Source: Gemmatimonadota bacterium
Lineage (GTDB): Bacteria; Gemmatimonadota; Gemmatimonadetes; Longimicrobiales; Gaopeijiaceae
Assembly: GCA_009840215.1 (NCBI GenBank)
Contig: VXOC01000334.1
Span: 1 to 38,813 of the forward strand
DNA length: 38,813 nt
Reading direction: 5' to 3'
The translations under genes were made by a program, and so were the position numbers. The notes under the pieces were generated by a model. That model ran no database searches and was not told the DNA's origin. It worked only from the letters and a program-made list of their open reading frames with translations. Positions 1-38,813 of the stretch are shown piece by piece (position 1 is the stretch's first letter; each line of letters begins with the position of its first letter).

Positions 1-1143
1 CACCAGGAGCCCCGCCCCCGCCCCTCCCGCCGTAATCAGCGAAGCCTCGAGGAGGAACTGCCACTTGATCTCCCGGCGAGTAGCCCCCATCGACTTGCGA
101 ACGCCGATCTCGCGCGTCCGTTCCGTCACCGAGATCAACATGATTCCGATGACCCCGATCCCGCCCACCAGCATGCCGACCGACGAGAGACCGACCATCA
201 CGACGAGGAACATTCCGGTGAACGAGTTGAACAGTTCGATGAGCTGCTCGCTGCGCATGATATTGAAATTGTTCTCCTCGCGAGGCCCCAACTCGCGCAT
301 GGAGCGCAACGCCGCCACGACCTGGTTCTCCGCCTCGCCGGAACCCGCCGTTTCCCTGGGATTGACCTGGATGTTCATGAAGGTCCAGCGTGTGCGGGCC
401 TTCAGGCGCTTGTCCGCGGCGGTGAAGGGAATGTGCGCGAAATTGTCCGCCACCTCGCCCAGCAGGTTCGGCATCGGTTCGTACACGCCGACAACGGTGA
501 AGAGTTCGTTGGACGCTCTCCGCCCCGCGCTTACCCGGACCCGCTTGCCGACGGGATCGAGTTCGCCGAAGAGGTTCTCGGCCAGCTCGGAGGACACGAC
601 CATGACACTCCGCGCCTGGCCCAACTCGGCGGCGGTGAAGTCCCTCCCGGCCACGAAGTCACCGCCATAGAAAGAGGGCCACCCCGTCGACATGCCACGG
701 AAGATCACGCCCCACGCCCACTGCGACTCAAAGCGCAGGGAAGCCTCGAATTCGTATTGGGCGACCGCTTCGCCCACGGCCGGCAGTGATTGGACCCTGC
801 GCACTTCCTCGTTGGTGATTTCCGGCCGATCCCACCAGGGTGGTCTTCCGGCGCTGAAGGAGGCGCGTGCGTCGGAGAAGTCGAAGGGCATCACCGCGAA
901 GCTCTCGGGTCCGGTGGCCTCGAAGGCCGCCATCACTTCGCTGCGAATCCCCGAAATCAGGGCGGCGATCGTGACCACGACCCCGACGCCGATGCCCACC
1001 CCGAGCACGGCCAGGATCGTCCTCAGCCAGTTTCCGCGCATGGCGTCGAACGCCACCCGCAACCCCTCGCCGACGATCCGTCCGATGGGCGCGTGGCGGA
1101 AGGGCTCCTCGTGCGAGCCTTGGGGCGGGACGGTGTTGCTCAT
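1..1143 (-). CDS. MacB/FtsX-type ABC transporter permease, 3' end cut by window edge
   Basis: This is the last visible gene of the leftward export operon; 381 codons are present and the C-terminus lies outside the window. The N-terminal part has a transmembrane helix in the context LRTILAVLGVGIGVGVVVTI, followed by a large MacB-type periplasmic domain. A second membrane block near the window edge ends in the FtsX signature TERTREIGVRKSMGATRREI. By family knowledge such permeases work with a cytoplasmic ATPase, an adaptor and TolC to move substrates from the periplasm across the outer membrane. The ATG at 1141-1143 overlaps the TGA of the upstream permease (ATGA), so the two are probably translationally coupled and may form a heterodimer. 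No ATPase gene is visible in the window; it may lie beyond the left edge. Substrate unknown. Confidence 0.88.
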   Translation of the reverse strand, partial: MSNTVPPQGSHEEPFRHAPIGRIVGEGLRVAFDAMRGNWLRTILAVLGVGIGVGVVVTIAALISGIRSEVMAAFEATGPESFAVMPFDFSDARASFSAGRPPWWDRPEITNEEVRRVQSLPAVGEAVAQYEFEASLRFESQWAWGVIFRGMSTGWPSFYGGDFVAGRDFTAAELGQARSVMVVSSELAENLFGELDPVGKRVRVSAGRRASNELFTVVGVYEPMPNLLGEVADNFAHIPFTAADKRLKARTRWTFMNIQVNPRETAGSGEAENQVVAALRSMRELGPREENNFNIMRSEQLIELFNSFTGMFLVVMVGLSSVGMLVGGIGVIGIMLISVTERTREIGVRKSMGATRREIKWQFLLEASLITAGGAGAGLLV

Positions 1144-2381
1144 TCGTACCTCAGGGCGTCGACGGGATCGAGTCTGGCGGCACGGGACGCCGGGTACACG
1201 CCCGACAACACGCCCACGACCACTCCCAGCGCAATCCCCAGAGCCATCCACCTGGAGGCGACGACGGCCGGCAGCGGGGAGATTCCCCCCACCAGCAGCG
1301 TCAATCCGGCGCCCACCCCCACCCCGATCACCGCACCGACACCCGAGAGCGTGGCGCTCTCGATGAGCACCTGGATGAGGATATCCGATTGCCGCGCCCC
1401 GATCGCCTTGCGGACGCCGATCTCGCGTGTCCGCTCCATGACCGAGACCAGCATGATGTTCATGATCACGATCCCTCCGACGACCAGCGAGATCCCGACC
1501 AGTCCCGGCAGCGCGATGAAGAGAATACGGCTGATCGTGTCCCAGAATCCCAGTGAATCATCGGTCGTCTCGGCGGCGAAGTTGTCGAGTTCATCAGGTC
1601 TCAGACCGCGGCGCAACCGCATAATCTCGACCGTCTCCTCCCAGACGGGCATGACCAGCTCGGGATCATTCGTCTTGAGAATGATCTCCTCGATGACGCT
1701 GCCCCGGCGGATCAGGGTGCGTACCGGCGATTTCGCGGGTGCTATGATCAGGTTGTCCAGCGAGAAGAACAGGAACGACCCCTGCTCCTCGAGGACGCCC
1801 ACGACGCGATACGGAAACCCCCGGATCCGGACCGTCTCGCCGACGGGGTTCACCGTACCGAAGAGCACCTCCGCCGTGGACGTCCCGAGCACCGCGACCG
1901 GAATGCCCTGTTCGGCCTCCTGGCGGCTGAAGGCGCGGCCGACCTCCACGTTCCAGTTGCGGATCTCGAAGATCTCCGCCGAGGCCGCGGTGATCTGGAC
2001 GTTCTCCGCCTTGACGCCCCGCTCCGATTCCACCTCCCCACCCGTGTCGGACTGCGCTCCGATGAGGACGGGGTAGGTGACCTCACGGCGAAGGTGGTCC
2101 AGGTCTTCGAAGGTCAGCCAGGGGGCCCTGGCCCAGGCCCGTCTCTGCTCGGGCGAGGTGTTGATGTCCTCACGGGGCTCCCTGCCCAGCCTGACGGTAT
2201 TCACCCCCATGATCCTGTCGGTGAGCGTGCCGCGGATGTACTGGTCCATCCCCTCGACGATGCTGACCACGACCACGAGGAACATGACACCGACGATCAC
2301 CCCGAGCAGAGTGAAGAAGCTCTTGAGCCGCTGCGTCCGGATCTGGTCCCAGGCGAGGCGGACCCCTTCGAGTAGTCTCAT
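1140..2381 (-). CDS. MacB/FtsX-type ABC transporter permease
   Basis: A 413-residue permease with the full MacB topology. TM1 lies near residues 20-45 (SFFTLLGVIVGVMFLVVVVS), a MacB periplasmic core domain spans about 50-270, and three C-terminal helices follow (about 285-400). The FtsX signature VMERTREIGVRKAIGARQSD is at about 315-334. It is paralogous to the downstream permease that starts inside its stop codon. Upstream, an AT-rich repeat element (about 2398-2445) separates it from the membrane fusion protein gene. No clear Shine-Dalgarno sequence precedes the ATG. Context indicates a tripartite macrolide-, peptide- or lipid-type exporter together with the adaptor and TolC-like genes; the substrate cannot be deduced. 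Confidence 0.9.
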   Translation of the reverse strand: MRLLEGVRLAWDQIRTQRLKSFFTLLGVIVGVMFLVVVVSIVEGMDQYIRGTLTDRIMGVNTVRLGREPREDINTSPEQRRAWARAPWLTFEDLDHLRREVTYPVLIGAQSDTGGEVESERGVKAENVQITAASAEIFEIRNWNVEVGRAFSRQEAEQGIPVAVLGTSTAEVLFGTVNPVGETVRIRGFPYRVVGVLEEQGSFLFFSLDNLIIAPAKSPVRTLIRRGSVIEEIILKTNDPELVMPVWEETVEIMRLRRGLRPDELDNFAAETTDDSLGFWDTISRILFIALPGLVGISLVVGGIVIMNIMLVSVMERTREIGVRKAIGARQSDILIQVLIESATLSGVGAVIGVGVGAGLTLLVGGISPLPAVVASRWMALGIALGVVVGVLSGVYPASRAARLDPVDALRYE

Positions 2382-2397
2382 CGGGTGGCCCAGGGAC

Positions 2398-2445
2398 GAT
2401 GTATACTATACATGACAAAATGTAATGTCGACATTACATCGCAAG
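2398..2445 (-). repeat. AT-rich palindromic intergenic element, copy 1 (short form)
   Basis: An AT-rich patch in otherwise very GC-rich DNA, filling most of the 89-bp gap between the adaptor and permease genes. It contains two perfect palindromes. ATGTATACTATACAT at 2399-2413 has 7-nt arms and a 1-nt centre; ATGTAATGTCGACATTACAT at 2420-2439 is a 20-nt palindrome. Read on the minus strand it aligns base for base over about 40 nt with copies at about 13969-14013, 24382-24427 and 34769-34812. The GC-rich arm found in copies 2 and 4 is absent. It lies 18 nt upstream of the permease start, in the same orientation relative to the downstream gene as the other three copies. Confidence 0.75.
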
Positions 2446-2470
2446 GCCGAGCGGATTCGACCGGGGTCCA

Positions 2471-3691
2471 CTACCCGTCGCGTTCTTCATCCTCGTCCTC
2501 GATCGGCCGGACCGCGGTCCCCTCCTCGAGCGTCCGCACCACCTGGTACGGCCCGCTCACAATGCTGTCGCCGAGCGAGAGCCCCGAAATCACCTCGAAA
2601 TACTCCTGTCCCGCGATCCCGACCTCGACCGGCGTGAAGTGCGCGTGCCCCTCCGTGATCACGAACACGCCCTCGATGGGGTCGGCGTCCTCGTCCTCGT
2701 TCTCCTCGTCCTCACGGAGCGTGAGGGCGATGATCGGAATGCTGAGCTGGTTGCTGCGCGTCTCGGTGATGACCTCGGCTGTCGCGGACAGGTCCGGCCG
2801 CAATTCGGCCTTCGGGGTTTCGAGCGTGACCACAACCTCGAAATCGATCGTGGGGGTCTGCCCGGTCCCGGCCACCTGCGACGGCGGCCGGATCGCGCTG
2901 TTGCCGATCTCCGTCACCACCCCCGGGAACTCCAGATCCGGAAAGGCGTCGAGATCCACCGTGGCCCTGTCGCCCAGGGTGATTTCGGGCACGTCCGTTT
3001 CGTCCACCTCGAGCACCACCTCCATCACCGAGAGGTCCGAGACGGTGAGAACCAGGCTTCCCGGGTTGTTCATCGTACCCACGATGACCGTCTCTCCCTC
3101 TTCGACGTTCAGGCGCGTCACCCGGCCCGCCATCGGCGCCTCGATGACCGTCTTGGAGAGCTGGTCCCGCGCTTCGTCGAGTGCCGCCCGGGCCTGACTG
3201 ACCCCGAACTGGGCGGACTGGAGGAGCGATCGCTGGACCTCGAGGTCGGTGCGGGCGTTCTCCAGCTCCTGGCGGCTCACAAGCAGCGAGTCCCGTTCCC
3301 ACAGCGATTCCTTGCGGTCGGCTTCCCGTTCGGCCCGGTCGAAATTGGCCTGGGACTGGGTCACCGAGGCCTGCGCCTGCATCAGCGTGGCGCGGCTCCG
3401 GTTCACCGCGGCCTCGTAGCGGCTGGGATCAAGGCGCAGAAGCAGCTGTCCCTCCTCGACGTCCTCGCCCTCGTCGGTCAGCAGTTCCGTGACCCTCGCG
3501 GAGATGTCCGAACTGATGTCGACCTTCCGCCGGGCCCGCACGTTGCCGCTCGCCGTCACCGTGGCGGTGAGGTTGCGGCGCTCGACGACGTCGATTCGGA
3601 CTTCCTCGGCGTTAGAACGCGTCTGGCTGATGCTGAAGTAGGTTGCGGCACCCAGGATCAGAACTCCCAGCACCGCGAGCAGTATTTTCAT
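2471..3691 (-). CDS. RND/MacB-type efflux periplasmic adaptor (HlyD/MFP family)
   Basis: A 406-residue membrane fusion protein starting MKILLAVLGVLILGAATYFS, a signal anchor. After it come a lipoyl/barrel-sandwich half (about 45-85), an alpha-helical hairpin rich in Ala, Gln and Arg (about 90-185), the second lipoyl half (VIEAPMAGRVTRLNVEEGE) and a beta-barrel with a membrane-proximal domain. The C-terminal stretch is strongly acidic (DEENEDEDADP and DEDEERDG). An open frame extends further upstream, but those residues lie inside the tolC-like gene and are low-complexity, so the ATG at 3691 is preferred. It starts 7 nt after the stop of the channel gene. The role is to link the inner membrane permeases to the TolC-like channel. 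Confidence 0.9.
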   Translation of the reverse strand: MKILLAVLGVLILGAATYFSISQTRSNAEEVRIDVVERRNLTATVTASGNVRARRKVDISSDISARVTELLTDEGEDVEEGQLLLRLDPSRYEAAVNRSRATLMQAQASVTQSQANFDRAEREADRKESLWERDSLLVSRQELENARTDLEVQRSLLQSAQFGVSQARAALDEARDQLSKTVIEAPMAGRVTRLNVEEGETVIVGTMNNPGSLVLTVSDLSVMEVVLEVDETDVPEITLGDRATVDLDAFPDLEFPGVVTEIGNSAIRPPSQVAGTGQTPTIDFEVVVTLETPKAELRPDLSATAEVITETRSNQLSIPIIALTLREDEENEDEDADPIEGVFVITEGHAHFTPVEVGIAGQEYFEVISGLSLGDSIVSGPYQVVRTLEEGTAVRPIEDEDEERDG

Positions 3692-3698
3692 CGTTTGT

Positions 3699-5219
3699 CT
3701 ATGGATTCCTGAGCGGAGTGCCGACCACCGCCTCCAGGTCGGCGATCGCATCGTGATAGGTGAAGATCGAGAAGATTCGCTCCCGGTCCGCCCGCGCCTT
3801 GACGGTCTCCGCCTCGACCAGCTCGAGGAAGCCGGAGAGGTCCAGGCGGTAGCGCTCCCGTGCCAGGCGCAACTGCTCGTCCGCAAGGGCCTGGTTGCGT
3901 TCCTCGATCAGGGCGGTCTGGTACGCAGTACGCAGAATCGCCAGGCGTGACTCGATGTCCGCCCTCAACGCCAGCTCCTGTTCGCGAACCTGGTACCGGT
4001 TGTCGTGCAGGAGGGCACGCGCGCTCTCCAGCTCGCGCTGGCGGCCCAGACCCTGGAAGACGGGCAGGGAGACGGAGATCGAGGCCGAGGGCGGCTGGGT
4101 GGTGAAGTTGAATGGAAAGGCCTTGTTCGCGTCGCGGATCGACTGCAGCGCCGACTCGGGAGTCGCAAGCAGCGAACAGTTCTGGAGCGGTGGCGGGTCG
4201 GGCAGACGGGAAATGAGGTCGTTGAGGAACATGCACTGGGCCACGGCGGCGTTGCCCGCGGCGACGGCCGCCGCCTCCTGTCCGGCCGTGCTGCTCGCCT
4301 GGCGGGTGAAACCCGAGAATCCGGCGGACACCGAGAGGCTCGGCAAGTACGACGACCAGGCCATTCTGACCCCGTAGCGGGCCGACTCCTCGCCCGCCCG
4401 CAGCGCCTGCAGGTTCGGGTTCTGCAACACCGCCAATTCGTAGAGCTCTTCCACCGTCCAGACGGGCTCCGTAACGGCGAAGCCGGTCGCAAGCGACGGC
4501 TCGGCGTTCAGATTAACCCCGAGGTTCTGCAGGAGCCGCACCCGGGCGTTGCGAACGCCGGTTCGGGACTGGAGAAGCGCGATCTCGGCGCGCCCCACGC
4601 TGACCTCGGCCTGCTGCACGTCGATGGCGTTGCCTGAACCGACCTCCATGTGCCCCCTCGCCAGGTTCAGATTGAATTCGGCCCGGGCCAGCTCCTGTTC
4701 GGCCAGCGACTGCCCTTCGATCTGGCGCAGCACCTCCAGGTAGGCCCTGGTCACGTTCAGGCGAAGGGTGGACTCCGCGGTCCGGACCTGGGCCACGGTT
4801 GCGTCGCGGTTGCGCCTCGCCTGGCCCGGGGCCATCAGCGAGCGCCCGCTCAGCGAGAAGTTGACCCCGGCGTTGTATGAACTGAAGAGGAACGACGGCT
4901 GGTCCTGAAATCCCAGCTGGTCGGCCGTAATGCTGCCGAATCGCTGTTCACCCGCCCCCTGCCACTGGATGCTGGAGCTCAGCGAAGCCGAGGGCAACAG
5001 GGCGCCGTAGGCCGAGTTGAGGTTCCAGTTCGCCACGGTGACATCGTTGCGGGTCGCCTGAATGCGCGGGTTGTTCCGCAGCGCGATCTCGAGCGCCTCC
5101 CGTAGCGTCAGGGAAGATGGGACCAAGGCCTGGCCCGCGGTGGGCGGGGCCAACAGGGCCTGTACGGCCAGACCTGCGAGCAGTGCTGCCGTTCCCGGCG
5201 AGGTCAGCGCTTTTTTCAC
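3699..5219 (-). CDS. TolC-family outer membrane efflux protein
   Basis: A 506-residue protein with an N-terminal signal peptide (hydrophobic GTAALLAGLAVQALLAPP, probable cleavage after TAGQA). Two outer membrane efflux protein (OEP) repeats follow. The first begins SLTLREALEIALRNNPRIQA and the second contains TVEELYELAVLQNPNLQALR, the internal duplication typical of TolC. The start is GTG at 5219 with an AGGAGA ribosome-binding site 6 nt upstream (about 5225-5230). The C-terminal half has long helical stretches with heptad-like character (LALRADIESRLAILRTAYQT). It is the outer membrane exit duct for the exporter encoded by the next three genes. Confidence 0.92.
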   Translation of the reverse strand: MKKALTSPGTAALLAGLAVQALLAPPTAGQALVPSSLTLREALEIALRNNPRIQATRNDVTVANWNLNSAYGALLPSASLSSSIQWQGAGEQRFGSITADQLGFQDQPSFLFSSYNAGVNFSLSGRSLMAPGQARRNRDATVAQVRTAESTLRLNVTRAYLEVLRQIEGQSLAEQELARAEFNLNLARGHMEVGSGNAIDVQQAEVSVGRAEIALLQSRTGVRNARVRLLQNLGVNLNAEPSLATGFAVTEPVWTVEELYELAVLQNPNLQALRAGEESARYGVRMAWSSYLPSLSVSAGFSGFTRQASSTAGQEAAAVAAGNAAVAQCMFLNDLISRLPDPPPLQNCSLLATPESALQSIRDANKAFPFNFTTQPPSASISVSLPVFQGLGRQRELESARALLHDNRYQVREQELALRADIESRLAILRTAYQTALIEERNQALADEQLRLARERYRLDLSGFLELVEAETVKARADRERIFSIFTYHDAIADLEAVVGTPLRNP

Positions 5220-5290
5220 CAGAATCTCCTTGCTGTTTCAGGCTCCGGGCGGAGTCCGCGGCCCGTATCGGGTGGCCCCGGCCGCCTCGC

Positions 5291-5296
5291 ATTGTA
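5291..5296 (-). promoter_or_regulatory. possible -10 hexamer for the export operon
   Basis: In the 128-bp gap between the secreted unknown protein and the TolC-like gene, the minus strand reads TACAAT, five of six matches to the sigma-70 -10 consensus, 71 nt upstream of the GTG. No convincing -35 lies 16-18 nt further upstream, so this is weak evidence. It is the only promoter-like site seen in the gap. Confidence 0.25.
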
Positions 5297-5347
5297 GCGC
5301 CGCGGTCCAATCCACATATACGCGGACACGCTCGACAGGCTTCATGT

Positions 5348-6070
5348 TCAAGGGAGACGCAGGGCTTCGAAGCCCCGGGCCGCCCACGCCACCCGCACCA
5401 GGCGCCCGCTTCCGTCGAACCATGCCACCCTGCTTTCTCCTCCTGACGACAGCCGAATGCGCGTGGTTTCGACCCGCTCGCCGCCGACTTCGATCGTTTC
5501 CGCGCCTACATCCGACCGCGTCTGCGACTCCTCCATTTCGGCGAGCGGCACCACCGCGTGAATCCGCGCTTCCGCACCGTAGGTCTCGAGCAGCGCTTCA
5601 AGGATGAAATAGTGGTGGGCTACCCCCTCGTCGAAGATGACCGTTGGCGCACGCGCCGGGTATTCCCGGAGCTCCTCCCCCCAGGGCGCAACGGTTCGGG
5701 TACGCAGACGGTTGCCCGCCCGGATGACCCTTATTGTCAGCGTGTCCGAACCGGACACGGAGACTTCGTAGGTGTTCAGGACCATCGTGGTGCCCACCAG
5801 GTGCATGATGGTTTCCATGGTCCTGCCGTCCCGCAGCGTCAGGGTGCCGGTCGCCAGGGTGACCTGCGCGTCTCCGGTTCCCACCCGCTGAATCGTGAAC
5901 TCCTCTCTGCCCACTTCCTCGCCGCCGCTGTAAAGCACGAAAATGCCGCGGTCCACCAGCTGGCCGGAAACCGGGATCGGTGCCGCCATGGTCACGATGG
6001 CCAGAACCCGGCGCAACAGCGCACCGTGCCGCGGGGAACCCCGGCGTAACGAAGAGTAGGTGTGATCCAT
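5348..6070 (-). CDS. secreted protein of unknown function
   Basis: 240 residues. The N-terminus carries a run of arginines then a hydrophobic stretch (LLRRVLAIVTMAAPIPVSGQ), a plausible signal peptide ending near residue 36. The rest is beta-rich, with many alternating hydrophobic and polar strands (DTLTIRVIRAGNRLRTRTV), no cysteine and no recognised catalytic motif. This looks like a periplasmic or outer membrane-associated lipid-binding or barrel-like fold, but I do not recognise the family. The ATG at 6070 has AAGG 3-4 nt upstream. It is divergent from the large kinase at 6180 and is first in the leftward gene order, so it may be co-expressed with the exporter across a 128-bp gap. Confidence 0.7.
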   Translation of the reverse strand: MDHTYSSLRRGSPRHGALLRRVLAIVTMAAPIPVSGQLVDRGIFVLYSGGEEVGREEFTIQRVGTGDAQVTLATGTLTLRDGRTMETIMHLVGTTMVLNTYEVSVSGSDTLTIRVIRAGNRLRTRTVAPWGEELREYPARAPTVIFDEGVAHHYFILEALLETYGAEARIHAVVPLAEMEESQTRSDVGAETIEVGGERVETTRIRLSSGGESRVAWFDGSGRLVRVAWAARGFEALRLP

Positions 6071-6179
6071 TACCTTGAATCATAATGTCGGCATCGAGTC
6101 CGGGGGATTGCCGCCCCGGCTCGGAACCACGCTGGAGGACTATTTCGCTGCGAAACGACCGCCGCCCGCGCTCTTCGCC

Positions 6180-9100
6180 ATGAACGCCCCGGAAGACGTT
6201 CGAGAACCGTCGTCCGCGTCGGGGATTCTGATCTGGCTGGGATTCCTATCCCTGATCCTGTGGGCGAGGATCGGGAGCTCCTGGGCGCTCGCCGCCGCGG
6301 CCGTTTTCGTCTGCGCCTCCTTCCTGAAGGCCCGCGGCAGCCCGCGCCGCGCCATCTCCGCGCTGCTCCTGGGGGTCGGCATCGCAGTCGGCATTCGTAC
6401 GGACATGGTCGACCGCCGGCTCACCGAAGACTGGCAGTCGCACTGGGACGGGCGAAGCGAGGAAGTGGGCCTGGAACTCGAACGGGTGATGAACGAACTG
6501 GTCGCCCGGGGCGATTCCTCCGTGACCAGAGTCGTCGGCGCCGCCACGACCGCCGCGGAGCGCGCGAACCTGCAGGACTCTCTGCAGGCGGTGGTGGACG
6601 AGTCGGGCATGGCGGGAGCGGCGGTGTACGGACCCGATGGGCGACTGGTGGCGTGGGCGGGCGGGCACCGCGGCCGCGTCCCGGACGGGGCGCGTGAGGG
6701 CGCCACCCACTACTCGTACCACGGGACTCCGCTCTTCTCCTACCTCTACTTCACGGCGGAGATTCCCGACGGACTCGGGACCGCTATGGTGGCGAGCCTC
6801 ATGCGTTCCGACCTCCCCGAGGCTTTCGCGTCGGGGCTTGGCGACTTCGTTTCGCGGTTCAGGGACGAGACGGGGGAACGAATACGAATCGCGCGTTCGG
6901 ACACGGTGGCAGGCCCCGGGGTCTTCGACTTCGGCTGGGAGGGCGAGCCGCCCCTGCTCAGCTTCACCGTACAGGAGCCCGACCCGCCCGTGCGCCGGTC
7001 CGAGCGACGGGGCAGGGGAATCCACATCGTGATCGCGCTTGCCGCACTGGTGTGGCTCATCGAGTCCTTCGGCGGTCCCCGGCGTGACCTGCCCTACTCC
7101 GTGGCGGCTCTCGTCGCCGCCGGGGCGGTGCTCCCGCTGGAGGGGCTGCTGACGACCCGGCACCTGATCGATCCGGACTACTTCCGTCTCTTCGGACCCT
7201 TCTCCCTTCCGCTGGGCCGGGTCCTGATGCTGAGCGTCGCGGCCGTGCCTCTGGCGGTGCTGGTCGCCCCGCGCCGGGACCGGGTGGGGAACTGGCTCGC
7301 CCCCCCGGTCGTGGCGCTGACTTTCCCCCTGGTCCTCCATTGGATGGGACAGGGAGCGTCGCTGGAACTCCTGGGTACGACGGACACGCGCTGGATCGTC
7401 TTCCAGGCGTCGACCACGCTGATCCTGACGCTGATCGCCGGTGTGGCGCTGGCGTGTCGTGCTCCCGGCGGCGCCAGATGGGTGCCGAGCCTGGTCTTCC
7501 TGGGCATCGCCGCGGCCGCCATGCTGAGCATCGGCGTCGGCGTGGGCGTCCGGGTCGGTCCGGATGTGTCGCTGCCCCTGTCGGCCCTGTGGATGCTGCC
7601 GGCCGTCCTCATGGTACGAGGACTGGACGGCTCCCGGCGCAGGTCGTACATGCGCTGGTTCTGCGCCTTCTGGCTGGCGGGCACGGCCGCGCTTCCGTTT
7701 GCGTGGTCCATGCGCACCGAGGCGCGCCTGGCAATTGCGGAGAGCCAGATGGCGCAGCTGGGGGTGACCCCCGAACCGTATCCCGATTCGCTGCTGGCGA
7801 GATTCGCCCGCCAGGCGGACTACATGGACCTGACGGGGGCCGGCGACGTCGAGCTCATGTACCAGGCCTGGGTGACCAGTGGTCTTGCCGCGCAGGGGTC
7901 GCCGATCCTGCTGACCCTCTGGTCCGCGGAGGATGTCCCCATTCAGGAGCTCGGACTGGGGGTCAAGGGGGAGCGGTCGCCTGCGGTCGACGCGGCGCTG
8001 CCGGACCTTCGGGCCAGTGGAATGCCCGAGTACCGCCGCCCCGGAGAGACCGATGTTCACCACCTTCTCGCGGTTCCCCTTGGCGGCGGCCGCCTGCTTA
8101 CGGGTGCCATCCCGCCGCGCAGGACAATCGACGCCCCATCGGGGCTGGGCCCCCTCTTCGCCTCCGTCGAGGAAGGAGCCGACCAGGAGTTCCTGACGCT
8201 GGTGAGCACCGCCGACGCAGCCGCTCCGGCGGAGGGGGCATCGGTGGCATGGACCCGCAACGACGAGGGTTGGAGGGGTGAGGGAGTCGCTCGCTTTCCG
8301 GACGGTCCATACGCGGTCTTCTACACCCTGAGCATCCCGAACCTGCAGGTCATGCTGGCGCGGGCCACGCTGGTTCTCGCCCTGAACCTGGCGGTGTTCG
8401 CGATCCTGTGGATTCTGAGCGTGGGGATCGTGGGGATGCCCTTCCCCGGACCCGTCGACTGGCGGGGACTGTACCACTCCTTCCGCGCCCGGGTCACGTG
8501 GACGCTCTTCGGCTTCTTCATCCTGTCCAGCGTGCTCTTCGGGGCCCTGGCCTATCGAACGCTCGCGGGGGCATCGGAGCGCACCGCCACGGCGCTTGCG
8601 GAGCGGGTGGTCTCGCAGATCGGCGAGGCGTATCTGGAGGAGGGCGGCTCGATGGAGTCGCTGGCCCGCCGTGTGGGAGCCGATCTGCTCGAATACCGTG
8701 ACGGAGAACTCGTTGGCGGCTCGGTGGACGAACTCATCGAGCTGGGCCTCTACGAGGGCTGGGTCGACCCGCGCATCTACGACGACCTCGAGACGCGGCA
8801 GAGCCTCCGGGCGTCCAAGGTGGAAAACCTCGGCGGATGGCAGTACGTCATGGCCCACCGCCGCCTTCCGGACGGGGATATCGTCGCATCTCCCGTCCCT
8901 TTGCGGGCGGGCGCGGCCGCGTTGCGCAGACGCGATGTCGCGGACCTGCTCGGGTTCGCCATCGTCCTCGGTCCGGTGCTGTCGCTCGGTCTGGCCCTTC
9001 TTGTCGGGCAGGCGCTGACCCGGCCGATTCAGACGCTGCAGGTGGCATCGGAGCGCGTGGGTAGCGGAAACCTCGCCGTGCATCTGCCGGATGACCGCGT

Positions 9101-10271
9101 GGACGAATTCGGTTCGGTCTTTGCGGCGTTCAACCGCATGGTGCTCAGGCTCGACAATGCCCGGCGCGAACTCCTCCGAACGACGCGGCGCACGGAAGCG
9201 ATCGTGGAGGAGGTGGCGACCGGCGTCATCGCGGTGGACACGGGCGGACGGATCACGGTGGCGAACCCCAGGGCCGAACTGCTCCTGGAGGCCTCGCTGG
9301 AAGCCGGGAGCGCAATCCCCGGGACGGGTCCGCACGCGGCCGAGCTTGCCGCCTGGCTGGCCGACTTCTACGGGGAAGGGGCGGCGGTGGAGTCGGACGC
9401 CGACTTCCAATGGGGTGAACGGAGGATTCGGGCCCGCGCGCGGCGAATCTCGCACGAAAGCCATCTGGGCGGCGTCGTGGTGAACCTCGAAGACGTGACC
9501 GACGAACTCCGCAGCGAGCGGATCCTGGCGTGGGGAGAAATGGCCAACCAGGTGGCCCACGAGGTCAAGAATCCGCTGACGCCGATGAAGCTCTCGGTGC
9601 AGCACCTCCGCCGGGCGTGGAGTGACCGGAAGAGCGACTTCGGCCGGATTCTGGAGCGGAATGTGAGCGCGATCCTGACCGAGATCGACCGGCTGGCGTC
9701 GATTGCCCGCAGTTTCGCGCGGCTGGCATCACCCGGGGCCGCCGAGCAGGGGCCGCTCGTGTCCGTCGACCTGGCGACCGTGTTGCGGGAAGTCCTGGAC
9801 CTGTACAGGGGTGGCGGCGAGTCGGGGATACGCGTCGAGAGCGATCTCTCCGAGCCCTTGCCGCCCGTACTCTGCCGCCCGGACGAGTTGAAGGAAGTCC
9901 TCCTGAACCTGCTGGAGAACGCCCGTGCGGCGATGCCTGGGGGAGGTGTGGTGCGGATCGGTGCCCGGGAAACGGAGGGTCGGGATGCCATGGTGCTTGT
10001 GACCGTCGATGACGAGGGCACCGGGATACCGGCAAAGCTGTTGCCGCGTATCTTCGAGCCCCGGTTCTCGACGCGCTCGACGGGGAGCGGGCTGGGGCTT
10101 CCCATCGCCAAGCGGCTCGTGGACTCGTGGGGCGCCGTGATGGAGGTGGAGAGCACGGTCGGCCGGGGAACCCGCGTGAGCGTCCGCCTGAGGAGGGGAA
10201 AGACCGGGTCGGGAGCGCAACCGCCGGGCGAGACCGGCCTTGGCGACGCGGATACGGGCAGGGTAGAATGA
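6180..10271 (+). CDS. large NtrY-like membrane sensor histidine kinase
   Basis: 1363 residues from the ATG at 6180. The frame stays open to a TTG at 6075, but no good ribosome-binding site supports either start. Rough layout: first TM cluster about 13-75; soluble region about 75-280; a multi-helix membrane block about 282-510; second soluble region about 511-723; TM about 724-793; third soluble region about 794-922; TM about 923-945; HAMP about 945-995 (LTRPIQTLQVASERVGSGNL); PAS about 1005-1110; HisKA with phospho-acceptor His1127 in VAHEVKNPLTPMKLSVQHLR; HATPase with N-box LLNLLENARAAM and G-boxes DDEGTGIP and GSGLGLPIAK. The C-terminal half resembles NtrY, but the protein is nearly twice the usual NtrY length. 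No response regulator is adjacent; an NtrX-like regulator lies about 10 kb downstream. The stimulus is unknown. Confidence 0.9.
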   Translation: MNAPEDVREPSSASGILIWLGFLSLILWARIGSSWALAAAAVFVCASFLKARGSPRRAISALLLGVGIAVGIRTDMVDRRLTEDWQSHWDGRSEEVGLELERVMNELVARGDSSVTRVVGAATTAAERANLQDSLQAVVDESGMAGAAVYGPDGRLVAWAGGHRGRVPDGAREGATHYSYHGTPLFSYLYFTAEIPDGLGTAMVASLMRSDLPEAFASGLGDFVSRFRDETGERIRIARSDTVAGPGVFDFGWEGEPPLLSFTVQEPDPPVRRSERRGRGIHIVIALAALVWLIESFGGPRRDLPYSVAALVAAGAVLPLEGLLTTRHLIDPDYFRLFGPFSLPLGRVLMLSVAAVPLAVLVAPRRDRVGNWLAPPVVALTFPLVLHWMGQGASLELLGTTDTRWIVFQASTTLILTLIAGVALACRAPGGARWVPSLVFLGIAAAAMLSIGVGVGVRVGPDVSLPLSALWMLPAVLMVRGLDGSRRRSYMRWFCAFWLAGTAALPFAWSMRTEARLAIAESQMAQLGVTPEPYPDSLLARFARQADYMDLTGAGDVELMYQAWVTSGLAAQGSPILLTLWSAEDVPIQELGLGVKGERSPAVDAALPDLRASGMPEYRRPGETDVHHLLAVPLGGGRLLTGAIPPRRTIDAPSGLGPLFASVEEGADQEFLTLVSTADAAAPAEGASVAWTRNDEGWRGEGVARFPDGPYAVFYTLSIPNLQVMLARATLVLALNLAVFAILWILSVGIVGMPFPGPVDWRGLYHSFRARVTWTLFGFFILSSVLFGALAYRTLAGASERTATALAERVVSQIGEAYLEEGGSMESLARRVGADLLEYRDGELVGGSVDELIELGLYEGWVDPRIYDDLETRQSLRASKVENLGGWQYVMAHRRLPDGDIVASPVPLRAGAAALRRRDVADLLGFAIVLGPVLSLGLALLVGQALTRPIQTLQVASERVGSGNLAVHLPDDRVDEFGSVFAAFNRMVLRLDNARRELLRTTRRTEAIVEEVATGVIAVDTGGRITVANPRAELLLEASLEAGSAIPGTGPHAAELAAWLADFYGEGAAVESDADFQWGERRIRARARRISHESHLGGVVVNLEDVTDELRSERILAWGEMANQVAHEVKNPLTPMKLSVQHLRRAWSDRKSDFGRILERNVSAILTEIDRLASIARSFARLASPGAAEQGPLVSVDLATVLREVLDLYRGGGESGIRVESDLSEPLPPVLCRPDELKEVLLNLLENARAAMPGGGVVRIGARETEGRDAMVLVTVDDEGTGIPAKLLPRIFEPRFSTRSTGSGLGLPIAKRLVDSWGAVMEVESTVGRGTRVSVRLRRGKTGSGAQPPGETGLGDADTGRVE

Positions 10272-10275
10272 ACCC

Positions 10276-10899
10276 GTGCTACACATGAACTTCGGAAGGG
10301 CCGAGGATCACGGTCCGGGTACCTCGGAGCGCCCTGTCGCAGCCACCGCGGATCTCGCCGGATGGCTGCGCGAGCACTCGGCGCCGATCGCGGAGCGCTG
10401 GGCCGAAGGACTGCTCGCCGCGCGAAACTCGTGGTCACGCGCCGGTGAATCGCTGGTGAACGCGTTCTGCCGCGGGCTCGTGTCCTTCCTTCCCGGAATG
10501 CTGAGTCCGTATCGCGCGCAGATCCTGCCGCTCTGGTCGGAGTGCGCGGAGCTCTACGGCTCGGTGGCCGCGCGGCGCGGGTTGTCGGCGGGCGAGGTGA
10601 TCGAGGAATTCCAGATTCTGCGCGAAGTCATCGTGCGCCTCATGTTCGAGCGGCCTCTCGCCGCGGACGGCGCACTCCGGATGCGTGACGTGCTGCAACT
10701 CAACCGCGCGGTGGACATCGGGGTGACCCAGGCCAGTGTGGGACATACCGACCTGCTGTTCTTCAACCTGGTCGACGGGTCGGGCGGGCCGGCACCCCTG
10801 GGCCCGAGCGACATGGACGAGGTGGTGAACCAGATCGGGACGCTCCGGGAGGAAGGTGGCCGGATCATGCGCCACACGCCCCGGATCGGGCGCGAGTGA
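10276..10899 (+). CDS. RsbRD N-terminal-like (RsbT co-antagonist type) small protein
   Basis: 207 residues from a GTG at 10276; an ATG three codons later is an equally possible start. The all-helical body has the pattern LAGWLREHSAPIAERWAEGL, then YGSVAARRGLSAGEVIEEFQ, LREVIVRLMFE and LNRAVDIGVTQASVGHTD. This resembles the sensor-like helical domain at the N-terminus of RsbRD-type stressosome proteins and some histidine kinases. There is no STAS or kinase domain, so the domain stands alone. It begins 4 nt after the stop of the giant kinase and overlaps or abuts the decarboxylase gene, so the three are probably one transcription unit. A role as a sensory or partner protein for the kinase is inference. 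The family call rests on pattern similarity only. Confidence 0.6.
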   Translation: MLHMNFGRAEDHGPGTSERPVAATADLAGWLREHSAPIAERWAEGLLAARNSWSRAGESLVNAFCRGLVSFLPGMLSPYRAQILPLWSECAELYGSVAARRGLSAGEVIEEFQILREVIVRLMFERPLAADGALRMRDVLQLNRAVDIGVTQASVGHTDLLFFNLVDGSGGPAPLGPSDMDEVVNQIGTLREEGGRIMRHTPRIGRE

Positions 10900-10931
10900 C
10901 GCGGCCAAGGGGCGGATCCACGTCGGAAGAC

Positions 10932-12383
10932 ATGTTGGCACCCGGCCACCGGGTCACCCGGGCACCCGGCGGGATGGCACCCGGTGAGTTTCGCGAGTGG
11001 GGCCACCGCTTCGTCGACTGGGTGGGCGACTACCTGGAGGAGATCGAGGCGTATCCCGTGGTGGCGGGGTCCAGGCCCGGCGAGGTGCGGGATGCGCTGC
11101 CGGCGGAGGCTCCCCTGGCCGGCGAACCGTTCGATGCCCTCTTCGAGGACTTCCGGTCGGTGATCGTCCCGGGCGTCACGCACTGGAATCACCCCGCATT
11201 CTTCGGGTATTTCGCGGTGTCGGGATCGGGGCCGGGGATTCTGGGCGAACTCCTGGCCGCGGCACTCAACGTGAACGCGATGGTGTGGAAGAGTTCGCCC
11301 GCGGCCACCGAGCTTGAGGAGGTGACGCTGGGATGGCTGCGCGGCTTCGTCGGTCTGCCCCCGGCGTTCACCGGCACCATCAACGACACCGCCTCGACCT
11401 CCACCTTTCTGGCGCTGGCCGCGGCGCGCGAACGTCAGCTCCCCGAGGCGCGCGAGGACGGGATGGCCGGAGCTCCCCCCGGGCGCGTGTACACCTCGCG
11501 CGAGGCCCACTCGTCGGTGCTGAAGGCGGTCCACGCGCTCGGATTCGGCCGCCGGGGCGTGCGCGCGGTCGCCACCGGCCCCGACCGCGCGATGGACCCC
11601 GCCGCCCTGACCGACGCCATCAACCATGACGTAACGTCAGGGTTTCGCCCTCTGGCGGTCGTCGCCACCATCGGGACCACCTCCACCACCGCTGTCGACC
11701 CGGTGGGGGCCATCGCCGGGATCGCGCGCTCGCGCAAGCTGTGGCTCCACATCGACGCGGCCTACGCGGGCGTCGCGGCCGCGCTCCCGGACAAGCGACA
11801 CCACTTCGCGGGCTGGGAGCGAGCGGATTCGATCGTCCTCAACCCGCACAAGTGGCTGTTCACGCCCGTCGACTGTTCGGTCCTCTACGTCCGCGACCCC
11901 GCGCAGCTCAGGGCGGCATTCTCACTCGTCCCCGCCTACCTCGAGACTCCCGAGACCGGTGTCACCCACCTCATGGACCACGGGCTGGCGCTCGGACGCA
12001 GGTTCCGCGCGCTCAAGCTCTGGTTCGTGATGCGGTACTTCGGACAGGAGGGGTTGCGGACGATCCTGGCCGCCCATATCGAGCTCGCCCGGCGCCTTGC
12101 CGGCCTGGTCGACGCCGCCCGGGGCTGGGAGCGCTGCAAGCCTTCGACGTTTTCTCTGGTGGTGCTGCGAAGGTCCCCTGCAGGTGTGCGCGGCCCGGAG
12201 CGCGATGCCCTGAACACGGCGATCATGGAGCGCGTCAACGCGAGCGGCGCCGCCTTCCTGTCCCCCACCGAGATCGACGGCGAGACCTGGCTGCGCTTCG
12301 CGATCGGGAACATCCACACCACCGCGCGGCACGTGGATGCGACGTGGGAAGCCCTCCGGGAGGCGGCGGACGAAGTCGGGTAG
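10932..12383 (+). CDS. group II PLP-dependent decarboxylase (aromatic-L-amino-acid type)
   Basis: 483 residues from the ATG at 10932. A GTG at 10896, overlapping the previous stop, would add 12 residues; conserved sequence only begins near GEFREWGHRFVDWVGDYLEE. The cofactor lysine is Lys307 in NPHKWLFTPVDCS. The aspartate that pairs with the PLP ring is in HIDAAYAG, and the His that stacks on the ring is in TSREAHSSVLKAVHALGFG. The substrate-loop region THWNHPAFFGYF and the SPAATELE segment match the aromatic decarboxylase family (DOPA, tyrosine, tryptophan or phenylalanine decarboxylases). The reaction is decarboxylation of an L-amino acid to an amine and CO2. Bacterial homologues differ widely in substrate, so the substrate is not assigned. 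It runs convergently into pntB with a 16-bp gap and no obvious terminator. Confidence 0.9.
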   Translation: MLAPGHRVTRAPGGMAPGEFREWGHRFVDWVGDYLEEIEAYPVVAGSRPGEVRDALPAEAPLAGEPFDALFEDFRSVIVPGVTHWNHPAFFGYFAVSGSGPGILGELLAAALNVNAMVWKSSPAATELEEVTLGWLRGFVGLPPAFTGTINDTASTSTFLALAAARERQLPEAREDGMAGAPPGRVYTSREAHSSVLKAVHALGFGRRGVRAVATGPDRAMDPAALTDAINHDVTSGFRPLAVVATIGTTSTTAVDPVGAIAGIARSRKLWLHIDAAYAGVAAALPDKRHHFAGWERADSIVLNPHKWLFTPVDCSVLYVRDPAQLRAAFSLVPAYLETPETGVTHLMDHGLALGRRFRALKLWFVMRYFGQEGLRTILAAHIELARRLAGLVDAARGWERCKPSTFSLVVLRRSPAGVRGPERDALNTAIMERVNASGAAFLSPTEIDGETWLRFAIGNIHTTARHVDATWEALREAADEVG

Positions 12384-12399
12384 CGCCCCGTCCCCGCCC

Positions 12400-13830
12400 C
12401 TACGCCTCCCGCACCTCCTTCACCAGCTCCGACATCTGCTGCGCGGCGTCGCCGAAGAACATGAGCGTATTCTCCATGTAGAACAGGTCGTTGTCGATGC
12501 CGGCGAAACCGGGACTCAGCGAGCGCTTCATCACGATCACCGTGCGCGCCTTGTCCACATCGAGGATCGGCATCCCCGCGATCACCGAGTCGGGATCGCG
12601 CGCGGCCGGGTTCACCACGTCGTTGGCGCCCACGATCAGGACCACGTCGGTCGTATCGAACTCGGCGTTGATGTCGTCGAGGTCGAGGAGCTTGTCGTAG
12701 GAGACATCGGCTTCGGCGAGGAGGACGTTCATGTGCCCGGGCATCCGTCCCGCGACCGGGTGGACCCCGAAGCGCACGCGCACTCCCCGCTCCTCCAGCA
12801 GGTCGCACACCTTCTTGAGCTCGTGCTGCGCCTGCGCGACGGCCAGTCCGTAACCGGGCACGACCGCCACCGAGCCCGCATAGGCGAGGACCATGGCGGC
12901 CTGCTCCGCGTCGACATCCCGCACCGGCCGCTCGCCCGTCTTCGCCTTTGTCGTCGGACCGTCGGTCCCGAAGGCGCCGAAGGCCACGTTGCCGAGCGAG
13001 CGGTTCATGGCCTTGCACATGAGCTGGGTCAGGATCAGCCCCGCGGCCCCGACCAGCGACCCCGCGATGATCAGCATCATGTTGCCGAGCACGAATCCCG
13101 TGGCCGCCGCCGCGAGTCCCGAATAGGAGTTGAGGAGCGACACCACCACAGGCATGTCGGCGCCGCCGATGGGGATGACCAGCAGGACGCCGAGGATCAG
13201 CGCGCCGGCGACCAGGGCCAGGAAGAAAGTCCCACTGATTTCGAGAGCATCGGCCCCGAAGATCGAGGCCACCGCGTCGCCGACCCCGGCGTCCGCCAGC
13301 CCCGCCCCCAACACCAGCACCGCCAGGAAGAGCAGCGCGTTGAAGGACTTCTGCAGCGGGAAGGTGACGGGCTTGCCGGTCACGATGCCCTGGAGCTTGC
13401 CGAAGGCGATCAGGCTCCCGGAGAAGGTCACCGCGCCGATGAGGGTGCTGAGCACGATGGTGACCCCGGCGCCAAGTTCGACGCCACCGCCGCCTCCGCC
13501 CAGCCGGACGAATTCGGCCGCCGCGACCGCCGCCGAAGCGCCCCCGCCGAAACCGTTGAAGACGGCCACCAGCTGGGGCATGGCGGTCATCTCGATCTTG
13601 CGGGCCAGCACGCCCCCGATGACGGCGCTGGCGATGACCGCGGCCGCCACGGTGGTCCAGTCCAGGATCTCGTTGTCGAGCAGGGTGACCACGATGGCCA
13701 GCAGCATCGCCACCGACGCACGCGCGTTCCCGGACCGGGCCGTGGCCGGCGACGACAGCTGCTTGATCCCGGAGACGAAGAGGATCGCCGAGACCAGGTA
13801 TGCGAGTTGAGCGATCAGAGAAGTTTCCAC
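12400..13830 (-). CDS. pntB: NAD(P) transhydrogenase subunit beta
   Basis: 476 residues from a GTG at 13830. The N-terminal two thirds is domain II, with eight or nine transmembrane helices (LAYLVSAILFVSGIKQL onwards). The C-terminal third is the NADP(H)-binding domain III, with PGYGLAVAQAQH, HPVAGRMPGHMNVLLAEADV and VLIVGANDVVNPAARDPDS, all characteristic of PntB. With PntAA and PntAB it forms the proton-translocating transhydrogenase, which uses the proton gradient to drive NADPH formation from NADH. It is the last gene of the leftward pnt operon, separated from pntAB by 257 bp that hold repeat element copy 2. Confidence 0.96.
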   Translation of the reverse strand: METSLIAQLAYLVSAILFVSGIKQLSSPATARSGNARASVAMLLAIVVTLLDNEILDWTTVAAAVIASAVIGGVLARKIEMTAMPQLVAVFNGFGGGASAAVAAAEFVRLGGGGGGVELGAGVTIVLSTLIGAVTFSGSLIAFGKLQGIVTGKPVTFPLQKSFNALLFLAVLVLGAGLADAGVGDAVASIFGADALEISGTFFLALVAGALILGVLLVIPIGGADMPVVVSLLNSYSGLAAAATGFVLGNMMLIIAGSLVGAAGLILTQLMCKAMNRSLGNVAFGAFGTDGPTTKAKTGERPVRDVDAEQAAMVLAYAGSVAVVPGYGLAVAQAQHELKKVCDLLEERGVRVRFGVHPVAGRMPGHMNVLLAEADVSYDKLLDLDDINAEFDTTDVVLIVGANDVVNPAARDPDSVIAGMPILDVDKARTVIVMKRSLSPGFAGIDNDLFYMENTLMFFGDAAQQMSELVKEVREA

Positions 13831-13868
13831 GGCGGCCTCAGTGTTGTGTTCCGGGGATTCGCGAGCTA

Positions 13869-14062
13869 CCGAGAGTGCCGAGGCGCCGGTCTGGCAAGGC
13901 GCGACGAGAGGGGAATAGCAGGGCTATTCGCCCGAGGAGCAACGCAGAGCGGAGCCCTGAAGAACAAGAATGTATACCATACATTACACATTGTAATATC
14001 TTCATTACATTATTAGTGGCATGGGCGAAGCGGTCCAGCCCGGATGCATCGGTGCTCGAATA
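13869..14062 (-). repeat. AT-rich palindromic intergenic element, copy 2 (long form)
   Basis: Lies in the 257-bp gap between pntAB and pntB. It has three parts. A GC-rich arm (13869-13959) matches the reverse complement of 34821-34911 at 85 of 91 positions and contains the stem-loop GAATAGC-AGG-GCTATTC at 13913-13929. An AT core (about 13969-14013) contains ATTACA-CAT-TGTAAT. A second arm ends in GATGCATCCGG on the minus strand and is shared with copies 3 and 4. Read on the minus strand, the core lies 139 nt upstream of the pntB start. No open reading frame is evident inside it, and no T-run follows the stem-loop, so it is not a canonical intrinsic terminator. Confidence 0.85.
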
Positions 14063-14087
14063 GCCGAGATATCTCCGGGACACGACA

Positions 14088-14366
14088 CTAGCGTTTCCTG
14101 AACATCTGCAGCATGCGGTCGGTCACCATGAAGCCGCCCACGACGTTGATGGTGGCCATGACGATTCCCGCGATGCCGAGGACCTTCACCCAGGTCGAGT
14201 CCGCGGCCCCCGTGACGACCAGCGCCCCGATGATCGCGATCCCCGAGATCGCATTGGCGCCGGACATGAGGGGGGTGTGAAGGGTGGGGGGGACCTTCGA
14301 GATCACCTCCCTTCCGGCGAGCGTGGCCAGCACGAAGACGTACAGGCCGATCAGCAGTTCACCCAT
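14088..14366 (-). CDS. pntAB: NAD(P) transhydrogenase subunit alpha part 2
   Basis: 92 residues with three or four hydrophobic segments (LLIGLYVFVLATLAGREVIS, ANAISGIAIIGALVVTG, VLGIAGIVMATINVVGG) and a basic C-terminus (DRMLQMFRKR). This is the membrane portion that is fused to PntA in Escherichia coli but separate in the three-subunit form. The signature VPPTLHTPLMSGANAISG is typical of the family. The ATG at 14366 lies 7 nt after the pntAA stop. It contributes helices to the proton channel domain II together with PntB. Confidence 0.95.
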   Translation of the reverse strand: MGELLIGLYVFVLATLAGREVISKVPPTLHTPLMSGANAISGIAIIGALVVTGAADSTWVKVLGIAGIVMATINVVGGFMVTDRMLQMFRKR

Positions 14367-14373
14367 GGGCTCT

Positions 14374-15510
14374 CTACTCCGTGGCGGCAGCCAGGTTATC
14401 CCTGACGCGCTCGTTGGTGATTGCGCCGCCCCGGGTCACGCAGGTGGCGGCCGTGATTTCGTCCTCGTGGTCGATCCCGCCCTCGTCGTCGAAGAGGTGG
14501 CCGACGAGATCTGCGAGATTGCGTGCGTACATCTGGCTGGCGTGGAAAGGGAGCTCTGCGGGGAGATTGGTGGGTCCCATGACGGTGACCCCGCCGTGTT
14601 CGACGCTCTCGCCCGCGGCGGTGACTTCGCAGTTGCCGCCCGTCTCCGAGGCCAGGTCGACGATCACGCTTCCCGGCCGCATGCTCGCCACCATCTCCTC
14701 GGTGATGAGCACCGGTGCGGCGCGTCCGGGTATCTGGGCCGTGGTGACGACCAGGTCGTGGTCCCGGATGTGCGTGGCGATCAGCTCCAGCTCCGCCTCG
14801 TGCTGCTCCTCCGACAACTCCTTCGCGTAGCCCCCCTCGTCCTCGCTGGCCTCGTCGAGCGTCGCCTCGAGGAACTTCGCCCCCAGGCTCTCGACCTGCT
14901 CCTTCACCGCGGGCCGGATGTCGAAGGCCGACACGACCGCGCCCAGCCGCTTCGCCGTCGCGATCGCCTGCAGTCCCGCCACGCCGGCACCCAGGATCAT
15001 CGCCTTGGCGGGCCGGACCGTGCCCGCCGCCGTGGTGAGCATGGGCAGAAAACGGGTCATCGATCCGGCGCCGTTGAGCACCGCCTTGTACCCCGCGACG
15101 GTGGCCTGCGAGGAAAGCACGTCCATCTTCTGCGCGCGCGTGATCCTCGGGATGAGCTCCACGGCGAATGCACTCACCTCGCGGGCCGCCAGTGCCTCGA
15201 TGATTCCCGGCGGGCCCAGCGGGTTCAGGTGGCAGACCAGGACGCACCCACGGGGCAGCGCGGCCACTTCGTCCCGGGTCGGCGGCTGTACCTTCAGCAC
15301 CACCCCGGCCCCCTCGAGGACCGCGTCACGCCCCGCGACGACAGTGGCTCCAGCCTCCTGGTAGTCCCGGTCCAGAAAGGAGGCGCCGTCCCCCGCGCCG
15401 GCCTCGACGCGCAGATCCCAGCCTCGTTTGCGGTAGTGCCGCACTGCTTCGGGAACGAGTGCGACGCGACGTTCGCCCGGCCGGCTCTCGGCCATGATCG
15501 CGATGGTCAT
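14374..15510 (-). CDS. pntAA: NAD(P) transhydrogenase subunit alpha part 1
   Basis: 378 residues from the ATG at 15510. An ATG three codons upstream (15519) is in frame, but GGAG directly abuts it and is 9 nt from the 15510 ATG, so the latter is preferred. The N-terminal alanine dehydrogenase/PNT domain begins with a GERRVALVPEAV motif. The NAD(H)-binding Rossmann domain carries ILGAGVAGLQAIATAKRLGA then AFDIRPAVKEQVESLGAKFL, and DLVVTTAQIPGRAAPVLI follows. This is the soluble NADH-binding domain I of the transhydrogenase. Its first 82 codons and upstream region are exactly repeated directly upstream (see the tandem duplication). Confidence 0.95.
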   Translation of the reverse strand: MTIAIMAESRPGERRVALVPEAVRHYRKRGWDLRVEAGAGDGASFLDRDYQEAGATVVAGRDAVLEGAGVVLKVQPPTRDEVAALPRGCVLVCHLNPLGPPGIIEALAAREVSAFAVELIPRITRAQKMDVLSSQATVAGYKAVLNGAGSMTRFLPMLTTAAGTVRPAKAMILGAGVAGLQAIATAKRLGAVVSAFDIRPAVKEQVESLGAKFLEATLDEASEDEGGYAKELSEEQHEAELELIATHIRDHDLVVTTAQIPGRAAPVLITEEMVASMRPGSVIVDLASETGGNCEVTAAGESVEHGGVTVMGPTNLPAELPFHASQMYARNLADLVGHLFDDEGGIDHEDEITAATCVTRGGAITNERVRDNLAAATE

Positions 15511-15585
15511 CGATGTCATCTCCGGTCAAAATCGCGTCCAACTTGCATCGCCGTGGCCGGTTCCGCCAGACCCGGGAGGTCCGCG
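15265..15585 (-). repeat. 321-bp tandem direct repeat, unit 1 (pntAA 5' end and leader)
   Basis: This unit covers the first 255 nt of the pntAA reading frame counted from 15519, plus 66 nt upstream. It is followed immediately, head to tail, by an identical unit at 15586-15906. I compared the two line by line and found no mismatch. The left boundary differs at 15264 (c) versus 15585 (g). On the right, the match extends one extra base before a/g at 15587/15908. 321 is a multiple of three. Confidence 0.95.
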
Positions 15586-15840
15586 CACTTCGTCCCGGGT
15601 CGGCGGCTGTACCTTCAGCACCACCCCGGCCCCCTCGAGGACCGCGTCACGCCCCGCGACGACAGTGGCTCCAGCCTCCTGGTAGTCCCGGTCCAGAAAG
15701 GAGGCGCCGTCCCCCGCGCCGGCCTCGACGCGCAGATCCCAGCCTCGTTTGCGGTAGTGCCGCACTGCTTCGGGAACGAGTGCGACGCGACGTTCGCCCG
15801 GCCGGCTCTCGGCCATGATCGCGATGGTCATCGATGTCAT
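15526..15840 (-). pseudogene. duplicated, truncated 5' fragment of pntAA
   Basis: Reading from 15840, the first 85 residues are identical to PntAA (counted from its 15519 start). The frame then crosses the repeat junction, continues for 19 unrelated residues and stops at 15526-15528. That is 6 nt before the upstream ATG of the intact gene. The fragment lacks the Rossmann domain and should not be catalytic. Because it retains the native ribosome-binding region and ends next to the real start, it could be translated as a leader coupled to pntAA. That is inference. Confidence 0.8.
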
Positions 15841-15906
15841 CTCCGGTCAAAATCGCGTCCAACTTGCATCGCCGTGGCCGGTTCCGCCAGACCCGGGAGG
15901 TCCGCG
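15586..15906 (-). repeat. 321-bp tandem direct repeat, unit 2
   Basis: Exact copy of 15265-15585. It carries a second copy of the pntAA ribosome-binding site, start codons and first 85 codons of the 15519 frame, placed between the intact gene and comM. Any regulatory signal in the 66 nt upstream of pntAA is thereby present twice. Confidence 0.95.
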
Positions 15907-16074
15907 CGCGGATCCGGTCGAACCGCCCTCGGATTCTCTGACGGGCTGCCGGGCCCGCAACCGGGCGAGCCACACCAGGGCGCCTTCGCTCCGGTTTGGC
16001 CGATTTCGACATTCCCGTGCCCATTAGGCCCCGGTAAACTGCAGGCCGGCAGAATCGGTTTCGCGGAGGTGGGC
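15907..16074. other. remaining comM/pntAA divergent intergenic region
   Basis: 168 bp between the end of the tandem repeat and the comM start. It is GC-rich, with no recognisable RNA gene, no strong sigma-70 hexamer pair and no palindromic operator. The only clear signal is the comM ribosome-binding site GGAGG at about 16065-16069. Confidence 0.5.
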
Positions 16075-17673
16075 ATGCTCGCAGTCGTACGTTCCTACTG
16101 GGTCCACGGGGTGGAAGGACAGCCGGTCACGGTCGAGGTCAAGGTCCAGAAGGGCCTTCCCCTCTTCACCGTCGTCGGGCTCCCGGCCGGCGCCGTGCGC
16201 GAAGGCAAGGAGAGGGTGTTTGCCGCGCTGGCGCAGAGTGGAATGGCCCTCCCGCCGCGCCGCATCACCGTGAATCTCGCCCCCGCGGACATGCCCAAGT
16301 CAGGGTCGGGCTTCGATCTGCCCATCGCGGTCGCGCTTCTGACGGCCCTGGGCCATCTACCCGCCGAAGCGCTCACCGGGTGCGCATTCGTGGGTGAACT
16401 GGGCCTCGACGCGTCGGTTCGTCCGATTCGGGGGGCGATCGCGCTGGCCATGAGCTGCCGCGCGCAGGACAGGAAGCGGCTGTTCGTGCCGCTGGGCAAT
16501 GCTCGCGAGGCGGCGGCCGTGCCGGGGGTGGAGGTGGTGGGCGTCGAGTCGCTGGACCAGGTCCTGGGGCTGCTCAGAGGCGATCTGGAGCCCGCACCGG
16601 TGCCCCCGCGCATCTCCGGACGGCCTCCACGGCGCCATCCGGATCTCGGCGACGTCCGCGGGCAACCTCTCGTGAAGCGCGCGCTGGTCATCGCCGCCGC
16701 CGGAGGGCACAGCCTTCTCATGTCCGGGCCTCCCGGCTCCGGCAAGACCATGCTGGCGCGCCGTCTCCCCGGCCTTCTGCCGGCGCTGGCCGAGCGCGAG
16801 TCCCTGGAGGTGACCCGGGTCCACTCCGTCGCGGGACTTCTCGATGGTGACGACCCGGTCAAGACCGACCGCCCCTTCCGTGCCCCCCACCACACGATCT
16901 CCGCCGGCGGACTCATCGGAGGAGGCAATCCGCCGCGTCCGGGCGAAATCAGTCTGGCCCACCTGGGTGTGCTCTTCCTGGACGAGTTGCCGGAGTTCAA
17001 CCGGAGCGTCCTGGAGACCCTCCGCCAGCCCATGGAGTCCGGCCAGGTGCACATTTCGCGCGTCCGGCACACCGTCACCTTTCCGGCGCGGTTCCAGGTG
17101 ATCGCGGCCATGAACCCGTGTCCGTGCGGGCAGGGGGGCGAGGACTGCGTCTGCGCGGACCGTGACGTGGCGCGCTACAGGTCACGCCTTTCGGGGCCCC
17201 TCCTCGACCGGATTGATCTCCAGGTCGAGGTCGGTCCCGTTACCTGGAACGAGCTGACGGGGACAGTGGACGGGACGGGATGGGACTCGGCTGCGGCCGG
17301 CGAGATGGTGGCCGGGGCGAGGGCCCTGCAGTCGCGGCGCTACTCCCGCGACGGGGCGGTGAACGCGCTGGTGCCCGCGCGCGAGGTCACGGAGGTCTGT
17401 CGGCTGTCCGACTCCGGAAGCCGGCTCCTGGAAGCGGGGATCGGCCGGTACAAACTGTCCGCCCGCTCGGTGCACCGGACGCTGCGGGTCGCGCGGACCA
17501 TCGCCGATCTTGCCCGCAAGGATGGTCTGGGTACGCACGAAGTTGCCGAAGCGCTCCGCCTCCGGGCGGGACTCGGGAGGGGGTCCGGACCGTCTGCCGA
17601 CCCGCGGCGGGTTCCGGCTGCCGCCCGCCCTCCCGGCGGTGCACCCTTGTTTCCCGGCGCCTCCAGCGATTAG
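16075..17673 (+). CDS. comM: ComM/YifB-family Mg chelatase-like AAA+ ATPase
   Basis: 532 residues from the ATG at 16075, which has GGAGG about 6 nt upstream. The frame runs open far to the left across pntAA, but that sequence is antisense and not protein-like. Domains: N-terminal Lon/S5-like ChlI fold (about 1-165; VKVQKGLPLFTVVGLPAGAV and SGSGFDLPIAVALLTALGHL); AAA+ Mg-chelatase module with Walker A SGPPGSGKTMLAR and Walker B LGVLFLDELPEF; a Cys-rich MNPCPCGQGGEDCVC motif; and the C-terminal Mg_chelatase_C domain (KLSARSVHRTLRVARTIADL). In family members studied, ComM is a hexameric helicase that promotes branch migration during natural transformation. Other bacteria carry the gene without known competence, so the role here is inferred. 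Confidence 0.93.
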   Translation: MLAVVRSYWVHGVEGQPVTVEVKVQKGLPLFTVVGLPAGAVREGKERVFAALAQSGMALPPRRITVNLAPADMPKSGSGFDLPIAVALLTALGHLPAEALTGCAFVGELGLDASVRPIRGAIALAMSCRAQDRKRLFVPLGNAREAAAVPGVEVVGVESLDQVLGLLRGDLEPAPVPPRISGRPPRRHPDLGDVRGQPLVKRALVIAAAGGHSLLMSGPPGSGKTMLARRLPGLLPALAERESLEVTRVHSVAGLLDGDDPVKTDRPFRAPHHTISAGGLIGGGNPPRPGEISLAHLGVLFLDELPEFNRSVLETLRQPMESGQVHISRVRHTVTFPARFQVIAAMNPCPCGQGGEDCVCADRDVARYRSRLSGPLLDRIDLQVEVGPVTWNELTGTVDGTGWDSAAAGEMVAGARALQSRRYSRDGAVNALVPAREVTEVCRLSDSGSRLLEAGIGRYKLSARSVHRTLRVARTIADLARKDGLGTHEVAEALRLRAGLGRGSGPSADPRRVPAAARPPGGAPLFPGASSD

Positions 17674-17727
17674 GCTGGCCGATGAGATACTGCACTCCGT
17701 ACGATCGTCGGCCGAAGGAGCCCCGGG

Positions 17728-18888
17728 ATGGGACATTACATGGACTACGCCGCCACCTCGGCGGTACGCCCCGCCGAAGTGGCCGAAGCGGTCGCCCGAT
17801 TCCTGCGGGGGGTGGGCTGCTCACCCGGTCGCGGAGGACACTCCGGCGCGATGGAGGCGGCGCGCCTCGCCTTCCGTTGCCGCCGCGAACTCGCCCGCGT
17901 CATGGGCCTGCCCGGAGACCCGGGCCGGATCGCTTTCATGCAGAACGCCACGCACGCCCTCAACACCGCTCTGTGGGGCCTTCTCGCGCCGGGCGATGCC
18001 CTGGTCATCTCCCAGTACGATCACAATGCGGTGCTGCGGCCGGCTCACTACCTCTCCGAGCACCGCGGCGTCGAACTGCGAATGCTCTCGGGCAGCCCGG
18101 ACGGCTCTGTCGACCTGGACGAGGCGCAAAGGCTGCTGGACGGCTCCCGCGTACTGGTCGTCAACATCGCGTCGAACGTTCTGGGCACCCTCATGCCGCT
18201 CCGCGCGCTGGCCCGCATGGCGCACGAGGCCGGGGCGGTGGTGGTCGTGGACGCCGCGCAGTCGGCCGGACACTGGAGCCACAGCCTGGCCGCCGAGGGT
18301 GCCGACGTGGTGGCCTTCACGGGTCACAAGGGACTCCTGGGGCCGCAGGGCACCGGTGGTCTGTGGGTGAGGGAGGGGTTGGAGGTCGACTCGTTGCTGG
18401 TCGGGGGTACCGGAGGCGACTCCCGCAACCGGCTCATGCCCCCGGCCATGCCGGACCGGCTGGAGGCGGGGACGGGGAATCCTCCCGGAATGGCGGGTCT
18501 CCTGGCCGGGTGCCGATTCCTGGCCGGACAGGGCGTGGAAGCCGTACACGCGCACGAGATGGCGCTCAAGGCCGAACTCTTCGATGGTCTGTCGAACGTG
18601 CCGGGACTCGACGTGCTGTCGCCGCCCGCCCCGGACGGCGTCCCGGTGGTGACGGTGAGGGCCAGAAGCGTGGACGCCGCGTCCCTGGCCGAGCACCTCG
18701 ACCGGGAACACGGGGTCCAGACGCGTGCCGGACTCCACTGCGCCCCCGAAGTGCACAGGATCCTGGGCACCTCCGAGGAGGGAGCCGTTCGCTTCTCGCT
18801 GGGATGGGCCTCCTCCTCCGACGATGTGGAGGCCGCGGTTCAGGGTGTCGGCACCGCACTCCGGCCGGTGGCGGTCCCGGTGGCTTGA
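17728..18888 (+). CDS. cysteine desulfurase-family class V aminotransferase
   Basis: 386 residues; the ATG at 17728 has a GGAG ribosome-binding site. The fold-type I PLP site is clear: YMDYAATSAVRP at the N-terminus, QNATHALNTALWG, DAAQSAGH (Asp pairing with the PLP nitrogen) and the Schiff-base Lys201 in FTGHKGLLGPQGTGGL. Near the C-terminus, Cys338 in the RAGLHCAPEVH loop matches the catalytic cysteine position of SufS/CsdA-like and related cysteine desulfurases. No IscU, SufU or SufE partner is adjacent, so the enzyme may provide sulfur for a purpose other than general Fe-S assembly, or may act on another substrate. Its stop overlaps the start of the next gene by 4 nt (TTGA). Confidence 0.88.
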   Translation: MGHYMDYAATSAVRPAEVAEAVARFLRGVGCSPGRGGHSGAMEAARLAFRCRRELARVMGLPGDPGRIAFMQNATHALNTALWGLLAPGDALVISQYDHNAVLRPAHYLSEHRGVELRMLSGSPDGSVDLDEAQRLLDGSRVLVVNIASNVLGTLMPLRALARMAHEAGAVVVVDAAQSAGHWSHSLAAEGADVVAFTGHKGLLGPQGTGGLWVREGLEVDSLLVGGTGGDSRNRLMPPAMPDRLEAGTGNPPGMAGLLAGCRFLAGQGVEAVHAHEMALKAELFDGLSNVPGLDVLSPPAPDGVPVVTVRARSVDAASLAEHLDREHGVQTRAGLHCAPEVHRILGTSEEGAVRFSLGWASSSDDVEAAVQGVGTALRPVAVPVA

Positions 18889-19451
18889 AGTCCCTGCGCC
18901 TCTTCTTCGCGGTGTGGCCGCCGGAGACGGTGCGGCAGAGGCTGTGGCGGTCGCTGGCCCCCCTTCGCGAAGCCCTCCCCGCGGTGCGCTGGATTCCTCC
19001 GGAGCGCCTGCACATCACGCTGCGTTTCATGGGCGACGTTTCCCCTGAACACGTGCCTCGGCTCCTCTCCGCGGCGGAGGCGCTCGGCGAGGTGGATCGG
19101 TTCGAGGTCGGGCTGGCCGGGACGGGCACCTTTCCGCGTCGCGGACCCGCCAGGGTATACTGGGTAGGGGTCCGGGGCCGCCCGCTCGTCCACCTCCGGG
19201 AGGGACTCGACTTCACGCTCGCCCGTGAGGGTGTGGAGCGGGAAGACCGGACCTTTAAGCCGCATCTGACGGTAGGAAGAGCGAGCAGGGGTCGCCGCGG
19301 CGGAGACCGGTCCCGCGTCCCGGCGGACTTCACCGTGCCGGAACTGGCATTCACGGTTGGGGCGATTCACCTTGTGCGGAGTGACCTGCTGCCCGGGGGA
19401 CCCCGCTACGCGAATGTCCATCGGGCAATTCTCGGAACCGGGAGGGAATAG
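18885..19451 (+). CDS. thpR: 2'-5' RNA ligase family protein / RNA 2',3'-cyclic phosphodiesterase
   Basis: 188 residues from a TTG at 18885. The start follows from the TTGA overlap with the previous stop and from the conserved N-terminus SLRLFFAVWPPETVRQRLW. Two HxTx catalytic motifs are present, RLHITLRFMGDV and KPHLTVGRA, the hallmark of the LigT/ThpR 2H phosphoesterase family. Spacing between motifs and overall length match the family. Such enzymes open 2',3'-cyclic phosphates or act on 2'-5' RNA linkages; the physiological role in bacteria is uncertain. It is probably cotranscribed and translationally coupled with the class V aminotransferase. Confidence 0.9.
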   Translation: MKSLRLFFAVWPPETVRQRLWRSLAPLREALPAVRWIPPERLHITLRFMGDVSPEHVPRLLSAAEALGEVDRFEVGLAGTGTFPRRGPARVYWVGVRGRPLVHLREGLDFTLAREGVEREDRTFKPHLTVGRASRGRRGGDRSRVPADFTVPELAFTVGAIHLVRSDLLPGGPRYANVHRAILGTGRE

Positions 19452-19459
19452 TCGGCAAG

Positions 19460-20113
19460 ATGGGCAAGGCGCTGAAGAGATTCGTGACCAGGACGGTGGT
19501 GTTGTTGGTGGCGGTCGTGGCGGCCTACGTGGGCTGGAGGTGGGGCGGGGCGGTGTTCCCCAGGGTGGAGGCGAAGCTGGGGATCGGGGAGGGGGTGGTG
19601 GCGGAACCGCAGGTCACCGCGGAGACCGCCGCCCTGGTCACGGAGAGGATCCGGGAATTCCAGGCTTCCGATGAACCCGAACTGAGGCTGGAGTCGGCGG
19701 AAGTGTCGTCTCTCCTGCGGTACGCGGCCCCGGGAATCGTTCCGGCCGGCGTGCTGGATCCCGGTGTCTCCTTCAACGGCGACCGCATGGAGATTCGCGC
19801 GCGCGTAGTGCCCGGCGGAATCGCCGACCTGTCGCAACTGGGAGCGGTTGCGGCCATCCTGCCCGACACGGTCGACGTCGTGGTCGAGGGTTCGCTCGGC
19901 CTGTTCGGCGATGCGCAGCCGATGCTCCTGGTCGAGGGCATCGAGTTGCAGGGGTGGCCGGTTCCGGCGGCGGCGGTTCCGGAGATTCTGGCCGCGTTTC
20001 GTCGCGGGGCGCCGCCGGGCATGCCCGCGTCGGCCGTGCCGGTGCCCGCCGTAGGGGGGCTGAAGGGCACGCATATCGAGAATGGGAAACTGGTCGTGGT
20101 CCGCGCGCAGTAG
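19460..20113 (+). CDS. membrane-anchored protein of unknown function
   Basis: 217 residues, starting 8 nt after the previous stop. A basic N-terminus and a single hydrophobic helix (TVVLLVAVVAAYVGWRWGGA, about residues 12-31) suggest a signal anchor. The remaining roughly 185 residues would be periplasmic. They read as alternating beta strands (RMEIRARVVPGGIADLSQL, TVDVVVEGSLGLFG) with few charged catalytic candidates and no Cys. I do not recognise the family. The fold looks like a lipid- or polymer-binding module, but that is only an impression. It precedes the NtrX-like regulator by 28 nt and is probably in the same operon. Confidence 0.65.
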   Translation: MGKALKRFVTRTVVLLVAVVAAYVGWRWGGAVFPRVEAKLGIGEGVVAEPQVTAETAALVTERIREFQASDEPELRLESAEVSSLLRYAAPGIVPAGVLDPGVSFNGDRMEIRARVVPGGIADLSQLGAVAAILPDTVDVVVEGSLGLFGDAQPMLLVEGIELQGWPVPAAAVPEILAAFRRGAPPGMPASAVPVPAVGGLKGTHIENGKLVVVRAQ

Positions 20114-20141
20114 CGGTCGGGACGACGGAAGAACCGAGCTC

Positions 20142-21500
20142 ATGGCAAGAATCCTGATCATCGACGACGAAGAATCGGTCGGCGAGGCCCTCAGGCAGGT
20201 CTTCGAGTACGAGGGCCACCGGGTCCACCTGTGCAGCAACGGTCCGGCCGGACTGATCGACTATCCGGAATTCCGGCCCGATGTGACCTTCCTCGACGTG
20301 AAGCTCCCGAAGATGGACGGCATCGAGGTCCTGGAGCGCATCCGTCGCACCGATGCCGGTGCCGTCGTGATCATGATTTCGGGGCACGGAACGATCGGGA
20401 CCGCGGTGAAGGCCACGCGGAACGGGGCATTCGATTTTCTCGAGAAGCCGCTCGACACCAACCGGCTGCTGGTCACGCTCCGCAACGCGCTGATGGTCCG
20501 CGGCCTGTCCGACAGCGTCGAGCGCCTGACCCACGAAATCGAAATCCACCACGGGATCGTCGGCGGGTCACGCGCGATCAAGCAGGTTCTCCAGGACATC
20601 GAGAAGGTGGGCGGCACCGACGCGCCCGTCCTGATCACGGGAGAAAACGGGACCGGCAAGGAACTCACCGCCAGGGCGCTGCACCGTCGCTCGACCCGAA
20701 AGGAACAGCTGTTCGTCGAGGTGAACTGCGCCGCCATTCCCTCCGAACTGATCGAATCCGAACTCTTCGGCCACGTGAAGGGGTCGTTCACGGGTGCCGT
20801 CGCCGACCGAATGGGCAAGTTCGAGCAGGCGCACAAGGGCACGCTCTTCCTCGACGAGGTGGGAGACATGTCGCTCGCGGCGCAGGCCAAGGTCCTCAGG
20901 GCGCTTCAGGGAGGCGACATCACCCCGGTCGGGGGGGCGCGGCCGGTTTCCGTCGACGTGAGGGTCATCGCCGCGACCAACAAGGACCTGTACGACCTGA
21001 TCGACAAGGGCGAGTTCCGCGAAGACCTCCTCCACCGGCTCAACATGGTCACGATCCATGTCCCGCCGCTGCGGGAGCGCACCGGGGACATCCCCATGCT
21101 GGTGAGGCACTTCGCCGAGCTGACGCCCGGTACGTACGGCGTGCCGCACAAGCTGTTCACCGATGGGGCTCTGGAAGCTCTGGCGCAGCCCGACTGGCCC
21201 GGCAACGTCCGTCAGCTCAAGAACGCGGTTGCGCGCCTCATGATCCTCAGTCCGGGGGAATCCGTCGAGCGGCGCGATGTGACGCATCTCGCAACCGCCG
21301 GGACGGCCGGGGCCGGCGTGCCCGAGAGCATGATGGCGCTGGAGACCCTGAACGAGTTCAAGGAGGCGGCCGAAAAGGCCTTCATTGCGGGGAAGCTCCG
21401 CGACTACGACTGGAATGTCTCGGAGGCCGCGCGGCGGATGGGCATGCCCCGCTCGAACCTCTACAAGAAAATCGAGCGTCATGGCCTGGAAAGGGAGTAG
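20142..21500 (+). CDS. NtrX-like sigma-54-dependent response regulator
   Basis: 452 residues from the ATG at 20142 (MARILIIDDEESVGEAL). The receiver domain (1-120) has the acidic pair Asp8/Asp9, phosphorylation site Asp52 (TFLDVKLPKMDG) and Lys in FLEKPLD. The AAA+ domain (about 140-365) has Walker A TGENGTGKELTA, the sigma-54 contact loop at 214-219 reading GSFTGA rather than the commoner GAFTGA, Walker B GTLFLDEVGDM and the sensor region WPGNVRQLKNAVARL. The C-terminal Fis-type helix-turn-helix is NVSEAARRMGMPRSNLYKKI. It should activate sigma-54 promoters when phosphorylated. Neither a kinase nor a sigma-54 gene is adjacent; the NtrY-like kinase at 6180 is a candidate partner. Confidence 0.93.
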   Translation: MARILIIDDEESVGEALRQVFEYEGHRVHLCSNGPAGLIDYPEFRPDVTFLDVKLPKMDGIEVLERIRRTDAGAVVIMISGHGTIGTAVKATRNGAFDFLEKPLDTNRLLVTLRNALMVRGLSDSVERLTHEIEIHHGIVGGSRAIKQVLQDIEKVGGTDAPVLITGENGTGKELTARALHRRSTRKEQLFVEVNCAAIPSELIESELFGHVKGSFTGAVADRMGKFEQAHKGTLFLDEVGDMSLAAQAKVLRALQGGDITPVGGARPVSVDVRVIAATNKDLYDLIDKGEFREDLLHRLNMVTIHVPPLRERTGDIPMLVRHFAELTPGTYGVPHKLFTDGALEALAQPDWPGNVRQLKNAVARLMILSPGESVERRDVTHLATAGTAGAGVPESMMALETLNEFKEAAEKAFIAGKLRDYDWNVSEAARRMGMPRSNLYKKIERHGLERE

Positions 21501-21559
21501 GGACATGCGGAGAATGAAGGGCGGCTTGTCAGCGTGGAACGCGGGCCGCAGGATATAGG

Positions 21560-22411
21560 ATGAGTCTCTCCCCCCGTCCCGCTCCCTCGGCAGGATCTCT
21601 CGATCAGTACCTGCGGGAGATCAGCCGGTATCCGCTCCTCGACCGCGACGAGGAGGTGCGGCTTGCCCAGGGAATCAAGCGCGGCGAGGAGGAAGCGCTG
21701 GACAAGCTGGTGCGTTCCAACCTTCGCTTCGTGGTCACGATTTCGAAGAAGTACCAGAACCAGGGCGTCCCGCTTCCCGACCTGATCAACGAGGGGAATC
21801 TCGGCCTCATCAGGGCCGCCCGGAAGTTCGACGGGACGAAGGGGATCAAGTTCATCAGCTACGCCGTCTGGTGGATCAGGCAGGCGATCCTCCAGGCCCT
21901 GGCCGAGCAGAGCAGGATCGTGCGGGTGCCGTTGAACCGGGCGGGGGTGCTGCACCGCATCGCCAAGCGCAAGGCCGCTCTGGTCCAGGAACTCGGCCGG
22001 GAGCCCACCGTCACGGAACTGGCGGAGGAGGTGGACCTCAGCCGCGAAGAGGTGGAGAACACGCTTGCCATCTCGCGCGCCCATCTCTCCCTCGACGCCC
22101 CCATCGCCCCGGGCGAGGACGGCCGCCTGCTCGACTACCTGCCGGATCGGGTGTCACCCGGACCGGACGAGCCGATCCTCGAAAAGGCGCTCACGGAGGC
22201 CCTCGAAGCCGCCCTGGGGACGCTGCAGCCTCGCGAGGCCATGGTCCTGCGCCTCTACTTCGGCCTCGGCGACGAGGACCCCCTTTCCCTGGAGAAAATC
22301 GGGACCAGGCTGGGCGTGACGCGCGAGCGGGTTCGGCAGATCAAGCAGCAGGCTCTCCAGCGCCTGCGCCATGCCTCGAGGGCCAGGGTGCTCAAGCCCT
22401 TCACCGATTGA
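21560..22411 (+). CDS. sigma-70 family RNA polymerase sigma factor (RpoD/SigA type)
   Basis: 283 residues. Region 1.2 begins [20 protein letters not shown]. Regions 2.1-2.4 include [16 protein letters not shown] and [18 protein letters not shown], with the -10 recognition helix [20 protein letters not shown]. Region 3 is [18 protein letters not shown]. Region 4 has the -35 recognition helix [20 protein letters not shown]. Region 1.1 and the large non-conserved insertion of E. coli RpoD are missing, so it is either a compact primary sigma or a group 2 sigma; sequence alone does not separate these. The ATG at 21560 follows AGGATATAGG. The L13 promoter begins inside its stop codon. Confidence 0.92.
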
Positions 22412-22436
22412 CATGGCCGGGCGGTCTGGATACTAT
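22408..22436 (+). promoter_or_regulatory. sigma-70 promoter for rplM-rpsI-rpsB
   Basis: TTGACA at 22408-22413 is a perfect -35. After a 17-nt spacer comes TACTAT at 22431-22436, four of six matches to the -10. The -35 overlaps the TGA of the sigma factor gene. A start site near 22443 would leave a leader of about 75 nt before rplM, room for the autoregulation known for L13/S9 operons. No T-run terminator separates it from the sigma gene. Confidence 0.7.
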
Positions 22437-22518
22437 TTCTTGCTGTGGATTTTTTTGCGGCCGACCTCGCGATTCCCCTTTCGCGGGGCGGCTTCGTTTC
22501 GCTGGGCATGGAAATTCC

Positions 22519-22950
22519 GTGACGACCACAATCACCCCGAAAAAAGAGGACATCCACCGCAGCTGGTGGGTTGTCGACGCAGAGGGCAAGCCGCTGGGGC
22601 GGCTGGCGACCGAGGTCGCGCGCATCCTGCGTGGCAAACACAAGCCGATCTACACCCCGCATCTGGACACGGGCGATCACGTGATCGTCGTCAACGCGTC
22701 GAAGGTGGTGCTGACCGGCCGCAAGGCCGAGCAGAAGACCTACTTCCGGCACTCGGGGTACATGGGTGGCGACAAGCACATCCCCTTCAAGACGATGCTG
22801 GAGCGGTTCCCCGACCGGGTGATCGAGTTGGCGGTGCGGGGGATGCTGCCCAAGAACAAGCTGGGACGGAGCATGCGCCGAAAGCTCCGCGTGTACCCGG
22901 ATTCGGCGCATCCACACCAGGCCCAGGGACCCAGACCTCTTGAGATCTGA
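22519..22950 (+). CDS. rplM: 50S ribosomal protein L13
   Basis: 143 residues, the normal L13 length, from a GTG at 22519. Conserved sequence includes [40 protein letters not shown] and [20 protein letters not shown]. No in-frame ATG lies upstream in the open frame. L13 is an early-assembly protein of the large subunit. It is followed by rpsI after 17 nt, the standard bacterial pairing. Confidence 0.97.
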
Positions 22951-22967
22951 CTTCTGCGAGGAGATGC

Positions 22968-23363
22968 ATGGCCGCTGAGGCACCGATACAGGCCGTCGGA
23001 CGCCGGAAGACCAGTGTAGCGCGGGTTTCCCTCCGGCCGGGCGGCGGGCGCTGGTCCGTCAACGGACGGACGCCCGAGGACTATTTTCCCCGTCCGGCCC
23101 ATCGTGTCCGGATCGAGGACCCGCTTCGGGTTGCCGATGCGGAGGGCCGCTTCGATGTCGTGGCCCGTGTCCACGGAGGCGGATTGACCGGCCAGGCGGA
23201 CGCGATCCGGATGGGTCTGGCCAGGGCGTTGCTGGTCCACGACGAGGAACTGCGGGCGCCGCTCCGCGAGGGCGGACTGCTGACCCGCGATCCCCGCAAG
23301 GTCGAACGCAAGAAGCCGGGCCGGCCCAAGGCGCGCAAGCGTTTCCAGTTCAGCAAGAGATAG
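22968..23363 (+). CDS. rpsI: 30S ribosomal protein S9
   Basis: 131 residues; the ATG at 22968 has a GAGGAG ribosome-binding site. Typical S9 sequence: [20 protein letters not shown] at the N-terminus, and the basic C-terminal tail ending KRFQFSKR, which in the family reaches the P-site tRNA. Length is normal. It sits between rplM and rpsB in the ribosomal operon. Confidence 0.97.
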
Positions 23364-23376
23364 GCGACCCACTTCC

Positions 23377-24306
23377 ATGAATCCTGCCGAAGACAACGTC
23401 GGCCTGACCGACCTTCTCGACGCCGGCGTCCATTTCGGGCACCAGACCAGGCGCTGGAATCCCAAGATGCGCCCCTACATCTTCGGAGAGCGCAACGGGA
23501 TCCATATCATCGACCTTCGCAAGACCCTGGATCGTCTCAACCTCGCGTGCGACGCGGTGCGCAGGGTCGTGCTCAAGGGAGAGAAGGTCCTCTTCCTCTC
23601 CACGAAGCGGCAGCTGCGGCAGGTCATCGAGGAGGAGGCCGAGCGGTGCGGCGCACTGTACGTCACCGAGCGCTGGCTGGGGGGCATGCTCACCAACTTC
23701 CAGACCATCCGCCGCCAGATTCGCCGGATGAAGGAGCTTGCGCGCGGCCAGGAAGAGAACGCCTTCGAGTTCTACACCAAGAAGGAACGCCTCCTGCTCG
23801 AGCGGGAGCGCGTCAAGCTGGAGAAGTACTTCATCGGCCTGCGCGACATGGTGCGGTTGCCGGGCGCCGTCTTCGTGGTCGACGCCAGGCGCGAGATCAT
23901 CGGAGTGCGCGAGGCTCACAGGCTGGGGATTCCGGTCATCGCGATCGCCGACACCAACGTGGACCCGTCGCTGATCGACTATCCCATCCCGGGCAACGAC
24001 GACGCCATACGCTCCGTCAGCCTGATCGCCGGCCGGATCTCCGAGACGATCCGGATCGCGCGGCGCGAGGTGCCCGACGAACAACTCAGGCGGCAGGCCG
24101 AGCTGGGAGCGACGACCTATTCCACCGAGACCGGTGAGAAGACCGCCGACGCGCGTGAATTCAGGCCCCGGCCCCGGAAGCGGCGGCCCCGGCCCGAGGC
24201 CATCGCGCAGGTGCGCAAGGCCGGAGAGGGCGACGGAGCGCCCAAACGTTCCCGCCGCCGGAAGCCGGCATCCGAGTCGAAGGGCAAGTCCGAGGCCGCG
24301 AGCTGA
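23377..24306 (+). CDS. rpsB: 30S ribosomal protein S2
   Basis: 309 residues. The S2 core is clear: [79 protein letters not shown] and [20 protein letters not shown]. After about residue 235 comes a tail of roughly 70 residues very rich in Arg, Lys and Pro ([20 protein letters not shown]), making the protein longer than the usual 230-260. rpsB and tsf are adjacent as in most bacteria, but here a 167-bp gap holding repeat element copy 3 separates them. Confidence 0.97.
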
Positions 24307-24314
24307 CACCCGGT

Positions 24315-24430
24315 GCACGAAATCCCCGCTGAATTCGGGCGGCGATTGCATCCGCGCCGGACGCCTCGAAGTCCCCATTCGTTGTGTAAATCAAACATTA
24401 CATTATGTAATGTATGCCTTACATTCTCCA
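24315..24430 (+). repeat. AT-rich palindromic intergenic element, copy 3
   Basis: Lies in the 167-bp gap between rpsB and tsf. The left arm, containing GATTGCATCCGCGCC, is related to the arms of copies 2 and 4. The AT core (about 24382-24427) contains the palindrome ACATTACAT-T-ATGTAATGT (24395-24413). Read on the plus strand it aligns with the other three cores, ending in a TTACATT where the others have TATACAT. The 91-bp GC-rich arm is absent. The core ends 47 nt before the tsf start. Confidence 0.75.
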
Positions 24431-24473
24431 TTCACTCCAAGGTCCGCCGGCGCAAGGCGGGGGATAGTTCAAG

Positions 24474-25067
24474 ATGAAGATCGGCGCGAAACTGGTTAAG
24501 GAACTCCGGGACCGCACCGGGGCGGGGATGATGGACTGCAAGAGGGCGCTGGAGAGTACCGGCGCCGACATCGAAGCGGCCATCGACCTGTTGCGGAGCA
24601 AGGGCGAGGCAAAGGCCGCCAAGCGTGCCGCGCGGGCCGCCAACGAGGGTACGGTGGTCAGCTATATTCACCACGGCGGGCGCATCGGCGTCCTGGTGGA
24701 ACTCAACTGCGAGACGGACTTCGTGGCCAACACCGACAACTTCCGGACCCTGGCCCGGGACATCGCCATGCACGTCGCGGCCTCCGACCCCATCGCCGTC
24801 AGCGCCGACGACGTGGACGCGTCGGTCGTGGAGCGGGAGCGGAAGGTCTTCACCGAGCAGGTGGCCATGGAGGGGAAGCCGGAACACATCCGCGACCGGA
24901 TCGTGGAGGGCAAGCTGGCAAAGTTCTACCGGGAACGGGTGTTGCTGCAACAGGCGTACGTGAAGGATCCGGACCGGAGCGTCGGCGAACTCATCACCGA
25001 AGTTTCGGCCCGCACGGGAGAGAAGATCAGGGTGGCGCGGTTCTCGCGGTTCCAGGTCGGGGGATAG
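24474..25067 (+). CDS. tsf: translation elongation factor Ts
   Basis: 197 residues, the short form of EF-Ts found in many phyla. The N-terminal UBA-like domain reads [20 protein letters not shown]. The catalytic TDFVAN motif is in [20 protein letters not shown]. The C-terminal dimerisation part of the longer E. coli protein is reduced. It catalyses GDP release from EF-Tu. The gene is followed by pyrH after 10 nt. Confidence 0.97.
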
Positions 25068-25077
25068 CGAGCGGCGC

Positions 25078-25839
25078 GTGGACGGCCCGGGCCCCGGCAG
25101 CGGCGAGGCGTCCGCCGCGATCGACCGGCGCAGTGCTGGCTACGGCCGTGTCATCCTGAAGCTGTCGGGAGAGGCGCTTGCCGGAGAGCGGGGCTTCGGA
25201 ATCGATCCCCGGGTCGTGGACGAAATCACCGACGAGGTCCGGGCGATCCACGGTGTGGGCGTCTCACTGGGGCTCGTGATCGGGGGCGGGAACATCGTTC
25301 GCGGGGCCATCGCCAGCGAGCGCGGGATGGACCGCGTATCGGCGGACTACATGGGCATGCTGGCCACGATCATGAACGCCCTGGCCGTGCAGGATCTGCT
25401 CGAGAAGAAGGGGATCGACACGCGGGTCATGACGGCCATCCGGATGCCCCAGCTCGCGGAGCCCTACATCCGCCGCCGCGCGGTGCGGCACCTCGAGAAG
25501 GGCAGAATCGTCATCTTCGCCGGGGGGACGGGGAACCCGTACTTCTCGACGGACACTGCGGCGGTGCTGCGGGCGATCGAGATGAACGCCGATGTCGTGA
25601 TCAAGGCTACGAAGGTGAAGGGGGTGTACACGGCCGACCCCGCCCGCGATCCCGACGCGGAGTTCATTCCCGACATTTCCTTTCACGAAGTCGTCGCCCG
25701 CGACCTCCGTGTCATGGATGCGGCGGCGGTCTCGCTTTGCCGCGAGAACGATCTGCCGATTATCGTCCTGAACCTGGACGACAAGGGTGCGGTGCACCGG
25801 GCAATCCGCGGGCAACACGTCGGAACGCTGGTATCTTGA
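25078..25839 (+). CDS. pyrH: UMP kinase
   Basis: 253 residues from a GTG at 25078. The first 20 residues, rich in Gly, Ala and Ser, are a non-conserved extension; the amino acid kinase fold starts at [20 protein letters not shown]. Further family motifs are [60 protein letters not shown] and [19 protein letters not shown]. The enzyme phosphorylates UMP to UDP. The order tsf-pyrH-frr is widely conserved. Confidence 0.96.
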
Positions 25840-25905
25840 ACGCATCCGACACGATCAGCGCGCCGGCTCCAGGGTGATCGCGGCGTCGACCGGCAGGAGA
25901 GCAAC

Positions 25906-26457
25906 GTGGAGATAATTGACGAAACCAGGACCAGAATGGGCGAGGCCGTGGAGGCGGTTCAGCGCGAATTCGCGACGGTTCGAACCGGAAAGGCGGTCCC
26001 GTCGATCCTGGACGGTGTGCGGGTGGACGCCTACGGGGGGCAAATGCCGATGAACCAGGTCGCGACCGTATCGGCTGCGGACGCGTCGCTGCTGGTGGTC
26101 CAGCCCTTCGACCCTTCACTGATCGAGTCGATCGAGAAGGCCATCCTCTCGGCGGGGCTCGGCCTCAACCCATCCAACGACGGGTCCCTGATCCGGGTTC
26201 CGATCCCGCCTCTCAACGAGGAGCGGCGCAGGGAGTACGTGCGTCTCCTGAACAAGATGGCCGAGGACGGGAGGATCTCGGTTCGCCATGCCCGTCACGC
26301 GGCCAACGATTTCGTCAAGCTGATGCTGAAGGAGCACGAGGTGGGGAAGGACGACGCGCACCGCCTGATGAACGAGGTGCAGAAGGCCACCGACGACCAC
26401 ATCCGCAGGATCGAGGACCTCCTGGGCGCGAAGGAGAAGGAGGTGATGGCGATCTGA
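25906..26457 (+). CDS. frr: ribosome recycling factor
   Basis: 183 residues, normal RRF length, from a GTG at 25906 with an AGGAGA ribosome-binding site about 6 nt upstream. Family motifs: EFATVRTGKAVPSILDGVRV, PMNQVATVSAADASLLVVQP, SNDGSLIRVPIPPLNEERRR and the C-terminal helix RIEDLLGAKEKEVMAI. With EF-G it splits post-termination ribosomes. It follows pyrH by 66 bp, in which no other signal is seen. Confidence 0.97.
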   Translation: MEIIDETRTRMGEAVEAVQREFATVRTGKAVPSILDGVRVDAYGGQMPMNQVATVSAADASLLVVQPFDPSLIESIEKAILSAGLGLNPSNDGSLIRVPIPPLNEERRREYVRLLNKMAEDGRISVRHARHAANDFVKLMLKEHEVGKDDAHRLMNEVQKATDDHIRRIEDLLGAKEKEVMAI

Positions 26458-26557
26458 GCGGGCGGCCCGCGGCCGGGACCCCCGGCATTCCCGTGCAACC
26501 GCGCGCGTGCTCGTGGGAATCCGTCCGCCGACCGCGCCAGATCGCCGTCCGAACCTG

Positions 26558-27304
26558 ATGATGCCGTCCGACCTGCTCGACCGGATCCTCTCGAACCCCC
26601 ATGTGCCGCGTCACGTGGCCGTCATCATGGACGGCAACGGCCGCTGGGCCCGCAAGCGGGGGCTGCCCAGACACGCGGGGCATTGGGAAGGGATGAACGC
26701 GGTGCGCGAGGCCATCGAGGGAGCGTGCTCAACCGGGGTCGAGATCCTGACGCTCTTCGCCTTCTCCACCGAGAACTGGAAGCGGCCCCGCAGCGAAATC
26801 GACGCTCTCATGCGGCTGCTGCAGGTGTATGCCGACAAGGAGCGGGGCCCACTGGCCCGGGCCGGCGTCGAGGTGAAGGTGCTGGGCGAGGTCGAGCGGC
26901 TCGATCCGGCAGCGCGCGAGGCCGTGGGGCAGATCGAGGAGGCGACCCGCGGCGGCGCGGTCCTGAGGCTCAACCTGATGGTGTCGTACGGCGCCCGGGA
27001 AGAGCTTGTTCGCGCTGCCCGGACGCTCTGCGAGCAGGCCAGGGACGGCACCCTGGACCCGGAGTCGATCGGCCCGGAGGTTCTGGAGGGGGTCCTGTTC
27101 ACCGCCGGCCTCCCCGATCCCGACCTCCTCATCCGCACCTCCGGCGAGTTCCGCCTCAGCAACTTCATGCTGTGGCAGCTGGCCTACACCGAACTGTACA
27201 TCACCCCGGCCCTCTGGCCCGACTTCACCCGCGAGGACCTCTTCGCCGCCATCCTCGACTACCAGCAGCGGGAACGGCGTTTCGGCCGGGTGGCGGCGAG
27301 GTGA
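26558..27304 (+). CDS. uppS: undecaprenyl diphosphate synthase (cis-prenyltransferase)
   Basis: 248 residues from the ATG at 26558. A GTG at 26507 is in frame and would add 17 non-conserved residues; neither start has a good ribosome-binding site. The catalytic Asp25 lies in HVAVIMDGNGRWARKRGLPR. Other motifs are LTLFAFSTENWKRPRSEIDA and the C-terminal PDPDLLIRTSGEFRLSNFML. It condenses isopentenyl diphosphate in cis onto farnesyl diphosphate to make the lipid carrier for peptidoglycan. Its TGA forms part of the GAGGTGA that serves as the cdsA ribosome-binding site. Confidence 0.96.
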   Translation: MMPSDLLDRILSNPHVPRHVAVIMDGNGRWARKRGLPRHAGHWEGMNAVREAIEGACSTGVEILTLFAFSTENWKRPRSEIDALMRLLQVYADKERGPLARAGVEVKVLGEVERLDPAAREAVGQIEEATRGGAVLRLNLMVSYGAREELVRAARTLCEQARDGTLDPESIGPEVLEGVLFTAGLPDPDLLIRTSGEFRLSNFMLWQLAYTELYITPALWPDFTREDLFAAILDYQQRERRFGRVAAR

Positions 27305-27311
27305 CGACCGC

Positions 27312-28190
27312 GTGAAGATGTCGGCCGAATTGAGGGCCAGGATTCTGGTCGCGGCGGTTGGCATCCCGCTGGCGCTGCTGCTCATCCACCTGGGCGACTG
27401 GTATCTCGGTGCGCTCCTGATCGCCGCGGCCGCGCTCGGCGCGAACGAGTTCTACGCGCTGGCGTCGGCCGGGGAGGCTCGGCCGGTCCGCTGGCTGGGG
27501 ATACCGGCCGCGGCGATGCTTGTCCTCCTCGCCGTCCATGACCCCGTTTTCGCGGGATGGAGCGCACGGGGACTGGCGCTCGTCATGACCCTGGTGCTGC
27601 TCACCGCCTGCGCGGTGGTGTTCTGTCGGAGGATCGAGGAAGATCCCCTCCTCTCCGCCTCGGCCACCGTGCTCGGGGCGCTCTACACCGGTGGGACGCT
27701 CTCCTTTGCGGTCCTTCTGCGTAGCGTTCCCGAAGTCGCGGGGACGATACCGGTGAACCGATGGGAGGGCACTCTGCTCGTGTTGCTGCCCCTGGCGGTC
27801 ACCTGGGCCGGAGACACCGCGGCATTCTTCGTCGGCCGCAGCATCGGCAAGACCCGCCTGGCACCCCGCGCGAGCCCGGGCAAGACGGTCGAAGGAGGCA
27901 TAGGGGGACTGGCCGCCTCAACGGCGGCAGGTGTGGCGGCGGGTTTCGTGCTGGACGGCTTCGGCACCTTCCACGTAACGCCGGTCACCGGCGGTGTGAT
28001 CGGCCTCGTGCTGGGGGCGGCCGCCCAGGTGGGGGACCTGGCCGAATCCGTCCTCAAGCGGGAGGCCGGGGTGAAGGACTCGGGGGCGCTCCTGCCGGGA
28101 CACGGCGGGGTGCTGGACCGCCTCGACTCCCTCTACTTCACCTTGCCGCTGGCGTACGGCCTGCTCTGCCTGACCCGGTACCTTCCGTGA
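27312..28190 (+). CDS. cdsA: phosphatidate cytidylyltransferase (CDP-diglyceride synthase)
   Basis: 292 residues. The GTG at 27312 is preferred because GAGGTGA, overlapping the uppS stop, lies 7 nt upstream; an ATG two codons later is also possible. About seven transmembrane helices are evident. The C-terminal signature is present in two parts: AVTWAGDTAAFFVGRSIGKT with SPGKTVEGGIGG, and GDLAESVLKREAGVKDSGAL with LPGHGGVLDRLDSL. The enzyme makes CDP-diacylglycerol from phosphatidate and CTP. Its stop overlaps the dxr start by 4 nt. Confidence 0.95.
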   Translation: MKMSAELRARILVAAVGIPLALLLIHLGDWYLGALLIAAAALGANEFYALASAGEARPVRWLGIPAAAMLVLLAVHDPVFAGWSARGLALVMTLVLLTACAVVFCRRIEEDPLLSASATVLGALYTGGTLSFAVLLRSVPEVAGTIPVNRWEGTLLVLLPLAVTWAGDTAAFFVGRSIGKTRLAPRASPGKTVEGGIGGLAASTAAGVAAGFVLDGFGTFHVTPVTGGVIGLVLGAAAQVGDLAESVLKREAGVKDSGALLPGHGGVLDRLDSLYFTLPLAYGLLCLTRYLP

Positions 28191-29341
28191 CCGGAGTCGC
28201 GGTGCTGGGGGCAACGGGTTCGGTGGGACGCTCGACGCTGGCCGTGGTCCGCAGGCATCCCGCGCGATTCAGGGTCGTCGCCATGTCCGTGCACCGATCC
28301 GTCGGAGAGCTGGAACGATTGGCCGCCGAGTTCGGGACGCGGGAGCTCGCGGTGGCGGAATCCTCGGCGCTGAATGGTCGTCCCGACCTGCAGGCAGCGG
28401 GCTGGCGGAGCGGACCCGAAGGCGTGGTGGAACTCACCGCCCTGCCCGGAGTGGATGTCGTCGTCAATGCGGTCGTCGGCGCGGCCGGATTGCCACCGAC
28501 CCTGGCTGCGCTGCAAGCCGGCAAGCGCTGCGCGCTGGCCAACAAGGAGTCACTCGTCGCGGCCGGAGAACTCGTACTGGAGGCGGCGCATCGGGGAGGA
28601 GGGGAACTCGTACCGGTCGACAGCGAGCACTCCGCGATCCTGCAGTGCATCGGGTCCGCCCGGCACGAGGAGATCCACCGCCTGATCCTCACCGCAAGCG
28701 GCGGGCCCTTTCGCGAGACCGGTGCCGAGGCGCTGAAGACGGCGACCGCGTCGATGGCGCTGCGGCACCCCACCTGGGAGATGGGCGCCAAGATCACGAT
28801 CGATTCGGCCACCCTGGCCAACAAGGCGCTGGAGGTGATCGAGGCGCACTTCCTGTACGGTCTGCCCTACGAACGAATCGAGGTCGTGGTGCACCCGACC
28901 TCGATCGTGCACTCCTTCGTCGAGTTCGTCGACGGCTCGGTCCTGTCGCAGATGGGTTCGCCCACCATGGAGCTGCCCATTCTTCACGCGCTCACCTGGC
29001 CGCGCAGGCCGCCGGACCCCGTGCTGCGGGGCTTCGATCCCGTCGAAATCTCGCCTCTCGTCTTCGAGCCGGTGGACGAGGAGCGCTTCCCGCTCTTTCG
29101 CCTTGGCGTGAATGCCGGTCGCGCGGGCGCCGCCGCCCCGGCCGTGTTCAACGCCGCGAACGAGGTGGCCGTTGAAGCCTTCCTGAGCGGCAGGGTTACC
29201 TTCCTTGGGATGTCGGAAGTCGTGGCGGCCGTCCTCGAGGCGCTGGAGGGACGCTCCGCGTGTGATCTACAGGAGGTGTTGCAGGTGGACCGGGCCGCGA
29301 GGCGCCGCGCGGCAGCGGAAGTCGAAAGGATCGGTGCATGA
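28187..29341 (+). CDS. dxr: 1-deoxy-D-xylulose-5-phosphate reductoisomerase
   Basis: 384 residues from a GTG at 28187 (GTGA overlap with the cdsA stop). The NADPH-binding N-terminus is VAVLGATGSVGRSTLAVVRR. Metal- and substrate-binding segments are ANKESLVAAG, VPVDSEHSAILQCI and LTASGGPFR. Further family segments are GAKITIDSATLANKALEVIE and VVVHPTSIVHSFVEFVDGSV. It catalyses the second step of the MEP isoprenoid pathway, supplying precursors to UppS encoded upstream. Confidence 0.97.
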   Translation: MTGVAVLGATGSVGRSTLAVVRRHPARFRVVAMSVHRSVGELERLAAEFGTRELAVAESSALNGRPDLQAAGWRSGPEGVVELTALPGVDVVVNAVVGAAGLPPTLAALQAGKRCALANKESLVAAGELVLEAAHRGGGELVPVDSEHSAILQCIGSARHEEIHRLILTASGGPFRETGAEALKTATASMALRHPTWEMGAKITIDSATLANKALEVIEAHFLYGLPYERIEVVVHPTSIVHSFVEFVDGSVLSQMGSPTMELPILHALTWPRRPPDPVLRGFDPVEISPLVFEPVDEERFPLFRLGVNAGRAGAAAPAVFNAANEVAVEAFLSGRVTFLGMSEVVAAVLEALEGRSACDLQEVLQVDRAARRRAAAEVERIGA

Positions 29342-30684
29342 CAATCCTGGCCACGATCGTCCTTTTGGGCGTTCTGATCTTCGTACACGAACTGGGGCAC
29401 TTCTGGGCCGCCAAGTCCGTGGGGATCGGAGTGGAGCGCTTTTCCATCGGCCTGGGGCCGCGGGTCTGGGGTATCGAGCGGGGGGGCACCGAGTACGTCT
29501 TTTCCGCCATTCCGCTGGGCGGGTACGTGAAGATGCAGGGGATGGAGGACGAGGTCATGGAGCATCTCGAAGGAGGCGCGACCGGGGAACCGAGAGAGCC
29601 CGGTCCCGGCGACTTCGATGCCCAGCCGCTCCTGGCCCGTGCTTTCGTCATCTCCGCGGGGGTCATCATGAACATGATCTTCGCCTTCTTCCTGTACACG
29701 CTGGTCGCGGCCGCCTGGGGCGTACGGGAGCTGGCGACCACCCGGGTCATGGATGTGGACGAGGGTGCCCTGCCCGCCGGAACCGAAGCGCTGGCGGGAA
29801 TCGCCCCGGGAGCCGAGATCGTGCGGGTGGGCGGGGTCGAGCCCGAATCCTGGGGGGATGTCCAGCGTGCGTTGCTCGAGAGCCCCGCGGGACCGCTGAG
29901 GATTGCCACCGAATCGCCCGCGGACGTCTTTGAAGTCATCGTGCCGGAGGACGGGGGGGAGCGCAGGAACCTGGCGGGTGCGCTGTGGTACTGGGTCGAT
30001 CCGATCGTGGGCGACCTCGAACCGGGCGGCCCGGCGGCGGGCGCGGCGATCGAGCGCGGGGACCGCATCACAAGTGTGGACGGAGCTCCCGTCCGGAACT
30101 GGGCGGACATCATCCGCGAGGTGGGCTCCCGGCCCGGCGAGACGGTGGAGGTCGGGCTCCTCAGAAGCGAGAACGCGCTGACCCGCATCGTCGAAATCGA
30201 CGACGTCGAGGGCGAGGGGGATGGGGAGCGGAGAGGGAGACTGGGCATCGTGCAGTCCCAACCGGAGACCCGCACCATTTCCGTTGGCATGATCGAGGCC
30301 GTGTCGATCGGATGGGATCAAACGTACGGCATAACAGGCCGGATTCTCGGGTTCCTGCGCGACCTGTTCACCTTCAACGTGTCGCCGCGGTCGGTCGGCT
30401 CGATCGGTACCATCGCGGTGATCTCCGGCCAGGCCGCCGCCGAGGGAATGGCCGCGTTCCTGGAGTTCATGGCCCTGTTCAGCATCAATCTGGCCATCCT
30501 GAACATGCTTCCCATACCCATCCTGGACGGAGGCCACATGGTCTTCCTCGGAATCGAACTCGTGCGCGGCCAGAAGCTGTCGGTGAAGCAGCGGCTGCGG
30601 TGGACTCAGGTCGGGTTCGCCTTCGTCATCCTCATCATGGTCTGGGCCCTGAGCAACGACGTGCTGAGGTTCCTCGGACTGTAG
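29338..30684 (+). CDS. rseP: RseP-type site-2 intramembrane metalloprotease
   Basis: 448 residues. The zinc motif HELGH lies in TM1 (LGVLIFVHELGHFWAAKSVG), followed by FSIGLGPRVWGIERGGTEYV and the membrane-embedded IPLGGYVKM. Two PDZ-like domains occupy about residues 150-300 (AGIAPGAEIVRVGGVEPESW, AAIERGDRITSVDGAPVRNW). The C-terminal membrane motif NMLPIPILDGGHMVFLGIEL carries the catalytic Asp. In the family it cleaves anti-sigma factors and leftover signal peptides. No anti-sigma gene is nearby. The start overlaps the dxr stop (ATGA). Confidence 0.95.
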   Translation: MTILATIVLLGVLIFVHELGHFWAAKSVGIGVERFSIGLGPRVWGIERGGTEYVFSAIPLGGYVKMQGMEDEVMEHLEGGATGEPREPGPGDFDAQPLLARAFVISAGVIMNMIFAFFLYTLVAAAWGVRELATTRVMDVDEGALPAGTEALAGIAPGAEIVRVGGVEPESWGDVQRALLESPAGPLRIATESPADVFEVIVPEDGGERRNLAGALWYWVDPIVGDLEPGGPAAGAAIERGDRITSVDGAPVRNWADIIREVGSRPGETVEVGLLRSENALTRIVEIDDVEGEGDGERRGRLGIVQSQPETRTISVGMIEAVSIGWDQTYGITGRILGFLRDLFTFNVSPRSVGSIGTIAVISGQAAAEGMAAFLEFMALFSINLAILNMLPIPILDGGHMVFLGIELVRGQKLSVKQRLRWTQVGFAFVILIMVWALSNDVLRFLGL

Positions 30685-30720
30685 GGGACACGGGCACGGA
30701 ACCTCGCGGTGATCGGCCGG

Positions 30721-30735
30721 CGGCAGCCCTTGCCG
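30721..30735. terminator. possible hairpin between convergent rseP and MBL genes
   Basis: CGGCA-GCCCT-TGCCG can form a 5-bp stem with a 5-nt loop, flanked by further GC-rich pairing potential, in the 57-bp gap between two converging genes. There is no U-tract on either strand, so this is only a candidate. Confidence 0.3.
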
Positions 30736-30741
30736 GCGTGG

Positions 30742-31563
30742 TCAGAGGAACGACAGCTGGCGCGGGCCCACCTGCTCACGCAGCACTCCCAGATCCAGCA
30801 GCGGCGTGGGCCGGTCCGGACGGGCCACCTCGACCGTTCCCGCGAACCCCTGCTTCGCGAGCGCCCGCTCCATTTCGCTCCTCGCCAGTGCGGGCGTGTT
30901 CGATTCCTCCGACAGGTGAGCCAGCACCACGACCGTCAGCCTCGGGTTCAGCAGCTCCAGGACGAGCCGGGTGGCCGCCTGGTTCGAGAGGTGTCCGTGA
31001 CTTGACGCGATCCTGGCCTTGACCGACGCGGGGTAGCTGGTGGACCACAACATCGACTCGTCGTGGTTCGACTCGACGACCAGGGCGTCGCAACCGCGCA
31101 GCGCGTGCATGACCTGGAGGGTGGGGCGTCCCAGGTCGGTGGCGATTCCCAAGCGCAGGCCCGTGGCGGGTTCCCGCACCGCCACTGCCACCGGATCGAC
31201 CGCGTCGTGCACGGTGATGAACGGTTCGACCTCGAGTTCCTCCACCTCGACCGGATACCCGGCCCGGTACGTGCGGACCTCTTCGGAGCCGCGCAACAGT
31301 TTGCGGCAGGCGCCCAGCGTACCCTCGGTCATCATGAGCGGCGTACCGTGCGCGCGGGCGAAGACACCGGCCCCGCGCGTGTGGTCTCCGTGCTCATGCG
31401 TCACCAGGATGGCGGTGACCTCGGCGGGTTCGACACCGACCGTGGCCAACCTCTTCGTGAGCTCCCGCGCGCTGAAGCCCGCGTCGACCAGGAGGCGGGT
31501 GGTCCCCGCGGCGATCAGGGTGGCGTTGCCGCGGCTGCCGCTGCCGAGGACGGAGAAGCGCAC
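30742..31563 (-). CDS. MBL-fold metallohydrolase (YycJ/WalJ-like)
   Basis: 273 residues from a GTG at 31563. It starts MRFSVLGSGSRGNATLIAAG and has the metal motif THEHGDHTRGAGVFARAHGT, then LGIATDLGRPTLQVMHALRG, VVESNHDESML and ASSHGHLSNQAA, with a late His in VVLAHLSEESNTP. This order matches the YycJ/WalJ group of metallo-beta-lactamase fold hydrolases, thought to act as exonucleases linked to DNA repair or wall control in Firmicutes. The function here is not established. It lies 50 bp downstream of the GlmU-like gene on the same strand. Confidence 0.87.
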   Translation of the reverse strand: MRFSVLGSGSRGNATLIAAGTTRLLVDAGFSARELTKRLATVGVEPAEVTAILVTHEHGDHTRGAGVFARAHGTPLMMTEGTLGACRKLLRGSEEVRTYRAGYPVEVEELEVEPFITVHDAVDPVAVAVREPATGLRLGIATDLGRPTLQVMHALRGCDALVVESNHDESMLWSTSYPASVKARIASSHGHLSNQAATRLVLELLNPRLTVVVLAHLSEESNTPALARSEMERALAKQGFAGTVEVARPDRPTPLLDLGVLREQVGPRQLSFL

Positions 31564-31613
31564 CGTTCAGCAGTCCGTGGAGAATGCCGCGAGGGTTTTT
31601 CCCACGGGGGCGC

Positions 31614-32825
31614 TCAGTGGCCGCCCGCTCCGGATCGAAGCGGCGCCGTGTCCGCGAAGGCCCGCCGGTAGAGGCGGCGCGTCCGGCGGTTAAGCTCGAC
31701 ACCCCGTCGCGCCATCACCCTGGCGGCCGTTTCGAGGAAGCGGTCGATGTCGTGATCCACGAGTCCCCCGGCACCGCCCCACGAAAACGGCGGCACCTCC
31801 TTCGGCATCATTCCCCCTCCGAACAGACTCGCCCCGGGGCCGACCGTGGCGCCGGTGTCGATCAGCGTGCCGATCCCGGTGCGGACGTGGTCGCCGAGGA
31901 GGCACCCGGCCTTGACGAGTCCCGTATCGATCGAGCGCCCGTCCGTCTCGACGCGCACCGTGCCGTAGGTGTTCTTCAGGTCGGAGTTGGTGGTCATCGC
32001 TCCCAGATTCACCCACCGGCCGACCACCGAATGGCCCAGGAAGCCGTCGTGGGCCTTGTTGGCGAAACCCAGGAACACGGTCGCTTCGACCTCGCCCCGC
32101 ACCTTGCAGGCCGGTCCGATCCCGACGTTCTCGAAGAAGCCCCCCAGCACCGTCGAGCCACGGCCGACATACGCCGGGCCGGCGATTCGGCACGGAGCCT
32201 GAACGCGCGCGTTCGCGTCCACGACGACGGGTCCGCCCCTCGTGTCGAGAACCGTTCCGGGTTCGATGACCGCCCCTTCACCCACGCTGACGCTTCCCCC
32301 GCCGATCCGGTGAACGTGTGCCGGCGGTCCATCGTCCGAACAGCGGGCGCCATCGGCATGGAGCCGGTCCCCGTTCCTGTCCATGAGGTCCCACACCGAC
32401 CCGAGCAGCGTCCCGCGGAGCTCGACTCTCGGCCAGTCCGGCCACTCGCCGTGCCATACGGATGCCGGGAGCGCCGTCCCGTCGGGGACCCAGATGCCGA
32501 CGGGCTCCCCGGTGTCCGCCGCGAGCAGAGTGGGGCCGTCAAGGGTGCCGCCACCGGTGTCACAGGCGAAGCGGCTGCACAGCAGGACCCGGTTCCCTTC
32601 GCTCCCGATCGCTTCCGGGGTCACGCCACGCGGGGCCCCGGGCTCGTCGAAGTCCAGAAGCGCGTCTCCGCCCAGGTGGCCCTCGCACGGCAGCCCCCAT
32701 GCGCGTTCCGCCCGGGCCCGCAGCGTCTCGGTTCCGAAGAGGAGTTCGCCGGCCGGACGGGTCAGCGTGAAGGGACGCCAGTTCCGGGCTGCGGGATCGT
32801 CGAAGAGGAAGAGGCGCGCGGGCAT
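31614..32825 (-). CDS. GlmU-like sugar-phosphate nucleotidyltransferase with left-handed beta-helix
   Basis: 403 residues from the ATG at 32825. The N-terminal part (about 1-200; RLFLFDDPAARNWRPFTLTR, PAGELLFGTETLRARAERAW) resembles the divergent nucleotidyltransferase domain of the alternative GlmU type seen in Bacteroidota. The C-terminal part is a hexapeptide left-handed beta-helix: SVSVGEGAVIEPGTVLDTRG, AYVGRGSTVLGGFFENVGIG and LLGDHVRTGIGTLIDTGATV. It probably makes UDP-N-acetylglucosamine or a related nucleotide sugar, but the canonical GxGTRM loop is not obvious, so the activity is uncertain. The start overlaps the previous stop by 1 nt (TGATG), suggesting coupling with the guanylyltransferase. 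Confidence 0.8.
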   Translation of the reverse strand: MPARLFLFDDPAARNWRPFTLTRPAGELLFGTETLRARAERAWGLPCEGHLGGDALLDFDEPGAPRGVTPEAIGSEGNRVLLCSRFACDTGGGTLDGPTLLAADTGEPVGIWVPDGTALPASVWHGEWPDWPRVELRGTLLGSVWDLMDRNGDRLHADGARCSDDGPPAHVHRIGGGSVSVGEGAVIEPGTVLDTRGGPVVVDANARVQAPCRIAGPAYVGRGSTVLGGFFENVGIGPACKVRGEVEATVFLGFANKAHDGFLGHSVVGRWVNLGAMTTNSDLKNTYGTVRVETDGRSIDTGLVKAGCLLGDHVRTGIGTLIDTGATVGPGASLFGGGMMPKEVPPFSWGGAGGLVDHDIDRFLETAARVMARRGVELNRRTRRLYRRAFADTAPLRSGAGGH

Positions 32826-33910
32826 CAACCGGGGGGTGAGTCCGGCCCGCGGCCGGAAGCCGGTTGGAGCAGGCGCGGGGGTAGACCCTGCAGGTATTCC
32901 TTCAGCCGGGGGGACTCGGAGCGGGGCATCACCAGCGTGACGTGCTCCGTCTGCACGACGAGAAGATCGCGCACGCCGAGCAGCGCCAGGCGCCCGCTGC
33001 CGGCGAGCGCGATGTTGTCCGCCGATCCCGACAGGTGAACCTCGCCCTCGATCACATTGCCCCGTTCGTCCACGGGCCGGTTGCGGGCCAGCGACTCCCA
33101 GCTTCCGACATCGTCCCAGCGAAAGCTCGCATCGATGCAGGCGACCCGTTCGCTTCGCTCCAGCACCGCCTCGTCCACGCTGATTCGCGCGGTCGCCTCG
33201 AAGAAGGCGCCGGTGTCTCCCGTTTCCAGGTGCGGCAGCGCACATGTGATTTCGGGAGCGCAGCGTTCCAGTTCCTGCAGAAAGACACCGGCCGCCCAGA
33301 CGAAGATCCCGGTGTTCCAGCGGCAGCCCTCCTCGACGTAACGGGCCGCGCGGGTGGGTCCGGGCTTCTCCACGAAGGCACCGACCCGGTACGCGCGGTG
33401 CCCCGCGGGAGCTGGCAGCGCCTCGCCGGGACGGATGTAGCCGTAGCCGGTCTCGGGACGGTCGGGAGGAGCCGCGACGGCCAGCAGAAGCCGGTCCCGG
33501 TGAGCGATGTCGACGGCGGCCGCCAGGACGTCCCGGAAGGCCTCGACGGGTTCGATCATGTGATCGGAGTGGAGGGAGACCATGATCGCGCCGGGGTCGG
33601 CCCGCTCGATCTCCCACGCGGCACGCGCGAGAACCGGGCCCGTGCCCCTGGCGCGCGTCTCCACCATGAAGGACTCGCGGCCGAGTCCGGTCGCGCCCCG
33701 GATGGGCTCAACGAGGTCTTCGCCGGCAAGCACGCGGAGCCGTTCGCCCGGAACGAAGCCCCGCACCCGTTCGATCGTATCGAGGATCAGGGGTTGCGAG
33801 CTGGCCAGCGGCAACAGCTGCTTCGGGCGTTCGGGCGTGCTCAGCGGCCAGAACCTGTGACCGGCGCCGCCCGCCAGGATCGTGACCCAGACCGAGGGTT
33901 CCGGTTTCAC
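32825..33910 (-). CDS. manC: mannose-1-phosphate guanylyltransferase
   Basis: 361 residues from a GTG at 33910; a TTG two codons upstream (33916) is also in frame. The nucleotide-binding loop is ILAGGAGHRFWPLSTPERPK. Other ManC/GMP signatures are the HSDHMIEP metal motif, ETGYGYIRPGEALP, VGAFVEKPGPTRAARYVEEG, WNTGIFVWAAGVFLQEL and SFRWDDVGSWESLARNRPVD. There is no C-terminal phosphomannose isomerase domain. It makes GDP-mannose for polysaccharide or glycoconjugate synthesis. It is first in the leftward unit manC, glmU-like, MBL hydrolase. Confidence 0.9.
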   Translation of the reverse strand: MKPEPSVWVTILAGGAGHRFWPLSTPERPKQLLPLASSQPLILDTIERVRGFVPGERLRVLAGEDLVEPIRGATGLGRESFMVETRARGTGPVLARAAWEIERADPGAIMVSLHSDHMIEPVEAFRDVLAAAVDIAHRDRLLLAVAAPPDRPETGYGYIRPGEALPAPAGHRAYRVGAFVEKPGPTRAARYVEEGCRWNTGIFVWAAGVFLQELERCAPEITCALPHLETGDTGAFFEATARISVDEAVLERSERVACIDASFRWDDVGSWESLARNRPVDERGNVIEGEVHLSGSADNIALAGSGRLALLGVRDLLVVQTEHVTLVMPRSESPRLKEYLQGLPPRLLQPASGRGPDSPPG

Positions 33911-34139
33911 GTGCAATTCTGCACCGGGAGAAGGTGATCGAGGCGAAGATCAAGGCTCAAGCTAGCCGGAATCAGCAGGAAAGTCACGGAGCCCGGGGCC
34001 GCCTGCCGACCCGCCCGCGGAGGAACGGCGCCCTGTGGGCCGAGTGTCCCGCCGCCCCTGCGCGACGCGGGTTTCTCCATTGCGATGACGACGGTTTTCG
34101 AGAGTTGACCCGAGAGATCCCCGGCGGGTAGATTGAGCA
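33911..34139. other. divergent intergenic region between manC and the lipoprotein gene
   Basis: About 220 bp without a credible gene. The part near manC has no clear ribosome-binding site or hexamer pair. The part near 34105-34134 holds a candidate promoter for the lipoprotein. I see no tRNA-like cloverleaf and no copy of the AT-rich repeat. Confidence 0.5.
34105..34134 (+). promoter_or_regulatory. candidate promoter of the lipoprotein gene, possibly leaderless
   Basis: TTGACC (34105-34110) is followed after 18 nt by TAGATT (34129-34134). These match five and four of six consensus positions. The last base of the -10 is 6 nt before the ATG at 34140, so transcription would begin at or next to the start codon. 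No Shine-Dalgarno sequence is visible, which fits a leaderless mRNA. Confidence 0.4.
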
Positions 34140-34694
34140 ATGAAGATTCGCAATCTGGCGCTGGTGACCCTTGTCAGTGCGGCCCCGCTGACCGCGTGCG
34201 GCGACGATCCATTCCGGTTCGATTGGGTCGAGAACCCCGACACGGTAGAGCTGTACGTCCTTTCGCGTCCCGAGCCCAACCTGCTGTCGGCCTTCGACTT
34301 TTTCAGCCGCATCCCGAAGCGGCTGGAGGCTCCCACCACGGGCGACCTGTGGGACCTCACCGTGGACTACCGGGACGGGCAGTTCGTGTGGCTGCCGCCC
34401 GGGGCTCTGGGAATCGATTCGGACGCCGGCCTCGCGACCCTCGAGGGCCACAGCTGGCTGAGCGCCGAGGAGGCGCCGGCCGATACCGCCGCCTACGTCA
34501 CCGACGCGGCAATCCCGATCAGTTTCGACCCGATCTACGTCATCCGCACCCGGCTGCACCAGGGCACCTTCTCCCTCTGCAACTACTACGGCAAGATCGA
34601 GGTTCTGGAGACTGACTCGATCGTCGGTACGGTCCGGTTCCAGTTCGATGTGAACCGAATCTGCAACAGCCGCGATCTCGTCCCGCCGGACTAG
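34140..34694 (+). CDS. putative lipoprotein of unknown function
   Basis: 184 residues. The signal sequence MKIRNLALVTLVSAAPLTAC ends in a lipobox LTAC followed by Gly-Asp-Asp, so Cys20 is the probable lipidated residue. Asp at +3 would be compatible with either membrane. The mature part is acidic and rich in aromatic residues (FRFDWVENPDTVELYVLSRP, FVWLPPGALGIDSDAGLATL). It holds two more Cys (FSLCNYYGK and RICNSRD) that could form a disulfide. The family is not recognised. It stands alone between the divergent manC and the repeat copy upstream of serS. Confidence 0.75.
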   Translation: MKIRNLALVTLVSAAPLTACGDDPFRFDWVENPDTVELYVLSRPEPNLLSAFDFFSRIPKRLEAPTTGDLWDLTVDYRDGQFVWLPPGALGIDSDAGLATLEGHSWLSAEEAPADTAAYVTDAAIPISFDPIYVIRTRLHQGTFSLCNYYGKIEVLETDSIVGTVRFQFDVNRICNSRDLVPPD

Positions 34695-34704
34695 CAGCCC
34701 GTGG

Positions 34705-34918
34705 AAAAATCCCCCCGGCATTCGACCGGCGATGCATCCGGCCTGGGCCGCTTCGTTCCAGGTTCCACGATGTAATGATTAGTTTCCATTATGGAATGCG
34801 TAGTATACATTGGTTCCTCGCAGGGCTTCGCTCTGCGTTGCTCCTCGGGCGAATAGCTCTGCTATTCACCTCTCGTCGCGCCTTGCCAGCCCGGCGCCTC
34901 GCCGCTCTCGGTGCTCGG
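34705..34918 (+). repeat. AT-rich palindromic intergenic element, copy 4 (long form)
   Basis: Fills most of the 263-bp gap between the lipoprotein gene and serS. The left arm contains GATGCATCCGG. The AT core (34769-34812) includes TTCCAT-T-ATGGAA. A GC-rich arm (34821-34911) is the reverse complement of 13869-13959 at 85 of 91 positions. The arm carries the stem-loop GAATAGC-TCT-GCTATTC (34851-34867) and a second hairpin CGCAGGGC-TTC-GCTCTGCG at about 34820-34838. It faces serS in the same orientation as the other copies face their downstream genes; the core ends 146 nt before the serS start. Confidence 0.85.
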
Positions 34919-34957
34919 GCGGCTTTATCCACGGACTGCTGCCCCGTGGTCTCCTGA

Positions 34958-36241
34958 ATGCTGGACGTCAAGGCGTTGCGCCGCGATCCGCCGGGTATTG
35001 GCGCGGCGTTGGAGCGGCGGGGGACCGAGGGCCTCGCCGGCCTGGTCGTCGAGGTTGCCGAGCGCGACCGGATCCGGCGTGAGGCGCTCCGACGGGTCAA
35101 CGACCTGAAGGCGCTCCGGAACCGGGTCTCGAAGCGGATCGGCGAGGCGAAGCGGCAGGGCGGGAACGCGCAGGAGGAGATTGCGAGGATGCGCAAGGTC
35201 GGCGCGGAGATCTCCGAGTTGGACGCCCGGGTCGCCGCCGCGGATGCGTGGATCGCCGAGCAGCTCGCGGTCATCCCGAACCTGCCCGACGAGCGGGTGC
35301 CCACCGGTGACGAGCAGGCCAACGAGATCGTGCGCAGCTGGGGCACGCCGCCGGACTTCCCCTTCACACCGCGGCCCCACTGGGAGCTGGGCGAGTCGCT
35401 CGGAATCCTCGACCTGGCGGCGGGGGTCCGGGTATCGGGGTCCGGTTTCTTCATGCTGCGTGGCAGGGGCGCCGCCCTGCAGCGCGGGCTGATCAACTGG
35501 ATGATCGGGCTGCACACGGCCGAACACGGCTACACCGAGCTCCGGGTCCCGTACCTGGTGCGCGAGAGCACGATGACGGGCACGGGACAGCTGCCCAAGT
35601 TCGCCGACGAGTCGTACCTGACGCCGCGCGACGGACTCTGGCTGATCCCGACCGCCGAGGTGCCCGTGACGAACATTCACCGCGGCGAGATCCTGCGGGG
35701 GGACACGCTGCCCCGCAAATACGTGGCCTACTCGCCGTGCTTCCGCAGGGAGGCGGGCGCGGCCGGCAAGGACACCCGGGGCATGCTCCGGGTCCACCAG
35801 TTCGACAAGGTGGAGCTGGTACGCTTCGAACGGCCGGAGGCAAGCGCGGCGGCCCTTGAGGAACTGACCGGCGACGCGTGCCGCATCCTCGAGATGCTGG
35901 GGCTCACCTACAGGGTCGTGGTGCTTGCCTCCGGCGACCTGGGCTTCTCGGCTTCGCTGACCTACGACCTGGAGGTCTGGGCTCCGGGAGTGGAGCAGTG
36001 GCTCGAAGTCTCCAGCTGTTCGACCTTCACCGACTACCAGGCGCGGCGGGCCAACATCCGGTTCCGCAGGGCCCAGAGTTCCGGGACCGAGTTCGTTCAC
36101 ACGCTCAACGGATCGGCGCTGGCGCTGCCGCGGCTCATGGTCGCGCTCCTCGAGACGTTTCAGCAGGCGGACGGGTCGGTGCGGCTTCCGGCCGTCCTTG
36201 CCCCCGTTCTGGGCTTCGACGAGATCGGACCGGGAGGGTGA
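34958..36241 (+). CDS. serS: seryl-tRNA synthetase
   Basis: 427 residues. An N-terminal tRNA-binding coiled-coil arm (about 1-100; DLKALRNRVSKRIGEAKRQG onwards) is followed by the class II catalytic core. TAEVPVTNIHRGEIL binds serine. Motif 2 is YSPCFRREAGAAGKDTRGML. Motif 3 is HTLNGSALALPRLMVALLET. VSSCSTFTDYQARRANIRFR is also diagnostic. The ATG at 34958 begins MLDVKALRRDPPGI, the usual start. Its TGA overlaps the GTG of the kinase gene. Confidence 0.97.
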   Translation: MLDVKALRRDPPGIGAALERRGTEGLAGLVVEVAERDRIRREALRRVNDLKALRNRVSKRIGEAKRQGGNAQEEIARMRKVGAEISELDARVAAADAWIAEQLAVIPNLPDERVPTGDEQANEIVRSWGTPPDFPFTPRPHWELGESLGILDLAAGVRVSGSGFFMLRGRGAALQRGLINWMIGLHTAEHGYTELRVPYLVRESTMTGTGQLPKFADESYLTPRDGLWLIPTAEVPVTNIHRGEILRGDTLPRKYVAYSPCFRREAGAAGKDTRGMLRVHQFDKVELVRFERPEASAAALEELTGDACRILEMLGLTYRVVVLASGDLGFSASLTYDLEVWAPGVEQWLEVSSCSTFTDYQARRANIRFRRAQSSGTEFVHTLNGSALALPRLMVALLETFQQADGSVRLPAVLAPVLGFDEIGPGG

Positions 36242-37458
36242 GGCGCGCACGCACCACCGCCAGGAGGCTGGATCCACGTAAATGGCAGCTCGCGCTGGGG
36301 ATTCTCTTCTTCGCGCTGCTCGTCTTCTACATGGTGTACACGGCCCAGATCGTGCGCTCCCGCCAGGCCGACGCCGAGATCTTCTCGCGCATTTACGCGC
36401 AGGTGGAGAACGGGCTGACGAGCCAGGAGGAAAATGCCGGCGTCGCGGCGCTCTACAACCTGCAGACCCTGATCCTCGAACTCGGGGTGCCGCTCGTGGT
36501 CACGGCCGAGCCGGAGGGCAGCTACTCCGGCCACGCCAACCTTCCCTTCGACGTCTCCGACCCACCCACGCCCGACGACATCGAACGCATCCTCCGCTAC
36601 GCCGACGAACTGGATCTCCGCAACGCACCGGCGGGCGATCCCGGCCGCCAGCTGGTCCACTACGGGATCACGCCCGAGACGGCGCGGCTGCAGTGGATTC
36701 CCTTCCTCTGGGCCGCGGGACTGCTCCTGACGGTACTGCTCGCGGTCACCTTCTTCCGCTATCAGCGGCTCAGCGCCGCGGAGCAGGCGTGGACGGCGAT
36801 GGCTCGCGAACTGGCCCATCAGCTCGGCACCCCCATCAGTTCGCTGCAGGGATGGGTGGAGGTCCTGGGGCTGTCACGCGAAGCCCGGCCCGGCGACATG
36901 GACCAGGCCGAGATCGCGGCGGCCATCGGCGAGGACCTGGTGCGCCTGGAACGGGTGAGCAGGCGCTTCGAGCTGATCGGCAGGGATCCGGAGCTCAGGC
37001 GCGTTTCGCTCGGTGTGGTGATCGACGAACTCAGGAACTACATGAAGGCCAGGCTGCCGCGGCTCGGTCCGGGGGTGGCGCTGCACGTCGATGTCCCGGA
37101 CGACCTTCCGGATGTCCAGGGCCATCAGGTCCTGCTGGCCTGGGCGCTGGAGAACGTTGTGAAGAACGCGCTGGACGCCATGGCGGGGACCGGCGGGTCC
37201 ATCACGATCTCGGCACGGGCGGCCGAGCGGCGCTGGGTCGTCGTGCGCATCCGGGATACGGGGCCCGGCGTCCCCCTCGAGATCCGGGACCGGGTGTTCG
37301 ACCCGGGCGTCACCACCAAGTCGGGTGGGTGGGGCGTCGGCCTGACGCTCACGCGGCGGATCGTCGAGGGCGTCCATCGCGGCCGCATCGAGCTGCTGGA
37401 CCGGGGCGAGCGCGGGGTCACGTTCCAGGCCCGGCTTCCGCGCGCGCCGGACTCCTGA
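36238..37458 (+). CDS. membrane sensor histidine kinase
   Basis: 406 residues from a GTG at 36238, defined by the GTGA overlap with the serS stop; the open frame further upstream is antisense-like within serS. Two TM helices (about 14-35, LALGILFFALLVFYMVYTAQ; about 153-175, IPFLWAAGLLLTVLLAVTFF) flank a periplasmic domain of about 115 residues. The H-box is ELAHQLGTPISSLQGWVEVL with His194. The N-box is ENVVKNALDAM, and the G-boxes are RDTGPGVPLE and WGVGLTLTRRIVEGVHRGRI. No HAMP or response regulator gene is adjacent, so it is an orphan in this window. Signal unknown. Confidence 0.9.
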   Translation: MRRARTTARRLDPRKWQLALGILFFALLVFYMVYTAQIVRSRQADAEIFSRIYAQVENGLTSQEENAGVAALYNLQTLILELGVPLVVTAEPEGSYSGHANLPFDVSDPPTPDDIERILRYADELDLRNAPAGDPGRQLVHYGITPETARLQWIPFLWAAGLLLTVLLAVTFFRYQRLSAAEQAWTAMARELAHQLGTPISSLQGWVEVLGLSREARPGDMDQAEIAAAIGEDLVRLERVSRRFELIGRDPELRRVSLGVVIDELRNYMKARLPRLGPGVALHVDVPDDLPDVQGHQVLLAWALENVVKNALDAMAGTGGSITISARAAERRWVVVRIRDTGPGVPLEIRDRVFDPGVTTKSGGWGVGLTLTRRIVEGVHRGRIELLDRGERGVTFQARLPRAPDS

Positions 37459-37465
37459 AGGCCCG

Positions 37466-38813
37466 ATGCTGGAGGTCCTGAACCCCGAACAGCGCCGGGC
37501 GGTCGAGCACTTCGAGGGCCCGTGTCTCGTGCTCGCCGGAGCGGGGTCGGGGAAGACGCGCGTCCTCACGACCCGGGTGTGCCAGCTCGTCATGGAGCAC
37601 GGCGTGCCCCCCGAGCGCATCCTGGCGGTCACCTTCACGAACAAGGCTGCGCAGGAGATGCGCGAGCGGGTCGTGTCGATGCTGGGCGGCGACCCGAAGG
37701 GGATCTGGATGAGCACCTTCCACGCCCTCGGCGCCCGTCTCATGCGGCGTCACGCGCCCGAGCTGGGCTGGACCCGGGCCTTCACGATCCGCGACGCGGA
37801 CCAGTCGCTCCGCGAGGTCAAAAAGGCGCAGAAGAGCGTGGACATCGACCCGCTCCAGTGCTCCCCCCGCGCCGTCCGCGACCGGATCTCCGACGCCAAG
37901 AACCACCTGATCGGCGTGGAGGAGTTCAGGGAGCAATACGCCGGCCGGGACCTCTTCCTGAGCCGGGTCGCCGTCGCGTACGGAGCCTACCAGGAGGCGC
38001 TGAAGCGACAGGACGCGATGGACTTCGACGACCTGCTCGTCCTGCCCGTCCGCCTCTTCGAGAACAACCCCGAGCTGCTCGCCAGGTACCAGCGACTCTT
38101 CGCCTTCATCCTCGTCGACGAGTACCAGGACACCAACCGGGCCCAGTTCCGCCTGCTGGAGCTGCTGGCCGCGGATCACGGCAACCTCATGGTGGTGGGG
38201 GACGACGACCAGAGCATCTACGGTTGGAGGGGCGCCGACATCCGCAACATCCTCGACTTCGAGAAGAGCTTCCCCGGCGCGGCGGTGGTGCGGCTGGAGC
38301 AGAACTACCGGTCCACGCCGGTCATCCTGGACGCCGCCAACGTCGTGATCCGGCAGAACCTGGACCGCAAGGAAAAGACGATGCGGACCGAGCTCGTGGG
38401 GGGGCCGCCGATCACCCTGGTCGAGGCGGCGAGCGAGGCCGACGAGGGCCGCTGGATCGTCGAGGAGATCGAGCGCCGGATGCTCTCGAACCCCGAGTAC
38501 GACCACCGCCACTTCGCGGTCCTCTACCGCACCAATGCGCAGTCACGGGCGCTGGAGGACCGCTTCCGGCGCCGGGGCCTCCCCTACCAGATCGTGGGCG
38601 GGGTGCGCTTCTACGAGCGTCGCGAGATCCAGGATGTCCTGGCCTACCTTCGCCTGATCGCCAACCATCAGGACATGGACGCCTTCGATCGCGTGGTGAA
38701 CTACCCGCGCCGCGGGGTCGGGAAGACGTCGCTGGAGCGGCTTGCACGGTTCGCGCGGGATTCGGGCATCGATCTGTTCGAGGCGGCGGGGCGGGGGGAA
38801 GAGGTTCCGGGGC
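37466..38813 (+). CDS. UvrD/PcrA-type superfamily 1A DNA helicase, 3' end cut by window edge
   Basis: 449 codons are visible from the ATG at 37466. Motif Q/I is LNPEQRRAVEHFEGPCLVLA then GAGSGKTRV. Motif Ia is AVTFTNKAAQEMRERV, motif II ILVDEYQDTNRAQFRLLELL, motif III MVVGDDDQSIYGWRGADIRN, and motif IV LEQNYRSTPVILDAANVVIR; the FAVLYRTNAQSRALED segment follows. The missing part would hold motifs V and VI. In the family it is a 3'-5' helicase in nucleotide excision repair and replication restart. UvrD, PcrA and Rep cannot be told apart from this portion. It starts 7 nt after the kinase stop. Confidence 0.95.
   Translation, partial: MLEVLNPEQRRAVEHFEGPCLVLAGAGSGKTRVLTTRVCQLVMEHGVPPERILAVTFTNKAAQEMRERVVSMLGGDPKGIWMSTFHALGARLMRRHAPELGWTRAFTIRDADQSLREVKKAQKSVDIDPLQCSPRAVRDRISDAKNHLIGVEEFREQYAGRDLFLSRVAVAYGAYQEALKRQDAMDFDDLLVLPVRLFENNPELLARYQRLFAFILVDEYQDTNRAQFRLLELLAADHGNLMVVGDDDQSIYGWRGADIRNILDFEKSFPGAAVVRLEQNYRSTPVILDAANVVIRQNLDRKEKTMRTELVGGPPITLVEAASEADEGRWIVEEIERRMLSNPEYDHRHFAVLYRTNAQSRALEDRFRRRGLPYQIVGGVRFYERREIQDVLAYLRLIANHQDMDAFDRVVNYPRRGVGKTSLERLARFARDSGIDLFEAAGRGEEVPG

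Follow-up and report, generated by a model that had tools for sequence, protein, structure and literature searches.

Four AT-rich stretches lie between genes in a window of 38,813 nucleotides (the whole stretch of DNA that was analysed), and they raise the question whether a mobile element or a regulatory module has been placed next to unrelated genes. The window is contig C7 of the 370 contigs of its own genome, here G000, which totals 4.09 Mb. Five distinct zones of the window reach at least 60% AT over 40 nt, and four of these are the copies A to D, so that these cores indeed stand out as originally described. With a core matrix derived from 94 cores, the scores are 68.6 for A (2397, minus strand), 63.4 for B (13968, minus), 59.6 for C (24383, plus) and 54.7 for D (34769, plus), against a best score of 1.9 across six locally shuffled windows; the four sites thus share one core. 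The flanking gene pairs encode HlyD and MacB-FtsX (A), PntA-4TM and PntB (B), ribosomal protein S2 and EF-Ts (C), and an unassigned protein and seryl-tRNA synthetase (D). The genes named in the original prediction are recovered, except that the supposed lipoprotein gene upstream of serS has no Pfam match.

Copy D is a complete element of 244 bp (34695..34938, plus strand) with inverted ends at 34695-34712 and 34921-34938, and it stands directly 3' of a TAG stop (34692-34694). Its core at 34769..34812 (39-mer 34771-34809) fits the core pattern with two mismatches, and it contains an apical hairpin block, TGCGTTGCTCCTC ... CGTCGCGCCTTGC, at 34834..34886. Copy B, on the minus strand, reads as a full-length element at about 13842..14087 with arms common to D and variant outer ends of the TGTCGTGTCCCGG type, directly after the TAG stop (14088-14090) of pntA-4TM; its core at 13968..14011 (39-mer 13971-14009) has one mismatch. 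On the plus strand, copy C is a truncated element with a left arm at 24307..24382 (profile match, model positions 4-128) after the TGA stop of rpsB, followed by a core at 24383..24426 (39-mer 24385-24423). Copy A, on the minus strand, consists of a core at 2397..2440 (39-mer 2400-2438) without any mismatch and of a probable eroded left arm at 2441..2470, for which the profile match begins at model position 55 and the arm was read by eye; this stretch adjoins the TAG stop (2471-2473) of the adaptor gene. The predicted copies are therefore real and a left arm is shared, 36 nt at 86% between B and D, besides the left arm of C and the eroded one of A, but the extents first given for B and D needed correction. 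B and D are the same element in their bodies, with 92 nt of the right arm alike at 93%, and not in their outer ends. A common direction of the cores is clear for A, B and D, while the core of C is nearly palindromic (57.6 on the minus strand) and takes its direction from the arm. Elsewhere in the window, at 15265-15885, there is a perfect tandem duplication (300 nt, 100% identity, spacing 321) that spans the start of a gene at 14374-15510 and may be a recent event or an assembly artefact.

A Blast search of the own genome with copy D gives 50 matches, about 25 of them near full length. Being short, dispersed and multi-copy, with inverted terminal repeats and no transposase gene, the element is a non-autonomous MITE of 245 bp, bounded by CAGYCCGTGGAYAAA and inserted at a CTAG-type target. 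In the alignment its arms are inverted and imperfect, about 54 bp long, with sharp outer ends. Among 176 end pairs, counted over 203 loci that overlap in part, 130 are 240-249 bp apart, 33 are 160-179 bp apart and five are 42-68 bp apart. The 160-179-bp class is without core in the copies read, yet multi-copy. The flanks are CTAG-like at both sides, and 4-nt flank identity in 44 copies exceeds that of all 2000 shuffles; in the larger set of 134, p<0.01 is reached by one of the 36 pairs of flank positions tested, a weak signal in the register predicted for a 4-nt duplication. Of 98 genomes, 48 contain element DNA, including all 23 of the genus. Four Burkholderia plasmid records have a 37-nt match; viral contigs and phages gave no match. 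Head-to-tail arrays with touching ends are formed by short core-less elements (L093, L094, L116, L146 and L029) and, in L116, also by long ones. The right end (for example 34921-34938 in the window) contains TTATCCACG, which is one base away from the DnaA box TTATCCACA. An end pair of 1,961 bp in L174 was dropped, as the reading frame inside it looks by eye like that of an ordinary peptidase.

MITE-type ends also surround a DDE transposase gene, about 1.5 kb apart, at eight loci in six other genomes of the genus, namely G001 (three loci), G005, G007, G014, G015 and G018; for this, 30 DDE_Tnp_1 loci and nine further stretches were inspected. These insertion sequences are flanked by CTAG on either side, save for one CTAA, and two of the loci carry a stop within the matched stretch. 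The best NCBIfam match of both scanned transposases is IS1182 (9e-58 and 1.7e-51), at 196 and 176 bits below the curated cut-off of 270 bits, hence the label IS1182-like. Several of the partner insertion sequences have TTTATCCACGG at one end. A DDE_Tnp_1 profile match exists in 15 of the 23 genomes of the genus; the own genome has no such match, nor was an insertion sequence with MITE-type ends found there, and the DDE_Tnp_1 loci read in G021 (some of 41 matches) include none with such ends. Since the ends match, the partner transposase probably moves the MITE in trans.

The tetramer CTAG is scarce in such GC-rich DNA, with three occurrences in the window against 115 expected from base composition. 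It often includes a TAG stop, which together with its rarity would explain why insertions fall between genes and often exactly at a stop. Gene context was taken from a simple codon-usage caller, which may err in starts and in small genes. By this caller, 125 gene 3' ends face an element; for 56 of them the distance is no more than 4 nt, and the stop is TAG in 52 of the 56. Among the genes called in L091-L203, TAG makes up 220 of 688 stops. In the window, TAG precedes A, B and D and TGA precedes C. Orientation could be assessed for 83 of 158 elements (long or short class, both co-directional neighbours called, clear direction), with loci of similar flanks merged into clusters. Elements between co-directional genes are in sense with them in 48 of 71 clusters (p=0.004): 37 of 59 in the long class (p=0.07) and 11 of 12 in the short class (p=0.006). 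The ratio of sense to antisense is 31:8 for stop-adjacent insertions and 17:15 for the others (Fisher p=0.02).

What the MITE carries has an architecture of its own. The 94 cores follow TGTMAWG-N4-SWTTACA, three bases and TGTMATG-N4-STATACA, that is, a pair of 18-bp dyads, the centres of which are separated by 21 bp, in a full core of 44 bp. A G and a C 14 bases apart are kept in 94 and 92 of the 94 cores in one box, and in 94 and 93 in the other. The TyrR box is given as TGTAAA-N6-TTTACA with an invariant G-N14-C (PMC4374768), and the TyrR-like GcsR is described as binding tandem 18-bp sites (PMC4894688). The core boxes conform to this rule, with an 18-bp dyad, arms of the TGTAAA/TTTACA type and G-N14-C. 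A CRP/NtcA-type box was also weighed, and the G-N14-C rule makes TyrR the better fit. Pairing between the dyad arms exceeds that of shuffles at few positions only, and a putative protein site is therefore favoured over a hairpin. A TyrR-type helix-turn-helix (HTH_50, PF18024) has matches in all 23 genomes at E<=0.01, above the cut-off in seven of them and below it in G000; no core is present in the 12 loci retrieved around genes of this type.

The core also occurs apart from the element. In the own genome, the core pattern with up to three mismatches has 83 and 84 matches on the two strands, on both of which near-palindromic sites count, and its reversed control has none. Over 98 genomes it is found in 22 of the 23 of the genus and, as a single match, in one of the 75 outside; numbers range from 0 in G009 and 10+6 in G001 to 147+148 in G011. 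From 110 loci picked among the matches listed for G000 and G021, 107 core sites could be read: 36 are in full MITEs, 42 have a recognisable arm, a generous class in loci located via the core, and 29 are alone. None of the 107 lies inside a predicted gene. The lone cores occur both behind and ahead of genes, seven in sense, 14 antisense, three between divergent genes and five without a downstream gene, and several stop 12-35 nt upstream of a start codon. A survey for single boxes (up to one mismatch) in 276 kb of G021, sampled at regular intervals, avoids the fixed spacing of the pattern. All nine boxes found are intergenic, though 15% of the sequence is non-coding, and the reversed control has none; the best second box is exactly 21 bp away in six of the nine and 20 bp away in a seventh. 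One of the nine boxes lies within a full MITE. Extrapolated from the 276 kb, there would be roughly 145 boxes per genome. Because of this intergenic placement, the architecture and the restriction to the genus, we consider the core a putative operator, at which a dimeric regulator would bind in tandem to boxes of the TyrR/GcsR type. Of the regulatory module and the orientation bias originally proposed, the former is supported for the core alone, which has a fixed two-box layout, and the latter for the elements, the direction of lone cores being random.

Related genomes differ at three of these loci. At the permease locus (copy A), G021 has an empty site right behind the TAG stop, and in the insertion common to G000, G007 and G018 the arm is eroded and the core well kept. 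Between rpsB and tsf, left arm and core are present in G000 and G018, arm remnants in G021 and neither in G007. At serS, the full long element is found in G000 only among the 23 genomes, with arm remnants in several others. The mobile reading put forward at the outset is thus well supported, by inverted ends, a CTAG-type target, insertion sequences with the same ends and an empty site in a relative. Eight further elements were read, in G009 and in seven of the 25 genomes outside the genus that have matches, and all eight lack the core. G009 is filed in the same genus, and with a core-less element (L083) and no core matches it may represent the stage that preceded acquisition of the core. The sites read in G000 and G021 include 16 locus pairs with similar flanks, 11 of which were aligned (L396/L415 and L406/L408 poorly). 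Core identity is 388/485 against 497/880 for the flanks, and the core is ahead in ten of the 11 pairs, a difference that overstates conservation because both partners were chosen for having a core.

The body of the element has a wider distribution. Dispersed elements of other phyla share the block TGCGTTGCTCCTC-N(about 25)-CGTCGCGCCTTGC, with differing loops. Besides the window, it is present in L106, L127, L159, L172, L201 and L204-L228, with ten matches in a Deltaproteobacteria MAG, two in an Acidobacteria MAG and 13 in a Proteobacteria MAG, against none in the reversed controls, and also in one Eisenbacteria and one unassigned MAG. In a scan of named genomes, the matches listed are mostly from MAGs of Gemmatimonadota, together with one chromosome of Longimicrobiales that is complete, OX639991.1; judging by isolate names, many of the genomes with the block presumably come from marine sponges. 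The outer ends of these elements of other phyla differ, several having CTAG. Copy B, with its TGTCGTGTCCCGG ends on a body like that of D, has counterparts with similar ends (CTAGTG..CC) in other genera and in an unassigned MAG (L087, L089 and L201). It looks as if element bodies had exchanged their ends between types of insertion sequence. Complete long elements bearing the core of the genus also occur in L136 (Chloroflexota bin IRC4_bin_30) and L163 (Vicinamibacteraceae Plut_88867), on contigs that are filed under other phyla; these are probably mis-binned, and transfer would be the other explanation.

It could be imagined that the MITE is purely selfish, with the core as an accessory transposition site and the lone cores as relics of dead elements. 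The recognisable arm beside 42 of the 107 core sites, by a profile criterion, is what this would predict, and copy A and the G000 site L353 do look like elements in decay when set against an empty site or an orthologue in better condition. However, the core-less 160-179-bp elements are multi-copy, which makes the core dispensable for spread; a full MITE holds a single one of the nine evenly sampled boxes; and, as the arms are longer than the core, neutral decay should spare no armless near-perfect cores, although these sites were selected by core. We therefore regard this explanation as unlikely. The core might instead be a portable outward promoter, of which sense copies are retained for driving the next gene. 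This would agree with the preference of the elements for sense, which rises to 24 of 30 in full elements with a core, and with the lone cores that finish shortly ahead of a start codon. Such a directional promoter was rejected, and we rate it as very unlikely: lone cores have no direction, the sense bias is strongest in the short class that has no core and is concentrated in stop-adjacent insertions, and a simple consensus scan of copy D shows no sigma-70-like promoter.

Many palindromic intergenic sites per genome, indifferent to gene direction, are also reminiscent of the chromosome-organising site families of Noc, SlmA and MatP. Yet the 57 sites on the complete G021 chromosome are no more than mildly uneven (Rayleigh R 0.24, p about 0.035), with origin and terminus left unfixed by sampled GC skew, and site numbers differ more than tenfold among species; we set this possibility aside as highly improbable. 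Least credible of all is an RNA leader or 3'-end structure. Copy D and one short copy fold better than 200 of 200 shuffles (z -4.9 and -5.7), but such folding follows from long inverted arms by construction, and the RNA reading of the whole element was dropped on this account. For the core itself, the scarce pairing of the dyad arms and the directionless lone sites contradict the leader that had been proposed, and no Rfam family reaches the gathering threshold in the window.

The reading that we prefer, and consider probable, is that the MITE carries a genus-specific, putative tandem operator, acquired within the genus, and scatters copies of it. An IS1182-like transposase would act in trans on the MITE, and the CTAG-type target would lead insertions to the gaps between genes, often right at a TAG stop. 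A core-less MITE would have picked up the tandem site within the genus and then spread it; the arms of old copies would erode, while the cores would tend to persist. Given that relatives without the core exist and that lone boxes are in excess in the even sample, capture of a host operator by the MITE seems favoured over seeding of most lone cores by it. A more far-reaching version can be offered tentatively and is rather more doubtful than not: a genus-wide global regulator would use about 100 or more tandem operators per genome, one of which was captured by the ancestral core-less MITE, and stop-codon targeting would now rewire housekeeping operons species by species. If the preferred reading is true, bacteria would offer a clear example of a two-box operator being spread by a transposon, in which core-less relative, loaded element, empty site and lone sites can all be seen across related species. 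The CTAG preference would explain how it settles at stop codons without breaking genes, and the core would offer a direct handle for a DNA pull-down of the putative regulator, in a group represented here almost entirely by assemblies.

From titles and the beginnings of abstracts in the open-licence literature, no account of this element or core was recognised. TyrR and GcsR sites are like the core in their 18-bp dyad, their TGTAAA..TTTACA-type arms, the invariant G-N14-C and their adjacent boxes. The core differs from them in that its arms are often TGTCATG or TATACA and its centres are 21 bp apart, and there are far more core sites per genome than the eight operons of the E. coli TyrR regulon (PMC4374768). 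As for the element, bacterial MITEs derived from insertion sequences are likewise short, gene-free and dispersed between genes, with ends common to a transposase-bearing insertion sequence and an empty site in a relative. Unlike the usual ones, this MITE contains a complex motif of two boxes that is frequent outside the element as well, and it often starts at a TAG stop. Correia elements are known as intergenic mobile repeats. Like them and the enterobacterial RU/ERIC repeats (for RU, PMC2759123), the MITE belongs to the small, non-autonomous intergenic repeats that are able to carry protein-binding or promoter signals. It is unlike both in target, ends and core sequence, and the site that it carries also stands alone and, by the pattern used, belongs to one genus only.
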